Virus record (IMG/VR): IMGVR_UViG_3300047440_000809
Location: 1-64,000 of that record
DNA from: a virus
Length of the DNA: 64,000 nucleotides
Direction: 5' to 3' (one strand)
Below, one piece after another: positions 1 through 64,000 of this stretch (its first letter is position 1; every line of letters starts with the position of its first letter). The notes beneath the pieces were generated by a model, which saw nothing but the letters and a program-made list of their open reading frames with translations, ran no database searches and was not told where the DNA came from. Made by a program: the position numbers and the translations under genes.

Positions 1-42
1 GTTGGGGCCCATGAGAGGCCCGCAGACATAGACGAGCTTCAA
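1..42 (-). CDS. N-terminus of a DUF4406/DUF1937-like protein (runs off the left edge)
   Basis: Only the first 14 codons are inside the window. Reading from a TTG at 42-40, which overlaps the stop of the thymidylate kinase gene, gives KLVYVCGPLMGPN after the start. The pattern VYVCGPLMG matches the N-terminus of DUF4406/DUF1937 proteins, which resemble nucleoside 2-deoxyribosyltransferases and are common in phages. The translational overlap with a nucleotide kinase fits a nucleotide role. The call rests on very few residues. Confidence 0.4.
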   Translation of the reverse strand, partial: MKLVYVCGPLMGPN

Positions 43-707
43 CCGAGCACCATGCTCACCGAGCACACCTCGCGCCAGATGCGCGCGTGCACCGTGGCTG
101 CATCGGGCCCCTCGCCGTCGATCGTCCTCCACCGCGCGTCGGTCACGCGCTCGCGCCAGAGCGCCTCGTACTCGGCGCGCACGACCTTCTGCTTCTCGCG
201 GTCCTTCTCGTACCGGTCACGCAGCACGGGCCTCCGGCGCAGCGTCTCCTCCTCCGACACGGTGAGGAGCAGGTAGAGGTCGGCCTCGGGCAGTGGCTCC
301 TGCACGCGCCGCAGCCAGTCGCGGCTGAGCCCGTCGGAGGCGCCGAAGGCTTGGGCGCTCGGCGTCCAGCGGTCGCAGATGATGTAGCGCCCGGCGCGCA
401 GGTGGGCTCTGATGTCGGTGGCGGCGTCCATCTTATCCGCGAGCATGACGGACTGGAACCAGAGGGGGTCTTCGTCGGCACGGATCAGCGGCAAGGTGTC
501 GACGTTTTGCCCGCGAATAAGCGATTGCACCACCGCCGTCTCCCCCATCAGGTGCCGCCGCAGTGTCTTGCCCACTTCCGTCTCGTAGCGCGGGAACGAG
601 TACACGACGGCCTCATGCCCGAGCCGGCTGATGCGCTCGGCGAGGAGCTTCGACTGCGTAGCCTTCCCCGCGGCGTCGGTGCCTTCGAGCGCGATGAGCG
701 TGCCCAT
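39..707 (-). CDS. tmk: Thymidylate kinase (dTMP kinase)
   Basis: Probably phosphorylates dTMP to dTDP with ATP in the cytoplasm, feeding dTTP to phage replication. The 222-aa protein has the normal length for the family. It begins MGTLIALEGTDAAGKATQ, so the P-loop GTDAAGKAT lies at about residues 9-17. A DRW motif (CDRWTPSAQAFG, near residue 113) corresponds to the DR(Y/H) substrate motif, and RDRYEKDREK near residue 165 looks like the LID. The ATG at 707 overlaps the stop of the upstream gene (TGATG), so I prefer it over an ATG 63 nt upstream. Confidence 0.9.
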   Translation of the reverse strand: MGTLIALEGTDAAGKATQSKLLAERISRLGHEAVVYSFPRYETEVGKTLRRHLMGETAVVQSLIRGQNVDTLPLIRADEDPLWFQSVMLADKMDAATDIRAHLRAGRYIICDRWTPSAQAFGASDGLSRDWLRRVQEPLPEADLYLLLTVSEEETLRRRPVLRDRYEKDREKQKVVRAEYEALWRERVTDARWRTIDGEGPDAATVHARIWREVCSVSMVLG

Positions 708-973
708 CACTGAAGCTCGCCGGTCTGCACGTCGGGGGTCTTGAGCAGGTGCGGGTTCTCGCGGCGCCACTCGTCGACACGATCACGCATCGCGCGCACC
801 GCCTCGATCTGCGCCGGCTCGGCCCCGAGCCTCTCGCACTCCGCCTGGTAGAAGGCGAGCGTCGCCGGCACCGCGTTGTCCTTCGCCAGGAAGACCATCC
901 ACTGGTCCTGGGGGACGACCGAGCCGTCCTTGTTCTTGACCACTACACCATGGAACTTTCCGTCGAGCTTCAT
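707..973 (-). CDS. Small protein of unknown function
   Basis: 88 aa; no family recognised. The N-terminal half (MKLDGKFHGVVVKNKDGSVV) looks like beta strands and the C-terminal half is a charged helix. A strong ribosome-binding site (AAAGGAGACTG) lies just before the ATG at 973. It ends inside the tmk start (TGATG) and begins 2 nt after the stop of the gene upstream, so all three are probably co-translated. Confidence 0.75.
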   Translation of the reverse strand: MKLDGKFHGVVVKNKDGSVVPQDQWMVFLAKDNAVPATLAFYQAECERLGAEPAQIEAVRAMRDRVDEWRRENPHLLKTPDVQTGELQ

Positions 974-975
974 CG

Positions 976-1653
976 TCAGTCTCCTTTTCGGCCTATGACC
1001 GAATCGAACGTCCCGTCTGCTTCGTCCTCTTCCTCTTCACGCTCGAACCCCGGCGGCAGCTCGTACCCGCTGAGCGCGTCCACCGTGTCCGCCAACCGCC
1101 CGTCGAGCCGCTCCCCGCGAATGCGCCGCGACGCCTCCATGAGCTTGACCGTTCCGCGCTCCGTGGCATTCAGCTCACGCGAGATGTCGTTGACCACCTC
1201 CGTGAAATACGGCTTCTGTCCCTCTTGAAGGCCGCCGATCGTCTTGTGCACGAGGCAGTAGCGGCTTGGTGGCACGAAGCACGGAAGTCCTACGCCGCTA
1301 CCGGCGAGGTCGAGGATGAGCGCGCTCGCGGCGTCGCGGGAGAGCCCGTGCTTGACTGCGCCGGTACACCCGAGCGTGTTGATGTCGCCAGCTTTGCTGA
1401 TGCCGCATACGCGAAGCACCGCGCGCACCGCAGTCCGCGCCTCATCGTGGAGGCCGTTCCACATCTCGATGATCTCGGCGTCCGGGATGTCGGGGTACTG
1501 GGCCTTCAAGTCGCCGCACGTGGGCTTGCGCTCGCCGCAGAAGACCATCGTTTCGATCAGGCGATCTTCGGGCTGGATGAGCGGCGCGCGGGGGATTGGC
1601 TGTGGCGGTGGCGTGCGGCGGAACAGACGGCGGAAGAAGTCGAACAGACTCAT
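976..1653 (-). CDS. Unknown protein with acidic C-terminus
   Basis: 225 aa, not recognised. It starts with a basic, aromatic stretch (MSLFDFFRRLFRRTPPP) that could bind a membrane or DNA. It contains five cysteines around residues 39-125 and ends in an acidic tail with EEEEDEADG. The ATG at 1653 overlaps the stop of the HNH gene upstream (ATGA). Its place between replication genes suggests a DNA-metabolism role, but nothing in the sequence proves this. Confidence 0.7.
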   Translation of the reverse strand: MSLFDFFRRLFRRTPPPQPIPRAPLIQPEDRLIETMVFCGERKPTCGDLKAQYPDIPDAEIIEMWNGLHDEARTAVRAVLRVCGISKAGDINTLGCTGAVKHGLSRDAASALILDLAGSGVGLPCFVPPSRYCLVHKTIGGLQEGQKPYFTEVVNDISRELNATERGTVKLMEASRRIRGERLDGRLADTVDALSGYELPPGFEREEEEDEADGTFDSVIGRKGD

Positions 1654-2423
1654 GACGGGCTCCCTTTCATGTACGCGATGACCTTCTCTAGCTCTTCGAC
1701 CGTGCCGTCGCGCTTGAGTGCATTCGCCCGATGGCTAATCACACAGATGTTGTTGGGCACGTAGCCCTTGCCGATAACGACCTGATCAATAGACGGGCTG
1801 TTCGGCCCCAGGGTGCCTACTCCTCTAAAAAGCGGGATACCCAATACAGGACACGTTTCCGGGATGACAATATCAGCAGGTTTCAAGTCGAACGGGATAC
1901 CGCGTCTCTTCGCGCGCTGACGTGCGGAGTGCCACAGCGACAGTGTGTGCGACCTCCCGCCGTCAGGAAGGCTCAACCCGTGCTTGAACATGAGCGCACG
2001 TGTAACTTCGCGCCTCCGACAGCCACAGCTTGTCGACGCGCGTTTTCGCAAGGCGGTGCTGGAAACGTTGCGCGTGGTTCCACACGCACAGCGACACAGA
2101 TACATAGCGACAGACTTTATTTGGCCGCGGTGATCTCGTGGTCGCTCAGCGGCACGGGACAAAACCGTCCACCGATCGAACACCTTTCCGACTAGGTCAA
2201 AACGCTTGAGAAGACACTTGCGTCGGTAGCAACCACACGACGTACTCTTGCGATGAATGATATTCGACGCCAGCATTCGAACCGTGCTGCCACAGTCGCA
2301 GCGAAACAAGTACGTCATAGCGCCGCGCTCGCGCTTCGGTGCACCTAGACAAACCAGCCACCCGGAGCGCTCGCCCAAGCGAAATGGAGCCGGTGCTTCA
2401 GTGCTTATCGTCTCGTGTACCAT
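1650..2423 (-). CDS. HNH-type endonuclease with two zinc-knuckle repeats
   Basis: 257 aa. The N-terminal half holds two similar modules, each with CxC followed by SCGC (CDCGS...SCGC near residues 42-70 and CACGT...SCGC near 108-135), as in many phage HNH/homing-type endonucleases. The C-terminal part has CPVLGIPL, then PSIDQVVIGKGYVPNN and VISHRANALK, the usual pattern of the His-Asn-type catalytic region (D, N and H visible). The gene is visibly less GC-rich than its neighbours. It overlaps the primase stop by 19 nt and the next gene by ATGA. Probably a selfish insertion; a role in resolving phage DNA is possible. Confidence 0.75.
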   Translation of the reverse strand: MVHETISTEAPAPFRLGERSGWLVCLGAPKRERGAMTYLFRCDCGSTVRMLASNIIHRKSTSCGCYRRKCLLKRFDLVGKVFDRWTVLSRAAERPRDHRGQIKSVAMYLCRCACGTTRNVSSTALRKRASTSCGCRRREVTRALMFKHGLSLPDGGRSHTLSLWHSARQRAKRRGIPFDLKPADIVIPETCPVLGIPLFRGVGTLGPNSPSIDQVVIGKGYVPNNICVISHRANALKRDGTVEELEKVIAYMKGSPS

Positions 2424-3421
2424 GCCTGGCCACTTTCACCACTCCCACCTCTGTACGAACGCGGTTGGTCACGTGGGCGTATCGGCGCGTGGTCTATTCT
2501 CTCTGCCGTAGCGCGCCGTGCGCTTTCGATCGTCTTGTTTAGATAGCGCGGTCCTGCCTCCCTGTATTTCATGTTCGCGACGGGTTGCGTCTCGTATACC
2601 CAGTGCACCATGGAATCCGGCACACCCGCACGCACGAGCGCGCACACGACGACCCAGTCGGCCTCGGACCGCGTGACCTGCTTCTCCGAGTAGGCGTTCT
2701 TCTCACCCGTGTCGATGATGTCGAGCACGCCCGCGTCGAGCCGCCCGCGCAGCTCGAACCAGTCGACGGGCGGATCGACAGGGACCGGGATGCCGTCGAT
2801 CGGCTTGCGGGCGGGACCAGCACCCAGCTTGTCGAGCACGTCGTCGATCTGCTCGATGGTGTAGGCGCAGTCGGGGCGGGTCACCGCCGTTAGGTAGCAC
2901 CACCGCGGCGCCATCGCGTTCTTCCAGTTCAGTGACCCCGGCATCCGCGCAATGCGATTCAGGGAGTGCACGGCATCCGACTTCGTGAACTTGCACAGGC
3001 GCTCCCACACGAGCTTGGCCTTCTGCGGCTCGGTGGGCTCCGACAGCCGGATGTAGCGATGCTCGCCGCCACCCGACACTGCCGTCGCAGCCGCGTAGAT
3101 TCCTCGCATCGCCAGCACGCGGTCGACCTCAGCGGGATTCGTGCGCTCGTACTGGAGGTCGAGGAACAGCGCCGTCACGAATGGCACGTCGCGCTCGAAC
3201 GCGCTTGCGCAGCTCCGTGGGTTCACGTTCACGAAGACGTTCAGCCCGTTGAGCGCGGCGTCGATACCGCACTCGACCGCGACGTCGGCGCGCGTGAAGT
3301 ATTGCTTCATGATCTGACGGCCGCGCATCCCGGTCACCTCGATCAGCGCGCTCGCGCTCGGTGACGGGTGGAGCACAGCCATCAGCGGAGCGGCGTGGGC
3401 TCGTTGTTCGTCGAGCAGCAT
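2405..3421 (-). CDS. Archaeo-eukaryotic-type primase (RepB/PrimPol-like)
   Basis: 338 aa. It should make primers for DNA replication. Motifs expected of AEP primases are visible: FLDLQ at residues 86-90 (acidic metal site), SGGGEHRYIRL at 116-126 (the sxH motif) and NRIARMPGSLNWKN at 155-168. The C-terminal ~120 residues could be a helical primase-associated domain. The ATG at 3421 overlaps the stop of the SF1 helicase gene (TGATG), so I use it and not an upstream ATG at 3589 that lies inside that gene. Fine classification (RepB vs PrimPol) is uncertain. Confidence 0.75.
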   Translation of the reverse strand: MLLDEQRAHAAPLMAVLHPSPSASALIEVTGMRGRQIMKQYFTRADVAVECGIDAALNGLNVFVNVNPRSCASAFERDVPFVTALFLDLQYERTNPAEVDRVLAMRGIYAAATAVSGGGEHRYIRLSEPTEPQKAKLVWERLCKFTKSDAVHSLNRIARMPGSLNWKNAMAPRWCYLTAVTRPDCAYTIEQIDDVLDKLGAGPARKPIDGIPVPVDPPVDWFELRGRLDAGVLDIIDTGEKNAYSEKQVTRSEADWVVVCALVRAGVPDSMVHWVYETQPVANMKYREAGPRYLNKTIESARRATAERIDHAPIRPRDQPRSYRGGSGESGQAWYTRR

Positions 3422-5055
3422 CAGACGTTCCCCTGGTAGACGGCCGTCATCGCGGAGCTTCGAGTGACTGCCGTGTATAGCCACCGCCGCCCGTCCTCCT
3501 CGTTCAGGCGAACCGACGGCTCCAAGATCACCAACACGAACGGCCACTGCCCGCCCTGTCCGGCGTGCGCCGTGTAGCAGTAGCCCCACTGCGCGTGCAC
3601 GTGCGGGCTGACGCTGTCTCCGGTGTAGAGCCTCTCAAGCCGCGCCCACTGCTGCGCCGCGATCTCGATGGCCTTCGGTCCGGACTCTAGCCGGCCGTGC
3701 AACTCTTCGATTGCCATCGTCGCGAGCGCCTTGCCACCGACCCGCACAGCGCCGAAGCGAGCAGTCTCACGGATGTCCTTGTAGTGGTCCCGGACCTGCT
3801 CCGGTTGTTCCGGCGGCACCGCCCATCCCTCGAAGTTGAACGTCTCGCCGTTCATCAGCCCGACGATGTAGTTGTTCTTCCGGCACAGCAGCGGCTCCCC
3901 GAGCTGCGGCATCTCGTCGTAGATGCCGAGCGCCTGCCGGATGCCGGCGTTCACGCGGAACCGCGTGACGTTCCGGTGGCAGATGGTGATGCCGCCCTGC
4001 TTGTAGACCGCGACGCACACCTCCGCGAGCTGCGTAGGATGGATCTGCGGCAGCTCGTTCAGTGCACGCCGACCCGCGCCGTTACGGATGGCCATCGACA
4101 CGCGAATGACCGGCGAGTCCTGCGCCTGCCGGAGCACCTCGGTCATCTCGATGCGCTCGGCGCCGAGCTGCTGCGCGAACGCCGGCGTCAGGATGGAGAA
4201 GGGCGGGGCGTTCGGCGCCTGGACGGGCGGGAGCTGGAAGCCGTCGCCGATGCAGACGAGCTTGACCTCGTGGTGCTCGGCGATCGACCGCACGTCCTCC
4301 CAGATGTCGGGCCCCACCATCGAGGCTTCGTCGAGCACGATGAGGCGTGACCGCGGCAGCTGCGCCTCGATCTCATCGGCGCTCTTCCGCACGAACTCGG
4401 TCAGGCCCGTCTTCTGGTCCTCGACCACCTTATATATGAGGCGGTGAATGGTCATCGCGTCGAGCCCGGTCAGCTCACGCACGCGCATCGCGGCGCGGCC
4501 TGTAGGCGTGATGACGATGGGCGGCCCGAACTCGTGCGCGAGGAAGAGGATACCGGCCGACTTGCCCACGCCGGCGAAGCCCACCCAGACCGTGACGGCG
4601 TACCCGCGCTTCTTCATCATGCGGCGCACGGCATCGATCGCCCGGTGCTGGTCGTCGGTGGGTTGGAAGGGCAGGGGCCGCACGGTGTCCGACGACATGA
4701 CCAGCGACAGCTGCGCCTCGGTGGGCGGGGGAGGCGGCTCCGGCGGCGGTGGCACGTCGACGGCAGCTGCACCCACCCGGCGCTCGATGCGCTTCGCGAG
4801 GTCGACGAATCCCAGCTCGTAGACGCGCGTGATGGCCGTCCGCAGCGCCTCGCCGCGGAGAGCCTCCTGGGCGATGGCGTGGATGTACTTGGCGGCCTCG
4901 ACGCGCTCGTCGGCGGTGAGCGTAGAGATCTTGCGGTAGCCATACTGCCCACGGCACGAGCTATCGAGCCCTGTCTGCGCGTCGGTGAGATCGCGTAGGC
5001 CCATCCCGCAGGCCGCACAGTTGGTCGAGGTGTTGGTGATGAGGGGGGCGGTCAT
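3421..5055 (-). CDS. SF1 DNA helicase, RecD/Dda-like
   Basis: 544 aa. Predicted 5'-3' ATP-driven DNA helicase. Order seen: a short Cys-rich N-terminus (CAACG near residues 13-17, another Cys at 34), a Pro-rich linker (100-112), Walker A GFAGVGKSAG (159-168), Walker B LIVLDEASMV (about 237-246), motif III GDGFQLPPV, TEVLRQ, and C-terminal UvrD_C_2-like motifs YTAHAGQGGQW and YTAVTRSS. The ATG at 5055 has GGAGGAGGAC just before it and overlaps the upstream stop by ATGA. Co-transcribed with primase and polymerase, so a replication or recombination helicase is likely. Confidence 0.9.
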   Translation of the reverse strand: MTAPLITNTSTNCAACGMGLRDLTDAQTGLDSSCRGQYGYRKISTLTADERVEAAKYIHAIAQEALRGEALRTAITRVYELGFVDLAKRIERRVGAAAVDVPPPPEPPPPPTEAQLSLVMSSDTVRPLPFQPTDDQHRAIDAVRRMMKKRGYAVTVWVGFAGVGKSAGILFLAHEFGPPIVITPTGRAAMRVRELTGLDAMTIHRLIYKVVEDQKTGLTEFVRKSADEIEAQLPRSRLIVLDEASMVGPDIWEDVRSIAEHHEVKLVCIGDGFQLPPVQAPNAPPFSILTPAFAQQLGAERIEMTEVLRQAQDSPVIRVSMAIRNGAGRRALNELPQIHPTQLAEVCVAVYKQGGITICHRNVTRFRVNAGIRQALGIYDEMPQLGEPLLCRKNNYIVGLMNGETFNFEGWAVPPEQPEQVRDHYKDIRETARFGAVRVGGKALATMAIEELHGRLESGPKAIEIAAQQWARLERLYTGDSVSPHVHAQWGYCYTAHAGQGGQWPFVLVILEPSVRLNEEDGRRWLYTAVTRSSAMTAVYQGNV

Positions 5056-5702
5056 GTCCTCCTCCACACCCGCGTCAGTGCCACGACGGCATGCTCCAGC
5101 GGCAACGCCCACGCCGACGGGGGCAGCGGTTCGGCGAACGCGTGCACGACGGGCGCACCGTACGGGGCGAGGATACGTGCGGGCACGTCCTCCTGGTTCG
5201 ACTTCGACACGACCGTGACCGCGAGTCCATCGACGTACGTGCCGTGGAAGACCCGCTTCGGGAAGAAGTATCCCCGCCCTTCGACGATCGTCTTCACCTG
5301 GCGCGTGAGGGTGTACCTCGTCGGGAGCGCCGTGACGTTGCCGTCGTTCATGCCGTGCCGATCGGCCGCGCGTGCATGAACGACCTCGTGGAGCTGCCAG
5401 TCACCCGTGCCGTCGGAGTGCGTGACAAGCTCGAACTCGGCCTGCTTGATCGTCCCCACCAGCACGCGGCTATAGAGGTCGAACCGGTGGTCGTGGAGGA
5501 GCCCGCTCTCCTCGATGCCGGCCCGGCGCAGCGACGGATGCCACACGTGCACGCGCAGCTCTTCGGTATCACCCTCGTGCAGGTAGGCTTGCAGCATCCC
5601 GAGGCCCGAGTGGCGCCAGTCGAGGTGAGGGATGAGCCGCGCGAGCGTGCCGGCCAAGACTCGATTGTCCGGGTGGCTGTGGAAGCCAATCTCGGTTCTC
5701 AC
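5052..5702 (-). CDS. Cupin-like protein of unknown function
   Basis: 216 aa. The motif LLHDHRFDLYSRVLVG near residue 68 and FHGTYVDGLAVTVV near residue 155 resemble the paired His-containing strands of a metal-binding cupin barrel. The substrate is unknown; nothing points to a specific enzyme. The GTG at 5702 overlaps the polymerase stop (GTGA). The open frame runs on to 6524, but that part is antisense to the polymerase and is not coding. Confidence 0.6.
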   Translation of the reverse strand: MRTEIGFHSHPDNRVLAGTLARLIPHLDWRHSGLGMLQAYLHEGDTEELRVHVWHPSLRRAGIEESGLLHDHRFDLYSRVLVGTIKQAEFELVTHSDGTGDWQLHEVVHARAADRHGMNDGNVTALPTRYTLTRQVKTIVEGRGYFFPKRVFHGTYVDGLAVTVVSKSNQEDVPARILAPYGAPVVHAFAEPLPPSAWALPLEHAVVALTRVWRRT

Positions 5703-8221
5703 GAGACGGCCTTCCACGACTCCGCCGCCTTCGCCTGCGCGGGGAACAACATCTTTCCGATCTTCTTCTGCATGACGGTCTCCACGATCCTCTTCACGTC
5801 TTCGGCCTCGCCGGCCGCGCACTCCACCACGAGCTGGTCGTGGCCGTTCACCACCAGCCCGCGGTGCCGCTCGAAGTCGAACGGGTAGGCGCGCACCAGC
5901 CCCTGGATGGCACCGTTCTGGAGATCGGCCGCCGCCCCCTGGATGGGGAAGTTCGCCATTTCCGTCGGGGACTCGCCCCCGATGAAGAAGCGCTTCCGCT
6001 TGTGGTACTCGGTCTCCATGTACCCACGGGCGCGCCAGCCGTAGATGCACTTCTTCTTCCACTCGACGATGGCCGGGTGCTGCTGCCACCAGATCGCGTA
6101 GACCCGCTCGACCATCTGGAGCGTGATGCCCGGGAAGAGCGGCTGGAGGTTGTCGTCGCGCATGAGCGACAACGTCTGGTAGATCTTGGGCGGCTCCGCG
6201 CCGTAGTTGAGCGCGTAGACGAACCGCTTGATGAAGTTGCGGACCTCGTCCGTCACCTGCTCGGGGGTGCAGCGGAACACGCCGCACGCGTTCGCCACGT
6301 GCACGTCGGGGCCCGTCTTGGCATCGAACGCGGCGAACGCGGCGATGAGCGGCTCGTCCCCGGCAAGGAGCGCGATCATCCGAAGCTCGACGGCGCTCAT
6401 GTCGGCCGCGACGAACACGTTGCCGGGCGCCGGGATGAACATCGCGCGCAGCTTCTTGGGGATGTTCTGGAGGTTGACTGGCGAGTTCGAGCCCCAGCGG
6501 CCGGCGGTCTTGCCTGGGCGCCACGTCGTGCGTAGCCGGCCATCCCAGTGCACAGGCGGCCCACCCTCGATGCGACCATCCTTGGCGTGCCCGGTGTTGG
6601 TGCCGAGGATCTTCTCCGCCTCGCGGTAGCCGATGAGCGCGTGGATAACCCTCTCGGCGCGCTCGTCCACGCCCAGGCTGAGGAGATCGAGCAGCGTGTT
6701 CTCGTCCGTGCTCGGCTCGTCCGAGTCGGTCATGTGCATTTCGAGCGGCGAGAGCCCGAGGTCTTCGTAGAGCAGCTTGCGCATCTGCGGGTACGACGCC
6801 GGGTTGACCGGGCGGCCTGCGACTTCGATGAACTCGGCGAGCAGCCGGTCGCTCTTCTGCTGATACTCCTCGGCGAACGCCAGCCGCTTGACGGGGTCGA
6901 TGTAGATGCCGAGCGTCGACATCGCCCGACCGATGCGGAACAGCTCAGCGTCTAGCGTGTAGATGTGCTGCTGGCTGGTGTTGATGAGGTTCTGCTCGGT
7001 GTAGGCCGTCGAGACGTGTGTGACCGCGATGTCGTAGGAGAGGTAGCGGTCGAGGATCGCGTCGTCCGGCACGTTCGAGTGCTTGACGTCGTCCTTCCAG
7101 TGCGGTGCGTCCGTGTACATCGAGCCGCAGAAGTCGAGCCCATGGGGCAGCTCGCTCGTCACGCCGACTTGATGCGCCACCATGCCGTCGTAGTGGACGG
7201 CGTCCGGGATGGTCATGCCGAAGCGGTGCAGGATGATCGAGTCGAACGCGATGCCGTTGTGCGTGTCGATGCGCGGCGCTCGCATGAAGTAGTCGCCAAT
7301 CACGCGCGCCTGGGCCTGCGCCTCGTCGGGGTGTAGCAGCGCATGACCCTTCACCGACAGCGGCGAGAAGATCATCACCTCCTTGTCGTCACCGACACCC
7401 ACGCGCCGCAGGTTGCACACCCAGCGGTCGATGCCGTCGGTCTCGACGTCGACCGCTACGCGCGGCCGCTGGACGGCAAGGAAGTTGGCCACCTCCACGG
7501 CGCTCTTCGGCACGAAGTACCGAGGGTCCTTCCACGTGTTGCCGCCGTAGGCGAGCCGCACCGCCTTGGTCACGTCGGCGTGGAACACCGGCCGGTACCG
7601 AGCGCCCTCGTCTCGAAGGACGAACGCCGCGTGGGGCGTGGCGAGCGCGCGCGGGCCGTTGGGGATCTGGAGCGGCGTACCCCGCACCTTCATGACGGTC
7701 TGGTTGATGCCGGCGGCGGTCACGCTCGCTCCGCCCATCAGGATCACGAAGCTCGCGCGAGCTATCTCCTGGCGCAGCCGCCCTGAGCAGCAGTCGATAG
7801 GCGAGGGCAGCCCCTTCTTCTTGCACTGCTGGAGGTACTTCTTCATATCGCCGCCGTCGGGCATGCAGGCGGACGCGTTCGTGAGTCCCACCCGCTCCAT
7901 CGGTGCGTGCGCTTGCTGTAGAGACTTCCGCAGCTCACGGCCGCTCGCGCCGATGAGCACCTTGCCCTCGCGCACCTCGTTGATGCCCGGCGCCTCGGCG
8001 ACGACCAGGATGTCGATGGGCCCAGGCGGGAGCGTCGGCGGCACGGGGCCCCGCTTGCAGCCGAGTAGCGGGCACCGCCAACACTCGGCCCCGCGGCTGA
8101 TGGCGTCGGCGTGGATTTGGACGTCGGGCGGGGCGACGCGGCCCGTGTAGGCTTCGATGCTGCCGGCGACGTCGCTGAGAGCCACGGCTGCGCGGAAGGC
8201 GTCATGGGAGTCAGGTTCCAC
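5699..8221 (-). CDS. Uracil-DNA glycosylase / 3'-5' exonuclease / family A DNA polymerase fusion
   Basis: About 840 aa, the replicative polymerase. Residues ~40-200 are a family 4/5-type UDG: CWRC (47-50), VVAEAPGINE (73-82), GASG (91-94) and further cysteines near 119 and 144 that could complete a 4Fe-4S site. Next comes a DEDDy exonuclease: VAVDVETDG, THNGIAFDS and YLSYD. The polymerase follows: AADMSAVELR (motif A), FIKRFVYALNYG (motif B) and GHDQLVVE (motif C; the usual HDE is HDQ). The GTG at 8221 is my start; it overlaps the upstream gene by 11 nt. A UDG domain on a phage PolA is known from SPO1. Confidence 0.92.
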   Translation of the reverse strand: MEPDSHDAFRAAVALSDVAGSIEAYTGRVAPPDVQIHADAISRGAECWRCPLLGCKRGPVPPTLPPGPIDILVVAEAPGINEVREGKVLIGASGRELRKSLQQAHAPMERVGLTNASACMPDGGDMKKYLQQCKKKGLPSPIDCCSGRLRQEIARASFVILMGGASVTAAGINQTVMKVRGTPLQIPNGPRALATPHAAFVLRDEGARYRPVFHADVTKAVRLAYGGNTWKDPRYFVPKSAVEVANFLAVQRPRVAVDVETDGIDRWVCNLRRVGVGDDKEVMIFSPLSVKGHALLHPDEAQAQARVIGDYFMRAPRIDTHNGIAFDSIILHRFGMTIPDAVHYDGMVAHQVGVTSELPHGLDFCGSMYTDAPHWKDDVKHSNVPDDAILDRYLSYDIAVTHVSTAYTEQNLINTSQQHIYTLDAELFRIGRAMSTLGIYIDPVKRLAFAEEYQQKSDRLLAEFIEVAGRPVNPASYPQMRKLLYEDLGLSPLEMHMTDSDEPSTDENTLLDLLSLGVDERAERVIHALIGYREAEKILGTNTGHAKDGRIEGGPPVHWDGRLRTTWRPGKTAGRWGSNSPVNLQNIPKKLRAMFIPAPGNVFVAADMSAVELRMIALLAGDEPLIAAFAAFDAKTGPDVHVANACGVFRCTPEQVTDEVRNFIKRFVYALNYGAEPPKIYQTLSLMRDDNLQPLFPGITLQMVERVYAIWWQQHPAIVEWKKKCIYGWRARGYMETEYHKRKRFFIGGESPTEMANFPIQGAAADLQNGAIQGLVRAYPFDFERHRGLVVNGHDQLVVECAAGEAEDVKRIVETVMQKKIGKMLFPAQAKAAESWKAVS

Positions 8222-8405
8222 TGTGGTCGGTCTCGATACGGTCGACGCTCGACGACGGCCAGAACACCGTTTCACCGTTTGTGAGTTCGACTACGAAGAT
8301 AGAACCAACGATCTTCACCTGCGTCACGAGCGCGTGCACGACCGGTGGCAGTTGAGCTTCGTCGCCCATGCTCTCCCACTGGGGCCTGTAGACCTTGACC
8401 TTCAT
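8211..8405 (-). CDS. Small protein of unknown function
   Basis: 64 aa, mostly beta-strand pattern (VTQVKIVGSIFVVELTNG, then VFWPSSSVDRIE). The ATG at 8405 follows the exonuclease stop directly and has GGAGGGG in front of it. It sits between exonuclease and polymerase, so it may help one of them; this is inference from position only. Confidence 0.65.
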   Translation of the reverse strand: MKVKVYRPQWESMGDEAQLPPVVHALVTQVKIVGSIFVVELTNGETVFWPSSSVDRIETDHSGT

Positions 8406-9128
8406 TCACCCCTCCGTGAGCAACAACCGCTTCTGGTCGGCGGCGAATGTGACTCCGGTGAGCCCCAGATCGGTGCAGCGCGTGAACAGGTTCTTCGCCG
8501 CCGCCTGGTACTGTTCCCGCGAGATGCGCCCGCGCATCAGCAGGTAGCGGAAGAACAAGAACGCCTGCCGGGCGAGGTCGCACCCGCAGTAGCCTTTGAT
8601 CTTCTCGATCTCGCCCTTCGCGTAGAGCCCCGCGACCATCGATCCGTCGATGCCGTTCTTGCCGGCGAGCCCGATGACCTGCGTGAGGGCATCGAGGTTG
8701 TAGCCCGTCTTGCCGAGATACCCGTACTCGGTGAGCACGTCGAAGAGGTCGATATGCCGCGCCTCCGTGTACCTCTTGCGGTGCTCTTGCGTGTTGAAGT
8801 CCTGGGCCACGCCGTGCCTCAGCGCGCGCAGCGCCAGCAGGGGCAGGTCGAACGTGCGGCCGTTGAACGTCACGAGCGCGGCGTCCTGCGAAGCAAGCCA
8901 CTGTGACATGGACTGGATCAGCCCTGCCTCGTTGGGATCGGCCAGCACGCTCAGCCCCACGAGGTTGAGTGTGTCGTCGAACAGCGCCACGCCGATGACG
9001 ATGACCTTGCACGCGTAGAGCGGCGGCATCTGGTCTTCTGGCTTCTTCCTCGACCGGGGGTTCGCCTTCTCGACGCTCCACAGCTCCGGGTCAGGAACGG
9101 TCTCGATGTCCATCACGATGTAAGGCAC
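8406..9128 (-). CDS. 3'-5' exonuclease, DEDD superfamily (PolB-exo-like)
   Basis: 240 aa. Looks like the stand-alone exonuclease family related to PolB proofreading domains. ExoI MDIETVPDPE (residues 6-15, acidic D and E), ExoII TFNGRTFDLP (about 92-101) and a late acidic site near YCGCDLARQA support it. It would degrade DNA 3' to 5' with two metal ions. It is a second exonuclease besides the one fused to PolA. Start is GTG at 9128 with GGAGACCCC before it. Confidence 0.8.
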   Translation of the reverse strand: MPYIVMDIETVPDPELWSVEKANPRSRKKPEDQMPPLYACKVIVIGVALFDDTLNLVGLSVLADPNEAGLIQSMSQWLASQDAALVTFNGRTFDLPLLALRALRHGVAQDFNTQEHRKRYTEARHIDLFDVLTEYGYLGKTGYNLDALTQVIGLAGKNGIDGSMVAGLYAKGEIEKIKGYCGCDLARQAFLFFRYLLMRGRISREQYQAAAKNLFTRCTDLGLTGVTFAADQKRLLLTEG

Positions 9129-9220
9129 GGGGTCTCCTTAGTCGACCCGAGAGCAGGCGCAGTGGCACAACGAGGTTGTACGCTTCGCGGCGTACGCCTG
9201 CCCTCGGGACGTTCAGTTGG

Positions 9221-10159
9221 TTAGCGCGGCTGACCCGGCAAGCCCGGGAAGGCCGCCGCGAGACCCGCCGCGGTGGGCGGCGGCTGGGGGACACCGTTGC
9301 CGGCAGCGGCGGCGAACGGGTTGGGCGGAGGCAACTGCGGAGCGGCCGCGGGAGCGAACGCCGGAGCGGTCGGCGCGACCGGAGCGAACGCGGGAGGCGC
9401 GAATCCCGGCGGGGGAGCTGTCACGGTCGCTGGTGCCGCAGGCGGGGGCGCCGCCTGCATCGGCACTCCCGTCGGTTGCGGCACCGCGCCGCCCGGCGCA
9501 CCAGGCAGGCCCGGGAACGCCGGCTGACCCGGCATTCCCCCCGCCGCACCCGGCAGCCCCGGCATCCCGCCGCCGAAGCCCGGCACACCACCCGGCAGCG
9601 CACCCGCACCACCCATCTGCACCGGCATCTTCGAGGCCCACCGGTGCCGGTTGCTGCGCACGGCCTCCTCGTACTCGTCCTTCGTCACCCAGTCGGCGAC
9701 GCTGGTGTTGACCGAGCCGTCCTTGCCCGCGTACGGCTCCGTCTTGAAGTAGGCGGTGTAGTTCTTGAACGCGCCGAGCGTGTACTGGAACTGCGCCTGG
9801 CCCGACTTTCCACCGCCGATCGAGCGCATCAGCCCGCGCCACAAGAACCACGTGTTCTTCTGCGTGGAGGCGGCATCTGGCATGAACTTCGACAAGATCT
9901 TGCCGGCGGCGTCGGCGTCGAGGATCTCCAGCGTCATGATGACCTGGTTCTTCCCATCGTCGCTGCGCACCTTCTCGTCGATGATCCTGCCGCTGTAGTA
10001 GCCGTCCTTCTCCAACGTGTCCGACATCCGCATCGGCTCCCACGTCGGGTCTGCCGGGATGTTGAGCACGAATCCCTGTGTCGGCGCCTGCTGCTGCATC
10101 GGGGCTCCACCAAATCCCCCGGGCATGCCGCCGGGGAAACCTGCTCCTGGTACTGTCAT
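9221..10159 (-). CDS. Probable single-stranded DNA-binding-like replication protein with disordered Pro/Gly tail
   Basis: 312 aa. Residues ~28-180 form a compact domain rich in beta strands (FVLNIPADPTWEPM, GYYSGRIIDEKV, NQVIMTLEILDAD). The remaining ~130 residues are a low-complexity Pro/Gly/Ala linker, as in many SSBs. It lies between the exonuclease and the Sak4-like ATPase, a place often taken by an SSB. The SSB role is inference. No acidic DDDxPF-type tip is present; the end is FPGLPGQPR. RBS GGAGAA precedes the ATG. Confidence 0.5.
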   Translation of the reverse strand: MTVPGAGFPGGMPGGFGGAPMQQQAPTQGFVLNIPADPTWEPMRMSDTLEKDGYYSGRIIDEKVRSDDGKNQVIMTLEILDADAAGKILSKFMPDAASTQKNTWFLWRGLMRSIGGGKSGQAQFQYTLGAFKNYTAYFKTEPYAGKDGSVNTSVADWVTKDEYEEAVRSNRHRWASKMPVQMGGAGALPGGVPGFGGGMPGLPGAAGGMPGQPAFPGLPGAPGGAVPQPTGVPMQAAPPPAAPATVTAPPPGFAPPAFAPVAPTAPAFAPAAAPQLPPPNPFAAAAGNGVPQPPPTAAGLAAAFPGLPGQPR

Positions 10160-10187
10160 GTGCGTTCTCCTGTTTTTGTTTTGTTGC

Positions 10188-10958
10188 TCAAAGCCCTACG
10201 TACGGCGGTCCAGACCGCCCTCGCAGGAACCCACCGAGGTCCGCCGGCATGATCGCCTGGGCGTACCCTTCACGATTCTTCGTGCGCCACATGCGCCAGT
10301 CGCCCTGCGGCGTCGATGCCAGCTCCGCCGGCCAGTCGGTGCCGCCCGTGTAGTAAACGCGCACGGGGGCTTGCCCGAGAGCGAGCTGGAGATGATCAAC
10401 CCGCAGCACGGTGTCGGTCTGTCCGAAGAAGTCCCCCACGAGCGTCTTCGGCGACATCGAGAACCCGCCTGGATAGAAGACGCCCTCCTGCACAACGGGC
10501 GGCAGGGGGTGTGCGACCAACACGCAGTGGAGCCCCAGCGCTCGAATCCACTCGCGCATCGTGAGCAGGCACGTGCGCACGTGCATCGGGATGGCGTACT
10601 TGTTCCGCGTGCCCTTGAAGCCTTCCTCGGCCTCCTTGTAGATGTACGACGTGAACGGGGTGAACCCGTCGATGACGAGCGCGGTGAAGTGCTGACGGTA
10701 CTGGGCGAGCCAGGCGAACGCCTCGCACATCTGCCCCCACGACTTCACGGTCTGCTTGACGTGGGCGGGGACGACCATTCCTCGCGCCGCGATGATCTTG
10801 AGCGCGTTGTCCTCGCACGGAATCACGAACGGGCGCGAGAAGGCTCCGACGGCGTCGGTGGTCTTGAGCGTGCCCGGCGGCCCGTAGAGCATCAGGTTGA
10901 CGGGCTGGCCCGCGACGTTCGCGGCGGCGGCATCGCCGGTGACGATCTCGATCGGCAT
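10188..10958 (-). CDS. Sak4-like RecA-fold ATPase (single-strand annealing/recombination)
   Basis: 256 aa. P-loop YGPPGTLKTT at residues 25-34 and Walker B-like ALVIDGFTPF near 101-110 match Sak4/AAA_24 phage ATPases. These stimulate strand annealing together with an SSB. The ATG at 10958 overlaps the stop of the next gene upstream (TGATG). The P-loop has LK where most have GK, a small variation worth noting. Confidence 0.75.
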   Translation of the reverse strand: MPIEIVTGDAAAANVAGQPVNLMLYGPPGTLKTTDAVGAFSRPFVIPCEDNALKIIAARGMVVPAHVKQTVKSWGQMCEAFAWLAQYRQHFTALVIDGFTPFTSYIYKEAEEGFKGTRNKYAIPMHVRTCLLTMREWIRALGLHCVLVAHPLPPVVQEGVFYPGGFSMSPKTLVGDFFGQTDTVLRVDHLQLALGQAPVRVYYTGGTDWPAELASTPQGDWRMWRTKNREGYAQAIMPADLGGFLRGRSGPPYVGL

Positions 10959-11248
10959 CAGCCGACGCACCCGTAGATGCGCTCGCCCTCGCACGCCGTG
11001 CACGCCCAGACGAGATGCTGGGCCGACATCGAGGCGCCTGTCGCCGCCATGTGGCGCGAGAACCGATGCCGCGTTGGCGTCTTGCACGCGCCTGCACAGA
11101 CGATGATGGGCAACCCGTTGGGCTCGGTCTCGTGCATCACGTGCGGCTCGCTTCGGCACGAGACGCAGTCGTCGTAGTGGCTTGGTATCGGCGGGCGCAC
11201 CTTGACTGGACGATCGATATCCTCGATCAGCACGCGCAGATGTGGCAT
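10958..11248 (-). CDS. Zinc-ribbon-like small protein
   Basis: 96 aa. Cysteine pairs CVSC, CAGAC and CTAC and a final GC suggest zinc sites. Function unknown. The ATG at 11248 overlaps the upstream stop (TGATG). Lies between Sak4 and nuclease genes. Confidence 0.65.
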   Translation of the reverse strand: MPHLRVLIEDIDRPVKVRPPIPSHYDDCVSCRSEPHVMHETEPNGLPIIVCAGACKTPTRHRFSRHMAATGASMSAQHLVWACTACEGERIYGCVG

Positions 11249-11511
11249 CAGTTCGGGTCCTCTCCCCACAGGTCGGCGGGTTCCGGGTTGTACTTGGCGC
11301 CCTGCAAGTCCTTCAAGAATTCCGTCAGCCACGCGATGAGGCGCTTGCGCCGCGCGGGCTTGCTCCAGAAGAGAACACCTGTGTAGGCGCGCAGGGTCTC
11401 GTCGAACGTCATGCCTTCTTTCCTAATGAGCCGGAGCAGCGCCGTGCCGTGCTTCTCGGCGCGGACCGATTCGGCGGCGCGCTTGTTCTTCGGCAACAGT
11501 GGAATCGCCAT
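11248..11511 (-). CDS. Small basic protein of unknown function
   Basis: 87 aa, helical and basic (MAIPLLPKNKRAAESVRAEK, later KPARRKRLIAWLTEFLKDL). Not recognised. Start ATG 11511 shares bases with the nuclease stop and has AGGAGGGA before it. Confidence 0.65.
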   Translation of the reverse strand: MAIPLLPKNKRAAESVRAEKHGTALLRLIRKEGMTFDETLRAYTGVLFWSKPARRKRLIAWLTEFLKDLQGAKYNPEPADLWGEDPN

Positions 11512-12392
11512 CAGTCCCTCCTCACGAAATCGACCAGTTTGTCGGGCCCCTCGGTGCACAGCGAAACGAAGTCACAGGGGCCGTAGACGCGGAGGCACGA
11601 CTCGTACACGCGCGGCCGGCTCATCGGGTCCGGGTATGCAGCGCGCACCGCCTTCATGTTCCGCAGCGCCCACACGGTGTCCTCCCACAGCCGCCCGTAC
11701 GCGATTGCTGATATCGGGACCGGGAACCGGGCGAACTTCGGCGTGAAGTTCTGGAGGTCGTAGAAGCCGAGCTTGTTCGCCTTCGGCCGCGTCATCGCGT
11801 TGATGATGACCCGCTTGATGTCGTAGCCGTAGAAGCGCGCGAGCGCGAGCTGCGTGAGCATCTGCCGGTCGGCGCGGTACTCGTAGCCGGTCTCGCGCTT
11901 GATGTACCCCTTGGACTTGTGGTCGACTAACACGTAGCCACCCTCGGCGTGGTCCCACGCCAGGAGATCGAGGCGGGCGGTGTACGGCTCCCCTTCGAGC
12001 GCGATCTCGAACTGGTGCTCGACCAGCACGGGCACCCAGAGCGGCTGCCCCCAGTGGGCCACGTAGGCGTCGAAGATGTAGAGCGCCACCTCACGCAGCT
12101 CCGGCCGGTCTTGGCCGCACGTCCAGATTGCGGTGCGCCCGTCCGCGTAGACCAGCCAGTCCGGTTTCTGCTGAAGCAAGGCTGCGTACCGGTAGGCGAG
12201 ACCCACGTGCACGAGCGTGCCGATCTTCGTGTGGTCCTTCTCGATGATGGGGCGCAGGTACATCTCCTGCGAGAAGGCTTCAAGCTGAGGGCAGGTGCAG
12301 AACGAGCCGATGCGGTGGGGACCTTGCTTGCTCGCGCCGCCGGGCCACACCGGGCCGCCGGTGTTGCGGTTGCCTGAGTGGGTATCAGGCAT
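11511..12392 (-). CDS. Cas4/RecB-like PD-(D/E)XK nuclease
   Basis: 293 aa. The core EGEPYTARLDLLAW followed by YVLVDHKSKG (D...D-x-K) and YRADRQMLTQLALAR is the PD-(D/E)XK_1 pattern of RecB/Cas4 exonucleases. Cysteines at SFCTC (32, 34) and near the C-terminus (ESCLRVYGPC, SLC) could hold an iron-sulfur cluster as in Cas4/AddB. In phages such enzymes process DNA ends for recombination. It neighbours Sak4, which fits. Confidence 0.8.
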   Translation of the reverse strand: MPDTHSGNRNTGGPVWPGGASKQGPHRIGSFCTCPQLEAFSQEMYLRPIIEKDHTKIGTLVHVGLAYRYAALLQQKPDWLVYADGRTAIWTCGQDRPELREVALYIFDAYVAHWGQPLWVPVLVEHQFEIALEGEPYTARLDLLAWDHAEGGYVLVDHKSKGYIKRETGYEYRADRQMLTQLALARFYGYDIKRVIINAMTRPKANKLGFYDLQNFTPKFARFPVPISAIAYGRLWEDTVWALRNMKAVRAAYPDPMSRPRVYESCLRVYGPCDFVSLCTEGPDKLVDFVRRD

Positions 12393-12720
12393 CGGCGTTC
12401 ACCTCATAGAACAGATACATCTGCTCGTGCAGATCGCCGAAAAAGTCCGAGGACACCGCACAGACGAATTGCACCCGCTCTTCGGTAACAGCGTGACCGC
12501 GCCCGGCCACGAGCAGCACCGCGTGATGAGGCTCGCCCGTCTTGCCTGTATCAACCAACACGTCGCAGGCGATGCTTGAGCCACGTGTCGATACGTTGAC
12601 CCTTCCGCCGACAATCTTTGCTCCGACAGGAATGTCGGCGCGAAAGCGCAACACACTGATCGTGTCCTCAGAGGAGAACACCATCTCGACAATCTTCTTC
12701 TCACCCATCGAAGCCCCCAT
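12385..12720 (-). CDS. Unknown protein, beta-rich
   Basis: 111 aa, no family recognised. Mostly alternating hydrophobic strands (TISVLRFRADIPVGAKIVGG, HHAVLLVAGRG, MYLFYEV). Start could be ATG 12720 or the internal ATG 12708, which has GGGGGC before it and overlaps the helicase stop by 8 nt. It overlaps the nuclease start by 8 nt. Confidence 0.6.
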   Translation of the reverse strand: MGASMGEKKIVEMVFSSEDTISVLRFRADIPVGAKIVGGRVNVSTRGSSIACDVLVDTGKTGEPHHAVLLVAGRGHAVTEERVQFVCAVSSDFFGDLHEQMYLFYEVNADA

Positions 12721-14392
12721 GGCTCAGCGACTGCAACTTCGCGAAGAGCCCGTCCACGATCTCCTCGTTGGACTTCCCGCCGAGCATCGTCGCCAGGTCC
12801 GCATTGCCCTCCTGCTGGCCCATCGTGGACTCCAACACCGCCAGCTTCTCCACCACGGTCTCAGCGTGGCCCTCGTCGATCGTGCCCGCGGCGATGATGT
12901 AGCGGACCATCACGGCGTTCTTCGAGTCGAACCGGTGGCAGCGCTTCTCGGCTTGCAGCAGCTTCCAGGGCTCCGCGATGAGGTCCCCGAAGATGACGAG
13001 GTCGGCGCCCACGAGCGAGATCGCCACGCCGACGCTGTCGATGGTCGCCACGAAGCAGCACGGCGCGCTCGCGTCGCGGAACGTCGTCGCCATCTTGTCG
13101 CGCCCCTCGGGGCTCATCTCTCCGTGCACGATGAGCACCGTCGCGTTGTCGACCTTGTCGTGGATCGCCTTGCCCACGGCGTCGCACTGCTCGCGCATGT
13201 ACAAGAACACGACGACCTTCTGCCGCGCGTTCAAGGCGTCGATCGCCTGCTCGATGACCGCCGGGCGCTTGGCACGCGCTGTGTGGCGGAACGCGGCCGC
13301 GACAGCGTTGCCCTTGTCCAGCGCCTTGCGCCCTTCGTAGCGGGTCGGCGCCGTCAGCTCCACGTCGACCTTGTAGACCTCGCGCTGGAACGGCGGGAGT
13401 TGGAGACCCACAGACGCCTTCGTGCGCATCAGTAAGAAGAAGCTGAGGCGCTTCCCCAGCTCCTCTGTTCGGCTCGCGCCCTTGTCATCCATCCCGTAGG
13501 GGCCTGCTACTCCACCGCCGTACGCCTTAATCCAGGGCCAATACTTCCCCGCTAGACCGCCCGTGATGATGTCTAGGAGCGCCCACAGGTCCCGCACGAA
13601 GTTGGGCATCGGCGTGCCGGTCAAGCCCCACACCACCGGGACCTTCGCGCACAGGTTGCGCACTGCCGTACCTTTCTGCGAGCTACGCCCACGGAGGATG
13701 TGCGCCTCGTCATTGATGACGATCAAGAACTGATTCGTCAGCGTCTTCCCCCAGCCTGGGGTCTCCACGCTTTCGTGCATGACCCCCAGTGCGTCGGCGC
13801 GGCGGTCGCCGATGATGATGTCGTAGTTGGCGACGATGTACCGGGTCTGGGGAATCTCCTCGGGGCGCCGGCCGTCGAGAATCGCGGCGTCGCATCCCGC
13901 CCACTTCTTGATTTCGCGCTGCCACTGCCGCTTCGCGAGCGCGGGGCACAGCACAAGAACGACGGGCGTCGTGGCGCTCGGGATCGCACCGAACGATAGC
14001 CGGGCCTCCGCCGCGATGATCGCCTCGGGCGTCTTGCCGAGCCCCATCTCGTCGGCCAGCAGCCCGTAGTCGCGACACGCCAAGAACGCTGAGCCCTCGC
14101 CCTGGTAGTCGCGCAGGCCGGCCATCTTGGCGTACTCCAGCGCGCGTGCCGCGACCATCGGCAGCCCCGGGAATGCGTCGGGCTTCTTGTACGGCGCCCC
14201 CATCACGTTCGCCACCAGCCACGCCGCGTCGGCCGCGCATCGGCTGTCCATCTTCGTCAGCTGGACGCCCGGTGCATGCCAGTCGTCGACGCGCCCGTGG
14301 AAGCGGTAGCCGCGAACCCCGCGTCCGTGGATGGACGGCTGGAGCATCGGGCGCGCGGGCGCGATTGGAAACTGGAGGACTTGACCGTTCAT
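12701..14392 (-). CDS. SNF2-family SF2 DNA helicase/translocase
   Basis: 563 aa. Walker A LLADEMGLGKTPEAI (near residue 112), NDEAHILRGRSS (DEAH box), GLTGTPMPN (motif III) and, in the second RecA domain, VLIVHGEMSPEGRDK, ATIDSVGVAISLVGAD and QAEKRCHRFDSKN (motif VI). SNF2-like phage helicases move on double-stranded DNA and act in replication or repair. Start ATG 14392; an upstream frame to 14467 lies in the divergent promoter region. The start codon is preceded by GCTGTGTTGTTGGC, similar to sequences before other genes here. Confidence 0.9.
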   Translation of the reverse strand: MNGQVLQFPIAPARPMLQPSIHGRGVRGYRFHGRVDDWHAPGVQLTKMDSRCAADAAWLVANVMGAPYKKPDAFPGLPMVAARALEYAKMAGLRDYQGEGSAFLACRDYGLLADEMGLGKTPEAIIAAEARLSFGAIPSATTPVVLVLCPALAKRQWQREIKKWAGCDAAILDGRRPEEIPQTRYIVANYDIIIGDRRADALGVMHESVETPGWGKTLTNQFLIVINDEAHILRGRSSQKGTAVRNLCAKVPVVWGLTGTPMPNFVRDLWALLDIITGGLAGKYWPWIKAYGGGVAGPYGMDDKGASRTEELGKRLSFFLLMRTKASVGLQLPPFQREVYKVDVELTAPTRYEGRKALDKGNAVAAAFRHTARAKRPAVIEQAIDALNARQKVVVFLYMREQCDAVGKAIHDKVDNATVLIVHGEMSPEGRDKMATTFRDASAPCCFVATIDSVGVAISLVGADLVIFGDLIAEPWKLLQAEKRCHRFDSKNAVMVRYIIAAGTIDEGHAETVVEKLAVLESTMGQQEGNADLATMLGGKSNEEIVDGLFAKLQSLSHGGFDG

Positions 14393-14578
14393 GCCAACAA
14401 CACAGCGAAGCGTACGGCGGTCGAGACTACACCTACCGGTCGAGCTGTCCAGGATTTTTCTTCTCACCCGGTGAAAATTCTAACCACCCCCAATCCCTAG
14501 TGGTCGTCGATGTCTTCTCTCACAAGATGAAAAAAGTTGACCGCAGACTCTGCACGAGCTTACAACCACTACCCCGCT
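14393..14578. promoter_or_regulatory. Divergent promoter region between helicase and DUF3987 genes
   Basis: Separates the leftward replication operon from a rightward pair. On the plus strand TTGACC (14537-14542), 17 nt and TTACAA (14560-14565) make a good sigma70-type promoter, followed by a possible GTG start at 14579. The tract around 14456-14500 is AT-rich compared with the surroundings. On the minus strand GCTGTGTTGTTGGC abuts the helicase ATG. No clear operator repeat seen. Confidence 0.5.
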
Positions 14579-15829
14579 GTGCTGTCAGACCGGATAGACG
14601 CAGTCTTACCCGTGAACTCGTCGTTCCTACGACCGTACGCGGAATACGCAGGGCAATGCTGCGACGCGCCCGACCTGTTCCACGTCGGCGTCGGCCTCAC
14701 GATGCTCGCCGGCACGATCGCGAAGAGCTTGGCGTGCCCCTTCATGGCCGGGCGCGTGTTGGTGCCGAACCTCTACACGCTGCTCGTCGGGCCATCGCGC
14801 TCGGCGCGCAAGACGGCATCGATGGACATGGGCATCGAGATTTTGCAGAAGGCCACGCCCGACACGGTCATACCGATCCCGGGATCGTACGAGGAGATGG
14901 TCGCGCAGATCCGCGCCACGCCGAGCGGCCTGCTCACGTACCGCGAGTTCGGGCACTTCTTGAAGACCACCGCCCGCGGCTACGGTGAGCCGATCAGGAC
15001 CGTGTTGATGGACCTCTACGACTGGCCGCCCACACGCAGCTACACGCGTAGCCTGCGCAAAGGCAAGACCGTCATCGAGCCGCCCATCTGCCTGTCGATG
15101 ATCGGCGCCATCTCGACAGACCTGCTGTTCGCCTACTGCGATTCCGAGGAGTGGACCGGCGGTTTCTTCGCCCGGATGATCTTGCTCTACGGCGAGCGCG
15201 GCGACTTCCGCATGCCCCGCACGTGGCCCGAGGCCGAGGCGCACCTCGCGAACGTCCTCTACCAGTGGGGACACGCCGCCATCCCGGCGTGCGGTGGCTT
15301 TGCCCCAGACGCGTGGTCGCTGTTCGAGCGGTGGGCGCAGTTTCGCGACGGGCAGACGCACACGGCTCCCGACCGCGTGCAGAACCACTGGGCGGGGGCG
15401 ACCACGCTGGCTGCGAAGGTGGCCTTGCTCTACGGCGCCGATGCCGGCGAGCCCCACGCAGGGCACGGCTGGTTGGTCTCGCTCGACACGATGTCCCGAG
15501 CGATTCTGTTCGTCGACCACCTGTACCTGCCGAGCGTGCAGCACCTCGGGGAGCGCCTCGCGATCGGGCCGTGGGAGAAGGACCGTCGGCGCGTGCTCGA
15601 CGGCATTATCCGGGCAGGCACGCGCGGCATCCTGCGCCAGGACTTGCTCAAGCGCGTGAAGATGAGCAGCGACTACATGGACACGGTGGTCAACACCCTG
15701 CGCGACGAGGGCACGATCATCTCGATCAAGGAGGCCCAGGGCGCGCGGTTCAAGCTCGCCCCCGAGGGAACGGTCATCCAGTTCCCAGGCGGCGGGGCGA
15801 GCGGCGCGATGGGAGGACAGCAGGGGTGA
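14537..15829 (+). CDS. DUF3987-like protein (primase/helicase-associated)
   Basis: Up to 430 aa. The core GLTMLAGTIAKSLACPF, LYTLLVGPSRSARKTASM, GLLTYREFGHFLK and FFARMILLYGERG resembles DUF3987 proteins, which look like degenerate helicases linked to primases in phages and mobile elements. The P-loop position reads VGPSRSARKTAS: the G-K of a true Walker A is missing, so ATP binding is doubtful. The TTG at 14537 overlaps a good -35 box, so translation may really begin at GTG 14579 (416 aa). The last ~90 residues look like a winged helix (DYMDTVVNTLRDEGTIIS). Confidence 0.65.
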   Translation: MTADSARAYNHYPAVLSDRIDAVLPVNSSFLRPYAEYAGQCCDAPDLFHVGVGLTMLAGTIAKSLACPFMAGRVLVPNLYTLLVGPSRSARKTASMDMGIEILQKATPDTVIPIPGSYEEMVAQIRATPSGLLTYREFGHFLKTTARGYGEPIRTVLMDLYDWPPTRSYTRSLRKGKTVIEPPICLSMIGAISTDLLFAYCDSEEWTGGFFARMILLYGERGDFRMPRTWPEAEAHLANVLYQWGHAAIPACGGFAPDAWSLFERWAQFRDGQTHTAPDRVQNHWAGATTLAAKVALLYGADAGEPHAGHGWLVSLDTMSRAILFVDHLYLPSVQHLGERLAIGPWEKDRRRVLDGIIRAGTRGILRQDLLKRVKMSSDYMDTVVNTLRDEGTIISIKEAQGARFKLAPEGTVIQFPGGGASGAMGGQQG

Positions 15830-16326
15830 GGCTCCTCCGCCGCCGTCAACGCCGCTTCTTGGTCGCCCTCGCGCTGGTCGACACGGTCATCGCGGTGGTG
15901 GCGCAGCGGTACGGCATCAAGCGGGAGGTCATGTGCGGTCCGCGGCGGGACCGCTGGGTCGTCCACCCACGGATGCTCGCGATGTACACGATTCGGTTCG
16001 CCACTGACCTGTCCTACCCCGAGATCGGTCGGCTGTTCGGCGGGCGCGACCACACCACCGTCATGCACGCGATGAAGACGGTCGAGGCATGGCTGGAGGA
16101 AGACCCAGGGCTCCGGATGGAGCTGCTAGCCATCGCTTGTGCGGTGATTGAGCGCAGCCCGTCGGAGCAGCTCGCGTCGCCACAGCAAGAATCGCCCCGC
16201 CTGCTTCCGGTCGTTCCACAAGGCTCGAAGCAGCTCCCTGAGTGGCCGGGGCGCGCCAGTGCTGTCGAAGCTGCCGTAGAGCGTGCCGAGCCTCCAGTGG
16301 ATGTAGCCGCGAGACGCGCGTCGTAG
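15826..16326 (+). CDS. Stand-alone DnaA domain IV-like DNA-binding protein
   Basis: 166 aa. Residues ~28-100 match DnaA domain IV: a helix-turn-helix followed by the signature GGRDHTTVMHAMKTVE (72-87), the region that reads DnaA boxes. The AAA+ motor of DnaA is absent. Such a protein could bind DnaA boxes at the host or phage origin, or act as a regulator. The GTG at 15826 overlaps the DUF3987 stop (GTGA). The last ~55 residues are Pro/Ala/Glu-rich, look unlike folded protein and lie opposite a possible minus-strand gene, so the useful protein may end near residue 110. Confidence 0.75.
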   Translation: MRLLRRRQRRFLVALALVDTVIAVVAQRYGIKREVMCGPRRDRWVVHPRMLAMYTIRFATDLSYPEIGRLFGGRDHTTVMHAMKTVEAWLEEDPGLRMELLAIACAVIERSPSEQLASPQQESPRLLPVVPQGSKQLPEWPGRASAVEAAVERAEPPVDVAARRAS

Positions 16327-16386
16327 CGACCACAGGAACCGCAGCCCTTCAAGCAGGACCGCGAGCGGACGTGTCAGCCGTCCCAC
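16126..16386 (-). CDS. Possible gene antisense to the DnaA-like gene's 3' end
   Basis: 86 aa from GTG 16386, overlapping the upstream gene by 13 nt. The product is basic with many aromatic residues (LLEGLRFLWSLRR, GYIHWRLGTLYGSFDS), more protein-like than the plus-strand frame over the same 200 bp, and its codons end more often in G or C. Either this gene or the tail of the DnaA-like gene is real coding sequence; both may be. Confidence 0.35.
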   Translation of the reverse strand: MGRLTRPLAVLLEGLRFLWSLRRASRGYIHWRLGTLYGSFDSTGAPRPLRELLRALWNDRKQAGRFLLWRRELLRRAALNHRTSDG

Positions 16387-16616
16387 CCGGTCTCACCGCC
16401 GTCGAAGAGCCCGAACTTCTCCGCGACGATCCCGCGTAGCCCCTGGATGACTTCGGGCGCGCCATAGACCTTCGCGCGGCGCGTGCTCGGGTCCACGCCG
16501 GCGATGACGAGCGCCGGCACGCCGAACTTCACTGCGAGCTTGCCGATCTCCACCACGAGCTGGTCGAGGCGTGGTGTGGGGACGGGCGGGGCCGCTGCCG
16601 TTCTGTCGGTGGGCAT
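16374..16616 (-). CDS. Small protein of unknown function
   Basis: 80 aa. After a Thr/Pro/Ala-rich start it reads LDQLVVEIGKLAVKFGVPAL and later IQGLRGIVAEKFG, a mixed alpha/beta pattern. Not recognised. No Shine-Dalgarno sequence is near the ATG at 16616; a -10-like TATTAT lies 8 nt before it, so the mRNA is probably leaderless. Confidence 0.65.
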   Translation of the reverse strand: MPTDRTAAAPPVPTPRLDQLVVEIGKLAVKFGVPALVIAGVDPSTRRAKVYGAPEVIQGLRGIVAEKFGLFDGGETGWDG

Positions 16617-16634
16617 GCCGCGATAATACTACAG
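16617..16634 (-). promoter_or_regulatory. Leaderless-type -10 box before 16616
   Basis: On the minus strand GCTGTAGTATTATCGCGGC ends at the ATG. TAGTAT or TATTAT is a good -10 box only 8-11 nt from the start, leaving no room for a ribosome-binding site. Confidence 0.45.
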
Positions 16635-16636
16635 CA

Positions 16637-17092
16637 TCAGGTCGGCTTGACGATCTGTGACGCTTCCTTCGCGGGTTGGTGCGCCACGGCCGCCGCGATG
16701 GCGACCTTCGCGGCCAGCCGATGTGCCTCGCGGATCGGCTCCGGCAGCTCGTCCCACGGCACGGCGTTGCCGCCGCCCACGGACAGCTCGTGCCCGGCAC
16801 ATAGGACGATCGAACAGAGCCCCGCGGGGTTATCGACGTTCTCGCTCGCGGTCTTCTCGGGCACCATCCGCCAGGCGTGGAGCGCAATGGCCGCGACTTC
16901 GAGGGCGCCGTCCTTGACTGCGAAGTAGGTACGCGCCATCGCCTCGGCCGTCGACTTGTTCGTGGCGACGGCCTGCTTGCCGCTGTACTGGAAGACCACT
17001 GCCGCCTCGGCTTGGTTCTTCGCCATGGCGCTCAAGAAGCTCGTCACGAGCACCGGGACAGGTACCGCCTTCACGTCGATCATGTGGCCCAT
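16637..17092 (-). CDS. Unknown helical protein
   Basis: 151 aa, Ala/Val-rich and mostly helical (FLSAMAKNQAEAAVVFQYSG, REAHRLAAKVAIAAAVAHQP). No family recognised. GGAGG lies 5 nt before the ATG at 17092. Follows the oxygenase-like gene by 9 nt. Confidence 0.65.
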   Translation of the reverse strand: MGHMIDVKAVPVPVLVTSFLSAMAKNQAEAAVVFQYSGKQAVATNKSTAEAMARTYFAVKDGALEVAAIALHAWRMVPEKTASENVDNPAGLCSIVLCAGHELSVGGGNAVPWDELPEPIREAHRLAAKVAIAAAVAHQPAKEASQIVKPT

Positions 17093-17101
17093 ACGTGCCT
17101 C

Positions 17102-17629
17102 CTATTCCGCGTCGAAGAAGAACACCCAGAACAGCCGCCCGTTCTCGATCGTGTGACCGAAGTAGCTGCTCGGCGCGTGCGTGCGCTGCGACTCCCACAG
17201 CACGAGCCGGTTGTAGACGTTGCCCACGCGGTCCACGGTCTGCCACTGCGTGGAGTCGAAGAAGTTGGATGGCTGCGGCGGGGCGCCCTCGCGGTTGCGC
17301 ACGATCGAGAGCCCGGCCTCCGGCGGCGCGTCGGGCGTGAGGAAGATCGTCGCGGCGTACCGCTGCGTGTCCGAGTGGAACACGATCGGGTCCTCGGCCG
17401 TACAGATCTGGAACCGCCCGTTGATGGGCTCCTTGTCCCACGACGGGATCTTCACGCCGAGGAGCGCCTCGAAGATCGTCGGGTCCATCAGCTCGTGGTA
17501 GCGGTGCACGGAGCGCTTACCGGCCGATCCCTCCTTGATGAACTGCTGCCTGAGCGCGAGCGATCGGATGTCGTCCGGATTCGAGAGGAAGTCGTCGACG
17601 ATGACGAGACTGGGACGGCTGGTTTCCAT
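17102..17629 (-). CDS. 2-oxoglutarate/Fe(II) oxygenase-like protein (DUF6445-like)
   Basis: 175 aa. Opens with SLVIVDDFLSNPDDIRSLAL, the typical start of 2OG-Fe(II) oxygenase-like proteins. Metal ligands could be H and D of FHSDTQ and a later His (HAPSSYFGHT), with an Arg in GRLFWVFFF for 2-oxoglutarate. In phages these enzymes may hydroxylate proteins, sugars or bases; the substrate is unknown. ATG 17629 has AGGAGAC before it. It follows genes for glycosylation, so a role in glycan or protein modification is possible. Confidence 0.6.
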   Translation of the reverse strand: METSRPSLVIVDDFLSNPDDIRSLALRQQFIKEGSAGKRSVHRYHELMDPTIFEALLGVKIPSWDKEPINGRFQICTAEDPIVFHSDTQRYAATIFLTPDAPPEAGLSIVRNREGAPPQPSNFFDSTQWQTVDRVGNVYNRLVLWESQRTHAPSSYFGHTIENGRLFWVFFFDAE

Positions 17630-17925
17630 TAGAGTCTCCTTGGCGCCAGGCGATCTGGCCAAGCATCGTTGCTACCACCTGCACAGAGAAGAACGCCTGA
17701 GCAAGAACGTACGATCTTGTCGCCGTCGTCGGGCAGTGCCGCGACATACCAGCTGTCGTAAGGCTCGGTGCGATCCGGTGACGCCTCGATGAGCCTGAGC
17801 AATTTAGCCCGTCCGAATCGAATGTCGTCGGCTTCTATGGGAGAGATGTTGCCCTCGTATTCACTGAACACCTCGGCGTCAGGTGGGGCGTTTTTGAGCG
17901 TCTCGATCAACTCGGATACTTTCAC
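17629..17925 (-). CDS. Small conserved phage-type protein
   Basis: 98 aa from GTG 17925, which overlaps the glycosyltransferase stop (GTGA). Opening VKVSELIETLKNAPPDAEVF is a common phage/prophage pattern for small acidic proteins of unknown function. The C-terminal part (SWYVAALPDDGDK) may pair with it. Ends at the oxygenase-like start. Confidence 0.65.
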   Translation of the reverse strand: MKVSELIETLKNAPPDAEVFSEYEGNISPIEADDIRFGRAKLLRLIEASPDRTEPYDSWYVAALPDDGDKIVRSCSGVLLCAGGSNDAWPDRLAPRRL

Positions 17926-20051
17926 AGCTTCACGAGGTTTGCGCGCACGTACGGGAAGTTCACACCCTGGATGGAAATCTGCTGCGTGTCGAGATGGACC
18001 TCGCGAAACGTCGGCGGCTGCCTGATGTACTGCGACTGCTGAGCCCGCGTGAAGTACCAGAAGCTCGCGGGATTCCAGTAGGACACGTGCGTCGGGTCGG
18101 AGAATGCTCCCCACCCGTCCGTGCTCGGCGTCATCGACATGAGCCACCCGCCTGGCCGCAGGCAGCGGGTGATCTCGCTCATGGTCAACATCTTGTCGGG
18201 CAGGTGTTCGAGGAGGTCGCTCGCGCGGAACGCCCCGACCGAACCGTCCGCCCACGGCCACGGCGCCTTGGCTAGATCGGTGACGACAACCCCGACGCCG
18301 CTCGCCACGTTGTCCACCGGTGTCCACCCCGACCGCGGGTAGAGCCCACCGCCGAGGTCGAACGCCGGCACGTCCAACAGCGCGCACTCCCGCAGCACGA
18401 GGCGCTCCAGCCACTCCTCCTGGAGACGGTCGGTCGTCGACTTGATGAGCGGGATGTTCTGGGCCCACGTGTTCTCGCCCTGAATCCGATAGAGGTAGAG
18501 CGGCTTCGCGACGTGCTTGAACTTCGTCGCGAGGTACGTGCGCAGGATCAGTTCGTGGTCGTCCGCCACCGCGTAGCTCACGTCGTGCCCACCGGTCTTC
18601 TCGTAGACGCTCCGTCGCCACGCACGCACGTGGTTCGGCGCCGTGTAGATGTGCGAGACCGACAACGCCGTCAGGGGCAGCGCACGCACGCAGTCGTAGG
18701 TTCCTGGACGCACGCCGCCTACTGCCTCGTCGTAGAACGAGTAGCCGCTGATCATCCAGCCGCCGCGCAGCTCCGGCGCGCGGTAGGTCTGAGCCCCCTG
18801 GAGCGTATCGGCGCCCTCGACGAAGTCGGCCGAGTCCGAGTAGACGAAGCCGATCTCGGGGTCCATGAAGGCAGCCTCGACCTCTTCGAGCGCATTCGGC
18901 GCGAGGAGGTCGTCATGGTCGAGTTCGAGGAGCACATCGCCCTGGGCCGCGCTGAACGCGAAGAGCTTGCGGGCGCCAACGTGGGAGGAGGGCGCGTAGT
19001 CCTCGACGATGGTCACGCGCGGGTCGTCTCCCACGACGGCCTTGGCTTCCGCGGCGCGATCCTTGACGGGCTGCCGGCGGCCGCTCTTGTCGTTGACCGA
19101 GATCAGCCACACGAAGCGCTGATTGGTCTGGGACTTGAGCGACGCCCACGTCTGCGCGAGCCACTTCGTGTTGTGTGTCGGCGTGACGACAGTGATGAGC
19201 GGTCGATGCTCGTCGGCGAGCAAGACCTCTTGTTCCCCCGTGCGCATCGCGGGAAGGATGTTGGGCACGGGTGTTGGGCGCGGCTGCGGGTGCGGCGAGA
19301 AGCGATCACACGCGTCCGGTAGTTGATTCAAGTGGCGTTCGTACGTAACGCCGCAGACGCACAGGTCGGTCGCGCGCCGCTGCGGCTTGTCCTCGGGCCC
19401 TGTCCACACACGCGTGTGGAAGTCGGTGCCGTAGACGCTGCCGGGGATCACGCCGGGGGTGACGCCGAGTTTCCACAGCACGTAGGGCAGGGAGAGCTGG
19501 TCTTGGATGGAGCGCGTCTTGTTCTCGCCCCACCACATCTCGTCGAGCGGCTCTGTCTTCCCGATCCGCCGCACGACCACTCCGCCCGCGTAGAGCTGGT
19601 GGTTGTCAGGAAGCCCTTCAGCGCGATACGTCTCGACCTGAGCGACGAACGGTAGGTCAGCGTACTTGGGGAGCGCTGCGGACTCCCGCGCCTCGTCGTA
19701 GATGTTGTCGCGCTCAGGGTGCCTGAAGAAGGCGATGTCGTGGCCCTTGAGCGCTTCTAGGCATGCAGACACGAAGCGCTGCGGGTTGGTCACGGTGATG
19801 GAGGCGTCGATCCAGACGACGATGTCGCCGTCTGCAAGGTCGAGCATCCCCGGCGTCATCTTGTAGAACTTCGCCGCAAGCCGAGACGGGCGCGGATACG
19901 GATTGGCTGGTGGGTAGCGAAACTCGATCTTCCACGTCTTCGACGTCAGCGCCGGGTCGTCCGTGAACGCCACGAAGTCATACCCGCCCGTGTCGAACTC
20001 CTTGAGCGTGTCGGCGCCGCCGAATAGCGCTGTGTAGAAGACGACTTTCAC
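17922..20051 (-). CDS. Three-domain glycosyltransferase-glycosyltransferase-methyltransferase fusion
   Basis: 709 aa. Residues 1-250 resemble TOD1/DUF616-type glycosyltransferases (VVFYTALFGGADTL, FVAFTDDP, DGDIVVWIDASITV). Residues ~285-540 are a GT2 domain (LITVVTPTHNTKWLAQTW; LLELDHDDLLAPNALEEVE with the DxD-like DHDD). Residues ~550-709 are a class I SAM methyltransferase: FRASDLLEHLPDKMLTMSEI and CLRPGGWLMSMTPS. It could build and methyl-cap a glycan on a phage or host surface protein. A strong promoter (TTGGCA-17-TAGCGT) ends 8 nt before the GTG start, so the message is probably leaderless. Confidence 0.82.
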   Translation of the reverse strand: MKVVFYTALFGGADTLKEFDTGGYDFVAFTDDPALTSKTWKIEFRYPPANPYPRPSRLAAKFYKMTPGMLDLADGDIVVWIDASITVTNPQRFVSACLEALKGHDIAFFRHPERDNIYDEARESAALPKYADLPFVAQVETYRAEGLPDNHQLYAGGVVVRRIGKTEPLDEMWWGENKTRSIQDQLSLPYVLWKLGVTPGVIPGSVYGTDFHTRVWTGPEDKPQRRATDLCVCGVTYERHLNQLPDACDRFSPHPQPRPTPVPNILPAMRTGEQEVLLADEHRPLITVVTPTHNTKWLAQTWASLKSQTNQRFVWLISVNDKSGRRQPVKDRAAEAKAVVGDDPRVTIVEDYAPSSHVGARKLFAFSAAQGDVLLELDHDDLLAPNALEEVEAAFMDPEIGFVYSDSADFVEGADTLQGAQTYRAPELRGGWMISGYSFYDEAVGGVRPGTYDCVRALPLTALSVSHIYTAPNHVRAWRRSVYEKTGGHDVSYAVADDHELILRTYLATKFKHVAKPLYLYRIQGENTWAQNIPLIKSTTDRLQEEWLERLVLRECALLDVPAFDLGGGLYPRSGWTPVDNVASGVGVVVTDLAKAPWPWADGSVGAFRASDLLEHLPDKMLTMSEITRCLRPGGWLMSMTPSTDGWGAFSDPTHVSYWNPASFWYFTRAQQSQYIRQPPTFREVHLDTQQISIQGVNFPYVRANLVKL

Positions 20052-20059
20052 GGGGGCTC

Positions 20060-20088
20060 ACGCTACACCAACGGCACGGCACTGCCAA
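20060..20088 (-). promoter_or_regulatory. Sigma70-type promoter for the glycosyltransferase fusion
   Basis: On the minus strand TTGGCA (20088-20083), a 17-nt spacer and TAGCGT (20065-20060), then 8 nt to the GTG start at 20051. The spacing suggests a leaderless or near-leaderless transcript. Confidence 0.6.
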
Positions 20089-20106
20089 TAGTTTAACGCC
20101 GCCGAT

Positions 20107-20136
20107 TTGTGACCCGTCTACCACCGGGCGTAGGAT
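20107..20136 (+). promoter_or_regulatory. Probable promoter of the fibre leader RNA
   Basis: TTGTGA (20107-20112), 18 nt, TAGGAT (20131-20136). The expected start near 20143-20145 is just in front of the first hairpin of the conserved leader. Confidence 0.5.
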
Positions 20137-20148
20137 GACAAGAACATA

Positions 20149-20227
20149 GAGGAGCCCCCTCCTCACCCGTGACCGGAGTAACCGGCGCTGATTCTTCCTG
20201 GCAACCCCAGGTGGACAGCGCCTTTTT
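20149..20227 (+). promoter_or_regulatory. Conserved structured leader with terminator, copy A (before the fibre gene)
   Basis: Three hairpins can be drawn: GAGGAG/CTCCTC (20149-20154 with 20159-20164), CCGG-AGTAA-CCGG (20173-20185), and a terminator GGCGC/GCGCC (20184-20188 with 20218-20222) that encloses CCTGG/CCAGG (20197-20211) and is followed by TTTTT. The AGTAA hairpin and the terminator stem share two bases, so they may compete. A second copy at 60022-60104 has the same order and a compensatory change in the AGTAA hairpin. Possibly an attenuator, riboswitch-like element or antitermination site controlling the fibre gene; ligand unknown. Confidence 0.65.
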
Positions 20228-20247
20228 GCGTTTCTGGAGGTTCCCCG

Positions 20248-23200
20248 ATGTCGACCGGCAACGTCACAGTCCAGCCACTCTTCAACCGTACGGGCTCGCG
20301 GATGGTTCAGGGCGAGCTGGTCCGGATCTCCGGCACGAACGGGATCTTGCTCGCGCAGGCCGATTCGCAGCCGCACGTGACAGGCTACATCGGCGTCGTG
20401 AACTCCGGCGTCGTGAATCCCGGCGGTCCTGTCGCTGTGGAGACGGTGGGTCTGCCACGCGTGCTGCTGGAGACGGGACTCACACCAGTCGCGGGTGATC
20501 CGCTCTACATCTCCGCGAGCGTCGCCGGCCGCGCGACGAACGTGGCCCCGGTGATCAAGGTCGTCATCGGCACGATCTCGGATGCGAGCAGCTACGCGCA
20601 CGACAACTCCGTCGAGTGCGTGATCGCCGGCGGTGGCGGTGGCAGCGGCGCTCAAGGAGCGCAGGGCTTTCAGGGCGGCGTGCAGGGTTCACAGGGCGCC
20701 ACGGGTGCACCCGGTGCGACAGGCGCGAGCGGTGCCACAGGCGCTCCGGGCGCGACAGGAGCGACGGGCGCGAGCGGTGCGGCGGGTGCGCAGGGCTCGC
20801 CGGGAACACCGGGCACGAACGGCGCGCAAGGATCGCAGGGTGCGCCTGGCGGCACGCAGGGCTTTCAAGGTCCGCAAGGCGCCGCCGGTGGATCGCAGGG
20901 TTTCCAAGGTGCGCAGGGCTTTCAAGGTGGTGGCTTTCAAGGTGCACAAGGCGGAACCGGAACGACGGGCGCTTCGGGGACGCCGGGCGCGACGGGAGCG
21001 ACAGGAGCCGCCGGTGCTGCTGGAGCAACAGGCGCGAGCGGCGCGACGGGCGCCACGGGCGCATCGGGAGCTGCTGGTGCACAAGGTACGGCGGGCACCG
21101 CAGGTGCGCAGGGCAACCAAGGAGCGCAGGGCAACCAGGGCTTCCAAGGCAACACCGGCACGGGGAATCAAGGATCCCAGGGTGCACCCGGCGGGTCACA
21201 GGGCTTTCAGGGACCGCAAGGTTCCCCCGGCGGCACGCAAGGATTCCAGGGCGGGAACGGCGCTCAGGGATCGACGGGTGCTCAAGGCGCAACGGGCACG
21301 ACGGGTTCGGTAGGACCGTCCGGGGCGACGGGCGCGACTGGCACGACGGGAGCGACAGGAGCGACTGGTGGTCCTGGTGCAACGGGCGCGAGCGGCGCCA
21401 CGGGAGCCACGGGCTCGACAGGCGGCACGGGGCCCGCTGGTGCGCAGGGCTTTACGGGAGCGCAGGGGTTCCAGGGAAATACGGGCGTCGGCACGCAAGG
21501 CCCGCAGGGCACGCCGGGTGGTTCGCAAGGCTTCCAAGGTCCACAAGGATCGCCGGGCGGCGTGCAAGGCTTTCAGGGCGGTAACGGCGCGCAAGGATCG
21601 ACCGGCGCGACCGGCACGACGGGATCTCAGGGATTCCAAGGCGCGACCGGCACGGCGGGTGTGCAAGGATCGACGGGCGCCACCGGCACGACTGGCGCCT
21701 CGGGCGCGACTGGCGGAACTGGCGCCACCGGCGCCACTGGTGCGCAGGGGTCGCAAGGCGCTATCGGCACGACGGGCGTGACGGGCGCCACCGGAGCGCA
21801 GGGCGCGACCGGTGTGCAGGGGTTCCAGGGCGGGAACGGCGCGCAGGGAACGACGGGCGCGCAAGGCAACACCGGCACGACAGGCGCGCAGGGCTTTCAG
21901 GGCAACACCGGCACGGGGAACCAGGGCGCTCAGGGCGCGCCGGGCGGGTCACAGGGGTTCCAAGGTCCGCAAGGATCGCCGGGTGGCTCGCAAGGCTTCC
22001 AAGGCGGACTCGGGCCGCAGGGTCCCGTCGGTGCCGCGGGCGCGCAGGGCACGGCGGGTGCGCAAGGATTCCAGGGCTCGACGGGCACGCAGGGGTTCCA
22101 AGGAAACACCGGCGCGGGCACGCAAGGAGCGACGGGCACGCAGGGGTTCCAGGGGACGGCGGGTGCGCAGGGCGCGAAGGGCAATCAGGGCTCGACAGGC
22201 ACGCAAGGTGCGATCGGCGCGCCGGGTGCTGCGGGTGCGACGGGAGCGACGGGCGCGCAAGGTGCCACTGGCACGAGTGGTGCGACGGGCGCCACCGGTG
22301 CGACAGGTGCGAGCGGAGCCACGGGCGCTCAGGGCGGTCTCGGATCACAAGGCTTTCAGGGCAACACGGGAATCGGGAATCAAGGTGCGCAGGGCGCACC
22401 CGGTGGATCGCAGGGCTTTCAAGGGCCACAGGGTTCTGCTGGTGGATCGCAGGGTTTCCAGGGCGGCGTGGGCGCTCAAGGCGCGACGGGCGCACAGGGC
22501 AACACGGGTACTGCTGGTCCTGCTGGCGCGACTGGCGCCACGGGCGCAAGCGGTGCCAGCGGTGCAACGGGAGCGACAGGTGCTTCAGGTGCCACAGGTG
22601 CGTCGGGCGCGACTGGCGCGACGGGCTCCGCCGGTGCACAGGGCTACCAGGGCGGTTCGGGCGCGGCAGGCACGAACAACGCGGCCAACTGGACGATCGG
22701 GACGGCGACGCGGCGCTACTTCATCGTCGACGCGATCAACGGCAACGACAGCAACGCGGGCTTCACCGATGTGCTCCCGGCCAACCCCACGACCACCGCG
22801 AAGCAGACGCTGTCGGCGCTGGCTGCGGTCATTCCGATCGCCGGCGCAGGGCGCACGATCGAGATCATCATCGGCGCCGGCACGTACGCCGACAGCGTCG
22901 ACGTCTTCAACGCGCTGAACGGCTACGCGACCAACAGCACCATCCGCGGTACCGGTACGAACACGAACGCTGGTGCCGTCGCCTTCGCGGGGGACACGAA
23001 CGACTGGACGTACCTCGGTGCGACGACGTCAACCGGGCTGTTCGCGGCCGGCTACAACCCCACGAGCGGTGGCACGAGCGCGACCATCACCTGCGTGCAG
23101 ACCGACACCGGCGCGCCGGGATTCGCAGCCGAACCTCTGAAGCCGCTCGGCTGCCGCGTACGCTTCGACATCAACACGCCGACCGTGGCGCTGCAAGGGA

Positions 23201-26200
23201 AGACGTTCTCGGTCATCGGCGTTCCGGCGAGCAACCAGCTCGTGCTCAGCTCGTCGATCACGGTCGCCACCGCGGACATCTTCTACATCGAGGACCCCGG
23301 TGTGGTTACGACAGGATCTGCCAGCTTCTACGACCACGAGATCGGTCCGACTGGTCTCCAGTTCGCGGGTATCTCGACGAATGGCGCCTGGTCGCTGCGT
23401 GATGGCCGGTACGCGCTGGCGTTCTGCCAGTCGGTGTCGTTCGCGTTCACGAACAACCGTCAGGTGACGCTCAACACGTTCTGGATCACGCGCTCGGCGT
23501 TGGTGCAGGTTGGGCCCAACCAGTCGACCGGAGCGCTGACGAGCACTCTCGACAGCCTGACTGTCTCTACTGCTTCGCTCTTCACCTACACCATTATGAC
23601 GATCACCAACCCCACGGCGCTCTCCTTCGTCGGGAAGAACGTGATCGGTGGAGACGTGACGATCGCGGGCGGCGCGCTGGCACCGGCCGAGACGCTGACC
23701 GGGTTCGGTGGCCCCGGGAATTCCGGTGTGACGGCAGACAAGGCGAACGCACTTCGCATCCTCGGCAAGATGACGCTGAACGGGACGCGGATGGCGTTCG
23801 ATGGCCTCTACTTCCCCTCGACGACACAGGCGACGGCGATTGTCATCGTGGGCACGTGCGACTTGATCTTCCGCCTCGGGACCTACGGCGGTCCCACGAC
23901 GGACGCAGCGGTGGACGTCGCACTGTCGGTCGGTTCGAGAATCACCGCAGTCAACCCGTCCTCGGGGGCCACGACCAGCTTTCAGATCACTGGTGCCAAC
24001 GGCGACGTCCGATTCGGCCGACAGAACCTCGGTGAAACCCTCGGCGTCGTATACGGCGACTTCGCGGGATTGTTGGGGCTGTACTACTCGACGCGCACGC
24101 CGAACGGCGACTTGTGGAACAGCTCGCAGGGGCCAAACGGCATCGCAGATCCGCTGGCCGCCTACTCGGTGCTCGGCAACGTCATCGATACCTTCGTCGC
24201 GTACAATCAGGGCGCAGACATCCCGATCAAGAGCGTCGTTCGCTACTTCAACCGCGGCGACTCGGTGTGGGCTGTGCAGCCTGCACAGGCGGGAACTGCC
24301 GCCGGAGCGTCCGGGTTCATCGGCGTCACGATAGGGAAGATCAAGAGCGGCAGCAACGGGTTAGTGGGCATCCGTGGCGTGCTCGACGTGCTGTACAGCG
24401 ACGGCACGGTCAACACGCCGGGTCTCCCTGTGTACGTCTCCGACGTCCTGGGGCAGGCACGCACGACGCCCCCCGCAGTGGGAGCACGACAGATCGGCTG
24501 GTCCGCCGCCGTCAACTCGGTTGCTCTCATGCAAGAGGCCAACGTCGAGACGAACAACGACCTCGCCTCGTGGCCGGTGGCCAACTTCCGCTACTACGCA
24601 GTCGACGGCGTGAACGGGAACGACGCGAATGTAGGGTATTCCGACACGTCGCTGGCAGACGCCGGCACCGGCACGAAAGCTCTCAAGACACTCGCGGCAC
24701 TGGCCGTAATATTTCCGCGTAACGGCGCGGGCCGCCAGGTCGAGATCGCCATTGCATCCGGCACGTACACCGGGAACCTCCAGGCGTTCTTGGCCGGCAC
24801 CACGGGGTACGCATTCGCGCTCGTGCGCGGCACCGGTACGAACGCCACGGCCAGCTCGGTGGCCTTCGCCGGCGACGCGAACGACTACATCTACGCGGGC
24901 GCGGTGACGGCCACGGGTGCGAACGGCGCCGGGTACAACCCGACCAGTTCCACTACCGGGATCACGCTGCCGACACAGAAGGTCGGTGGCGGTGCCTCGA
25001 CGTTCCCGGCGGAGCTTGCCACGAACTGCCCCTACGGCTGGCGCATCCGGTTCTCGGCGACCACGACGACGGTGGCGCTGCGAAACCACTGCTTCAACAT
25101 CATCGGCGTACCGACATCAGCGAACCTGTCGCTGGACACGTCGATCACCTGGGCTTCCACCGACGTCTTCTTCATCGAGAAGGCCGGCGTGGTCTTCAGT
25201 GACCCCAGCACGCTGTCGCTGGACTCCACCATCACTCTGGCCGGGCTCGATCTCGGTTTCGTGAACTTCTCGGTTGGCGTCTACAACAGCGCCTTCTGCT
25301 CCTACGGTGGCATCAGTGCGATGCTGCCGAAGAGCTTGAACTTCACCGACACGTACACGTCGCCCCTCGGGGGATTTCCAGTAGTCGGCGGCAACCGCAT
25401 CAGCGGGTCAGTCAGCCAGGATATGGGGTCGATGACAGCTCCAACAGGAACGGTCGTCATCGGAGCCTTGTCGGCCACTGCACCGAACGAGATCTACGTC
25501 ACCGACAACGTGGTTGTGGGAACTTTCATCAGTGTGAGTGGCGGATACACAGGCGCGCAGGAGTCTTCGTCTTCGGGCGCGGGTCAGATTGGCGGTGTCA
25601 ACACTCCAGTTCGAATCCTCGGTGGCACTGGCGGGGTGGGATCACTGGAGGCTGCGCTATTGCTGCGCGGGACTGCCGTACGCCTTGGGGTCATCGACGC
25701 TAACAGTACAAAGTTTGTCGTCGGCGTGAAGGTCTTCGGACAATGCGCCATCGACACGGCGGGTGGAACGGGCGGCAGCTTGACCGGGACCGTCGAGACA
25801 GTGGGTATGAGCCTCATCGACGCTCAAGGGAGCACAGTCGTGCTCGGATCTGCAAATGTCGGGGTGACCGGCGCCGCGGGCGACATCCAGCTCAACGACG
25901 GCAGCGCTGTAGTCGGAGGGAACGGCGTGTTCGTTTCCTGGAGCAGCGTGCAGAACATCACCGACTTCCGCGATGGCGCCGGCAACCACATCCTTGGTAT
26001 CAGCACTGATCGGAACGTCACCTTGGGGGTGGTGCAGTACCCGACCTCCGGACTGCTGGCGATTCCCGCGCGCACTGTCATGCGCATGAATAGCGACGGC
26101 ACTGTCGCTACAGCACTGGCGGGCAGCACCGGAACCGCCGCCGGTATCATCGGCGTCGCGCTCACAGCGCAACCTCACATCGGATCGGCTATCTTGGTCG

Positions 26201-26823
26201 TCGAGTCGGGACCTGCTTGGGTCACATTCGATTCGCCGCCAACCCGCGGTCAGGCAGCCTACCTGAGCGATATTTCCCCGGGGCAGGCGACGACAACACA
26301 GCCAGCCGTGGCGGTGTACCTGGGCGTCGTCGAGGTTGTAACCGGCTCGGCAGGACGAATCAACTTCGTCGCTCCCGTCGGTGACGAGGTCGGTGGCGGG
26401 TCCCAGACATACGTGTCCGACGAGGTGGACCTGGCGGCCATCGGACAGACCCACGTGAACCTGCCCTCGATGCCGACGAAGCAGTTGATGCTGACGGCTC
26501 CTCCGAGAGTCGTCATTACAGTCCACAACGGCAGCGGCTACACGGGGCCAGCCCAGGTGGGAGCTGGTGTGGCCGTCAGCGGCACCATCACTGTGCAGTA
26601 TTGTGCCCTGACGGATCTGAGCGCAGCGACGCTGAATGCGGCATCCGGCGCGGGGGTCCCGATCAACATGTTCACGCTCGACATCTCGACAGACACGGTC
26701 ATGGGCGCGTTGGACCTGAGCGCCCCAGGCAGCGACTTCGTGGTCGACGTCCAGACGCCGTTCGGGGGTCTGCAACCGGTCAAGTGCAAGGTCTACTTCA
26801 CCGGCGTGCTCATCGACGCGTAG
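20248..26823 (+). CDS. Giant collagen-like tail fibre/spike protein with duplicated beta modules
   Basis: 2191 aa. Residues 1-~125 form a beta domain; ~134-806 are Gly-X-Y collagen-like repeats rich in GAQG, GATG and GFQG; then two related modules begin at ~820 ([17 protein letters not shown]) and ~1447 ([17 protein letters not shown]), each with a right-handed beta-helix-like pattern. Two more copies of the N-terminal beta domain occur near 1311-1420 and 1935-2045. A C-terminal domain (~2058-2191) ends it. Collagen-like repeats form trimeric rods in phage fibres; this is probably a receptor-binding fibre on the virion. SD GGAGG precedes the ATG. A structured leader lies upstream. Confidence 0.85.
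20650..22670 (+). repeat. Collagen-like Gly-X-Y coding repeat
   Basis: About 2 kb of 9-bp-based repeats coding G-X-Y. A longer block of about 40 residues ([20 protein letters not shown]..) recurs four times, starting near 21148, 21478, 21904 and 22363. Such repeats can change length by recombination, so the rod length may vary between phage isolates. Confidence 0.85.
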
Positions 26824-26835
26824 ACCGCGCGAGCG

Positions 26836-27192
26836 CTACTTCTTCGCTTTCTTGCGGCGCGCCTCGCGCCACTTGGCGACGGTCGCCTTGGGCGCGCCCT
26901 TGTGCTTCTTGCACACCATGCCGAACACCGGCGCAGCCCTTTCTTTGCAGCCCGGCGCGGGGCAGAGCTGGATGGGGCCCTTCTTGCGACGGGGCTTGGC
27001 GGATTGTGCGAAGGCCCGCAAGCGATGTGCGCCGTCCTTGTGCACGTCTTCCGTGGCGGTCACGAGCGCCTGGCCACCCATGTGCCTGAAGTGCTCGGCC
27101 AGCTCTTCCTGGATCTCCCTGCGGGCTTGTGTACGCGCCGCAGCCAAGATCTGCACCGCCGCGTCTTTCAGCATCTTCTCCAGATCACTCAT
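26836..27192 (-). CDS. Small zinc-binding, Lys-rich protein
   Basis: 118 aa. An N-terminal helix (MSDLEKMLKDAAVQILAAAR) is followed by a CPAPGC...VCKKH motif (likely zinc site) and a very basic tail ending KWREARRKKAKK. Might bind nucleic acid. ATG 27192 overlaps the upstream stop (ATGA) with GGGAGACGAA in front. Converges with the fibre gene with only 12 nt between; no terminator hairpin seen there. Confidence 0.6.
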   Translation of the reverse strand: MSDLEKMLKDAAVQILAAARTQARREIQEELAEHFRHMGGQALVTATEDVHKDGAHRLRAFAQSAKPRRKKGPIQLCPAPGCKERAAPVFGMVCKKHKGAPKATVAKWREARRKKAKK

Positions 27193-27413
27193 TTCGTCTC
27201 CCGTTTCTTGAACTTCCCGTGGCCGAGGTCGATCACCGGCACCACCGCCGCGAACGCCTCTTCCCACGTCTTGCCCGCTCCGAACTTCACGAACTCGCCT
27301 CGCGCCTTCACGCCCACGAACATCGGAGCGTCTGGATACTGGTGGTTCACGCCAACGCTGGCCTGCTCGCCGTAGAGCCCCTGGGCCTTCGTAAAGGCTT
27401 CGTCGCGGGACAT
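27189..27413 (-). CDS. Small protein of unknown function
   Basis: 74 aa. Alternating strands and one helix (TWEEAFAAVVPVIDLG); a Lys-rich end. Not recognised. Both ends overlap neighbouring genes (TGATG and ATGA). Confidence 0.6.
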   Translation of the reverse strand: MSRDEAFTKAQGLYGEQASVGVNHQYPDAPMFVGVKARGEFVKFGAGKTWEEAFAAVVPVIDLGHGKFKKRETK

Positions 27414-27667
27414 CACGGGCTGGACGCCTCCACGCTGTCTGTCCCGCCTGTCCAGTTGCACGGTATGCACGGGCACACGCAGTAGGTCGTGACCTTCAGC
27501 GCGTGTCCGTTGGAGCACACCATCTGCTTGTGTGTGGCGCTCTGATTGTGCCGGTGCTCGCGGCCCGCATCGTCGAAGAACCTGTTGATGGCCAGCAGCG
27601 TCGTATGACTATCGAGCTGCTTGATCGTCGACGTCAGCCCGAGACGCTTACACTCGGGGCAGGTCAC
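27413..27667 (-). CDS. Zinc-ribbon protein
   Basis: 84 aa from GTG 27667. CPEC near the start, then CSNGH and a C-terminal YCVCPCIPC give enough Cys for one or two zinc sites. Overlaps the HerA-like gene's stop (GTGA). Function unknown. Confidence 0.6.
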   Translation of the reverse strand: MTCPECKRLGLTSTIKQLDSHTTLLAINRFFDDAGREHRHNQSATHKQMVCSNGHALKVTTYCVCPCIPCNWTGGTDSVEASSP

Positions 27668-29466
27668 CGCTGGAACGCCTCCGCCGGCTCGTACGGTCCG
27701 GTCTTGCCGATGCGGTGCATGAGCCCGCGCCCGGTCAGCGCGCGCTTGTAGTTCGCGAACGTCCCGCTGCCGAGCTGCATGTCTGCGGCCTGGGCCAGAT
27801 CCTCATCCGTGGCGCTGCCGACCGTCACCACGAGATCGAGCATCTGGCACACCTTCTCCGTGCCGATCTCTTGCTTCCAGTAGTCGAGCAGGCCCTTCTT
27901 GTCGGTCGGGGGCATCTGGACGTCGATCGGGTAGCCGCGCCCGGCGTCGGTGATGGTCATGTTCGCACCGTCCGTCGTCGCGTAGCCCCCCTGTATGAGC
28001 GCGCGCTTGCGGTTGGCAGTCGTCCCCGACGTGGGGCTCACGCCGGCGATGTGCGCGACGTTCTTGAAGGGCATCGAGGGCAGCCCCATCGCCAGTCCTT
28101 GAAGGAGCGCCCCGAGCATACGCTGGGATTTCTCGGGGAGGGCGTGCTCGCCGTTGGACGCCACGATCGCCTTCGCCACACGCACGCCAGCTCCCACAAA
28201 CGGTTTCGGGAGCTTGATCGTGTCGCGACCCGGCTGCACCGTCTTGGTCGTCGTGGTGGTTACGACCTTCGGCGGGACTGGCGTGAGGGCCTGCCTGCCG
28301 AGCGCCACGAGGTTGCCGATCGACGACACGACGACCTGCTGCGCCTGCGCGACACGGTCGACGGCCGCCTCGATCAGCGCCTTGAAGCCGTCTTCACGGT
28401 CGCCAAGCTTCTCCGCGAAGCGCTCGATGCGCTTCAGGTCGGCCTCACGGAATACCGGGACGGGTTTTGTCTTGCCGGTCTTCTGCACGATGGGCGCCGG
28501 CACGAGCTTCGCCGCGCGCTCCAACTCGGCGATACGGGCCTTCAAGTCCTTCTCCGTCATGAGCTTCTCCTCGGCCTCTTTCGGCAGGTCCGCAAGCTGC
28601 GGCAGCAGGTGCCGGATCTTGGCCGTCGGAGGCGGCGGAGCAGACTGCCGGCGTCCGGCCTCGGGGTGCTCGGTCTGCACGTCGCCGATCGTGACGAGCG
28701 TAGGTTCGAGCACGAACGCGCGACCGAGCGCAAAGAAGGCTCCCGGTTCGAGCGTCTTGACGTTGTTGAAGAACTCGGGCTTGTTCGCCCGCGCGATCCC
28801 GAGGTTGCCTGCGGCGCGCTCTCGGTCGATATCGATGAACGTCTGCCCAATGAGCACGTTCTTCAGCTCGGCGGCGAAGTCCTTCGACAGCTTGCCGAGG
28901 CGCTGGGTCGCCGCCACTACACCATACCCGCGCTTGCGCCCCTTCGCCGCGAAGTCGATAAGTGCATGCCGGCACGTCTTCTCGTCGCGGCTCTCCGTGA
29001 TGCCGTGGCCTGGCTCGGGCGCCAGCTCGTGTGCCTCGTCCACGTAGAGCAGCAGGTCGCGCCACAGCTTCTTCGGCGCGTCGACGAGCGCCTGGACGAA
29101 GGTCGCGACCCACAGCGGGCGCTGCGCCTTCGACATCTCGAAGAGGTCGATGACGGCGCTCGTGCCGAGTTGGAGTAGCCGGTGGGCAAGGAGCTTGGCA
29201 GAGCGGATGTCGGCGGGCGTGTCGCCGCCCTTCCCCACCAGCACCACGTCGAACTTCTCACGGAGCGTAGAGAACTCGCCTTCGGGGTCGATGATGATCT
29301 GAGGCACGCGCCCGAACGACTGCTCGATCATCCGGCGCAGGAGCCAGCTCTTGCCGCCGCCGCTATTTGCCTGCACGAGCAGATTCGAGCGCAGGATGAT
29401 ATCGAGGTCGGCGCGGAACGGCTTGTTCGTCCCTGTGAAGACGCCGAGGTCTACACGGCGGGTCAT
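27664..29466 (-). CDS. HerA/FtsK-superfamily ATPase (DUF87)
   Basis: 600 aa. Opens MTRRVDLGVFTGTNKPF; Walker A QANSGGGKSWLL at about 32-43; PQIIIDPEGEF; Walker B LLLYVDEAHELAPE near 128; sensor-like VVAATQRLGKLSKD. HerA-type ATPases form hexameric DNA pumps. Here it could act in end processing with the Cas4-like nuclease, or in DNA packaging. Residues beyond ~300 include a helical region and a possible winged helix (HIAGVSPTSGTTANRKRALI). Start ATG 29466 overlaps a tiny membrane gene; the upstream frame to 29727 is antisense noise. Confidence 0.78.
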   Translation of the reverse strand: MTRRVDLGVFTGTNKPFRADLDIILRSNLLVQANSGGGKSWLLRRMIEQSFGRVPQIIIDPEGEFSTLREKFDVVLVGKGGDTPADIRSAKLLAHRLLQLGTSAVIDLFEMSKAQRPLWVATFVQALVDAPKKLWRDLLLYVDEAHELAPEPGHGITESRDEKTCRHALIDFAAKGRKRGYGVVAATQRLGKLSKDFAAELKNVLIGQTFIDIDRERAAGNLGIARANKPEFFNNVKTLEPGAFFALGRAFVLEPTLVTIGDVQTEHPEAGRRQSAPPPPTAKIRHLLPQLADLPKEAEEKLMTEKDLKARIAELERAAKLVPAPIVQKTGKTKPVPVFREADLKRIERFAEKLGDREDGFKALIEAAVDRVAQAQQVVVSSIGNLVALGRQALTPVPPKVVTTTTTKTVQPGRDTIKLPKPFVGAGVRVAKAIVASNGEHALPEKSQRMLGALLQGLAMGLPSMPFKNVAHIAGVSPTSGTTANRKRALIQGGYATTDGANMTITDAGRGYPIDVQMPPTDKKGLLDYWKQEIGTEKVCQMLDLVVTVGSATDEDLAQAADMQLGSGTFANYKRALTGRGLMHRIGKTGPYEPAEAFQR

Positions 29467-29555
29467 CGGCGCCACCAGACCTTCCCGAGAACTAAGCCGA
29501 CGATCACGCCGAAGACGTAGCCGGCGTTGAAGTCTCCATGCCAGAGGTGACTCAC
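29463..29555 (-). CDS. Tiny membrane protein (30 aa)
   Basis: Too short for normal ORF calling. GTG 29555 to TGA 29463 gives 30 aa: MSHLWHGDFNAG, then a hydrophobic segment YVFGVIVGLVLGKVW and two Arg. One membrane helix with a positive C-terminus. It overlaps both neighbours by GTGA and ATGA, exactly the coupling used elsewhere, which is the best evidence it is real. Confidence 0.6.
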   Translation of the reverse strand: MSHLWHGDFNAGYVFGVIVGLVLGKVWWRR

Positions 29556-29839
29556 GGGTGGGCCTTTCGCAGGTCGAGAATGGCGGACATAACTCGCGCA
29601 GGCTCGCTGTCTGCCCGGTATCCGTGGATCGCCAGCTCGTAGTCCTCGACTGGGCGAAGCGCCTTCTCCCGCGCCGCTTTGATCGCCTCGTCCTGAGCGT
29701 CCTCGTAGTAGTACCGCTCCGACTCACGCACGATCGCGATGATGTGGTCGCGCTCCAGAGTCCGAGGCTGCACCTCCAGCCAGACGATGTCCTCGGCGAT
29801 GAGCTGCCGGTAGGCGATGCGCGTGAGCTTGCCGCTCAC
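29552..29839 (-). CDS. Small protein of unknown function
   Basis: 95 aa from GTG 29839 (GTGA overlap). Charged helical sequence (IAIVRESERYYYEDAQDEAI). Not recognised. Confidence 0.6.
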   Translation of the reverse strand: MSGKLTRIAYRQLIAEDIVWLEVQPRTLERDHIIAIVRESERYYYEDAQDEAIKAAREKALRPVEDYELAIHGYRADSEPARVMSAILDLRKAHP

Positions 29840-30123
29840 GACGGCGGCCCCTTCCAACGGTACCAGACGTTATCGATCTTGGCGCGCTTCTCGTCGCCCG
29901 GCGTGGTCTTCCGCTCGATGACACCGTCCGCGTGCAGGTCTCGAAGCGCCCGGTAGGATGCAAGTCCAAAGATGGTGCGCATATCGAACGAGCGGATCCA
30001 GTCCTGGTGCCGGGCGGACAGATACATCGCGACGCCGGCACGCGTGGCTGCGCGTGCGTCGGACTCGGCGTTCAGCGCGAGCAGCAGCGCAAGCACGATG
30101 GCGGCGTAGTCGTACCAGCTCAC
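29836..30123 (-). CDS. Membrane-anchored small protein with a possible winged-helix domain
   Basis: 95 aa from GTG 30123. An N-terminal hydrophobic helix (YAAIVLALLLALNA) is followed by a compact region with IFGLASYRALRDLHADGVIE that resembles a winged helix. Topology and function unknown. GTGA overlaps at both ends. Confidence 0.55.
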   Translation of the reverse strand: MSWYDYAAIVLALLLALNAESDARAATRAGVAMYLSARHQDWIRSFDMRTIFGLASYRALRDLHADGVIERKTTPGDEKRAKIDNVWYRWKGPPS

Positions 30124-30242
30124 CGCGGGACCTCGTACGCGTTGAAGCCGTCGTACACGTGCATCATGTAGCTGCACCACACGAGCCGAACGACAAGGCG
30201 GTCGAAGGGCTTCAGCGTGGGTCCAAGCAGGATGGCGTCCAT
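30120..30242 (-). CDS. Small protein (40 aa)
   Basis: ATG 30242 to TGA 30120: MDAILLGPTLKPFDRLVVRL, then VWCSYMMHVYDGFNAY. It fills the space between two coupled genes, starts 1 nt after a TAA and ends inside the next GTG. Function unknown. Confidence 0.55.
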   Translation of the reverse strand: MDAILLGPTLKPFDRLVVRLVWCSYMMHVYDGFNAYEVPR

Positions 30243-30243
30243 T

Positions 30244-30525
30244 TTATGGTCCCACCCAGGTGAAGCGTGGCACGTGCGAGTGGCCCACGCCGGTCTTCAG
30301 CGTCTCGGCGATCCCCTCGGGCGTCGTCCCCGCCGGGTTGACCAAGACCAGCTCATCGAACTCACTCAGGAGCCGCACCGACACGCGGCCGCTGTCGTTC
30401 AGCGACACGTAGACCGCCACGTCTTCGTCGGCCGTGGGCGAGTTGTTCGTCGAGTCCTTCGCCACGAAGAGCAGCCTATACAAACCCCCTTTGTAGTGTT
30501 TATAGACCCCCTGGGTGACTTTCAC
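30244..30525 (-). CDS. DUF1653-like protein
   Basis: 93 aa from GTG 30525 with GGAGG 6 nt ahead. GVYKHYKGGLYRLLFVAKDS and EDVAVYVSLN...VRLLSEFDE match DUF1653, a small SH3-like domain widespread in bacteria and phages. Function of the family is unknown to me. Confidence 0.75.
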   Translation of the reverse strand: MKVTQGVYKHYKGGLYRLLFVAKDSTNNSPTADEDVAVYVSLNDSGRVSVRLLSEFDELVLVNPAGTTPEGIAETLKTGVGHSHVPRFTWVGP

Positions 30526-30725
30526 TTCGAGCCTCCATCGAGCCGCCGCAGGGGCATCGGGAAGTCGCACTGACAACGGCACAGTGTCGCGCCGCTGAGA
30601 TTCGCATACACGTGCTCGACCGTGCACCCATACCCGATCGCTTCGCAGCGCTCGACACACCGGGCGGTATCGGTGTCGGTTGCGCACCCGCCGAGCGCAA
30701 GGAGAAGTAGCGCCGCCAGCCTCAC
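30522..30725 (-). CDS. Small Cys-rich lipoprotein
   Basis: 67 aa from GTG 30725. Signal peptide MRLAALLLLALGGC gives a lipobox LGGC with Cys14 as the lipid site. Six further Cys (RCVERCEAIGYGC, LCRCQC) could form disulfides. Located next to a single-span membrane protein; a lysis (spanin) role was considered but there is no coiled coil or Pro-rich stretch. May act at the host envelope. Confidence 0.65.
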   Translation of the reverse strand: MRLAALLLLALGGCATDTDTARCVERCEAIGYGCTVEHVYANLSGATLCRCQCDFPMPLRRLDGGSK

Positions 30726-30961
30726 GGAACCTCACGGTAGTTGCGCGCCGGAATCCATCGGCCGGGCGAGGTCTCGATCAAGCATCCACCCCACCAGTCG
30801 AACCGATGGCGCATACCGGAGGCGCTCCACTGCCGTGTGCAGTTGAAGCGGTCGATCGTGTTGTTGCACGTTATTGGAATCACGAACAGCAGCACTACGA
30901 TGCCCGTCAACACCAGGCGAACCGGTGAGCCGAGGAAGAAGCGCAGCGCGGTCTTCTTCAC
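30722..30961 (-). CDS. Single-span membrane protein with Cys-rich exterior
   Basis: 79 aa from GTG 30961. Basic start MKKTALRFFLGSPVR, a membrane helix (LVLTGIVVLLFVIPI), then a part with Cys and Trp (FNCTRQWSASGMRHRFDWWG). Likely inner-membrane with periplasmic tail. GTGA overlaps both sides. Confidence 0.6.
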   Translation of the reverse strand: MKKTALRFFLGSPVRLVLTGIVVLLFVIPITCNNTIDRFNCTRQWSASGMRHRFDWWGGCLIETSPGRWIPARNYREVP

Positions 30962-31173
30962 TCCATCTCCCGCGTCATCTCTTCGACCAGGAGCGCCGCC
31001 ACCTGCATCGGGAAGACGTAGAAGCCCACCTCGGTGGAGAGCGCCTTCGCCACGGTCGCCAGCTTCCTTCGCGTGTCCCGCGTCATCGCCACCAGCCGGC
31101 GGTCCCCCGCCATGCTGTGGTGGTTGTGGACGAGGCGCTTCTTGGCGATATCAGCAAGCTGCTTGAGCGTCAC
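30958..31173 (-). CDS. Small helical protein
   Basis: 71 aa from GTG 31173. MTLKQLADIAKKRLVHNHHS and a C-terminal amphipathic helix (FPMQVAALLVEEMTREME). Not recognised; might bind DNA or the membrane. It overlaps the Xre gene stop by GTGA. TGATATCA lies 13 nt upstream, inside the end of that gene. Confidence 0.55.
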   Translation of the reverse strand: MTLKQLADIAKKRLVHNHHSMAGDRRLVAMTRDTRRKLATVAKALSTEVGFYVFPMQVAALLVEEMTREME

Positions 31174-31574
31174 CCCTTCGTGATATCAACGGGGGTGGAG
31201 GGTGTCAAGCTATTATCACGAAGAGTGTAGCGCGCGACGAACTGAACGAGCCCGGCGGGCGAGACGCGGTCTAACGCTAACGCTCCCGGCTTGATGGCCT
31301 CGACAGCGCGCTTGGTACTCACCACCACACGCTCCGTTAGCTGCGTGAGCGTCACGATGTCAGTCTTAAGCACGGATGCAATCGCCGCCAGGTCGGACAT
31401 GCCAATCGAACGTACGCCGCGCTCAACACGAGAGACCCACGCTTGTGAGATCCCACTGGCCTTAGCGAGTTCGCCCTGTAAAAGCCCCGCCTTCAGTCGC
31501 AGTATCTCGATGATGGCACCGAGAGCGTAGTCGAACAAACCCTTCTCTCGTACCACTAGGCGTTGGCTAGGCAT
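31170..31574 (-). CDS. Xre/Cro-CI-family transcriptional regulator
   Basis: 134 aa. Helix-turn-helix at about 27-85: LRLKAGLLQGELAKASGISQ, AWVSRVERGVRSIGMSDLAA. A short C-terminal domain follows. Likely a repressor or activator of phage operons; its target could be the AT-rich region at 33102-33231 or the TGATATCA sites, both inference. ATG 31574 overlaps the upstream stop by 8 nt. Confidence 0.8.
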   Translation of the reverse strand: MPSQRLVVREKGLFDYALGAIIEILRLKAGLLQGELAKASGISQAWVSRVERGVRSIGMSDLAAIASVLKTDIVTLTQLTERVVVSTKRAVEAIKPGALALDRVSPAGLVQFVARYTLRDNSLTPSTPVDITKG

Positions 31575-32190
31575 ATTCCACCCCGACCGTCGCGTACTCG
31601 AACGGCTTCCAGGTTTCCCCGCAGTGCTCACACAGGTGCGTCCGGTGGACACGCGTGCTCGACCAGACGCCGCGGTCGATGTGCTGGCCGCCGCACTTCG
31701 GGCAGTTGAGGACCATCGGCACGGGCGTGCCCAGCTTGAGCACGATTCCCCGGTGGAAGGTTCCGCGGTCGGCGGCCTTCGTCACCTTTATCGCGTCGAA
31801 CAGCTTCGCGCCGAGCAGCTCCCGAATCGTGTCGACGACCTCCCACAGGTCCACCGCCTCACCGATCACGAGCGCCTTCACCCCCGAGTCGATCGCCTCG
31901 CACAGCTCCTCGGTCTCCTCGACGAGCTTGGCGCGCAGGAGCCCGAGCATCTCCTTCGAGTCAGCCACGCGCGTCTCGCACTTCTCGCCATGCGCCTCGA
32001 ACCACTGCGGCACGCGATGCCGAACAAGCTTCTCGGTCTGGGGACGTACCGGATGCTCGATTGGAACTTCGCGCTCGACCACGTCGAGGATGGAACGAGC
32101 AAGCGCGTTCGGACCGGCCTCATCCCCGTAGTTGCGGATGACGTCGCCGATCAACACCATCAAGCGCGTGTCGTCACGCAGGTGCTTCAC
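31567..32190 (-). CDS. MazG-like pyrophosphohydrolase with C-terminal zinc ribbon
   Basis: 207 aa from GTG 32190 with GGAGGTGGAG before it. KLVRHRVPQWFEAHGEKCET, then LRAKLVEETEELCEAID and IGEAVDLWEVVDTIRELLG match the MazG/PRA-PH-like NTP pyrophosphohydrolases (EExxE and ExxD metal motifs). The last ~55 residues hold CPKCGGQHIDRG and HLCEHCGETWKP, a zinc ribbon seen in phage proteins. Might clear nucleotides such as (p)ppGpp or damaged NTPs. Confidence 0.75.
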   Translation of the reverse strand: MKHLRDDTRLMVLIGDVIRNYGDEAGPNALARSILDVVEREVPIEHPVRPQTEKLVRHRVPQWFEAHGEKCETRVADSKEMLGLLRAKLVEETEELCEAIDSGVKALVIGEAVDLWEVVDTIRELLGAKLFDAIKVTKAADRGTFHRGIVLKLGTPVPMVLNCPKCGGQHIDRGVWSSTRVHRTHLCEHCGETWKPFEYATVGVEYA

Positions 32191-33101
32191 GCTCCACCTC
32201 CCCACGCCGATGCCACGGCGTCGAGCACGTTCACGAGCTGCGCGCCGCACGCCGTCTTCGACAAGTAGACGCCGTTCGCTCCCTCCATGAGGCGCGCGAC
32301 GAACCCATCTACGTCTCGCGCCACGGCGGCACCGATCCGCGCCAGCTCGTCCCCCGTCACGCCGACCGTGGCGAGCGCCGCGATCTTCTCGCCCTTGTCC
32401 TTCACGACCTCGCTCGACGCCACCGCCGGGGACTCGCCGAACATGAAGGCGTCGCGCGGGACCTTGTTGATATCACGGTGTCCCCACGCCCCTTCGAACG
32501 CCACCGCCAGCACTTCGAGGTCTTTGTCCGCCAGCTCGATCGTGTGGCAGGTGTCGCACGGATCGGTGTGCGCAGGCACGAGCTTGTCCGGCACGTGCAA
32601 CGTCCAGGTGTGTGACGGCTGGAGGGTCACAACCATCTCCTGCACGGGGACGGCGATTCGAGCGCGGACCTTCTCCCATGCCGCGGGGTCGGGCGGCGCC
32701 GGCGTACGAGTCGCCGTCGTCTTGCCCTCGAAGGGGGGCACGAGCGCGTGCACGCGGAGCCAGCGGACGGCGGTCTTGTTGGGGAGGCGCGACGCGAACG
32801 CGTGGGCGATCGGCGCGACCCGCGCGTCGTAGGTCTCGGCGTGCCAGCGCAGGTAGGCGTTGGCGGCGGTCCGCTCGACCCGGTGGTTGAGCAGCGAGAG
32901 ATCGGCCAGCCTCCCGCCTCGCCGGAGCCGGGCGACCGTCTGCACGTAGATCTTGGCCACGTGGGAGGCGACGCGGCCGCGGGCGATGAGCCCGACGAGG
33001 AAGGCGGCGGCGTCCGGGAAGTCGTCGATCGTCCGCGGGGGGAAGGTGTACGTCTGGCCGTTGGCGACCACGATAGAGGGGGATCCTGAGTACCTGGGCA
33101 T
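32187..33101 (-). CDS. Unknown 304-aa protein
   Basis: 304 aa, not recognised. A basic helical N-terminal half (HVAKIYVQTVARLRRGGRLA) looks DNA-binding; the middle is Pro-rich; a CDTC pair occurs near residue 200. Possibly a regulator because it is the first gene of a long leftward operon. ATG 33101; TATTCT lies exactly 7 nt upstream, so the start is probably leaderless. The frame runs on to 33200 but that part is the AT-rich promoter region. Confidence 0.65.
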   Translation of the reverse strand: MPRYSGSPSIVVANGQTYTFPPRTIDDFPDAAAFLVGLIARGRVASHVAKIYVQTVARLRRGGRLADLSLLNHRVERTAANAYLRWHAETYDARVAPIAHAFASRLPNKTAVRWLRVHALVPPFEGKTTATRTPAPPDPAAWEKVRARIAVPVQEMVVTLQPSHTWTLHVPDKLVPAHTDPCDTCHTIELADKDLEVLAVAFEGAWGHRDINKVPRDAFMFGESPAVASSEVVKDKGEKIAALATVGVTGDELARIGAAVARDVDGFVARLMEGANGVYLSKTACGAQLVNVLDAVASAWGGGA

Positions 33102-33231
33102 GGGGGAAAGAATAGTACGGCTGAGCGGCGTATGTAAATAGGTACTACGTGCCTCCCGCGCGCGCAGGATCCAAGAATTCTTATCCATTTTATTACACAC
33201 ACGTATTATATCGGATAAGAATACTTACATC
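33102..33231. promoter_or_regulatory. Divergent AT-rich control region (possible switch or origin)
   Basis: 130 bp between the leftward operon and the rightward family array. It is much more AT-rich than the surroundings, with TATTCT 7 nt before the leftward ATG 33101 and TATTAT (33204-33209) and AATACT toward the rightward GTG 33232. It also carries the inverted repeat listed separately and two TTATCC hexamers in opposite orientation, which resemble part of a DnaA box. Confidence 0.6.
33175..33224. repeat. Inverted repeat GAATTCTTATCC / GGATAAGAATAC
   Basis: Arms at 33175-33186 and 33213-33224 with a 26-nt AT-rich spacer; nine bases (TTCTTATCC/GGATAAGAA) are perfectly complementary. Position between divergent genes suggests an operator or origin element. 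Confidence 0.6.
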
Positions 33232-33495
33232 GTGCGCGCGCGCGAGGGGCAAAGAGTGATACAGGCGGAGCCGGTGGCCGAAGGCGACAAGGTAGTGGTG
33301 GCGCTCGGCACGGGCATCGGTCGGCTGGTTTACCCCTGCGTCGTGTCGAACGACCCCGTGCCCCACCCTGCCGGTGCCTTCTTCCGCGTGTCCCTCGACA
33401 TGTGCCCTCCGCGCCTGGAGGGGATCACCTGGGCTCGTGGATGGGAGGGTCTCGACGCGGACGCGTTCGTCGTCGCGGTGGCGCTCGGGTCGTGA
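33232..33495 (+). CDS. EGITWARGW-family small protein, member 1
   Basis: 87 aa. N-terminal part GDKVVVALGTGIGRLVYPCV looks like a small beta barrel; the C-terminus has EGITWARGWEGLDADAF then VVAVALGS, the family signature. Function unknown. Start GTG 33232 has no SD and an AT-rich -10-like tract in front; GTG 33256 is an alternative. Heads the tandem array. Confidence 0.65.
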   Translation: MRAREGQRVIQAEPVAEGDKVVVALGTGIGRLVYPCVVSNDPVPHPAGAFFRVSLDMCPPRLEGITWARGWEGLDADAFVVAVALGS

Positions 33496-33902
33496 AGGTC
33501 AGTGTCAGCACCGCGACCATCACGAGGCCGTCGTCGCCGGCGATGTCCCCGCGCGCCCGGCTCAAGGACGGCGACCACGTCGTGCTGTTGTTTCTCGGGA
33601 GCGTCGTGGAGATCATCATCTCGACCACGCGCAGCGGTACGCGGGACGACGGGCGCTACTGGGCGTCGCCGGCGATGTCCCCACGCGCCCAGCTCAAGGA
33701 CGGCGACCACGTCGTGCTGGCGTTCCTCGGGAGCGTCATGGAGATCATCGTCTCGACCGAGCGCAGCGGTACGCGGGACGACGGGCGCTTCTGGGCGAAG
33801 CCAATCGTGTTCGCGGCGAACGAAGAGGGGATCGCGTGGGCTCGCGGGTGGCGGACGCCAGCGGCACGTGCGTTGAGGGCCTTCGTGGGGCTGACGACGT
33901 GA
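33492..33902 (+). CDS. EGITWARGW-family protein, member 2, with internal duplication
   Basis: 136 aa from GTG 33492 (GTGA overlap). Contains a 44-residue tandem duplication (SPAMSPRARLKDGDHVVL...RSGTRDDGR) at DNA level 132 bp, starting at 33534 and 33666. Ends EGIAWARGWRTPAARALRA and FVGLTT. Suggests recent unequal recombination in the N-terminal barrel. Confidence 0.65.
   Translation: MKVSVSTATITRPSSPAMSPRARLKDGDHVVLLFLGSVVEIIISTTRSGTRDDGRYWASPAMSPRAQLKDGDHVVLAFLGSVMEIIVSTERSGTRDDGRFWAKPIVFAANEEGIAWARGWRTPAARALRAFVGLTT
33534..33797 (+). repeat. 132-bp in-frame tandem duplication
   Basis: Two copies, 33534-33665 and 33666-33797, with few differences (e.g. CTGTTGTTT versus CTGGCGTTC). Each encodes 44 residues of family member 2. 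Confidence 0.85.
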
Positions 33903-33938
33903 TGGACGTGCGCGAGACCTCGTGATATCAGTAGAGTC

Positions 33939-34247
33939 GTGATATCGGCAATCGTGTGGGGCACTGCCGTCGTTGGCGTCGTAGAGGCGGCCTGGATCGT
34001 CCTGATGGCCCTGGCAGTGGTGCCGTTCAAGGTGTCCGTCGTGTTCAACGAGAAGGTGTGCCTGGGGCGAGTCTCCTCACGAGCCTGGCTACAGCCCAAG
34101 ACCGTGTTCATCAGGATCGTAAGCCCCGTGGTTGCGAACGATCGAGTCATCGGCGTGACTCGCGGCGCCTACGGCGTCACGTGGTGCTACGGATGGGAGG
34201 GGCGCGCGTCGCAGGCACTTCGAGCGTTGGTGGCGCTCACGTCGTGA
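33939..34247 (+). CDS. EGITWARGW-family protein, member 3, membrane-anchored
   Basis: 102 aa from GTG 33939. An N-terminal membrane helix (AVVGVVEAAWIVLMALAVV) precedes the barrel; the signature is GVTWCYGWEGRASQALRA, ending ALVALTS. GTGATATCAG sits just upstream (TATCAG 7 nt before the start) and a second GATATC is inside codons 1-3. So this copy has its own promoter-like signal and a membrane location. Confidence 0.65.
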   Translation: MISAIVWGTAVVGVVEAAWIVLMALAVVPFKVSVVFNEKVCLGRVSSRAWLQPKTVFIRIVSPVVANDRVIGVTRGAYGVTWCYGWEGRASQALRALVALTS

Positions 34248-34531
34248 GGAGCGTGATGGCAAGCCTCCGGCAGACCTGGCGCGAGTGGCGCTGGAACCGC
34301 CGCTTCAGTGGAGCACCTGTGCTGTTTCGACACTCGTGTAGCGTGTGCAAAGCCGGTGCATACGTGGGCTTCATCCACAAGATGATTGACGGACAGGTAC
34401 TGCTCTCCGTCACGGTGGTGCCTGCGCAGACCTTCGACGTAGCTCTTGAAGATGAGGGCATATCGTGGACGCGCGCGATCGAAGGAGAAGCAGCTGACGC
34501 GTTTCGAGCGGCAGCGGTGTTGACGACGTGA
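34244..34531 (+). CDS. EGITWARGW-family protein, member 4
   Basis: 95 aa from GTG 34244 (GTGA). Basic N-terminus (SLRQTWREWRWNRRF), a CSVC pair, then beta strands and EGISWTRAIEGEAADAFRA, ending AAVLTT. The second W of the signature is replaced (RAI for RGW). Confidence 0.6.
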   Translation: MRSVMASLRQTWREWRWNRRFSGAPVLFRHSCSVCKAGAYVGFIHKMIDGQVLLSVTVVPAQTFDVALEDEGISWTRAIEGEAADAFRAAAVLTT

Positions 34532-34773
34532 GCGCCACCAACAAGAAGCTCCCGGTGAAGGCACTGGCGATCGTCGGCGACGCAGTCGTCAAGGGATGGC
34601 TGATCAGCCGCAACGGTGATGAATGGTACTGGCGCGACACCGATGGCGGTAACCTGTGGACGCGGAGCGAACGCGCCAAAATGTTAAACAGCGATCGTGG
34701 CATCTACTGGGCGCTAGGCTGGGACGGCGAAGAGGCCGACGCGTTCCGTGCGATGCGAGGGCTCGTGTCGTGA
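34528..34773 (+). CDS. EGITWARGW-family protein, member 5
   Basis: 81 aa from GTG 34528 (GTGA). Short barrel-like region with WYWRDTDGGNLW, then RGIYWALGWDGEEADAFRA, ending MRGLVS. Function unknown. Confidence 0.62.
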   Translation: MSATNKKLPVKALAIVGDAVVKGWLISRNGDEWYWRDTDGGNLWTRSERAKMLNSDRGIYWALGWDGEEADAFRAMRGLVS

Positions 34774-34991
34774 CAGCCGGCGACAAGATCACCGCAGCGC
34801 TGGACGGGCGACTCGTTGCCGACGTCGCTTGGATTGTAGATGGTCACAAGTTCACGGGGCAGCTGCGTTATGCTGGTGAGATACGTGTGTTCGACGAAGC
34901 GGATGAAGGCATCACCTGGCTGCGCGGTTGGCGCATGGAGGATGAAGATGCAGTAAAAGCATTCCTCGCAGCGCAGGCGTTGACGTCATGA
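34770..34991 (+). CDS. EGITWARGW-family protein, member 6
   Basis: 73 aa from GTG 34770 (GTGA). GDKITAALDGRLVADVAWIV, then EGITWLRGWRMEDEDAVKA, ending AAQALTS. The shortest intact member; its N-terminal ~45 residues show the minimal partner domain of the motif. Confidence 0.65.
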   Translation: MTAGDKITAALDGRLVADVAWIVDGHKFTGQLRYAGEIRVFDEADEGITWLRGWRMEDEDAVKAFLAAQALTS

Positions 34992-35479
34992 AGAAGCCGA
35001 CGAAGGGCAACAAGGTCACCGTGCTGATCCGAAGTCGCAGCCGCCTCCGTAAGGGCACGCTCGCGACACCGCTCGGTCATGACGGCTTCACCGCAAGTCT
35101 ACAGGGAGGCGGGTGGGCCACGTGCCTGGCGAAAGATGAAGGCTCGACGTGGGTGCGTGGTTGGCACGGGAATGAGAGCGTCGATGGAAAGGCGCTCCTT
35201 GCAGCGGCTGCGCTCACCGAGGTGAAGGCGCCAACCGGTGTGCGCTACTACGCTGTCGATGGCGTGCACGGCGACGACCCCAGCGCCGGGTTCTCCGATG
35301 TCTCGCCCGCCGAGGCGTCCACCCGAGCGTTCAAGACTTTGGGGGAGTTGAGGGCCGCCCTCCCAGCAGCTGGCGGCAGCCGCAAAATCGAGATCACGAT
35401 ATCGCGTGGTGGTGGCGTTGTGGACGGCGTCAAGCTTCACTGGCCTGACCGGGTCGTTGTGGTCCGAGGCGCCAAATGA
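34988..35479 (+). CDS. EGITWARGW-family protein, member 7, fused to a fibre-type module
   Basis: 163 aa, ATGA overlap at its start. Residues 1-80 are a family member (EGSTWVRGWHGNESVDGKA). Residues ~85-150 ([20 protein letters not shown], then STRAFKTLGELRAALP and RKIEITIS) closely resemble the start of the two beta modules in the giant fibre ([36 protein letters not shown]). The fusion links this family to virion fibre parts; it may bind or cap the fibre, or be a recombination product. Confidence 0.7.
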   Translation: MKKPTKGNKVTVLIRSRSRLRKGTLATPLGHDGFTASLQGGGWATCLAKDEGSTWVRGWHGNESVDGKALLAAAALTEVKAPTGVRYYAVDGVHGDDPSAGFSDVSPAEASTRAFKTLGELRAALPAAGGSRKIEITISRGGGVVDGVKLHWPDRVVVVRGAK

Positions 35480-35892
35480 AGAAGCTCAAGGTCGGGCAGC
35501 GCGTGACGGTGGTCGGCAAAGCCTCGGGCAAGATCGTGCACGCCACGTTTTACGGCGTGAGGCCGGCGCCGGACGGCGGCATGCGGATGGAGGTGCTGGT
35601 ACAGGTACTCGGCACGGTCGAAGTCCGTCGCGAATTCGAAAGCGAAGAGGGCATCACCTGGGCCCGCGGCTGGCGTGGCAAAGCGGTCGACGCCCTGCGC
35701 GCCTACATCGCGCTCAACGAGGTCCAATCTCCGCCTGACCTTGGCCTCTTCAGTGCCGGCGTCATCGGAAGCTTCATGCGCAAAACCTACGACAGATTCG
35801 TGGCGCTCTCGCCCGAGCAGCAGGCCGCGGTGGCAGCAGCCGGCGTCGCCGCGATCTCCGCGCTTGCCAAGCCCTTAGCTCGGAAGACTTGA
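35476..35892 (+). CDS. EGITWARGW-family protein, member 8, with helical tail
   Basis: 138 aa, ATGA overlap. Barrel-like start (VGQRVTVVGKASGKIVHATF), EGITWARGWRGKAVDALRA, then a ~55-residue Ala-rich tail (LGLFSAGVIGSFMRKTY, AAVAAAGVAAISALAK) that may touch membrane. The motif is not at the very C-terminus here, as in member 7. Confidence 0.65.
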   Translation: MKKLKVGQRVTVVGKASGKIVHATFYGVRPAPDGGMRMEVLVQVLGTVEVRREFESEEGITWARGWRGKAVDALRAYIALNEVQSPPDLGLFSAGVIGSFMRKTYDRFVALSPEQQAAVAAAGVAAISALAKPLARKT

Positions 35893-35917
35893 CATCCGTA
35901 ACGCGAGAACACACCAT
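35889..35917 (+). promoter_or_regulatory. Possible promoter before the second Xre gene
   Basis: A perfect -35 TTGACA (35889-35894) overlaps the stop of member 8. The -10 at 17 nt (CACCAT) is weak, so activation by a regulator may be needed. Confidence 0.35.
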
Positions 35918-35926
35918 CTACCCACC

Positions 35927-36160
35927 GTGTCAAGCACCACCCACATCGGCACCGAGATTCGTCGGGTCCGACTGAGCCTCGACATGACGCTGGAGGAGTT
36001 CGGCGAGCGCGTCGGGATCGCGTGGCAGACGATCGCCGCGTACGAGACCGGACGTGCGACGCCTCCGTCCGATCGGCTGTTGCGCATCCTGCACGCGACT
36101 CGAAAGGCCAAGGAGCCGTTCCGGGTCGAGCGGATCGCGCGAGCGCTGGCTGCGGCGTGA
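35927..36160 (+). CDS. Xre-family helix-turn-helix regulator
   Basis: 77 aa from GTG 35927. IGTEIRRVRLSLDMTLEEFG, then AWQTIAAYETGRATPPSDRL is a classic Xre HTH (about residues 10-62). No extra domain, so it may be a Cro-like partner of the regulator at 31170. It sits inside the family array and may control it. Confidence 0.78.
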   Translation: MSSTTHIGTEIRRVRLSLDMTLEEFGERVGIAWQTIAAYETGRATPPSDRLLRILHATRKAKEPFRVERIARALAAA

Positions 36161-36420
36161 ACGAGGTCTGGAGCCACACCTCCTACGCGACCGGTGACGG
36201 CGTCGATGTTCCTGCGCTGGCGTTGCGCATCACGGTCAGACACGACGGCGTGCTTCTGCGAGCTGTGCTGACGTCCGCCACGGCGACCTCCTACCAACTT
36301 TGTGGGCGCCCGGCGGTCGTGTTCGCGCAGGCGCGCGCCGACGAAGGGATCACCTGGGCCCGCGGGTGGGATGGACCGGCCGTGGATGCGCTCGCCGCCT
36401 ACAGGGCGCTCGCGTCGTGA
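36157..36420 (+). CDS. EGITWARGW-family protein, member 9
   Basis: 87 aa from GTG 36157 (GTGA). Beta-rich body (LALRITVRHDGVLLRAVLTS), then EGITWARGWDGPAVDALAA, ending YRALAS. Confidence 0.65.
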   Translation: MNEVWSHTSYATGDGVDVPALALRITVRHDGVLLRAVLTSATATSYQLCGRPAVVFAQARADEGITWARGWDGPAVDALAAYRALAS

Positions 36421-36593
36421 GCCCGAAACCCCGCCGCAGCCGTGCCAAGCCACGCCGGCACCGGCTGCGCGCCCCCTACTACCGCCCGCGCCGGCCGCTC
36501 TTCTCGGTCACGACCATCGCGCGCACGCTCGACAAGGGGTTCGTGTACCTGACGGTCGCCCTGGAGCGTCTGCTGGCGTCCACAGGCACGTGA
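36417..36593 (+). CDS. Small very basic protein
   Basis: 58 aa from GTG 36417 (GTGA). Arg/Lys/Pro-rich first half (KPRRSRAKPRRHRLR), then FVYLTVALERLLAS, a helix. Could bind nucleic acid. Function unknown. Confidence 0.5.
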   Translation: MSPKPRRSRAKPRRHRLRAPYYRPRRPLFSVTTIARTLDKGFVYLTVALERLLASTGT

Positions 36594-36606
36594 TAGACTA
36601 GTCTGC
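36594..36606 (+). promoter_or_regulatory. Leaderless-type -10 box before 36607
   Basis: TAGACT at 36594-36599 followed by exactly 7 nt and the GTG start, with no ribosome-binding site. Confidence 0.5.
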
Positions 36607-36888
36607 GTGGCGGTCTGCGAGTTCCTGCGCTGCCCAGGCTGCGGGCACGACAAGAAGGCCGAGCAATTCGGGCTCACACCGAGGGGCAATTTCGACCCCG
36701 ACAACGCCTACCCGAACGAGCTGTCGCTGCGGCGCACCACAATCGGCGGACGCGGCCGCTGTTCGGTCGAGCGCTTCCCTGCGCCGCTCCCCTTCGCGCT
36801 CGGGATGCGCCAGATGCTCAAGTACCGACTCGCCCAGCTCGAAGCTGACATCCGCGCTGCGGGTGTTGAGCTGCCGGACGACGAGTGA
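36607..36888 (+). CDS. Small zinc-ribbon protein
   Basis: 93 aa. LRCPGCGHDKKAEQFG near the start and a later Cys (GRGRCSVERF) indicate a zinc site; the C-terminal half is a helix (MLKYRLAQLEADIRAAG). Similar small phage proteins exist but function is unknown. GTG start is leaderless. Confidence 0.6.
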   Translation: MAVCEFLRCPGCGHDKKAEQFGLTPRGNFDPDNAYPNELSLRRTTIGGRGRCSVERFPAPLPFALGMRQMLKYRLAQLEADIRAAGVELPDDE

Positions 36889-36901
36889 TAATTTATTGGC
36901 G
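36866..36901 (+). promoter_or_regulatory. Leaderless promoter before 36902
   Basis: TTGAGC (36866-36871), 17 nt, TAATTT (36889-36894), 7 nt, GTG. This fits a sigma70-type promoter whose transcript would begin at or next to the start codon. Confidence 0.55.
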
Positions 36902-37135
36902 GTGAAGAACTTCCCCTCGGGGCAGCCCATCGTAGTCGCTGTGCACGGCAGGGTGCTCCAGGCGAAGACGACGCGCGGCGGGCGAAGGCGTGTGCGCTAC
37001 AAGATCGTCAAGGGCCCTCCGGGGTTCTTCGGTCCGAAGTTCCTGACGCTGCGCGAAGAGGGCATCATCTGGGCGCGTGGGTGGGAAGGCGAAGCCGCCG
37101 ACGCCCTTCGAGTTGCTGTTGCGTTATCGACATGA
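36902..37135 (+). CDS. EGITWARGW-family protein, member 10
   Basis: 77 aa from GTG 36902. IVVAVHGRVLQAKTTRGG, then EGIIWARGWEGEAADALRV, ending AVALST. It has its own promoter, so at least some members are expressed separately. Confidence 0.65.
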   Translation: MKNFPSGQPIVVAVHGRVLQAKTTRGGRRRVRYKIVKGPPGFFGPKFLTLREEGIIWARGWEGEAADALRVAVALST

Positions 37136-37431
37136 GGCTGCACATCGACCGCAACGCGCGTGTGACCGTCGTGCTGCGCGACACCGGCGAGATCGTGCAC
37201 GCATACGTGAAGAAGCCAGGCAAGGAGCTGAGGATCGTGTACGTGCGGGAGGGGACGATCACGTGGGCGCTGAATGTAAAGACCCAGCACTGGAATCCTG
37301 CGCGCCTGACCCCACGCGCCCTCGTTAACTACAACGTCCGACATCGCGACGAAGGCGTCGTCTGGGCGCGCGGCTGGGACGGGCCCGACGTGGATGCGCT
37401 GCGGGCGACCGTGGCGCTCACGACGCGCTGA
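37132..37431 (+). CDS. EGITWARGW-family protein, member 11
   Basis: 99 aa, ATGA overlap. After NARVTVVLRDTGEIVHAYVK comes REGTITWALNVKTQHW, which resembles a decayed first motif, and near the end EGVVWARGWDGPDVDALRA, ending TVALTTR. So this copy may carry one old and one good motif. Confidence 0.65.
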   Translation: MRLHIDRNARVTVVLRDTGEIVHAYVKKPGKELRIVYVREGTITWALNVKTQHWNPARLTPRALVNYNVRHRDEGVVWARGWDGPDVDALRATVALTTR

Positions 37432-37494
37432 GCGGAAGCCGCCGCCGGGACAGGGCTAGGTCGCCGAACCCCACCTGCCCTCGGCGGCGGATCC
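37432..37494. terminator. Hairpin between convergent genes
   Basis: Perfect 9-bp arms CCGCCGCCG (37439-37447) and CGGCGGCGG (37482-37490) enclose a loop that can pair further. No T-run follows, so it may stop RNA polymerase weakly in both directions. Confidence 0.5.
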
Positions 37495-37833
37495 CTAATT
37501 CTTCGCCGGTGGTTCCTCGCGCTCTTCGATCGCCGACTGATCTAACCCCCAGAGCAGGACGGCTTCGAACACCGGCGTGAGGAACACGGCGAGCGCCTGC
37601 GTCGGGAAGAGCGACGGGATGTGATGGACGGTGAAGTTCACCGGGTTGAGCCCGAGCACCGCCAGGCCACTACCGATCCAGAACCCCGAGCACGCAGGGC
37701 AGCGCAGCAGCCGATCGAACCATCCACGCGCGCGGCTCCACAGCGGTTGCATGATGCTCGATCGAGCGACGAGCCAGTGGATGGACGCGCAGAGAATGCC
37801 GAGCACGAAGACCTGCACCGGATCGACCGTCAC
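37495..37833 (-). CDS. Membrane protein with CPACSGFW motif (DUF1360-like)
   Basis: 112 aa from GTG 37833 (GTGA). Two or three hydrophobic segments (PVQVFVLGILCASIHWLVA, FWIGSGLAVLGL, ALAVFLTPVFEAVLLWG). CPACSGFWIG between them is typical of small phage inner-membrane proteins of the DUF1360 type. Function unknown. Confidence 0.65.
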   Translation of the reverse strand: MTVDPVQVFVLGILCASIHWLVARSSIMQPLWSRARGWFDRLLRCPACSGFWIGSGLAVLGLNPVNFTVHHIPSLFPTQALAVFLTPVFEAVLLWGLDQSAIEEREEPPAKN

Positions 37834-37994
37834 GACAGCCGCTCCGGCTCGACGTAGAACAGCCGCAACACAATCACCAGCGGCACGAACGGCGCGATGG
37901 CGAGCGTGTAGGCGACCCACTCCCTGCGGGGCATCGCGGGGTCGCGGCGCAGCCAGTCGTCGAGCGTGACGGTGATGGCCTTGCGGAGCTTCAC
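37830..37994 (-). CDS. Small membrane protein
   Basis: 54 aa from GTG 37994 (GTGA); ATG 38003 is an alternative. Charged N-terminus (KLRKAITVTLDDWLRRD), then a membrane helix (YTLAIAPFVPLVIVLRLFYV). Coupled with the larger membrane protein that follows; they may form a pair. Confidence 0.55.
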   Translation of the reverse strand: MKLRKAITVTLDDWLRRDPAMPRREWVAYTLAIAPFVPLVIVLRLFYVEPERLS

Positions 37995-38356
37995 GCTCGC
38001 CATTCTCCGCCGCGAAGCACGACATAAGCAGTGCGCATCGCCATTTCTGCCGCGACCATTGCTTCTTGCCGCGTCGAACACGTTCCAACGGCAGGCACAG
38101 GCCGCTTGTCTCCGTAGGAGGCGCCATGGCCGTACTTGTCCGTGATGTCCCACGACCAGTCGCCGGTCTCGCCAGCAGCAACGTGCGCGCGCAGATCGGC
38201 CACCTCGGCTACGTTACCGACCCACTTGCGGTGAACGCGGCCGTGGCCGCCACACTTTGGACAGCGCGCCTCGTCGTCGAACGGTGACGCATAGATGTGT
38301 GGTGGGTTGACTGCGTAGTCGTTGCCGCACGTGACGCATGTGACGTCGAATTTCAT
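37991..38356 (-). CDS. Zinc-ribbon protein
   Basis: 121 aa. CVTCGNDY and CPKCGGHGRV form a four-Cys ribbon (residues ~7-36) with a His between, followed by an alpha/beta region (TRQEAMVAAEMAMRTAYVVL). ATGA overlap at start. Confidence 0.6.
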   Translation of the reverse strand: MKFDVTCVTCGNDYAVNPPHIYASPFDDEARCPKCGGHGRVHRKWVGNVAEVADLRAHVAAGETGDWSWDITDKYGHGASYGDKRPVPAVGTCSTRQEAMVAAEMAMRTAYVVLRGGEWRA

Positions 38357-38577
38357 GACCGCGCACACGACTCGATGACGGGGAGCATCTCGCGCTCGGT
38401 GCCCATGCCGCCGCCGTATGCCCAGCTGTACCACGACGCCCAACGCAGCGCCGGGCGCCAGCCTCGCGCTCGGCTGCGCCAGCCCACGTTCGAATCGAGT
38501 GCGACAGTGCTGCGGATGTACCGGTGGCACAAGCGCAGCGCGCGCACGTCCTTCTTCGGTGTCGGCCCTCGCTTCAC
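38353..38577 (-). CDS. Small basic protein
   Basis: 74 aa from GTG 38577 (GTGA). Rich in Arg and Trp (RSRARGWRPALRWASWYSWA). Not recognised. Confidence 0.5.
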   Translation of the reverse strand: MKRGPTPKKDVRALRLCHRYIRSTVALDSNVGWRSRARGWRPALRWASWYSWAYGGGMGTEREMLPVIESCARS

Positions 38578-38888
38578 GGCTCGATTTCCTCACACGCGCA
38601 CGCGTCCATCTTCGTGGCCTTGAAGCCTTTCAGCCACGCCCGCCCGAAGCTCTCGCCGGCGGCCAGCGCCTCGGTCAGTGATTTGTACTTGCCGACGATC
38701 TTGTGCGCGTGGTCTTCGAGAATGTCAGCGCCGAGGGGGCTCTCTACGGCGCCAACAAACCATTCAGTGTCCGCGTCGGTGTACTTCAAGACCGTGACGA
38801 TGACGCGGCTGGTAGGACCCGTCACGACCACCGCGAGCTGGATGCCGGCTCTCCACTCAAACGGCTCGTCGAGGATAGGCGCGCTCAC
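38574..38888 (-). CDS. Small protein of unknown function
   Basis: 104 aa from GTG 38888 (GTGA). Beta-rich (IQLAVVVTGPTSRVIVTVLK), then helices with SLTEALAAGESFGRAWLKGF; ends in MDACACEEIEP. No family recognised. Confidence 0.55.
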   Translation of the reverse strand: MSAPILDEPFEWRAGIQLAVVVTGPTSRVIVTVLKYTDADTEWFVGAVESPLGADILEDHAHKIVGKYKSLTEALAAGESFGRAWLKGFKATKMDACACEEIEP

Positions 38889-39310
38889 GGCTTGATCCTG
38901 GACTCGAACTCGCTCGACGTGCGCACCGGCGTCCACTGCTCGCAGGTCGCCAGCATGTCCACCGGGATTCCCTGCGCCCGGCAGAACCCGTAGGAGCGCG
39001 GGTCGATCTTCAGGCTCTTGCGGCCCGCGAACTCGCGTGCGATCGGCGTCTCGAAGCACCCCGCGGCATCGGCCGTGAGCCCCTTCGCGAGGAGGTGGTT
39101 GCGCAGCTTCTTCTCGTCCTTCTCGAACGCGACGCAATGCAAGCACGGCCGTGCCTCCATCCCCGTGGCCAGCTCGATCGTGCCTGCGGCCGCACGGTCA
39201 CCGTCGCCACCCACGATGTCGATGCCCGTGAAGCAGGTCGTGTTGGCGAGCGCGCAGGCGATGCAGGGCTTCGGTGCGTGGTCGTCGTGACCGCAGGAAG
39301 GGCAGCTCAC
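38885..39310 (-). CDS. Cys-rich protein with several zinc knuckles
   Basis: 141 aa from GTG 39310. CPSCGHDDHAPKPCIAC, a later TTC, CLHC and further single Cys suggest two zinc sites. TAGATT lies exactly 7 nt before the GTG, so it is probably leaderless. The frame extends far upstream antisense to the coiled-coil gene and that part is not coding. Confidence 0.6.
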   Translation of the reverse strand: MSCPSCGHDDHAPKPCIACALANTTCFTGIDIVGGDGDRAAAGTIELATGMEARPCLHCVAFEKDEKKLRNHLLAKGLTADAAGCFETPIAREFAGRKSLKIDPRSYGFCRAQGIPVDMLATCEQWTPVRTSSEFESRIKP

Positions 39311-39394
39311 GACCGGGAATCTACCACCGGTCGACGCCAATGACTTAACAAAATGGATTGACGACGGGGCGGTCGTGCTTGAAGCTCTTCGTCC
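39311..39394. promoter_or_regulatory. Divergent intergenic region
   Basis: Holds TAGATT (39323-39318, minus strand) for the leftward gene. Rightward, TTGACG near 39359 could be a -35 for the coiled-coil gene, but its -10 is poor. CGACCGG and CCGGTCG (39311 and 39328) form a small inverted repeat. Confidence 0.4.
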
Positions 39395-41596
39395 ATGGCC
39401 GTCGCACCACCGATGCTCAAAGCCCATCCGGACATGGCGAAGCTGAACAGCTTCTCCATGCCCTTCTTGGTTACGATCACGAAGCACCTTGTCCCACGCG
39501 GCGGCGAAGGGGTATCGGCGGTGGCAACGCAGCTGATGACCCGCGATCAGTTGCTCGACTACCAGGGCGTGAAGCTGCTGACGACCTTCGGCCCCGGCTA
39601 CTACCACTTCACCGTCGTGGACCCGGGCGGGCAGGGCGAGGACGAGTGGAAGGTGAAGCTCGGTACGGAAGCAGCAGCACAGGAGGGTCAGATGCCAGGT
39701 CCATTCGGTTCTCCAGCAGCGATGCCCACGGGCTCGGCGATGCCCAGTACACCGCTCGACTCCGACGTCAGGCAGATCGGCCCCGGCTGGTACTACAACG
39801 AGTCGATGGGGCTCCTCTACACGCCGTGGCGCGCGATGGTTCCGTGGAAGACCGGCGATCCGCTGCCGCAGCAGCCGACCTCGAACACGACGGCCACCGC
39901 GCCCGGCGGAGCGACGTGGGCCTACCCGGGGTGGAACGGCGGCGGGCCTTCGACTCCGTGGATGCCGGGCTGGGGCAACTTCCCCGCGGCCGAGGACTCC
40001 AAGATCGAAACGCTCAAGATGCAGCTCGAAGAGCAGAAGCGTCAGCTCGAAGCCGAGCAGCGTCGACGCGACGAGGACAAGCGTGATCGTGAGGCCGAGG
40101 CGATCCGCACCGAGATGCGCCGGCAGCAGGAGGAGACCAACAAGCGAATCGAGACGCTCATCGAGAAGCTCATGTCGAAGCCCGAGGGGCCATCGGCGCG
40201 CGAGCTGGCCTTGGAGCGGGAGGCCGCGGATGAGCGGCGCCGGCGCGAGGACATGGAGCGCGAGGAGCGTCGGGAGACGCAGCGCCGTGAAGAGGCGCGG
40301 CTCGCCGACGAGCGTCACCGCGAGGAGATGCGCGTGTTCCGCGAGGCGGCGGCCAACAAGCCGGACCCCATGATGAACTTGCTCACGCAGTTCTTGACCA
40401 CGTCGCAGGTCACGCAGGGCGAGAACGTGCGCATGATCCGCGAGTCGAGCCAGCAGGCCACCGCGGCGGCCGAGCGCGGCGCGACGCAGGTCTTGGAGCT
40501 GGCGCGCACCCAGCGCGATGGTGCGATCGATGGTGCCAAGCTGACCCTGGACATGATGAAGGACAACATGGGAGTCCAGAAGGACTTCTTCATGCAGATG
40601 ATCGAGATGAAGGGCAGCGACAACACGCCCTGGTGGGGTAGCATGATCCAGGAAGGGTTGAACCGGGTTGGCGCGGTCGGGGAGATGATGGCCGCTCGGC
40701 AACAGCAGCAACAGCAAGAGCCGCAGTACGTGCCGCCCCCGCCGCGCCAACAGCAACAGCAGTCGCGCGCGCAGACGGTGCCCGGCATCCCGGTCGCGCC
40801 CGCGATCCCGTCCGTCGGGCGCCCCGGCTTCATCGACACGGGGCTGCGCCCGCCGGGCGCCGAGCACGACGTCGAGAACGACGAGTGGCTGCTCCCGGGC
40901 GGGCACCGCGTGAAGAACTCGCTCGTGCAGCAGCGTGGGTGGAAGTTCGCCCTCGACGACCTGGCGAGGCGCGTGTCGCACGCGGCGCCGGTGATGGTGG
41001 TCCCTGCGCCGGCTCCCGCGGCCGACGTGCCGATGAACGGCGCCGGCAATGGCGTGGGTCATGCCCCTCCCGCGGCGGCAGCTCCACCAGCGGCAGCTCC
41101 GCGCGGGCGGCGAGCAGCGACAGCGAGTGCCAGGAAGCCCCCCAGGCGGCGAGCGCCCGCAGCTCCCCCGATGGCGCCGCCGGCAGACCCCAAGGGATAC
41201 ACCGGGGCGGAGGTCGCGGCAGCATCCATCCACGACGTGTTCGAGGCGACCAAGGTATCGCCCGACCCGCAGTTCTTCGGCGAGGTCTGGAACTACGTGC
41301 AGCAGATGCGCGCGAATCCGCCAACACCGGAGGCAGCAGTCAGCTACATCATGCAGGCGCGGTCGTACGTGCGCTCGCGGGGGAAGAACTCGCCGGCGAT
41401 GGAACTGCTCGACGCCGAGCACTTCGAGGTGCTCGTGATGCGGCTCTTCCCCGAGCTGCCCGAGGACTACCAGCACGCCGTCGTGGAGGGGCTGCGTGCG
41501 CAGTTGTCGGGCGGCGGCGGCGAGGAAGGTGGTGGCGAAGGCGGCGGGGAGGGTGAGGGCGAAGATGACGACGAAGGCGAGGAGGCACAACAATGA
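39395..41596 (+). CDS. Large coiled-coil protein, possibly virion or scaffold
   Basis: 733 aa. A folded N-terminus (~1-100, NSFSMPFLVTITKHLVPRGG), a Gly/Pro/Trp-rich linker, a long charged coiled coil (~208-330, EEQKRQLEAEQRRRDEDKRD), helices, a Gln-rich stretch, a Pro/Ala linker, a compact helical domain (~620-705) and a Gly/Glu/Asp-rich tail. Function is not clear; scaffolding, tape-like or internal virion roles are possible. The large antisense frame over it is a shadow. Confidence 0.6.
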   Translation: MAVAPPMLKAHPDMAKLNSFSMPFLVTITKHLVPRGGEGVSAVATQLMTRDQLLDYQGVKLLTTFGPGYYHFTVVDPGGQGEDEWKVKLGTEAAAQEGQMPGPFGSPAAMPTGSAMPSTPLDSDVRQIGPGWYYNESMGLLYTPWRAMVPWKTGDPLPQQPTSNTTATAPGGATWAYPGWNGGGPSTPWMPGWGNFPAAEDSKIETLKMQLEEQKRQLEAEQRRRDEDKRDREAEAIRTEMRRQQEETNKRIETLIEKLMSKPEGPSARELALEREAADERRRREDMEREERRETQRREEARLADERHREEMRVFREAAANKPDPMMNLLTQFLTTSQVTQGENVRMIRESSQQATAAAERGATQVLELARTQRDGAIDGAKLTLDMMKDNMGVQKDFFMQMIEMKGSDNTPWWGSMIQEGLNRVGAVGEMMAARQQQQQQEPQYVPPPPRQQQQQSRAQTVPGIPVAPAIPSVGRPGFIDTGLRPPGAEHDVENDEWLLPGGHRVKNSLVQQRGWKFALDDLARRVSHAAPVMVVPAPAPAADVPMNGAGNGVGHAPPAAAAPPAAAPRGRRAATASARKPPRRRAPAAPPMAPPADPKGYTGAEVAAASIHDVFEATKVSPDPQFFGEVWNYVQQMRANPPTPEAAVSYIMQARSYVRSRGKNSPAMELLDAEHFEVLVMRLFPELPEDYQHAVVEGLRAQLSGGGGEEGGGEGGGEGEGEDDDEGEEAQQ

Positions 41597-42147
41597 GCTT
41601 CGGCACGACGTTCATGGGTGAGGCGATTGCACACGAGAGTACGGATGCGGTCGACGACAGCGAAGAGTTGTTCAACGAGATGGAGTGGGTGCGCGAGATG
41701 TTCGCCGAGCACCCCGACGAGCTGACCACGGGACTGCACGTCAAAGCGCTGCTGGACAAGGTTCGCGCCGGCGCGGTTACCGTGACGGACGAAGACCGCG
41801 CGTGGCTGGAAGCGCTGGCGCCTGCGTACGACGCGCTGACGCAGGCGTGGGCCAGCGGTCAGTCTTTCCCGAAGCTGCGACTACCGGGAGGGCTGTTCGC
41901 CGGTCCTGATATCAGAGACGCCGGCCCGCTCTCGGGGTTTCCGAAGCCACCCTACCGTACGCGGCGTGATCCTCGGATCGAAGCCCATGCGGTGAACCAG
42001 GCGCGTGCAGCCGCGCGCTCCGTGCTACCAGGCATCGACATGCAGGTCGTGCTCAGTGGCATGGACGCCCTGCGCGTCACGGCCTACCGCGGGCTGCACG
42101 CGCTGTCGCAGAAGATCAGCGACCTCGCCAATCGCTTCGGCCCCTGA
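41593..42147 (+). CDS. Unknown protein
   Basis: 184 aa, ATGA overlap with the coiled-coil gene, so probably its partner. Acidic helical N-terminus (NEMEWVREMFAEHPDELTTG), proline-rich middle, helical C-terminus. A GATATC site lies inside at 41908. Not recognised. Confidence 0.6.
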   Translation: MSFGTTFMGEAIAHESTDAVDDSEELFNEMEWVREMFAEHPDELTTGLHVKALLDKVRAGAVTVTDEDRAWLEALAPAYDALTQAWASGQSFPKLRLPGGLFAGPDIRDAGPLSGFPKPPYRTRRDPRIEAHAVNQARAAARSVLPGIDMQVVLSGMDALRVTAYRGLHALSQKISDLANRFGP

Positions 42148-42320
42148 TGTTCGAGAACCCGAAAGTCGTAGCGCGCGGGTCGATCATCGGCGGCCTCGTC
42201 AACACCGCTCTCGCCGCCCGCTGCTTCTTCGTGCACGAGTACGTCGTCGGAGGCTGGCTTGCGCTCCTGTCGCTGGCGATGGTCGGGCAGTTCTATCTGG
42301 CGGGGAGCCAGGAGAAGTGA
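42147..42320 (+). CDS. Small membrane protein (57 aa)
   Basis: Too short for normal calling. MFENPKVVARGSIIGGLVNT, then two hydrophobic runs (ALAARCFFVHEYVV, GWLALLSLAMVGQFYLAG). ATG overlaps the upstream stop (TGATG) and the stop overlaps the next GTG. Confidence 0.6.
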   Translation: MFENPKVVARGSIIGGLVNTALAARCFFVHEYVVGGWLALLSLAMVGQFYLAGSQEK

Positions 42321-42502
42321 GCGACGTCTGCGCGTGCGGCCCCGAGCGCGACACGAAGGACAAGGAGCTGGTCAGCAGGGGCGTGCCAGCCATGATGCTC
42401 TGGTTCTGTTGCGACTGCGGGAAGCCCCGGCCCGGGACGCCCGTCGCGCCCGGCGGCGAGATGTACAAGCCGGTCGATGGAAGCGCCACTCGAACGCCCT
42501 GA
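42317..42502 (+). CDS. Small zinc-binding protein
   Basis: 61 aa from GTG 42317 (GTGA). CACGPERD and FCCDCGKPRPG give a likely zinc site. Function unknown. Confidence 0.55.
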   Translation: MSDVCACGPERDTKDKELVSRGVPAMMLWFCCDCGKPRPGTPVAPGGEMYKPVDGSATRTP

Positions 42503-42653
42503 CGCCGACGACATCCTCGTCGTGTGCGCGAACTGCGGCCACATCGAGGACTTCCACGCGGAGGAGAAGGAAGGGCAGGACCGCTGGTGCCTCGCGCTGA
42601 ACTGTCACGGCTGTCCCGGCTGGGCGCCGAAGTCGACGCGCGCCGCGATTTGA
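42477..42653 (+). CDS. Small zinc-ribbon protein
   Basis: 58 aa. VVCANCGHIEDFHAEEK, then WCLALNCHGCPGWAPK: classic paired Cys. Begins 26 nt before the end of the previous gene. Function unknown. Confidence 0.55.
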   Translation: MEAPLERPDADDILVVCANCGHIEDFHAEEKEGQDRWCLALNCHGCPGWAPKSTRAAI

Positions 42654-42686
42654 CGACCAGCGGCGCCTGGGCGTACGCTCGTCTGC
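42650..42686 (+). promoter_or_regulatory. Leaderless promoter before 42687
   Basis: TTGACG (42650-42655), 18 nt, TACGCT (42674-42679), 7 nt, ATG. One of the clearest examples of the leaderless pattern in this window. Confidence 0.6.
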
Positions 42687-42896
42687 ATGGCACGACTCAG
42701 GCACCGTGGTCTCCGTAGGTTCATCTTCGGCGCCCCCAAGCGTCGCAAGCGGCGCGCCTCGGGCGTCGCTTCTCGCGCCAAGAACGCCCCCAAGCACTGC
42801 AAGGTGTCACTCGGCTCGTGCATGCGCGGGTCGGGCGGCCGGGCCAAGGCCAGCAAGTGCATGAAGGGCTACTGGCGCTGCATCAAGGGCGGCTGA
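42687..42896 (+). CDS. Small basic Cys-containing protein
   Basis: 69 aa, strongly basic (GLRRFIFGAPKRRKRRASG) with four Cys in the second half (HCKVSLGSCMRG, KCMKGYWRCIKGG). May be a DNA-associated protein; function unknown. First gene of a run of six small basic proteins. Confidence 0.6.
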   Translation: MARLRHRGLRRFIFGAPKRRKRRASGVASRAKNAPKHCKVSLGSCMRGSGGRAKASKCMKGYWRCIKGG

Positions 42897-42900
42897 CCGC

Positions 42901-43200
42901 GTGGCACGACGGCGGCGCGGCCTCGGCTCCGCAGGCGGTGACTGCGCCGTCTACGTGGGCACCAAGAACGACACGAACGGCAACCCGCGCCGCGGGTGGC
43001 TCGTCGATGTCGGCAGCACCACCGTGTTTGTGAACGAGGGCTACGTCGGGCGCGCCGCGCTCAAGAAGGCGTGCCCGAACGCCGTCGAGCGCTTCAGCCG
43101 CATCGAGATCACGCCGGGCGAGTACCGTTCGCTGCGGAAGCTGCCGAACGCGTGCTCGGGTGGGCAGGCACTGGACGGTGCTCGTCGTCGGAGGCGCTGA
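42901..43200 (+). CDS. Small protein of unknown function
   Basis: 99 aa from GTG 42901. MARRRRGLGSAGGDCAVYVG, a beta-rich body (GWLVDVGSTTVFVNEGYVG) and a basic tail GARRRRR. Unknown. Confidence 0.55.
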   Translation: MARRRRGLGSAGGDCAVYVGTKNDTNGNPRRGWLVDVGSTTVFVNEGYVGRAALKKACPNAVERFSRIEITPGEYRSLRKLPNACSGGQALDGARRRRR

Positions 43201-43505
43201 TGCGCGTCCAGAAGCACGGCAGGATCGTAGACATCCCGGTGCGCGCCGGCACCGTGGTCAAGCTGCGCGAGAACCGATCCGGCAACGTGACGGGGCAGAA
43301 GGCGATCGTCGTCGGCGCGATGAAGCCGAACGACTTTTCGCGGGCCTACGGCAAGCAGATCTACGTCTGCACGGTCTACCGAGACGGCCCGAGCATCAGC
43401 GAGAAGGGCGCGGGCGACGTGTACCCTGTCGGACGCGCGAAGCGTGTTCCGAAGATGTGCAAGGAAGCGCTCGTGGACTACAAGAAGTCCTACGGGGATC
43501 GCTGA
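43200..43505 (+). CDS. Small protein of unknown function
   Basis: 101 aa, TGATG overlap. Beta-rich, with VVKLRENRSGNVTGQKAIVV and YVCTVYRDGPS. SH3-like fold is possible. Unknown. Confidence 0.55.
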   Translation: MRVQKHGRIVDIPVRAGTVVKLRENRSGNVTGQKAIVVGAMKPNDFSRAYGKQIYVCTVYRDGPSISEKGAGDVYPVGRAKRVPKMCKEALVDYKKSYGDR

Positions 43506-43732
43506 TGGCGAAGAAGAGCTACAACGCAATGGCACAAGTCGTGTGCGCCATCCGTGGTGGCTCGCGAACATCGATCGGCTTGTCGACCATCCTCGACATC
43601 AAGGCGAAGACGAAGGCCGGCGCGGAGCGCATCGCGAAGAGGACATGGCGGTCGCGCGGCGAGCTTCCTGTGCCTGGCATGAAGTACAAGGCGAAGTGCG
43701 TGCTGCATCCGTCGGTCGAGGAAGCGTACTGA
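43505..43732 (+). CDS. Small basic protein
   Basis: 75 aa, overlaps by TGATG. MAKKSYNAMAQVVCAIRGG, then DIKAKTKAGAERIAKRTW, which looks like a helix that follows strands. Unknown. Confidence 0.55.
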   Translation: MAKKSYNAMAQVVCAIRGGSRTSIGLSTILDIKAKTKAGAERIAKRTWRSRGELPVPGMKYKAKCVLHPSVEEAY

Positions 43733-43953
43733 TGGCCCGCCGCACCTACCGTCCGGGCTCGGGTATGCGTGAGATCGCCGCGCATCAGGTCCGGCGAGTT
43801 CGTCAGGCACTCGCGGCGGGGTTGTGCAAAGAAGCGGAGCTTCGTCTCGACAGCCTCGTGCACAGCCGAGCCAACCGCGAGCGTGTGGTCCGCTCGGGGA
43901 CGATCGCGCGGCTGCACGCGGCGGTTCGTCGTTGCCCTGTGGGGGGACGCTGA
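43732..43953 (+). CDS. Small basic helical protein
   Basis: 73 aa, TGATG overlap. REIAAHQVRRVRQALAAGLC and a second Arg-rich helix (SRANRERVVRSGTIARLHAA). Unknown. Confidence 0.5.
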   Translation: MARRTYRPGSGMREIAAHQVRRVRQALAAGLCKEAELRLDSLVHSRANRERVVRSGTIARLHAAVRRCPVGGR

Positions 43954-44294
43954 TGGCACGCAAGTGTGACTGGCACTACGCCCCGAAGACGATCCTGACG
44001 ATGAAGGACGGCACGCGTCCCGTCGTGAGCGCACGCGTCTACCCTCCCGGGCAGCATCCGGCTGCATCGCCGATCGTGAAGACGGTGACGGCCGTGCAGC
44101 TCACTAACGATCGGGGCAATTCGCGCTGGTACGGCTTCGACGATGCGCGCATCGCGGCCAACCTGCGGCTCGTCGCGTGCGGGGGTTTCATCAACCCCCG
44201 GAACGAGATCGCGAAGGACTGGAAGCGCTGTGGGAAGATTTGCAACAACCTGTCTGGATCTCTCGCGGGGTCTCGACGCCGCCGCCGTCGATGA
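43953..44294 (+). CDS. Small protein with basic tail
   Basis: 113 aa, TGATG overlap. Body with TVTAVQLTNDRGNSRWYGFD and a C-terminal RRRRRR run. Unknown. Confidence 0.5.
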   Translation: MARKCDWHYAPKTILTMKDGTRPVVSARVYPPGQHPAASPIVKTVTAVQLTNDRGNSRWYGFDDARIAANLRLVACGGFINPRNEIAKDWKRCGKICNNLSGSLAGSRRRRRR

Positions 44295-44557
44295 GCCGCA
44301 AGCGCTACTGCCACGCCGGCTACGACGACGAGGGCCGGGCGCTCTTCACCGAGCACGGCTCTGACGGCACCGAGATGCGCACCATCGTCGGGTCCCCCGA
44401 ATCCGGCAAGCCCATACCACCGGGGCGCGGGCTCGCGCTCGTCACGGCGGAGGCGGATGGCAGGCACGTGACCATGGAAGACGTCGTCATGCCGGGGCCG
44501 GCGCAGGTGGCGACCGAGAGCTACCGGCGCGGCTGGGACGCGACGTTCAAGAACTGA
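44291..44557 (+). CDS. Small protein of unknown function
   Basis: 88 aa, ATGA overlap. KRYCHAGYDDEGRALFTEHG, ending ESYRRGWDATFKN. Converges with the remnant of a family gene; they overlap by 11 nt. Unknown. Confidence 0.5.
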   Translation: MSRKRYCHAGYDDEGRALFTEHGSDGTEMRTIVGSPESGKPIPPGRGLALVTAEADGRHVTMEDVVMPGPAQVATESYRRGWDATFKN

Positions 44558-44687
44558 TGAGCGCCGCGTAGGCGAGGAGAGCGTCGACGTCGGGGCCCGA
44601 CCAGCCGCGTGCCCACACGATGCCCTCTTCGTGGACGAAGTCCCCGCTGGCCTGCCCGGTCGAGGCACTCCACCAAAACGTTCCGCC
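44547..44687 (-). pseudogene. Truncated EGITWARGW-family gene, member 12
   Basis: The minus strand is open for 46 codons and ends with EGIVWARGWSGPDVDALLA then YAALISS, a good family C-terminus. There is no start codon in frame before the motif except a GTG inside it, and a stop lies just upstream (44690-44688). So the N-terminal half is missing. Its last codons (CTC ATC AGT TCT TGA) repeat the end of the upstream membrane gene, as if recombination joined the two. Confidence 0.6.
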
Positions 44688-44703
44688 TCAAGTCAAGAAC
44701 TGA
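44547..44703. repeat. 11-bp direct repeat TCAAGAACTGA around the truncated family gene
   Basis: Copies at 44547-44557 and 44693-44703. On the minus strand both are 3' ends of reading frames (TCAGTTCTTGA). They bracket the remnant of family member 12. Confidence 0.6.
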
Positions 44704-44806
44704 GTATCCAGAGCCAGCGGACCAGCACGCAGAAGCAGTACCCGAGCACGAGCACCAAGAAGACGATGAGCCCGCCCCACCCGATCTTCTCTTTGTCCGG
44801 GTTCAT
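44693..44806 (-). CDS. Tiny membrane protein (37 aa)
   Basis: ATG 44806 to TGA 44693. MNPDKEKIGWGG then LIVFLVLVLGYCFCVLV, one membrane helix, then RWLWILSS. Start overlaps a TGA (TGATG) that belongs to the copied 3' end of the 45277 gene. Before the cassette arrived it was probably coupled directly to that gene. Confidence 0.55.
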   Translation of the reverse strand: MNPDKEKIGWGGLIVFLVLVLGYCFCVLVRWLWILSS

Positions 44807-45306
44807 CAGTTGCTCGCCGCGTGAAGTTGTTTGACGACGAGGCTGCCTAGCGCATGTACGGCCCGTAGTTCCGCGCGAGGCAGAACTCGAACGCCGTCTT
44901 GCGTAGCTCGCGGGGGAGCTTCGCGGCCGTGACGATCCGCCCGGCCTCCTGCAAGCGCTTGATGGTCTGATAATTGGCCCCGCGTTCGCGCTTCGCCTCG
45001 GCGCGCTCGCGCTCGATCTTCTGCTTGCGCTCTTCGGCGGCCTTCGCGCGGACGGCCTTCTTGATCGCGTTCACGGCCGCACCGGTCCACCCGCGGCACC
45101 ACCCGTTGCTGTGGCCCTCGGCCGACAGGTAGTGCGATCCACCCGTACCGGCGGGTTTACCGTCCGTCCAGTCGAACGTGTGGCTGTCGATGTTCGTGAC
45201 GGTCGCGCGGATCGTGTTGATGGCGATCAAGACCTTGTCGCCCTTCTTGAGTGCTACCTTCGCTATCGTCTCCATCTCAGTTGCTCCCGGCGTGAAGTTG
45301 TTTGAC
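44806..45306. repeat. 30-bp direct repeats flanking family member 13
   Basis: Copies at 44806-44835 and 45277-45306 differ at 2 of 30 positions (TCAGTTGCTC..GCGTGAAGTT and onward). The right copy is the 3' end of the 45277 gene (VKQLHAGSN and stop on the minus strand); the left copy codes the same residues (VKQLHAASN) but has no gene attached. The family gene at 44847-45275 lies exactly between, a cassette-like arrangement. Confidence 0.75.
44847..45275 (-). CDS. EGITWARGW-family protein, member 13, with helical tail
   Basis: 142 aa. N-terminal barrel (KKGDKVLIAINTIRATVTNI) and a divergent signature GHSNGWCRGWTGAAVNAIKK, then a long charged helix (KIERERAEAKRERGANYQTI) and a C-terminal part. 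ATG 45275 is 1 nt after the upstream stop. It lies between two 30-bp direct repeats. Confidence 0.65.
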   Translation of the reverse strand: METIAKVALKKGDKVLIAINTIRATVTNIDSHTFDWTDGKPAGTGGSHYLSAEGHSNGWCRGWTGAAVNAIKKAVRAKAAEERKQKIERERAEAKRERGANYQTIKRLQEAGRIVTAAKLPRELRKTAFEFCLARNYGPYMR

Positions 45307-45798
45307 AGCGTCGCGTACCAGCAGCTCCTCCGACAGCGTGGGGTCGAGACCCGACACGACCGGCTCGAACTCGTACTTCTTGTAGCCCAGCTCCTTGAGC
45401 GCCCCGCGCACGGCATCGAGCTTCATGCGCTGCGCGGGGGCGACCTTGGGCTCGGCAGCGTCCTCCTCCAGCTTCTCCATGAAGTGCCGCTGGACAGTGC
45501 GCCGGCGCTCGGCCACGTGCATCTCGTCGACTACCCTCCCGACGCGTGCCTCGCGCCCGTGCCAGACCCACGAGAAGAACCCGCGGACCGCGCCGTGCGG
45601 GATCACGAGCATCAGCCCGACCCCGAGCATCACGAGCGCCACGAGCGTGGAGCCGGTCTGCCCGAGCAGCGTGGCCGAGGCGCGGGAGATGAGCTGCCCG
45701 ATGAGACCGCACGTGCCGGCGAAGGCGTAGAAGAACGTGGCGGCGAGCAGCAAGAAGCCGATGAGGAGGCGCTTACGGGCGGGGTGGAGGTTCTTCAT
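45277..45798 (-). CDS. Two-span membrane protein with C-terminal helical domain
   Basis: 173 aa. Two hydrophobic segments (RLLIGFLLLAATFFYAFAG, TLVALVMLGVGLMLVI), then a charged linker and a small domain LDAVRGALKELGYKKYEFEP that resembles the three-helix end of RuvA. ATG 45798 has GGAGTAAC before it. Its 3' end is the source of the direct repeat. Confidence 0.6.
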   Translation of the reverse strand: MKNLHPARKRLLIGFLLLAATFFYAFAGTCGLIGQLISRASATLLGQTGSTLVALVMLGVGLMLVIPHGAVRGFFSWVWHGREARVGRVVDEMHVAERRRTVQRHFMEKLEEDAAEPKVAPAQRMKLDAVRGALKELGYKKYEFEPVVSGLDPTLSEELLVRDAVKQLHAGSN

Positions 45799-45803
45799 GG
45801 GGG

Positions 45804-45998
45804 TTACTCCTCGCAGTCTTGGTTGCAGTCTTCGCAGTTGGCGCGTTCCTGGTCACGATGGTCAGGACACACCTCGGCTACGTGGGCGGTAGTGTCATCG
45901 GTGCAGTTAGCAGCCATCCACGCTTGTGCCGTCTCGGGCGAGTAGAACTCGTCGGCGACGACCCCCTCCTCGTCCGTGAAAACACCGTATTCAGTCAC
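45804..45998 (-). CDS. Small acidic Cys-rich protein
   Basis: 64 aa from GTG 45998. Acidic (MTEYGVFTDEEGVVADEFYS) with CPDHRDQE and a final CEDCNQDCEE. Zinc-binding possible; could mimic DNA by charge, but this is a guess. TATAGT lies 8 nt before the GTG, so probably leaderless. Confidence 0.55.
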   Translation of the reverse strand: MTEYGVFTDEEGVVADEFYSPETAQAWMAANCTDDTTAHVAEVCPDHRDQERANCEDCNQDCEE

Positions 45999-46218
45999 GT
46001 GCCAACACTATATCAACATCCGTGCCAACCCTCTTGATATCAGCAGCCGCAGCTTCCTGGGCCACCGTGACGGCAATCGTGCTCCCACAGATGATGCAAT
46101 CCCGCCACACGAACAAGACTGTGCCCTTTTCGCCCCACTGGGCTCGGGGGTTGGAGGTCAGCGCGGCCAGCATCTTGGGGTTGCCGGCAATCACCTCGTG
46201 GTCTTCGGTCAGGTGCAT
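45991..46218 (-). CDS. Small protein with CxxC
   Basis: 75 aa from ATG 46218. MHLTEDHEVIAGNPKMLAAL, VLFVWRDCIICGSTIAVTVA; a CIIC pair. GATATC lies 6 nt before the ATG, at the distance of a -10 box. Its end overlaps the next gene's start (TGA within the GTG region). Function unknown. Confidence 0.5.
   Translation of the reverse strand: MHLTEDHEVIAGNPKMLAALTSNPRAQWGEKGTVLFVWRDCIICGSTIAVTVAQEAAAADIKRVGTDVDIVLARD
45999..46012 (-). promoter_or_regulatory. Leaderless-type -10 box before 45998
   Basis: On the minus strand GATATAGTGTTGGCACGTG: TATAGT (46012-46007), 8 nt, GTG. The phrase TGTTGGC after the -10 recurs before genes at 14392, 49655, 49880 and 53015. Confidence 0.45.
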
Positions 46219-46264
46219 GGTCGTGATATCGACAGGTCGTGTTATGTCTTTAGCAGCGCCCGCT

Positions 46265-46609
46265 TCATGGCTTCTTGTCCGTCGTGAGCGCGTGCGCGGC
46301 GATAGCAGCTCGGAAGGACTCCACGGCACCATTGACGACGTCGAGGGTAGGAGCGAGCTTGGCGTGCGGCAAAGACGTAACCGCGAGAGCACACGACGAA
46401 CAGATGGCCACCAAGGACCCCGCGGCGATGACCGTGCCCTGGGGTTCAACACGCAACTGCTGGGTAATCGACTGTCTGAAGTGGTCCTTGCACCGGTCCT
46501 GTTGGCAGAACGGACACACCGCAAAGAACGCCCGGTCGCACCGTGTTGAAGGCTCGCTGTGCGATCCCGGAATCTCCTCGTCACACACGCGCATCGTCCG
46601 TGTCGACAT
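46265..46609 (-). CDS. Cys/His-rich zinc protein
   Basis: 114 aa. CDRAFFAVCPFCQQDRCKDH and CSSC make a zinc-finger pattern resembling B-box or LIM-type spacing. The ATG overlaps the upstream stop (TGATG). Function unknown. Confidence 0.6.
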   Translation of the reverse strand: MSTRTMRVCDEEIPGSHSEPSTRCDRAFFAVCPFCQQDRCKDHFRQSITQQLRVEPQGTVIAAGSLVAICSSCALAVTSLPHAKLAPTLDVVNGAVESFRAAIAAHALTTDKKP

Positions 46610-46950
46610 CACTTCACCCCCAACAGCGCTCGGGCCGCCAAGAACGCCGCGCGAGCTTCGGGTCCGTGGCCGCGCGTCCAGGTGACCATCTCGTCGTTCT
46701 CCCAGACGCCGCCGGTACGTGCACCGCACTTCCAGTAGATGCGGTTACCGCGATCCGTGTGCCACTGCGCCTCGTCGTTCGCGGTGACGGTAGCGCGCAA
46801 CAGCCGCAACGGGCGGTCGAGAACCCATCGACGCGGTTGCTTCTTGCGCGGCTTCGTGAACCCGTTGCGCCCGCGCTCGAACACCTGCGTCGCATCGGAG
46901 CCCGAGTCCACCACCGTGATGCCGAAGCCGATGCAGGGCAGCTCGCTCAT
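46609..46950 (-). CDS. EGITWARGW-family protein, member 14 (divergent)
   Basis: 113 aa, ATGA overlap. The C-terminus has DEMVTWTRGHGPEARAAF and ARALLGVK: the VTW-RG core is kept but GW is GH. N-terminal part is Arg/Lys-rich (TKPRKKQPRRWVLDRPLRLL). A distant member; less sure than those in the array. Confidence 0.55.
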   Translation of the reverse strand: MSELPCIGFGITVVDSGSDATQVFERGRNGFTKPRKKQPRRWVLDRPLRLLRATVTANDEAQWHTDRGNRIYWKCGARTGGVWENDEMVTWTRGHGPEARAAFLAARALLGVK

Positions 46951-47372
46951 CGCCTGATGGCCTCGCGGATCATCAAGCTCACGGCGTTGGCGGGCGTGCC
47001 GAGAGCGATTGCAGCTCGGATGGCGGGGAGGTGCTTGCTTAGCCTCGCAGCGAGCTTTTCAACGCGCATGCAGCTGTAATCGGGGTACGTGTAGTCGATT
47101 GCCCCGATCAGGTATTTGTCTTCGTGACGTACGTACCAGGAGAAGTCGCTGGACCTCTCGTAACGCACGAGTGGCATGCCAAGGGCCTCAGCAAGATCCT
47201 TGTGCTCGCCACCGATCTCAACAGCGTTGTCCCTGCCGCCGAGCACGTCGAACGCACGTTCTCGCGCCTCGGTGTACGCCTTACCAGCCGCTTGCTCAGC
47301 ATTCCACCGCGCGCGTGTCTCCGGCGATGCTGGATGCTTCGGGCGAAACCGCGGGCCTCCTCCAGTCTTCAC
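46947..47372 (-). CDS. Unknown protein
   Basis: 141 aa from GTG 47372 (GTGA). Central DFSWYVRHEDKYLIGAID, helical end (LPAIRAAIALGTPANAVSLM). No family recognised. Confidence 0.55.
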   Translation of the reverse strand: MKTGGGPRFRPKHPASPETRARWNAEQAAGKAYTEARERAFDVLGGRDNAVEIGGEHKDLAEALGMPLVRYERSSDFSWYVRHEDKYLIGAIDYTYPDYSCMRVEKLAARLSKHLPAIRAAIALGTPANAVSLMIREAIRR

Positions 47373-47593
47373 CGCCGCACCACTCTCCAGCCCCCGGCGC
47401 CCACGTCGAGCACCACGGCGAGCCGGTGCATCCGGAGCGCGTACTGGAGCATCACCGCGAACTCCGCGACCAGCTCCTCCACGGCGGGCGTGAAGATGAA
47501 GCCGACGTGGCACACCCTCCCCACGAATGCCAGCGCGCGGAACTGCGTGCTCGGGGTGATCTCGATCGTCGGGTCGGTGGGGTTCGTGCTCAC
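47369..47593 (-). CDS. Small protein of unknown function
   Basis: 74 aa from GTG 47593 (GGAG upstream, GTGA overlap). FRALAFVGRVCHVGFIFTPA, then helices. Not recognised. Confidence 0.5.
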   Translation of the reverse strand: MSTNPTDPTIEITPSTQFRALAFVGRVCHVGFIFTPAVEELVAEFAVMLQYALRMHRLAVVLDVGAGGWRVVRR

Positions 47594-47751
47594 GTTCTCC
47601 TCCTCGCTGGTGGTTTCCACTGCTCGAACGCCGCGCTGACGTACTCGCGCAGGGTCATCCCCTGCCAGCTCGCGCGGCGGACCATCGCCATGTACTCCGG
47701 ACCGGAGAGCCGCACGATGAGGTAGCGCATGAGGCCGTCGAGCGTCTTCAT
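47590..47751 (-). CDS. Small ribbon-helix-helix-like protein
   Basis: 53 aa. MRYLIVRLSGPEYMAMVRRA, then SWQGMTLREYVSAAFEQW resembles the RHH (Arc/MetJ) fold: one strand followed by two helices. Might regulate transcription. ATGA overlap at start. Confidence 0.5.
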   Translation of the reverse strand: MKTLDGLMRYLIVRLSGPEYMAMVRRASWQGMTLREYVSAAFEQWKPPARRRT

Positions 47752-48002
47752 GACGACACCAGCGCCATCGCGACGCGGAGCGCACGAACCGTTGTCGAGT
47801 TCTTGTGGTGCCACCCGTGGACCCACGTGACGCCCTCGGCTGCAAGAGCGGCGTACGCACTCGCACCGTACTTCCAGGTGGCGCCAGACAGACGCGCGGT
47901 GTAGTAGCGGAAGTTGGGACCCCCATCGTTGATTGCGTCGACGACACCGTAGAGGACGCGGCCGTCCGTGCTCAGGCTCGTGATCTTGTCGCCGACCTTC
48001 AC
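47748..48002 (-). CDS. EGITWARGW-family protein, member 15
   Basis: 84 aa from GTG 48002 (GTGA). Opens VKVGDKITSLSTDGRVLYGV, like member 6, and ends AEGVTWVHGWHHKNS, TTVRALRVAMALVSS. A clear member on the minus strand, outside the array. Confidence 0.65.
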   Translation of the reverse strand: MKVGDKITSLSTDGRVLYGVVDAINDGGPNFRYYTARLSGATWKYGASAYAALAAEGVTWVHGWHHKNSTTVRALRVAMALVSS

Positions 48003-48316
48003 GTCCCCCACCCCTCTACGTGCAGCGGCACCCGCCATGGGATCTCGGCTACCATCCGGTCGCGCGCTTCGTATCGCACCATCACCGCGTCGTACCCGCG
48101 GTCCATCGTGACCCGAGCGGCCCGCGCGCCGCAGCGCCGCCAGTTGCACGTGGGGCAGTGGCAGGGGTTGGTCAGCGAGGATGCGGCGTCGTGCTCGGGG
48201 AGGCGGTTGATGATTCGACGAGACGTGATGACGTCGAGAGCGGCCGTGCGGGCGTTCGCTAACCCGTGGGCGAGCTTGAGCGTGGCAGCGCGGTAGTAGA
48301 GGTCGTGGATGGTCAT
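47999..48316 (-). CDS. Small protein with CxCxxC
   Basis: 105 aa, ATGA overlap. Helical start (MTIHDLYYRAATLKLAHGLA), CHCPTCNWRRC, then strands (DRGYDAVMVRYEARDRMV). Zinc likely. Function unknown. Confidence 0.55.
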   Translation of the reverse strand: MTIHDLYYRAATLKLAHGLANARTAALDVITSRRIINRLPEHDAASSLTNPCHCPTCNWRRCGARAARVTMDRGYDAVMVRYEARDRMVAEIPWRVPLHVEGWGT

Positions 48317-48666
48317 GTGGCACCTCGGCAGACTGGACAGGGATCCACGGCGTGCCCGCGGAACGTCAGGACACGAATCTTGCCGTCCGGCGTGGTGATG
48401 CGCTTCGTGACCTCGGGGCCTTTCGGCGGCAGACCGAACGTTGCATTCCACCACAGGCAACCGCCGAGTAGGCATGCGGCGTTGCGCTTAGCCTCGACCA
48501 CCGGCAGACGATCGAACGCCCCTCTGACGTGCAACACGTGCCCAACAACGTCTCTCCAGCCGTCAGGCCACTGCACGGCGACGATGCGCCCACGGGCGAG
48601 CGCGACGGCGAGCGCGGGCGACCCGAGGTGGGTGAACATCACGGAGTCTGCTACGCCGACGATCAC
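48313..48666 (-). CDS. Small protein of unknown function
   Basis: 117 aa from GTG 48666 (GTGA). Beta-rich (LAVALARGRIVAVQWPDGW) with a final CPVCRGAT. Not recognised. Confidence 0.5.
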   Translation of the reverse strand: MIVGVADSVMFTHLGSPALAVALARGRIVAVQWPDGWRDVVGHVLHVRGAFDRLPVVEAKRNAACLLGGCLWWNATFGLPPKGPEVTKRITTPDGKIRVLTFRGHAVDPCPVCRGAT

Positions 48667-48848
48667 AGCGGCCTCACCGTCACGTAGGCGCTCGGCGGCG
48701 AGCGCAGCCCGGTGATGACATGCCAGCGGCCGTCCAGCTCGATGAGGTAACCGAACGGCGTCTCGGCTGGCAGCACCGTGTCGAGCTGGACGTGGACGTC
48801 CGGCCGGCGGCCGTTGTCGATATGGAGGACGACCCGGAGGATCTTCAC
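48663..48848 (-). CDS. Small beta-rich protein
   Basis: 61 aa from GTG 48848 (GTGA). MKILRVVLHIDNGRRPDVHV, GYLIELDGRWHVITGL. The longer open frame to 48959 is explained by the 44-aa gene in another frame, which uses the expected coupled start. Confidence 0.5.
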   Translation of the reverse strand: MKILRVVLHIDNGRRPDVHVQLDTVLPAETPFGYLIELDGRWHVITGLRSPPSAYVTVRPL

Positions 48849-48979
48849 GATGTGAATCCCGGGCAGCCGCACACGAACGTGCCAGATGGACCTGCGCTGT
48901 AGCGCGCGGTACAGCGCCGCCCACGATGGCGCGTCTTGAGGTGACGACACCGCAGACACTTCTTCTCGCGCGGCTTCAC
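48845..48979 (-). CDS. Tiny zinc-ribbon protein (44 aa)
   Basis: Too short for usual calling. GTG 48979 to TGA 48845: MKPREKKCLRCRHLKTRHRG, then RRCTARYSAG and FVCGCPGFTS. Four paired Cys and overlaps of GTGA at both ends support it. Confidence 0.6.
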   Translation of the reverse strand: MKPREKKCLRCRHLKTRHRGRRCTARYSAGPSGTFVCGCPGFTS

Positions 48980-49332
48980 GACTTGGCCTTCAAACGAAAT
49001 CCCGCCTGTGCAGCCAGCAAGCCGAAGCGCCAGCCGTGGGTCTTCGAACAGAACGTGCCATCGCCGTTCGGACCGGGCTGTGTGTAGCGGTGCTTGCGGC
49101 TCACCACCTGACGGCGCCCGGCGTGCCCCGCGCGGCAGTCGGGGTCAGCACAGCGCCAATCCTCGGGCTCCCCTTTGAACTTCGTCGACTTGCAGGAGAA
49201 GGGCAGGTTGACGCCCTCATCGTAGTTCGACCGGCGAGCACCACAGATGCGCGGAGGCCGAGTTGCGTCTACGAAGTACGTCGTGTCGCAGACCCAACCG
49301 AGCTTCTTCTTGCAGTAGAGACAGTGGGCCAT
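48976..49332 (-). CDS. Zinc-finger protein
   Basis: 118 aa. MAHCLYCKKKLGWVC, CADPDCRAGH and FCSKTHGWRFG: several Cys/His pairs. TGATG overlap at start. Function unknown. Confidence 0.6.
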   Translation of the reverse strand: MAHCLYCKKKLGWVCDTTYFVDATRPPRICGARRSNYDEGVNLPFSCKSTKFKGEPEDWRCADPDCRAGHAGRRQVVSRKHRYTQPGPNGDGTFCSKTHGWRFGLLAAQAGFRLKAKS

Positions 49333-49655
49333 CAGACGCGCTCCAGTCGGCGGGCCCACCGCCGTGCGAACCGCCGGCGCTCTTCTGCGTTGACGTGTGT
49401 TCCTGGGTCAGTCGAAAGCCGTCGCAGCGACGTCGCGAGACACCCGCGGCGGCGGTAGCTGTAGCAGAGCGCCAACAGATTGCTAGCGGCCAACTCGGCC
49501 GCAGTGTGCCGCACGCCAGCGTGCGCGTTGACGCAAGCGTCGATCGGATCGACCGAGTTCTCGTACTTGCGTCGTGCACTGACAAGCTTCTGCGCCCAGG
49601 CGGGCCTTGGCTGCTTGGACTCCCAGAAGTCCAGATGCACTTGAGAAATCGTCAT
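49332..49655 (-). CDS. Unknown helical protein
   Basis: 107 aa. WESKQPRPAWAQKLVSARRK and an Arg-rich end (EERRRFARRWARRLERV). ATG 49655 is 6 nt after a -10-like TATTGT (49667-49662) on the minus strand with TTGCGT 16 nt further, so it is probably leaderless. First gene of the long leftward operon of small genes. Confidence 0.55.
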   Translation of the reverse strand: MTISQVHLDFWESKQPRPAWAQKLVSARRKYENSVDPIDACVNAHAGVRHTAAELAASNLLALCYSYRRRGCLATSLRRLSTDPGTHVNAEERRRFARRWARRLERV

Positions 49656-49879
49656 GCGCCAACAATACAGCAACCTCCATGCCACGCAAGCTTATCCTAT
49701 ATCAGCATCGCCACACACCCTCCTGATATCACTTCGCCACACCCTCTCCGCCACACCCGTGCTGATATCGCCACAGCAATCCCGAGTTCTCACCACACAA
49801 AAAGAACTTGGCGATGGCCCGCGCCTTGCTGTACTGTTGGCTCGTCGGGCGGCAGCAAACTTCAACCAGGGAGATAGAG
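49656..49879. promoter_or_regulatory. Divergent control region with TGATATCA and CGCCACA repeats
   Basis: Contains TATATCAG (49698), TGATATCA (49724) and TGATATCG (49763) and four CGCCACA copies (49709, 49734, 49749, 49769), spaced roughly 25-40 nt. Promoters point both ways: TTGCGT/TATTGT leftward and TTGGCG (49808-49813), 18 nt, TACTGT (49832-49837) rightward, followed by GGGAGATAGAG and the ATG at 49880. The repeats look like operators for a dimeric regulator. Confidence 0.6.
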
Positions 49880-51034
49880 ATGAACAACAGGATCATTCAC
49901 GCGGCGCTTTTCACCCCCACCCCCGAAGGCTTCTGGGGCCTCCCCACCCTGGGCTGGGGCAAGCCGGGCACCGGCAAGACCAAAGGCATCGGCGCCGCCG
50001 CCGCTGCGGCCAACCTCCCCTTCTACCGGCTGTCACCGGCCGAGGCAGGCGAGGGACAGTTCGGCGTGGTCCCGGTCCCGGGCGCGGACGGCTTCCTCCA
50101 CTACCCGGCGCCCGAGTGGGTGCAGAAGTTCAACACGGGCCGAGGCGGCGTGCTCTTCGTGGACGAGATCTCCACCGCCCCGCCGGCGCTCCAGGCGCCG
50201 CTTCTCGGGCTCGTGCAGCTCCGCGTGATCGGGGCGTACACCTTCGGGCCGCGGGTGCGCATCATCGCCGCCGCCAACGAGACCCAGGACGCCGCGGGCG
50301 GCTGGGACCTCGCTCCCGCGCTCGCCAACCGCTTCGGGCACTTCGACTTCGAGGGGCTCTCTTCCACCGACTGGGTCACGGGGCTCCTGGGGGGCTTCGC
50401 CAACACGGACGACACCCAGCACGTTGACGCCGAGGCCGAAGAGGCCCGCGTCATGCGCGAATGGCCGAGCGCCATCGCGATGGCCCGGGGGCTCGTCGCC
50501 GCGTTCATCAAGGTCCGCCCCGAGCTGCTGCACAAGCAGCCGTCGCGCGCCAGCAACAACACGAGTCGTGCGTGGCCGTCACACCGGTCGGTCGAGTACG
50601 CCACCCACGCCCTGGCGAGTGCCCGCGTGCACGGGCTCAACGAGGTCGACGCGGACGAGTTCGTGGGGGGCTTCGTGGGCCTCGCCTGGGTGACCGAGTT
50701 CGCCACCTTCCGCCAGAACCTCGACCTGCCCGACCCCGCCGAGCTGCTGGACGGCAAGGTGACGTTCGAGCACAAGTCCCGCCGCCTCGACCGCACGATG
50801 GCCGTGCTGTCCTCGATCGCCGCCCTGGTGGTGCCCGAGAACGCCACGAAGCGCAAGGAGCGGGGCAACGCCGCCTGGCGGATCATCGAGACCGTGGTCA
50901 AGGACTCGGCGGACGTGGCGATGCCTGCCGCCACCGCCCTGGCGCGGGCCCGGATGGTCGGCCCCGACTTCCCCGCCCACAAGGGGCCCCTGTCGAAGCT
51001 GTTCCCCACCATGAAAGAGGCGAAGGTCGCGTAG
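49880..51034 (+). CDS. MoxR-like AAA+ ATPase
   Basis: 384 aa. Walker A GWGKPGTGKTKGIG (25-38), Walker B GGVLFVDEIS (89-98), sensor 1 IIAAANETQD, then ALANRFGHFDFEG as in MoxR-type ATPases. MoxR ATPases act as chaperones with VWA-domain partners. The next gene encodes such a partner, so they probably form a complex that remodels a target, host or phage. SD GGGAGATAGAG and own promoter upstream. Confidence 0.85.
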   Translation: MNNRIIHAALFTPTPEGFWGLPTLGWGKPGTGKTKGIGAAAAAANLPFYRLSPAEAGEGQFGVVPVPGADGFLHYPAPEWVQKFNTGRGGVLFVDEISTAPPALQAPLLGLVQLRVIGAYTFGPRVRIIAAANETQDAAGGWDLAPALANRFGHFDFEGLSSTDWVTGLLGGFANTDDTQHVDAEAEEARVMREWPSAIAMARGLVAAFIKVRPELLHKQPSRASNNTSRAWPSHRSVEYATHALASARVHGLNEVDADEFVGGFVGLAWVTEFATFRQNLDLPDPAELLDGKVTFEHKSRRLDRTMAVLSSIAALVVPENATKRKERGNAAWRIIETVVKDSADVAMPAATALARARMVGPDFPAHKGPLSKLFPTMKEAKVA

Positions 51035-51083
51035 GCGGCTCCTGATATCAGGACTGGCATCAGACCTGCAAAGGATGGGGACC

Positions 51084-52457
51084 ATGGCACTCGACGCACG
51101 AAGCAAGCTGGCAGCTGCAATCATCCGGGTGGTGGGCGTGGACCCCTACAACACCGACGCCAACAAGCGCGGGCTGGCTCCGTACTTCGGGGCCATCCTG
51201 CGCGGGTTGGTACGGCGCGAGGCCCCCGGGCTCGGCACCATCGGCGTGTCCAAGGTCGGGGTGCTCTACTGGGACCCCGCCTTCGTGGACAAGACCACCA
51301 CCGAGGAGCTGTCCGCGGGGCTCATCCACGAGGTCATGCACGTGGCGCTCAAGCACTGCCAGCGCTTCGAGGACATGGGCGTGGTCGCGGAGGCGACCTC
51401 GGACCAGGGTGCCAAGGCGTTCATCGCGAACATGGCGGCCGACCTCGCAATCAACCCGGACGTCGAGAAGATGGCGGCGCTGCCGAAGGGCGGTCTGTTC
51501 CCCAAGGACTTCGACCTGCCGGACGGGCTCGTGATGGAGGAGTATTACCGGCTGCTGCTCAAGCAGGCCGAGGAGCAACAGCAGCAGGATGGCGGCGGGG
51601 GACAGGGCGAAGAGGACGGTGAGGGCGAGGACGGTGAGGGACAAGGGCAAGGCAACAAGCAGGGCAAGCCCGCGGTCGGGAAGGGCTGGTGCGGATCGTG
51701 CGCCGGCCACCCGCTGCCCCAGGAGCCCGCGGCGCAGGGCAAGAAGGACGAGGAGGGACGCAGCGAGGCCGACATGGAGCGCTTCCGCAAGCAGAGCGCG
51801 GAGGCCGTGCGGGAGGCGGCGCAGAAGAACCGGGGGTTCGTGCCGGACTCGCTCAAGGTCTGGGCCGACCAGATCCTCTCGCCCCCGAAGATCCCGTGGC
51901 GGGAGAAGCTGGCGCGCATCGTGCGCGGGGCGGTCGCCTACAAGAGCGGCGCGGTGGACCTCACCTGGAAGCGCCCGAGCCGGCGGCAGGCAGGCGTGGG
52001 CTACGGCATCGGGCGGCCCATCGTGCCGGCGATGCACGCGCCCGTGCCGGACGTGGCGGTGGTCGTGGACACGAGCGGGAGTATGGGCGACAGCGACCTC
52101 GCGGCGGCCGCGTCCGAGCTGGGCGGCGTGCTCGACGCGGTAGGCGCCAAGGTCACGGTGGTCGCCTGTGACGCCGAGGTACACGGGCTCCGCGAGTGCA
52201 AGACCATCCACGAGGCGGTGGAGCTGTTCGTGGGCGGGGGCGGCACCTCGATGGAGCCGGCGATGCAGGCGCTCCTGGAGAAGCGGCCTCAGCCGAGCGT
52301 CGTCATCATCTGCACGGACGGACACATCGGGGACGGGTACTTGAAGCACGAGCCGCCCTACAAGGTGATCTGGTGCGTGGTCGGGGCGGGCGGCAACACG
52401 GAGCCGTGCCCCTACGGGGACGTGGTGGTCGTGGACGACAGCGCGGTGCAGTCATGA
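51084..52457 (+). CDS. HExxH metallopeptidase-like / VWA protein (DUF2201-type)
   Basis: 457 aa. LIHEVMHVALKH at residues 80-91 is an HExxH zinc motif with a third His; about 160-215 is a Gly/Glu/Gln-rich linker; the C-terminal domain from ~319 has VVVDTSGSMGDS (MIDAS DxSxS), GGGGTSMEPAM and CTDGHIGD. This layout is that of DUF2201 N-terminal plus VWA-like proteins next to MoxR ATPases. ATG 51084 is chosen since AAAGGATGGGG precedes it; ATG 51075 lacks room for an SD. Confidence 0.82.
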   Translation: MALDARSKLAAAIIRVVGVDPYNTDANKRGLAPYFGAILRGLVRREAPGLGTIGVSKVGVLYWDPAFVDKTTTEELSAGLIHEVMHVALKHCQRFEDMGVVAEATSDQGAKAFIANMAADLAINPDVEKMAALPKGGLFPKDFDLPDGLVMEEYYRLLLKQAEEQQQQDGGGGQGEEDGEGEDGEGQGQGNKQGKPAVGKGWCGSCAGHPLPQEPAAQGKKDEEGRSEADMERFRKQSAEAVREAAQKNRGFVPDSLKVWADQILSPPKIPWREKLARIVRGAVAYKSGAVDLTWKRPSRRQAGVGYGIGRPIVPAMHAPVPDVAVVVDTSGSMGDSDLAAAASELGGVLDAVGAKVTVVACDAEVHGLRECKTIHEAVELFVGGGGTSMEPAMQALLEKRPQPSVVIICTDGHIGDGYLKHEPPYKVIWCVVGAGGNTEPCPYGDVVVVDDSAVQS

Positions 52458-52948
52458 TCCGCGACGTCAACAACTCCGACCTCGACAAGGCACTCCGCCG
52501 CCTGCGGAATCGCCTGACGAAGCTGCCCGCCACCACCGACCGTCCCATTGCTCGCCGCAACGCCCGGCGCTCGGTGCTCTCGGCCATGAGCCTGCTGAGG
52601 GCGGCAGTCGATCGGCTCTACCCGGCCATCGTCGAGCGCAAGGAGGTCGTGCGGCTCAAGACCACGAAGGGCCGGCTCGACCGCATCCGGAAGGCGGGCT
52701 GGCGGGACGTCCCAGGCGACCCCGAGGATATCGCGCAGTACGCGGCGGCCGGGGTGCGCGTGCGGCGCATCGTCATCAAGGATCCGGTTGGTCCGCTTCA
52801 GCCCCGCGATTACGTAACTCGTACCTTCTGGTTCGTGCCCGGTTGGGCGGCGGCCATTGGGTCCGACAAGCATCGCGAGCTGGCCGAGGCCAAGCGGTCG
52901 CGGACGGCACAGCGTGCCGCCCTTGCGGCGGAGGCGCTCACCACGTAG
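52454..52948 (+). CDS. Unknown partner of the MoxR/VWA genes
   Basis: 164 aa, ATGA overlap with the VWA gene. Basic helical start (LDKALRRLRNRLTKLPATTD), middle strands (VRVRRIVIKDPVG) and Ala-rich end. Function unknown. Confidence 0.6.
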   Translation: MIRDVNNSDLDKALRRLRNRLTKLPATTDRPIARRNARRSVLSAMSLLRAAVDRLYPAIVERKEVVRLKTTKGRLDRIRKAGWRDVPGDPEDIAQYAAAGVRVRRIVIKDPVGPLQPRDYVTRTFWFVPGWAAAIGSDKHRELAEAKRSRTAQRAALAAEALTT

Positions 52949-52950
52949 CT

Positions 52951-53014
52951 CGTGATATCAGGACTTGTACCTGGCATTCAGTTTGCTAATCTGTTGGCAC
53001 GGAGGGAGATAGAG
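52951..53014 (+). promoter_or_regulatory. TGATATCA site and promoter before 53015
   Basis: TGATATCAGGACT directly follows the upstream stop, as it also does at 51043. Then TTGTAC (52965-52970), 16 nt, TAATCT (52987-52992), the phrase TGTTGGCACG and SD GGAGGGAGATAGAG before the ATG 53015. Confidence 0.5.
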
Positions 53015-53932
53015 ATGAGCACAGCAAGAGTAACCGATTACGTCATCACCCCGGAGGCGGTCGAGACCGCCGGGTGCGTCACCTACTGGCGCGTGTCGGG
53101 CGACGTCAACATCGATGCGTTCACCAAGGCGTGGATCGACGCGGGCCTGGACGCGAAGTTCCTGCGCAAGGCGCCGGAGCCTGCGACCGCGCTGCGCCGT
53201 GCGGTCCTGGGCCTCGCTGATCGGAAGGCGGTCGGCGAGACGAAGGAAATCCGCACGCTCGTGCGTCCGCAGCAGGAGCCCCACTCCTGGGCGGTCGTCA
53301 CCGAGGTCGTGGAGAAGGGCGAGGCGCCACGGTACAGCACGCAAGTCATCGTCAGCTTCGTGGATGGTCACCCCCAGTTCGAGACGCTCACCCACAGCGA
53401 GGAGGACGCGTCGAACATCAGCGCTCGCGTCCTCCTCGCCTACAACAGCCAGCAGGGCTCGTTCGCCACGGAGGACATCACGGGCTGGCTGGTCAAGCTG
53501 GCGCGCCTCCAGGGCGCCATCACCCTGCGCGAGTCGGGCGGCGTCTACTTCATCCCCCGTCCGTCGATGGACTTCTGGACGAAGGCCGCCGACGTGGTCG
53601 AGGCGGTATCGGGCAAGGGCCATCAGGTCTTCCGCATCCCGGCCATGAAGAACTCAGAGGCCGTGGCCGCCATCGTGGACGCGATCCAGGCCGAGGCCGC
53701 CAAGGTCGCCGAGACGATGGAGGAGGAGCTGCTCGCGACCGGCGACGACCAGCTCGGCAAGCGCGCCGTCAAGACCCGGCAGACGGACGTCGAGGCGCTG
53801 CTCGGCAAGCTCGCCGACTACGAGACCCTGCTCGGTCTCCAGCTCGACGTGCGGGCGCGGGTCGAGGCGCTCCAGGCCAACCTCGCGGCGGCGGCCATGT
53901 TGGCGCTGCCGGGAGAGGCGGTGTCGTCGTGA
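53015..53932 (+). CDS. Conserved unknown protein downstream of MoxR/VWA
   Basis: 305 aa. Alpha/beta N-terminal half (YWRVSGDVNIDAFTKAWIDA; LRRAVLGLADRKAVGE) with GGVYFIPRPSMDFW in the middle, then a long helix-rich region (about 220-300) likely a coiled coil. I recall similar proteins beside phage MoxR/VWA genes (DUF6744-like), but I am not sure. SD is strong. Confidence 0.6.
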   Translation: MSTARVTDYVITPEAVETAGCVTYWRVSGDVNIDAFTKAWIDAGLDAKFLRKAPEPATALRRAVLGLADRKAVGETKEIRTLVRPQQEPHSWAVVTEVVEKGEAPRYSTQVIVSFVDGHPQFETLTHSEEDASNISARVLLAYNSQQGSFATEDITGWLVKLARLQGAITLRESGGVYFIPRPSMDFWTKAADVVEAVSGKGHQVFRIPAMKNSEAVAAIVDAIQAEAAKVAETMEEELLATGDDQLGKRAVKTRQTDVEALLGKLADYETLLGLQLDVRARVEALQANLAAAAMLALPGEAVSS

Positions 53933-54393
53933 CCATCACCGCCGATACGACGACAGGCGAGCTGGAGAGAGTGTTTGCATACCTCCGGTGCCCCTTCCGC
54001 GTCATCCCGCGCCGTCTGAGCGGAGGCGGCTTCACCTTCATCATCCAGGTGCAGGTGCCGGGCGGTAGCGCCACGTTCTCCAACGCCTCGTTCGCGGCGG
54101 CGCTCGACAGCTCCATCGCTTTCATGACGTTGCAGAAGCACGAGCGGGTCGCCACAGCCACCGCTGACCCGGAGGGCGCGCGCGTCGGCCCGGCGCCGAT
54201 GCCCGATCCCACACGGGTTGGCTACGCGACCGCCCCCGCCCACTGCGCGGCGTGCGGGCACGGGGAGGACTCGGGCACGAGCTACAACCCGCTCGAACCG
54301 TGCATCAACTGCGGCGCCTCCACGCCGTGCACGTTGCCGAACGGCCACGAGGACGGCCAGCACAGGGTGCATGAGGAAGAGGCCGTACAGTGA
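53929..54393 (+). CDS. Small protein with C-terminal zinc ribbon
   Basis: 154 aa from GTG 53929 (GTGA). Alpha/beta N-terminal part (FRVIPRRLSGGGFTFIIQVQ), then a Pro-rich linker and CAACGHGED...CINCGAS, a four-Cys zinc ribbon. Function unknown. Confidence 0.6.
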   Translation: MTITADTTTGELERVFAYLRCPFRVIPRRLSGGGFTFIIQVQVPGGSATFSNASFAAALDSSIAFMTLQKHERVATATADPEGARVGPAPMPDPTRVGYATAPAHCAACGHGEDSGTSYNPLEPCINCGASTPCTLPNGHEDGQHRVHEEEAVQ

Positions 54394-54584
54394 CCTTCAC
54401 CGGCGTCAAGACCTTCACGGGGACGACCTCGGGCGCGCGGGAGACACTCGGGGACAAGTTCAACCTCTGGCTGCGTCAGCACCGCGAGGTCGAGGTGGTC
54501 GAGACGCGCGTTCTCCAGTCGTCAGATAACGCGTACCATTGCTTGACGATCATATGCTTCTACAACACCAAGGAGTCGTCATGA
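54390..54584 (+). CDS. Small conserved phage-type protein
   Basis: 64 aa from GTG 54390 (GTGA). MTFTGVKTFTGTTSGA, WLRQHREVEVVETRVLQSSD, HCLTIICFY. This sequence pattern of a short alpha/beta protein ending in a Y-rich strand recurs in many phages; function unknown to me. Confidence 0.6.
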   Translation: MTFTGVKTFTGTTSGARETLGDKFNLWLRQHREVEVVETRVLQSSDNAYHCLTIICFYNTKESS

Positions 54585-55246
54585 ACTTCTTCAGGGACAC
54601 CTCGATCGGGTTCGGCGTCATGTTCACGCTCGTGCTCCTCTGCATGCTCGGCTGCGGGTCCGTGGATGCGCTGGCAGTGCCAGACGGCGGGGGCGAGGCA
54701 GCGGCGGGCAGCGGTGGCGCAGGCGGAGCGGCAGGGACGATGGGCATGGGCGGCTCGACGGGCGGCAGCATGGCCGGAGCCGGCGGGGGCGCCGCGGGCG
54801 CAAGTGGCGGAGCTACCGGTGCGGCAGGATCGGCCGGGCTGCCGCTCGGGGCTGCGTGCACGGCGAACAGCGCATGCAGCGCGCCGCACATCTGCGCGGC
54901 CGACGTCAACGGTGGGATGGCCTGCTGCGACGGGCACCCCGATGCCTGCAACGCGTGCGTGCAGGGCCACCTCCAGCCGGTAGCGGACGGCACGCTGTGC
55001 GGATCGGCGCCGCCGCCGGGGACCATCATCTGCACCGGCACGTACACGATGGCGCCGGGCAACATCGAAGTCTACCCGTCGATCAGCGCCAACGCGTGCA
55101 CGGGCGGAACGTGCGGCCCCGCGGTCCTGTCGTGCGCCAGCCAGGTCACGTGCCCGTCCGGACTGCACCCTGGATGCCGCGTGGACATCCTCTCCAGCGG
55201 CCCGGCCAAGATGGAAGGGGCGGGCTGCGGCTGCGCGATGTACTGA
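54581..55246 (+). CDS. Lipoprotein with Gly/Ala linker and Cys-rich domain (myxobacterial type)
   Basis: 221 aa, ATGA overlap. Signal peptide (FGVMFTLVLLCMLGC) with lipobox MLGC, Cys25 as lipid site; then a Gly/Ala-rich linker (GGGEAAAGSGGAGGAAG, about 37-85); then a Cys-rich domain (AACTANSACSAPHICAAD, MACCDGHPDACNACV) with about 17 Cys. This layout is typical of myxobacterial surface lipoproteins, so it may be a gene taken from the host. It could change the host surface, for example to block superinfection. Confidence 0.75.
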   Translation: MNFFRDTSIGFGVMFTLVLLCMLGCGSVDALAVPDGGGEAAAGSGGAGGAAGTMGMGGSTGGSMAGAGGGAAGASGGATGAAGSAGLPLGAACTANSACSAPHICAADVNGGMACCDGHPDACNACVQGHLQPVADGTLCGSAPPPGTIICTGTYTMAPGNIEVYPSISANACTGGTCGPAVLSCASQVTCPSGLHPGCRVDILSSGPAKMEGAGCGCAMY

Positions 55247-55247
55247 A

Positions 55248-55577
55248 ATGGGTCTTGGCAAGGACGATCAAGGGCGCCGGCGCCCGTGGCGCGAAGTCGT
55301 GCACATCGATGACCGTGACACACGCGGTGGTGGATCGTGCTGGTTCTTGACGCTCGCGTGTGGCCACTACAAGACGGTGTCGGTGCCGCTGGCGAGCAAT
55401 CCGTTCAGAGGGATACTGTGCCGGCCGCCTCGTGCCCCCTTCCGCGTCCGCTGTATTAGCTGCCCGTCCGAAGCCGATACGCCAGCTCCACCGCCGGCCG
55501 CGCGTCCTCGATCCCATGGCCGCGCCCGGCGAGCGTCTCGCGGTATACGGTCGAGTGGAGATTCTCGAAGCCAATGA
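55248..55577 (+). CDS. Small zinc-binding protein (3' end uncertain)
   Basis: Up to 109 aa. FLTLACGHYKTVSVPLASNP and RVRCISC are a known phage pattern: CGH, then VRCxxC, a zinc site. ATG 55248 follows the lipoprotein stop by 1 nt. The last ~40 residues look non-coding and overlap the convergent oxidoreductase gene. Confidence 0.5.
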   Translation: MGLGKDDQGRRRPWREVVHIDDRDTRGGGSCWFLTLACGHYKTVSVPLASNPFRGILCRPPRAPFRVRCISCPSEADTPAPPPAARPRSHGRARRASRGIRSSGDSRSQ

Positions 55578-56355
55578 GCTGCGTGCGGTATCCGTCCATG
55601 TCGATGTAGCGTTCCGCCTCGCCGTTCGCTGCATCCTGCCCATCGATCGAGAGTAGCCACTCTACGTTTGCGCGTTCGAGCCGCAATACTCCCCTAGCGC
55701 GCGTTGCGGATCGCTGGACGTTCGCGATGGACTCGCCGGGGCCGAACAGCCACAGCAGAAGGTCGAGCATATGGATGCCGATGTTCGTGATGAGCCCACC
55801 GCTCTTCTCCTCAGCACCCTTCCAGCTTCGCGCGTACCAGCGGCCGCGCGGCGTGACGTAGTGGAGCTTCACCTGATCCGCACGGCGTGTACCAGGAAGA
55901 CGAAGGGACTGACGTAGCGCTTTTAGCTTCTCTGCATGTCGGAGCTGCAAGACAGTGAAGACGCGCCGCTGGTCTTCTGCGCCGAGCCCGAACGCTGTCT
56001 CCACGTCGCTGAGCGCATCCAGGTTCTTCGGGTCGAGCACGAGCGGCTTCTCGCAGATCACCCGAGCACCAGCGCGCAGCCCGAGGCGCACGTGCGTGTC
56101 GTGCAGGTGATTCGGTGAGCACACCGAAAGCCAGTCGATGCCGTTGCCCTCGCGCCGCAGCTTCTCCAGGTGACGCTCGAACCGCTCGGGCTCAGTGAAG
56201 AACTCCGTGTCGCGATCGAACCTGTCTAGCACCCCCACCGCATCGTGGAGGTCGAGCGCGGCCACGAGCTTGCCGCCGACGTCCTTGATGGCCTGTAGGT
56301 GGCGGGGGGCGACGAAGCCGGCGGCGCCGATGAGCGCGAAGCGCGGGGGGGTCAC
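55456..56355 (-). CDS. Gfo/Idh/MocA-family NAD(P)-dependent sugar oxidoreductase
   Basis: 299 aa. FALIGAAGFVAPRHLQAIKD (dinucleotide fold), RVICEKPLVLDPKN (the EKP motif), GLITNIGIHMLDLLLWLFG. The pattern resembles WlbA/WbpB-type UDP-HexNAcA 3-dehydrogenases of surface-sugar pathways. It may oxidise a UDP-sugar used by the nearby glycosyltransferases. GTG 56355 overlaps the upstream stop (GTGA). Confidence 0.75.
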   Translation of the reverse strand: MTPPRFALIGAAGFVAPRHLQAIKDVGGKLVAALDLHDAVGVLDRFDRDTEFFTEPERFERHLEKLRREGNGIDWLSVCSPNHLHDTHVRLGLRAGARVICEKPLVLDPKNLDALSDVETAFGLGAEDQRRVFTVLQLRHAEKLKALRQSLRLPGTRRADQVKLHYVTPRGRWYARSWKGAEEKSGGLITNIGIHMLDLLLWLFGPGESIANVQRSATRARGVLRLERANVEWLLSIDGQDAANGEAERYIDMDGYRTQLIGFENLHSTVYRETLAGRGHGIEDARPAVELAYRLRTGS

Positions 56356-56744
56356 GCCGGCACCGGAGGCGCCAGGAGCGCCTGCTCGCCCTTGAGCGCC
56401 AACGATGTCTCCTCGATCAGGTCGTCCTTGGCGCGAATGACCTCATCGGCTACCCCGGGGCGCCTCACGACGATGAACAGCTCGCGCCAGATGATCGTGA
56501 CCATCTCCGGGTCAGCGCACTTGGCGTACTCCCCGAGCCACCATGCCCCGTTACCGGTCGAGCGGCTGTACGGCTCGTGCCGCCTCCAGACCTTGCCGAT
56601 AACGGTGCCTGACGGGACGGTGCAGGAGTAGTCGTCGAGGTCTTCGAGGTGTTCGAGCGGGATCGTGGCTGTCTTCTCGTCCAGCTTGAGCCCGAGATCG
56701 ACGAGCTTCTGCTTCCACTTCTCCTCTTCCTTCGTCCAGTCCAT
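56352..56744 (-). CDS. Unknown protein
   Basis: 130 aa. MDWTKEEEKWKQKLVDLGLK, then LDDYSCTVPSGTVIGKVWRR and an alpha/beta end. No family recognised. A -10-like TATTGT lies 32 nt upstream on the minus strand. Confidence 0.6.
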   Translation of the reverse strand: MDWTKEEEKWKQKLVDLGLKLDEKTATIPLEHLEDLDDYSCTVPSGTVIGKVWRRHEPYSRSTGNGAWWLGEYAKCADPEMVTIIWRELFIVVRRPGVADEVIRAKDDLIEETSLALKGEQALLAPPVPA

Positions 56745-56802
56745 GGCGCTCAGCCTATCCCATTGACGCTGTGCCAACAATACAGCATCATCGGTGACTG
56801 GC
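56745..56802. promoter_or_regulatory. Overlapping divergent promoters
   Basis: Minus strand: GCTGTATTGTTGGC with TATTGT at 56782-56777. Plus strand: TTGACG (56763-56768), 17 nt, CATCAT (56786-56791) before the RHH gene at 56803. The promoters overlap, so only one can be used at a time; the RHH protein could be the switch. Confidence 0.45.
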
Positions 56803-56952
56803 ATGGAGAAAAAGACGACGACGATCACCATTCGCCTCACCGTGGAGCTGAAGACTCAGATCTACGAGGCGATGGCACGCGAGCGTCGCAGCCTGACCAA
56901 CTTCGTCGTGTGTGCGCTAGAAGATCGAATCGCGGCCAAGAAGGACAGCTAG
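56803..56952 (+). CDS. Ribbon-helix-helix DNA-binding protein (49 aa)
   Basis: Too short for usual calling. MEKKTTTITIRLTVELKTQI, then YEAMARERRSLTNFVVCALE: strand, helix, turn, helix as in Arc/MetJ/CopG. Such proteins bind DNA as dimers. It lies next to overlapping divergent promoters and may regulate them and the glycosylation operon that follows. Confidence 0.7.
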   Translation: MEKKTTTITIRLTVELKTQIYEAMARERRSLTNFVVCALEDRIAAKKDS

Positions 56953-58334
56953 TGAAGATCGTCGTCCTCGACTCCACCTCGATCCCTGGCGTCACACACG
57001 GCCCCGGGATGCCCGCCTACTTCAGCCGCCCTGCTATCGACTACCTCACGCAGCAACTCAAACACGAGGTCGTCATCGCCGACAGCTTCGACCCAGCGCT
57101 GTGCGCAGCCGCCGACGTGGTCTGGGCCGAGTGGATAACCGAGCCGGCGTACCAGGCGGCGGCCTCGGGTGTGTGCAAGCGGCTCGTGCTCCGCTGCAAG
57201 GGGTTCGACGCGCACGGCCCCCTCGACCAGCTCCGGTGGAACAACGTAGACGCGCTCGTGTACGAGAGCCCGCACGTGCGCCGGTTGGCCGAGGTGCGCT
57301 TCCCTGCGCTCGCCGACTTCAAGCCGGTGTTTGTCTTCCCGAGCGGCCTCGACCTCACGGCCATCCCGTTCAAGGAGCGCCAAGCGGGACCGGTCATCGC
57401 GTTCGTCGGACGCGCGGTGGCGGACAAGGGCTACCAGCTCGCGTACGAGTGGGCGCGCGAAAAGCCGCTGTTTCAGTTCCACATGACGTGCTCACTCGCC
57501 GAAGCGAACCCGCGCTTCATGGGCTACCTCGAACACGCGCGCCCACCGAACGTGACCTTGCACGGCACCGTGGACGATCCGGTGAAGTGGCTCCAGCAGA
57601 TTGACGCAAACTACTTCCTGTCGGCGTCCATCCAGGAGGCGCCGGGGTATGCGATTGCCGAGGCGATGGCGCTCGGGATCAAGCCGCTCATCCACGATGG
57701 CCCTGGGATCTCCGACCACTGGCCGCTCTACCTCACATGGCGGAGCTTCGACGATCTGAATCGGATGATGGCGCTACCCCACGACTCGGCGCTCTATCGG
57801 CAGATCGTCGATAACCAGTTCGACGCCTTCCAGCGCTCGAAGGAATTCGCGTCGGTGCTGCTCGATGCTCCTGCTCGCGACACCACCGCGGCCGTGAAGG
57901 TGGCGACGCAGCAGGCAGAGACCGTTACCACAGCGACAATCGAGCACGTGTTCGGCGCGATCCGCCGTGCGGTCGACAATCCCAACTATCCCATGGACGT
58001 GCTCGACGCCGGCGTCACCAGCTTCCGTGCACAGACCGAGTTGCACGGCGAATACGCGGAGCTGCGCTACGGCGCGGCACTCGGTGCGGCCATCGCGTTC
58101 TACAACCACAGCGATCTCGCCCGCGCTGAAGTGTGGGCGTGCCGTGCCCTCCTCGACTTCGCGCGGCCGGACGTGCTCGTCCTACTCGGGGAGATCGCGC
58201 TCGGCCGCGGAGATCGCCAGGGCGCCACCCAGTGGTTCAAGGCTGCGTGCGCAGTGGACGACGTGCCACATCCACATCGGAACGTGGGGCTGACCGAGCG
58301 CCGGCGGGAACGTCTGAAGGAAGCGCTGCGGTGA
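56952..58334 (+). CDS. GT4-type glycosyltransferase with C-terminal TPR-like module
   Basis: 460 aa from GTG 56952, which shares its G with the upstream TAG. GT-B pattern: VIAFVGRAVADKGYQLAYEW, a late EAPGYAIAEAMALGIKPLIH (E-x7-E-like). Residues ~380-445 are helical repeats (FYNHSDLARAEVWACRALLD, KAACAVDD) shared with the GT2 protein at 60706. It transfers a sugar from an activated donor; acceptor unknown. Confidence 0.78.
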   Translation: MKIVVLDSTSIPGVTHGPGMPAYFSRPAIDYLTQQLKHEVVIADSFDPALCAAADVVWAEWITEPAYQAAASGVCKRLVLRCKGFDAHGPLDQLRWNNVDALVYESPHVRRLAEVRFPALADFKPVFVFPSGLDLTAIPFKERQAGPVIAFVGRAVADKGYQLAYEWAREKPLFQFHMTCSLAEANPRFMGYLEHARPPNVTLHGTVDDPVKWLQQIDANYFLSASIQEAPGYAIAEAMALGIKPLIHDGPGISDHWPLYLTWRSFDDLNRMMALPHDSALYRQIVDNQFDAFQRSKEFASVLLDAPARDTTAAVKVATQQAETVTTATIEHVFGAIRRAVDNPNYPMDVLDAGVTSFRAQTELHGEYAELRYGAALGAAIAFYNHSDLARAEVWACRALLDFARPDVLVLLGEIALGRGDRQGATQWFKAACAVDDVPHPHRNVGLTERRRERLKEALR

Positions 58335-58990
58335 ACCCCGCCATCCCCAAGGTCTTCCACCAGATCTGGATCGGGCCCAACCCGCTCCCCGACGAGTTCA
58401 GGCGCTACGCGCGCACGTGGCTCGAAAGCCATCCAGGCTGGGAGCTGGAGCTGCACACCGAAGCCACACTCAAGACGCGCTACCGACACATCATCTCGCA
58501 GTGTCGCGAGTACCGGCACGCCGCCAACATCTTCCGCTACGAGCTGATGCTCGAAACCGGCGGTGTCTATATCGACACGGACTTAGAGTGCCTGCGGAAC
58601 ATCGAAGAGCTGCTCGACGCCGACTTCGTGACGGCCGCTCAGCGAGACATCCTGTTCGGCCCTGATGCCATCAACAATGCCTTCTTCGCGTGCATCCCAC
58701 GGCATCCCGTCCTGCAACGGCTAGTCGCGGCGATTCCGGTGACCTACGAAGAGAACCTGCACGCGGGTGCCTTCGGAAAATCCCACTTCGGCCCGGCGCT
58801 ATTCACGCAGCATGTGATGCTCGGGTACGCGCGCAGCGTGGAAGACGTAATCATCCTCGACCGCAAGCTCTTCTACCCGTACGGCCCGCACGAGCTTGCT
58901 CGGCGCGACGAAGCCTTCCCCTATGCCTATGCCGTGCACCACTGGGCGTCGTCGAAGGGTCTCACCGGTAAGGGCATCCTCTCGCTGTGA
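58331..58990 (+). CDS. GT32-family glycosyltransferase
   Basis: 219 aa from GTG 58331 (GTGA). Opens IPKVFHQIWIGPNPLPDEF, with FRYELMLETGGVYIDTDLEC (DxD motif) and a His-rich end (YAVHHWASS). This is the pattern of GT32 sugar-transfer enzymes (OCH1/capsule type). Part of a four-gene glycosylation cluster. Confidence 0.85.
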   Translation: MNPAIPKVFHQIWIGPNPLPDEFRRYARTWLESHPGWELELHTEATLKTRYRHIISQCREYRHAANIFRYELMLETGGVYIDTDLECLRNIEELLDADFVTAAQRDILFGPDAINNAFFACIPRHPVLQRLVAAIPVTYEENLHAGAFGKSHFGPALFTQHVMLGYARSVEDVIILDRKLFYPYGPHELARRDEAFPYAYAVHHWASSKGLTGKGILSL

Positions 58991-59985
58991 CCCTGCGCGT
59001 CCTCTACGTGTCAGCCTATCCCCTCCCCTATTCGGAGTCGTACACGCACACCGAGATTCGTTGGATGCAGGCGCAAGGAGTCGACGTGCGACTGTGGGCG
59101 AAGAGCAGGGCCAACGCCCCCGGGTATCCACTCGCCGCGCACGAGACAATCGGCGGTTCGGTCAGCACCGTCATCAACGAGTTCAAGCCCCACGTGATCC
59201 ACAGCCATCGCGTGGACTCGGCGCTTGCTGTCTGGCCCACCGCCGACATGCGCGGCATCCCGCTGACGATCCGCGGGCACAGCGTGGACTTCGCCGAGCG
59301 TGACTACCGAAAGCTCACCGGTGCGGCGCGCATCTGGCTCTTCCCCCACATGGCGGTGCTCTTCCCCGACCAGCCAAACGTCGAGGCGATGCCCGTGGCC
59401 TACGACTCCACCTTGTTCTACCCCGAAGAGCCGGACCCGCGGCGCTACGTGGTGCGCGCTGGGTTCTGCAACACGAACAAGGACGTCTCGGGGTTCATGG
59501 CTGTCGCGCAGCTGTGCCCGACGTTAGCGTTCGAGCTGATCGTGACCGGTCCATACCGCGAGTTCATCGAGGAGGTCGAGGCAGCGGCACCACCGAACGT
59601 GCGCATGCACAAGACCAAGACGAACGAGGAGGCGGCCGCGATCGTGCGCAAGGCGTGGGTCTGCCTCCGGAGCCACGACACGGGCGCGCACGCCTACGGG
59701 ATGCCCGTGTCGATCGCCGAGGCGATGGGCGCCGGACTGCCAGTCGTCGTGCGAGCGCGAGATCCCTACGGTACGGCGCGCTTCGGTCCGGAGGACTACG
59801 TGGGAACCGCGGGATGCCTCTACCAGACCCACGTCGAGGGGGCAAGGTTCGTACACGAGGCGGTCGGGTGGGCGCGTGCCCGGTGGGAAAAGGTCCGGAC
59901 GGAGACGGTCATGCAGGCCGCCCGGTACCGCGCAGACGTCGTGCTCCCCCGCATGCTCGATACCTGGCTCGACCTCGCAACTTGA
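58987..59985 (+). CDS. GT4-like glycosyltransferase
   Basis: 332 aa from GTG 58987 (GTGA). LRVLYVSAYPLPYSESYTHT, HVIHSHRVDSALAVWPTA, GYPLAA; late region YGMPVSIAEAMGAGLPVVVR is the GT4 donor-binding EAMG motif. Rossmann-type GT-B fold likely. Acceptor unknown. Ends just before the promoter of the second conserved leader. Confidence 0.78.
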   Translation: MTLRVLYVSAYPLPYSESYTHTEIRWMQAQGVDVRLWAKSRANAPGYPLAAHETIGGSVSTVINEFKPHVIHSHRVDSALAVWPTADMRGIPLTIRGHSVDFAERDYRKLTGAARIWLFPHMAVLFPDQPNVEAMPVAYDSTLFYPEEPDPRRYVVRAGFCNTNKDVSGFMAVAQLCPTLAFELIVTGPYREFIEEVEAAAPPNVRMHKTKTNEEAAAIVRKAWVCLRSHDTGAHAYGMPVSIAEAMGAGLPVVVRARDPYGTARFGPEDYVGTAGCLYQTHVEGARFVHEAVGWARARWEKVRTETVMQAARYRADVVLPRMLDTWLDLAT

Positions 59986-60010
59986 CGGACGGTCGCCCTT
60001 CGGTTTCAAT
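59982..60010 (+). promoter_or_regulatory. Promoter of the second leader RNA
   Basis: TTGACG (59982-59987), exactly 17 nt, TTCAAT (60005-60010). The expected start near 60017 is just before the first hairpin of leader copy B. Confidence 0.5.
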
Positions 60011-60021
60011 CGATCTCACAT

Positions 60022-60104
60022 AGGGGGGAGCAATCCCCTCGCCGCGACCTGAGTAACAGGCGCCTATCGCTGGGGATGGTCCCCGGTGACGGGCGCCTTT
60101 TTGT
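60022..60104 (+). promoter_or_regulatory. Conserved structured leader with terminator, copy B
   Basis: Same order as copy A at 20149: AGGGG/CCCCT hairpin (60022-60039), CCTG-AGTAA-CAGG (60048-60060), then GGCGCC (60059-60064) pairing GGCGCC (60092-60097) around an inner hairpin CTGGGG/CCCCGG (60070-60086), followed by TTTTTG. Compared with copy A the AGTAA stem has T-A where A has G-C. Controls, or terminates before, the gene at 60177. Confidence 0.65.
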
Positions 60105-60176
60105 TTTGGTCGTGGTCTCTGCTGCGATCGGGTCGCGGCCGAGCACGGGGGGCCCGCTCCCGAGGAGAACACACCA

Positions 60177-60674
60177 ATGGGAACCGCACAGAATTTCGGT
60201 CAGACGCACAAGAAGCTCTACTTCGACGTGACCTGGGGAACGACGGTGGGCGCGCAGGCGTTCGCCTGTACGGCATTCCGCACCGGCCTGACAGGCGACC
60301 GCTTCGGCGCGCTCATGAAGGCGATGCAGGCGTGCACGGGGGGCACACCGCAGTCGGTCATGGCGGAGAGCGAGTGCTCGGCCTGGTTCCAGTGTCTCCG
60401 CACCGCCACGGTCTCGGGCGGTGTCCACATCGGGTTCAACGTCTACTTCGCGGCTCCCACGGTCGGGAAGATCACCACCGGGCAGCTCCCGGCGACGGGA
60501 CACTTCGCGGCGCTGCCGGCGGATCTCGTCGGGATGGTCGCGGGCCAGAGCGCCGTGTTCGGGACGGTGGGGACCGCGCGGAACTTCTCGGTCGTCGTCG
60601 CGAAGCAGCAGGCGACGACCGCGGCCGTCTCGGGCGTGCTCTACGTCCAGCGGCAGCACTCGATCGAGGTCTGA
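60177..60674 (+). CDS. Unknown protein, probably virion-associated
   Basis: 165 aa. MGTAQNFGQTHKKLYFDVTW, Gly/Thr/Ala-rich strands, several Cys (ACTAF, ACTGG, ECSAWFQC). Not recognised. A good SD (GAGGAG) and the same structured leader as the fibre gene suggest late, co-regulated expression, perhaps as a fibre or capsid decoration protein. This is inference. Confidence 0.5.
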   Translation: MGTAQNFGQTHKKLYFDVTWGTTVGAQAFACTAFRTGLTGDRFGALMKAMQACTGGTPQSVMAESECSAWFQCLRTATVSGGVHIGFNVYFAAPTVGKITTGQLPATGHFAALPADLVGMVAGQSAVFGTVGTARNFSVVVAKQQATTAAVSGVLYVQRQHSIEV

Positions 60675-60690
60675 TCCAGCATAAAGCTGG

Positions 60691-60705
60691 TAGACTCCGG
60701 GGCGG
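60691..60705 (+). promoter_or_regulatory. Near-leaderless -10 box before 60706
   Basis: TAGACT at 60691-60696, 9 nt before the ATG, with no SD. Confidence 0.4.
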
Positions 60706-62031
60706 ATGACACATCCGATTCTCGAAGTCGTCGACCTCGACAAGCTCCGTCCGTTAGACCTTCCAGCGCCGATCCGCCTCGTCTTTCTGTCCCCAAAGCG
60801 AGGCGGACCGGCGCTGAGTGCTATCCGCGAGGCCCTCTCCAAGAAGGGACAACTGCGGTTCTCCGCGACGGCAACGCGGACATTCGTCGATGTCACGTCC
60901 GAAGAGCCAGAAGCGCCGCTGATCGCCCTGGACACGATCGTGCGCGACGACGCCGCGGGCTTGGAGCGCATGCTGTTCAGCGTGATCCCGCACGTCGACG
61001 AGATCGTGCTTGGCGTGGATGGCCGCAGCGACAAGGAGACGCTGAAGGTCGCCCAGCAGTATGCGGACTGCGTGTACGTGTTCGAGGCCATCGACATCGG
61101 CATGAGGCCCGAAGACTGGGCGCCGACCGCCGCGAACCCCCGGGGGAAGATCGACTTCGCCGCTGCACGGAACATCGGGCGGAGCCGCGTGCAAGCCCCG
61201 TGGGCGCTCGTGCTCGATAGCGACGAGTACCTGATCGCCGAGGACTTCCGGGACGCCGTCAAGAACGCCAGGCCATCGCAGGGGGCGTTCTTCATCAACG
61301 TGGTCATGGCGGACACCGGCGTTCGGCAGTTCGTGAGCCGTGACCACCAGAGGCTCGCGCGGACGGGCTACGTGTGGTCGGGCGCGAAGGACAATCAGCT
61401 AGACTGCAAGGGCAGCGAATCACCCGCAGCGCTTCCGGTAGAGATCCTGCACGACACACGGCTCCGCGCCGACCAGGACCAACGAGACGCGCAGCGCGAG
61501 GCGGCCACGGAGGACTTGGTTGCGCGGGCCGAGCGTGGCGACCTCAACGCGCTCTTTCACCTTGCGAAGCACCGCATCGGCGGCTCGACGGCCATCGAAG
61601 AGGCCGTGCGTCTGACGGAGGATTTTCGGCTGCGTGTGGAGCCGAACTCGCCAATCGCGTTTCAGCGCCAGTGGGTCGCGCTCGGCCTCGCCTTCCGGTT
61701 CTACAACGAGGACAACCACCACGAGGCGAATCGCTGGGCGTGCCGCGTTCTGCTTGATGGTCCGTCGATCGCCGCCTTCTGCCTTCTCGGCGACGTGGCC
61801 GAATGCGAAGGGGACCTCGAACGAGCGTGCAACTGGTACGAGGCGGCGTGCGCCGTGATCGACACGCGCGGCATCACGTGGCCTGGCTTCTCAGAGCTGC
61901 GGTGGGGTCGCCTGGTCGCTCTTCGGTTCGTCCTTGCCGAGGGCAAGAAGCTCGCGCTCAACGCCGCGGGGCCGGACAGTCCTCACGGCGCTTCAACATC
62001 CACAGGCCCGACAGCAGAAACTTCAGGCTGA
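60706..62031 (+). CDS. GT2-family glycosyltransferase with C-terminal TPR-like module
   Basis: 441 aa. Residues ~75-260 are GT2: LIALDTIVRDDAAGLERMLF, VDEIVLGVDGRSDKETL, WALVLDSDEYL (DxD-like). Residues ~330-410 (FYNEDNHHEANRWACRVLLD, NWYEAACAVIDT) match the C-terminal module of the GT at 56952, although the catalytic folds differ. Family resembles EF_0839-type 'tetratricopeptide glycosyltransferases'. Acceptor unknown. Confidence 0.78.
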   Translation: MTHPILEVVDLDKLRPLDLPAPIRLVFLSPKRGGPALSAIREALSKKGQLRFSATATRTFVDVTSEEPEAPLIALDTIVRDDAAGLERMLFSVIPHVDEIVLGVDGRSDKETLKVAQQYADCVYVFEAIDIGMRPEDWAPTAANPRGKIDFAAARNIGRSRVQAPWALVLDSDEYLIAEDFRDAVKNARPSQGAFFINVVMADTGVRQFVSRDHQRLARTGYVWSGAKDNQLDCKGSESPAALPVEILHDTRLRADQDQRDAQREAATEDLVARAERGDLNALFHLAKHRIGGSTAIEEAVRLTEDFRLRVEPNSPIAFQRQWVALGLAFRFYNEDNHHEANRWACRVLLDGPSIAAFCLLGDVAECEGDLERACNWYEAACAVIDTRGITWPGFSELRWGRLVALRFVLAEGKKLALNAAGPDSPHGASTSTGPTAETSG

Positions 62032-62191
62032 GCAGGAAGCCGCCCAGCCAGATCGTGTCGACACCGATCACCGCTGCCGCATCGTCGATAGGCGCGTCGT
62101 AGATGTCTACGAAGTCGCTTGCGTAGCCCTTTACGCGTTCCCAGTTCGATGGTGCCGGCGCGGGGGGCGCCACAGGCGTCTGGCCGATCAT
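61958..62191 (-). CDS. Small membrane protein
   Basis: 77 aa, ATGA overlap. Proline-rich start, IYDAPIDDAAAVIGVDTIWL, then a membrane helix (LGGFLLSLKFLLSGLWMLKR). Overlaps the 3' end of the convergent GT2 gene by 74 nt. Could be a virion or membrane protein with the next three genes. Confidence 0.55.
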   Translation of the reverse strand: MIGQTPVAPPAPAPSNWERVKGYASDFVDIYDAPIDDAAAVIGVDTIWLGGFLLSLKFLLSGLWMLKRREDCPAPRR

Positions 62192-62946
62192 GCGGCCTTT
62201 TTCTTGTCGCCACCCTTGAGCATCACGACGAGCACGAGACCGAGCGCGACGGCGCCACCGATCATCAGGTACGACTGCTTCACGCGGCCCACGCCGGGGA
62301 GCTTGACGGACTTGCCACCGCCGCGGACCTTGTCAGCCACGTTCTGGACGGCATCGGCGGCCGCGTCCTGTGCCGGTTGCAGGTCGGTCACACCGGGTGG
62401 CGGTCCTTGATCGGCGGCAGCGGCCTGCGCGTCAGCGCCAGGGTCCGCGGGGGCCTCGCCGGACTTGCTGAACCGGGAGAGCAGGTTCTGCATCACCGCC
62501 ATGAAAACGGGGATGGCTGCTGCCACGACCGCCGGGGCGATGCCGAGCTGCACGTTCTCGTAGTAGCCGAGCATCGCCGCGTCCGAGCCGGCGAAGAGTG
62601 CCAAGATCGGCCCGTGCGGGAGCTGATGGTTGAGCGTGTGCTTCGTCCAGGACTTCGCCTCGGCAAGCTCCTGGGCGTTGGGCGTCTTCGACTTGCGCTT
62701 GTCCCACGCGAGCTTCACCGCGCGGCGGTGTTCGAGCCTGAGCACGAGACCTTTAATCGGTCGTGCTGCCTGGTGCGCTAGCCACTGCGTGGGCTTGATG
62801 AGCGTCCACTCGACAGGGAAGTAGGCCGCCTTCCCGACGACCTTCGCGCCCTTCTTGATGCCGTGGCCGGTGGCCTGTACGCCGCTCTTGATCCCTCGCC
62901 CGACAGACCGGATCGAGAACCCGAGCGGCGAGTTCGAGACGATCAC
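62188..62946 (-). CDS. Membrane-anchored, possibly virion protein
   Basis: 252 aa from GTG 62946. MIVSNSPLGFSIRSVGRGIK, basic and helical; middle membrane helix (IAPAVVAAAIPVFMAVMQNL); Pro/Ala/Asp linker; C-terminal anchor LMIGGAVALGLVLVVMLKGG and KKKAA. The N-terminus resembles that of the gene at 63656 (IVNSSLGFNPFRAI). Related pattern suggests a duplicated family of virion membrane proteins. Confidence 0.6.
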   Translation of the reverse strand: MIVSNSPLGFSIRSVGRGIKSGVQATGHGIKKGAKVVGKAAYFPVEWTLIKPTQWLAHQAARPIKGLVLRLEHRRAVKLAWDKRKSKTPNAQELAEAKSWTKHTLNHQLPHGPILALFAGSDAAMLGYYENVQLGIAPAVVAAAIPVFMAVMQNLLSRFSKSGEAPADPGADAQAAAADQGPPPGVTDLQPAQDAAADAVQNVADKVRGGGKSVKLPGVGRVKQSYLMIGGAVALGLVLVVMLKGGDKKKAA

Positions 62947-62949
62947 CGG

Positions 62950-63030
62950 TTACCGCAGCTTGAAGCCGATGAAGATGCTCGCGCCCGCGAGGAGCGCGCC
63001 GAACAGAATCTTGCCGTAGTCGCCTTGCAT
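62950..63030 (-). CDS. Tiny membrane protein (26 aa)
   Basis: Too short for usual calling. ATG 63030 to TAA 62950: MQGDYGKILFGALLAGASIF, then IGFKLR. One membrane helix. AAAGG lies 9 nt before the ATG. Confidence 0.55.
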   Translation of the reverse strand: MQGDYGKILFGALLAGASIFIGFKLR

Positions 63031-63044
63031 GGGTCGGAACCTTT

Positions 63045-63644
63045 CTAGTCGCCCGAGGACGACTTCTTCTTTTTCTTGTGCAGGAGGACGTACCCGCCGA
63101 TCCCGGCCGCCGCGACGATGCCGCCGATCAGCAGCCAGTGCTGCTTCTTCGGGCCCGGGACTTCCTGCCCCTCGGAGGCCGCCGACGCGTCCTGCGTGGG
63201 GCCGAGGTCGGCCGCGGGCGAGCCGGGCGCCACGGACGCCTGGGGGATCTGCGAGGGCATCGGGTTCAGGATTGCCTGTTGCTGCGTCAGCTGCGCTTGC
63301 GCCTGCGCGGCCTGCGCTGCCGCTGCCGCCTGCTGCGACGCCATGAGCTGTTGCTGAAGCATCTGGAGACGCGCCGCCGCCCGAGCGTCGTGTCCTGCGC
63401 GCCGCTGGAGGTCGAAGCGCTCGCGATCGTAGGCGCGCTGTGCGTCCCGCGCGCGGTTGATCGCGGCGAAGTCGATGACCGGACGGTAGATGGTGCGGAC
63501 CGGGCCGGGCGTGTAGACCGTCCGCGGCTGCGCGTAGACCGGACGGGGAGGTGCGAAGGCGGGGCGCATGGGAATTGGTGCGCGATAGGCCGGGGGGCGA
63601 TACGCCGAGCGCCAGGGTTGTGGTTGCGGGGTGGCTCCAATCAT
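63045..63644 (-). CDS. Membrane-anchored protein with Gln/Ala coiled coil
   Basis: 199 aa. Proline/Tyr-rich start (WRSAYRPPAYRAPIPMRP), an Arg-rich helix and a Gln/Ala-rich coiled coil (~90-125), then a C-terminal anchor WLLIGGIVAAAGIGGYVLL followed by KKKKKSSSGD. Third neighbour with a C-terminal membrane anchor and Lys tail. Confidence 0.6.
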   Translation of the reverse strand: MIGATPQPQPWRSAYRPPAYRAPIPMRPAFAPPRPVYAQPRTVYTPGPVRTIYRPVIDFAAINRARDAQRAYDRERFDLQRRAGHDARAAARLQMLQQQLMASQQAAAAAQAAQAQAQLTQQQAILNPMPSQIPQASVAPGSPAADLGPTQDASAASEGQEVPGPKKQHWLLIGGIVAAAGIGGYVLLHKKKKKSSSGD

Positions 63645-63655
63645 CGGAAGGTCTC

Positions 63656-64000
63656 CTACTTTTTGAGCATGAAGAGGACGACGAGCGCCGCGCCGCCGAT
63701 CAGCGCGAGGGGAAGCAGGTTGCCCTTCTTGACGGGGGCCATCGTCGCGGTGCCGTCGTCGTTCGCGACCTCATCACCCGTGGCGGGCGGTCCGGGCGGC
63801 ATCTGGCCCGGCTGAGGCTGCGTGAACTGCTGGGCGTAATTGGCGTACGAGCCTGCACGGCCGCCGTATGCCTGACCAGCGGCAATCGCAGCCTGCTGCA
63901 CCCTCGGATTCTGGATCGCCTTCGCGATGGCCCGGGTGCCGACGACGTGGGCGTGCACGATCGCGCGGAACGGGTTGAAGCCGAGCGACGAATTGACGAT
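63656..64000 (-). CDS. Membrane-anchored protein, 5' end outside the window
   Basis: At least 114 codons are open to the right edge. The visible part is IVNSSLGFNPFRAIVHAHVV, a linker with Gln/Pro (QPQPGQMPPGPPATG) and an anchor LLPLALIGGAALVVLFMLKK. The gene probably starts just past 64000 (as MIVNSS, like the gene at 62188). GTG 63958 would be an internal alternative. Confidence 0.6.
   Translation of the reverse strand: MVNSSLGFNPFRAIVHAHVVGTRAIAKAIQNPRVQQAAIAAGQAYGGRAGSYANYAQQFTQPQPGQMPPGPPATGDEVANDDGTATMAPVKKGNLLPLALIGGAALVVLFMLKK

What the first reader, a model, noticed from the sequence alone, without database searches (positions are those of the whole stretch)
33232..48002. A 15-copy small-protein family with the C-terminal motif EGITWARGW
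Eleven members form a near-continuous tandem array (33232-37431) and four more lie at 44547, 44847, 46609 and 47748. All share (D/E)EG(I/V)TWxRGWxG, then a helix with xDALRAxxAL and usually end ALTS/ALTT. The N-terminal 40-70 residues differ but often begin with GDKVT-like strands, like a small beta barrel. Individual copies add a membrane helix (member 3), a duplication (2), a fibre module (7) or helical tails (8, 13). I know of no described family with this motif. Conserved tail plus variable body suggests a common partner and varied targets, for example host factors or defence proteins. Function is not shown.
Basis: partly seen in the sequence, partly recalled or inferred. Interest (0 to 1): 0.92.

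Follow-up and report, generated by a model that had tools for sequence, protein, structure and literature searches.

The report
Expanding small-barrel gene family in phages
A group of uncultured tailed phages carries from one to about twenty copies of a previously undescribed small protein with an SH3-like barrel fold, multiplied in tandem between the same neighbouring genes; it looks like a fast-diversifying toolkit aimed at the host cell, but its targets are unknown.

Summary
All 15 copies are found by a profile HMM, and six more lie in the rest of the 104.6-kb virus record (21 in all). One of the 15 (44550-44687) is a startless remnant.

The family has no credible match in Pfam, PHROGs or PDB sequences; single members tested against NCBIfam and ~50,700 phage records found nothing. 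It occurs in five other IMG/VR contigs, all sharing the window phage's DNA polymerase at 63-67% identity: about 16-18, 19-20, 8, 1 and 1 copies. More distant polymerase relatives lack it.

Two AlphaFold models, the second from an alignment without window sequences, agree (pLDDT 90 and 95): an SH3-like barrel plus a C-terminal helix. 'EGxxWxRGW' is the last turn and strand, so the 'tail' is part of the domain. Synonymous sites in it are saturated, so conservation is at protein level.

Four phages share one locus (gene L - members + XRE regulator + CPxCG-type gene - gene R1) holding 1, 2, 7 and 11 members.

Most likely: operon-encoded host-interaction or counter-defence proteins diversified by tandem duplication (about 0.45; function inferred). 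A new family of a known fold in an extreme paralogue array.

The parts
32190..33101 (-). Gene L: conserved left neighbour of the array, divergently transcribed, function unknown
   Evidence: Homologues at 36-41% identity beside the same locus in three other phages; start chosen by comparison with relatives
33102..33255 (.). A+T-rich intergenic region with nested inverted repeats (19-nt arms 33152-33170/33229-33247; 15-nt arms 33172-33186/33213-33227) at the head of the array
   Evidence: strongest inverted repeat of the record; equivalents with 30-nt and 43-nt arms at the same place in G004 and G005
33256..33495 (+). Member 1
33492..33902 (+). Member 2, with in-frame 132-nt tandem duplication (33532-33663 / 33664-33795, 92% identical)
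33939..34247 (+). Member 3, with predicted N-terminal membrane helix
   Evidence: hydropathy 2.5
34256..34531 (+). Member 4
34528..34773 (+). Member 5 (4-nt overlap with members 4 and 6)
34770..34991 (+). Member 6, modelled: SH3-like barrel plus helix
   Evidence: pLDDT 89.7
34988..35479 (+). Member 7, with about 80-residue C-terminal extension of unknown kind
35476..35892 (+). Member 8, with C-terminal hydrophobic helical extension
35927..36160 (+). XRE-type helix-turn-helix regulator inside the array
   Evidence: Pfam HTH_3 E 8e-10; homologues 51-65% identical in the same locus of three phages
36157..36420 (+). Member 9
36607..36888 (+). Small conserved protein with an N-terminal CPxCG-type motif, inside the array
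   Evidence: Homologues 44-53% identical in the same locus of three phages; no family match
36902..37135 (+). Member 10
37132..37431 (+). Member 11 (4-nt overlap with member 10)
37498..38181 (-). Gene R1: conserved right neighbour of the array
   Evidence: Homologues 52-55% identical beside the same locus in three phages
39395..41596 (+). Gene R2: conserved right-flank gene, glutamine/proline-rich
   Evidence: Homologues 33-35% identical beside the same locus in three phages
44550..44687 (-). Member 12: C-terminal remnant without a usable start codon, probably decayed
44847..45275 (-). Member 13, with charged tail predicted by eye to be helical; orthologue in G001 at 6304-6726
   Evidence: support 97/92
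46609..46950 (-). Member 14
47748..48002 (-). Member 15; abuts the 3' end of a conserved gene at 48002-48475

Best explanation
A clade-specific phage family of mostly 65-100-residue single-domain proteins with an SH3-like small barrel and a capping C-terminal helix. Shown: family, fold (predicted), coding constraint, restriction to one phage clade as far as searched, and copy-number variation at fixed syntenic loci that also carry a conserved XRE-type regulator. Inferred: the genes are co-expressed from an operon, controlled by the XRE protein and the inverted-repeat region at the array's head. The conserved ends (GDxIT, EGxxWxRG, ALxAAxxL) hold the scaffold, and the variable strands 2-4 and loops bind different host proteins, either to take over the host or to block its defences. 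New specificities arise by duplicating a member and letting the copy diverge. Some copies gain membrane helices or tails that may place them elsewhere in the cell.
For: 21 copies in this record and about 16-18, 19-20, 8, 1 and 1 in the five relatives. All six records share DNA polymerase at 63-67% identity, and the family is not found in more distant polymerase relatives. The same locus between gene L and gene R1 holds 1 (G004), 2 (G005), 7 (G003) and 11 (window) members. A second locus also varies in copy number. The tree mixes cross-phage orthologues with phage-specific clusters: G003 8 label changes vs 16.5 shuffled, all groups 26 vs 33.6. Recent in-frame tandem duplication in member 2. Same fold from two alignments, pLDDT 89.7 and 95.1. 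Protein-level constraint on the motif. Variable middle, conserved ends. HTH gene inside the operon, as in loci of small anti-defence genes with their HTH repressor (PMC7648647). Duplicated small viral anti-defence genes are precedented: AcrID1 in rudiviruses (PMC11065993).
Against: No target, expression timing or phenotype is known, and the host is unknown. The HTH protein matches no named Aca family; XRE regulators are common in phages. No promoter above chance was found at the array. SH3-like barrels also bind nucleic acids. Variability could be relaxed constraint rather than selected diversity: the recent duplication in member 2 has 7 non-synonymous to 2 synonymous codon changes, about neutral. 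G004 has only one copy, so the expansion is dispensable.
Confidence: 0.45

Rival explanations
1. Nucleic-acid-binding regulators: the barrels are KOW- or Sm-like RNA/DNA binders that tune phage or host transcription or translation, and the copies recognise different sites.
For: The nearest solved folds include KOW, Tudor, PWWP and RapA SH3-like domains, and the only (not significant) PDB sequence hit is a KOW protein, E 1.4. Phage G has a comparable ~35-copy expansion of a zinc ribbon suggested to bind DNA (PMC7824862).
Against: No Pfam KOW or other nucleic-acid-binding match. Foldseek finds no match with E <= 0.001. No conserved basic patch: apart from R60 and a K/R/P column at position 10, conserved columns are not basic.
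Confidence: 0.2
2. Neutral or selfish amplification: tandem duplication multiplies a dispensable gene, and copies drift and decay.
For: Copy number varies from 1 to 21; one remnant (44550-44687) and a partial duplication in member 2 are present.
Against: Synonymous sites in the motif are saturated while residues are kept, so old copies are under purifying selection. Orthologues persist across phages whose polymerases are 63-67% identical. Nearly all copies are intact, with their own frame best by codon score.
Confidence: 0.15
3. Virion or adsorption accessory proteins: small barrels that decorate the capsid or connect tail-fibre modules.
For: The array lies near the terminase and tail-fibre genes in this record; one member in G001 ends in collagen-like Gly-X-Y repeats (42511-42879), as fibres do.
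Against: Most members are single short domains with no fibre or capsid match. Several carry membrane helices, which suits a cytoplasmic or membrane role better.
Confidence: 0.1
4. Toxin-antitoxin-like or superinfection-exclusion modules: membrane-anchored and soluble copies regulated by the HTH protein, which resembles MqsA-type antitoxin HTHs.
For: The HTH resembles the MqsA/TIGR03830 HTH part, below its cut-off; two members have N-terminal membrane helices.
Against: No pairing of one toxin with one antitoxin; one HTH serves 1 to 11 members; no TA family match among members.
Confidence: 0.1

Closest known systems
SH3-like small beta-barrel domains (Tudor, KOW, PWWP, RapA; phage DUF2187-type proteins)
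   Same: Predicted fold: five-stranded barrel with a 3-10 turn before the last strand
   Different: No sequence match and no Foldseek E <= 0.001; adds a conserved C-terminal helix and the EGxxWxRG(W/H) motif
AcrID1 paralogue expansions in Sulfolobus rod-shaped viruses (PMC11065993)
   Same: A small viral protein family duplicated many times in close proximity, with probable functional diversification
   Different: No sequence relation found through family libraries; higher copy number per genome here; anti-defence activity not shown
Phage G ~35-copy zinc-ribbon expansion (PMC7824862)
   Same: Lineage-specific amplification of one small domain in a phage genome
   Different: Different fold; here the same locus can be followed through four phages with 1, 2, 7 and 11 copies
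Anti-CRISPR/anti-defence operons with an HTH repressor (Aca) (PMC7648647)
   Same: Runs of small unknown genes with an HTH gene in the same locus
   Different: Here nearly all the genes are one family; the HTH matches no named Aca family
Nip, SH3-like counter-defence protein of phage phi3T (PMC11984713)
   Same: Phage protein with predicted SH3-like domains that acts against a host defence
   Different: 279 aa, two SH3-like domains plus an HU-like dimerisation domain; direct sequence relation was not tested

Membership tests
SH3-like small beta-barrel fold | Five-stranded barrel with short 3-10 helix before strand 5 | tested here: met
   Two AlphaFold models, the second from an alignment with no window sequences
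SH3-like small beta-barrel fold | Significant structural match to one described SH3-like family | tested here: not met
   Foldseek vs PDB and BFVD: none with E <= 0.001
KOW / NusG-type domain | Match to the KOW sequence profile | tested here: not met
   No Pfam KOW match in 56 members at E <= 0.1
Tudor domain | Aromatic cage for methylated ligands | not testable with these tools
Any described family in Pfam, PHROGs or NCBIfam | Profile match to members | tested here: not met
   NCBIfam tested on one member only; only single weak hits of the number expected by chance
Anti-CRISPR / anti-defence locus | Small genes in one operon with an HTH (Aca-like) regulator | tested here: inconclusive
   XRE HTH present and conserved in four phages, but no named Aca match and XRE genes are common
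Anti-CRISPR / anti-defence locus | Inhibits a host defence system | not testable with these tools
   Needs expression and plaque assays
Known or candidate defence proteins (PADLOC) | Profile match | tested here: not met
   One of 56 members hits candidate PDC-M64C at E 4e-4; ten window members tested singly: none

The most novel reading that the evidence does not exclude
A phage lineage keeps a dedicated, expandable repertoire: one barrel scaffold, multiplied by tandem duplication at fixed loci under one regulator, with variable strands that yield binders to many different host defence or takeover targets, comparable in logic to a multigene antigen or receptor family.
Probability: 0.35. Interest if true: 0.85.

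Novelty: new variant of a known kind. Interest (0 to 1): 0.62.

Why it matters
It is a protein family that none of the searched libraries holds, with up to about twenty copies per phage and one syntenic locus caught at 1, 2, 7 and 11 copies. That gives a natural series for studying how phages create new host-interacting proteins by duplicating one scaffold. If the members block defences or host processes, each copy is a candidate inhibitor with a ready comparison set.

Tried and rejected
The search for related loci with the 14-row and 6-row alignments gave no loci; relatives came from degenerate DNA patterns followed by HMM scoring. The 72 bacterial contigs matching the motif were rejected: their HMM scores come from short motif-only or unrelated proteins. 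A large protein family with 'DEGIRWIRGY' in other viral contigs (e.g. L102, L103) was rejected as a chance motif inside a long unrelated protein. One match among 284 bacterial genomes of one phylum lies in a protein that I recognise from memory as glycyl-tRNA synthetase beta chain and was rejected. Common-partner tail module: rejected as a necessary inference, because the tail is part of the barrel domain. DNA-level conservation or recent gene conversion of the tail: rejected, codon identity equals chance. The PADLOC single hit was not traced to its member.

Full report
OBSERVATION. The window is the first 64 kb of a 104,563-base virus record. It is a tailed phage: PolA-type DNA polymerase, helicases, terminase large subunit and collagen-like tail fibre are recognised. 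A profile built from the 11 tandem members recovers all 15 claimed copies and further copies in the remaining 40 kb at 83.5-87 kb and 100.2 kb. After iteration there are 21 copies in the record; reversed sequences reach only E = 0.06. Every member's own frame has the best codon score among six frames, and its GC3 is like that of known genes. Members 4 to 8 and 10 to 11 overlap their neighbours by 4 nt, as translationally coupled genes do. Copy 44550-44687 is a remnant without a usable start. An XRE gene (Pfam HTH_3) and a small CPxCG-type gene sit inside the array.

FAMILY AND DISTRIBUTION. No member has a credible match in Pfam, PHROGs or the PDB sequence set, and single members tested against NCBIfam (one), INPHARED phages (three) and plasmids (one) found nothing. 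Degenerate DNA patterns found five relatives in IMG/VR: G001 (3300050821_013777, 121.5 kb), G002 (3300005843_000153, 18 kb), G003 (3300028800_000006, 102.9 kb), G004 (3300049215_000496, 89.1 kb) and G005 (3300042191_000299, 94.5 kb). With the 56-member profile they hold about 16-18, 1, 19-20, 1 and 8 copies. All five share the window phage's DNA polymerase at 63-67% identity. A polymerase-based survey gave three further short fragments of the clade (58-64% identity) and more distant relatives; none of these records has the family, including a 94-kb record at 30% identity (the fragments are under 9 kb and say little). No bacterial genome gave a match that held up. So the family is, as far as searched, specific to this phage clade.

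FOLD. AlphaFold on member 6 with 56 family sequences: pLDDT 89.7, strands 6-11, 14-24, 27-32, 37-42, a 3-10 turn, strand 50-52, helix 60-72. On the single G004 copy, with an alignment that contains no window sequences: pLDDT 95.1, pTM 0.83, same order of elements. This is an SH3-like barrel with an added C-terminal helix. Foldseek lists Tudor, KOW, PWWP and RapA barrels but nothing at E <= 0.001. The motif (D)EGxxWxRG(W/H) is the 3-10 turn plus strand 5, and ALxAAxxL is the helix. Column information is high at G8, I/V11, T12, E54, G55, W58, R60, G61, A72, L73, A75 and L79, and mostly low in strands 2-4. The 'tail' is thus the structural end of the domain.

CONSTRAINT. For the aligned 25-codon ends of nine array members, 184 of 431 same-residue codon pairs are identical, against 187.0 expected from codon usage: synonymous sites are saturated while residues persist, so selection acts on the protein.

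EVOLUTION. The tree (62 rows, 79 columns, weakly resolved) contains cross-phage orthologue pairs (window 44847-45275 with G001 6304-6726, 97/92; 85590-85862 with G001 45509-45808, 94/81; G001 45144-45512 with G005 75015, 97/83) and phage-specific clusters. Synteny is the clearest evidence. In four phages the same flanks, gene L on one side and genes R1 and R2 on the other, enclose the XRE gene, the CPxCG-type gene and a variable number of members: one in G004 (between 73608 and 76414), two in G005 (28924-32360), seven in G003 (1821-6139, reversed) and eleven in the window. G001 lacks gene L and the XRE gene in its contig. A second locus, bounded by homologues of the gene at record position 86509-87282, holds about 5 (window record), 4 (G003), 3 (G005) and 12 (G001) members. 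Duplication continues: member 2 contains an in-frame 132-nt tandem repeat, 92% identical, with 7 non-synonymous and 2 synonymous codon differences.

EXTENSIONS. Member 3 and the G002 copy have N-terminal membrane helices, member 8 a hydrophobic C-terminal helix, member 13 and its G001 orthologue a conserved charged tail, and one G001 copy a collagen-like tail.

MECHANISM. The most likely reading is a set of host-interaction or counter-defence proteins: one scaffold, variable faces, tandem duplication at fixed loci under an XRE regulator. Shown: family, predicted fold, constraint, clade restriction as far as searched, locus-specific copy-number variation. Inferred: co-expression, regulation by the XRE protein, binding by the variable strands, host or defence targets. 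Precedents are AcrID1 duplications in rudiviruses (PMC11065993), anti-defence loci with HTH repressors (PMC7648647) and an SH3-like counter-defence protein (PMC11984713). Rivals are nucleic-acid-binding regulators (cf. the phage G zinc-ribbon expansion, PMC7824862), neutral amplification, virion accessories and TA-like modules.

VERDICT. I file it as a new family of a known fold in an extreme, syntenically traceable paralogue array: new variant of a known kind, interest 0.62.

Noticed in passing
window 33102-33255; G004 74605-74820; G005 30100-30410: Between divergent gene L and the array lies an A+T-rich island (48-52% GC against about 66%) with large inverted repeats whose outer arms are (GC)n: 19+15 nt in the window phage, 30 nt in G004, 43 nt in G005, with different sequences. 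It is the strongest inverted repeat of the record and could be an origin, operator or promoter region.
   Followed up: partly
window 35927-36160 and 36607-36888: The XRE gene and the CPxCG-type small gene inside the array are conserved (51-65% and 44-53% identity) in the same locus of three other phages and look more conserved than the family members.
   Followed up: partly
window 44700-44830 (minus strand): A short ORF with one membrane helix (MNPDKEKIGWGG...) ends just upstream of the member-12 remnant, in another frame; together they may be a decayed membrane-anchored member.
   Followed up: no
window 45280-45798 (minus strand): A 173-aa protein with weak FtsK_4TM and RuvA C-terminal matches lies beside member 13; homologues at 56, 29 and 29% identity in G001, G005 and G004.
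   Followed up: no
window 20248-26823: A 2191-aa collagen-like tail fibre protein; a second, 694-aa one lies at record position about 74193-76277.
   Followed up: no
G001 42511-42879 (L094): A family member that ends in collagen-like Gly-X-Y repeats, joining the barrel domain to a fibre-type module.
   Followed up: no
record position about 100502-101614 (L005 18502-19614): A DegT/DnrJ/EryC1 aminotransferase next to the isolated member at 100245-100496, suggesting phage-encoded sugar modification.
   Followed up: no
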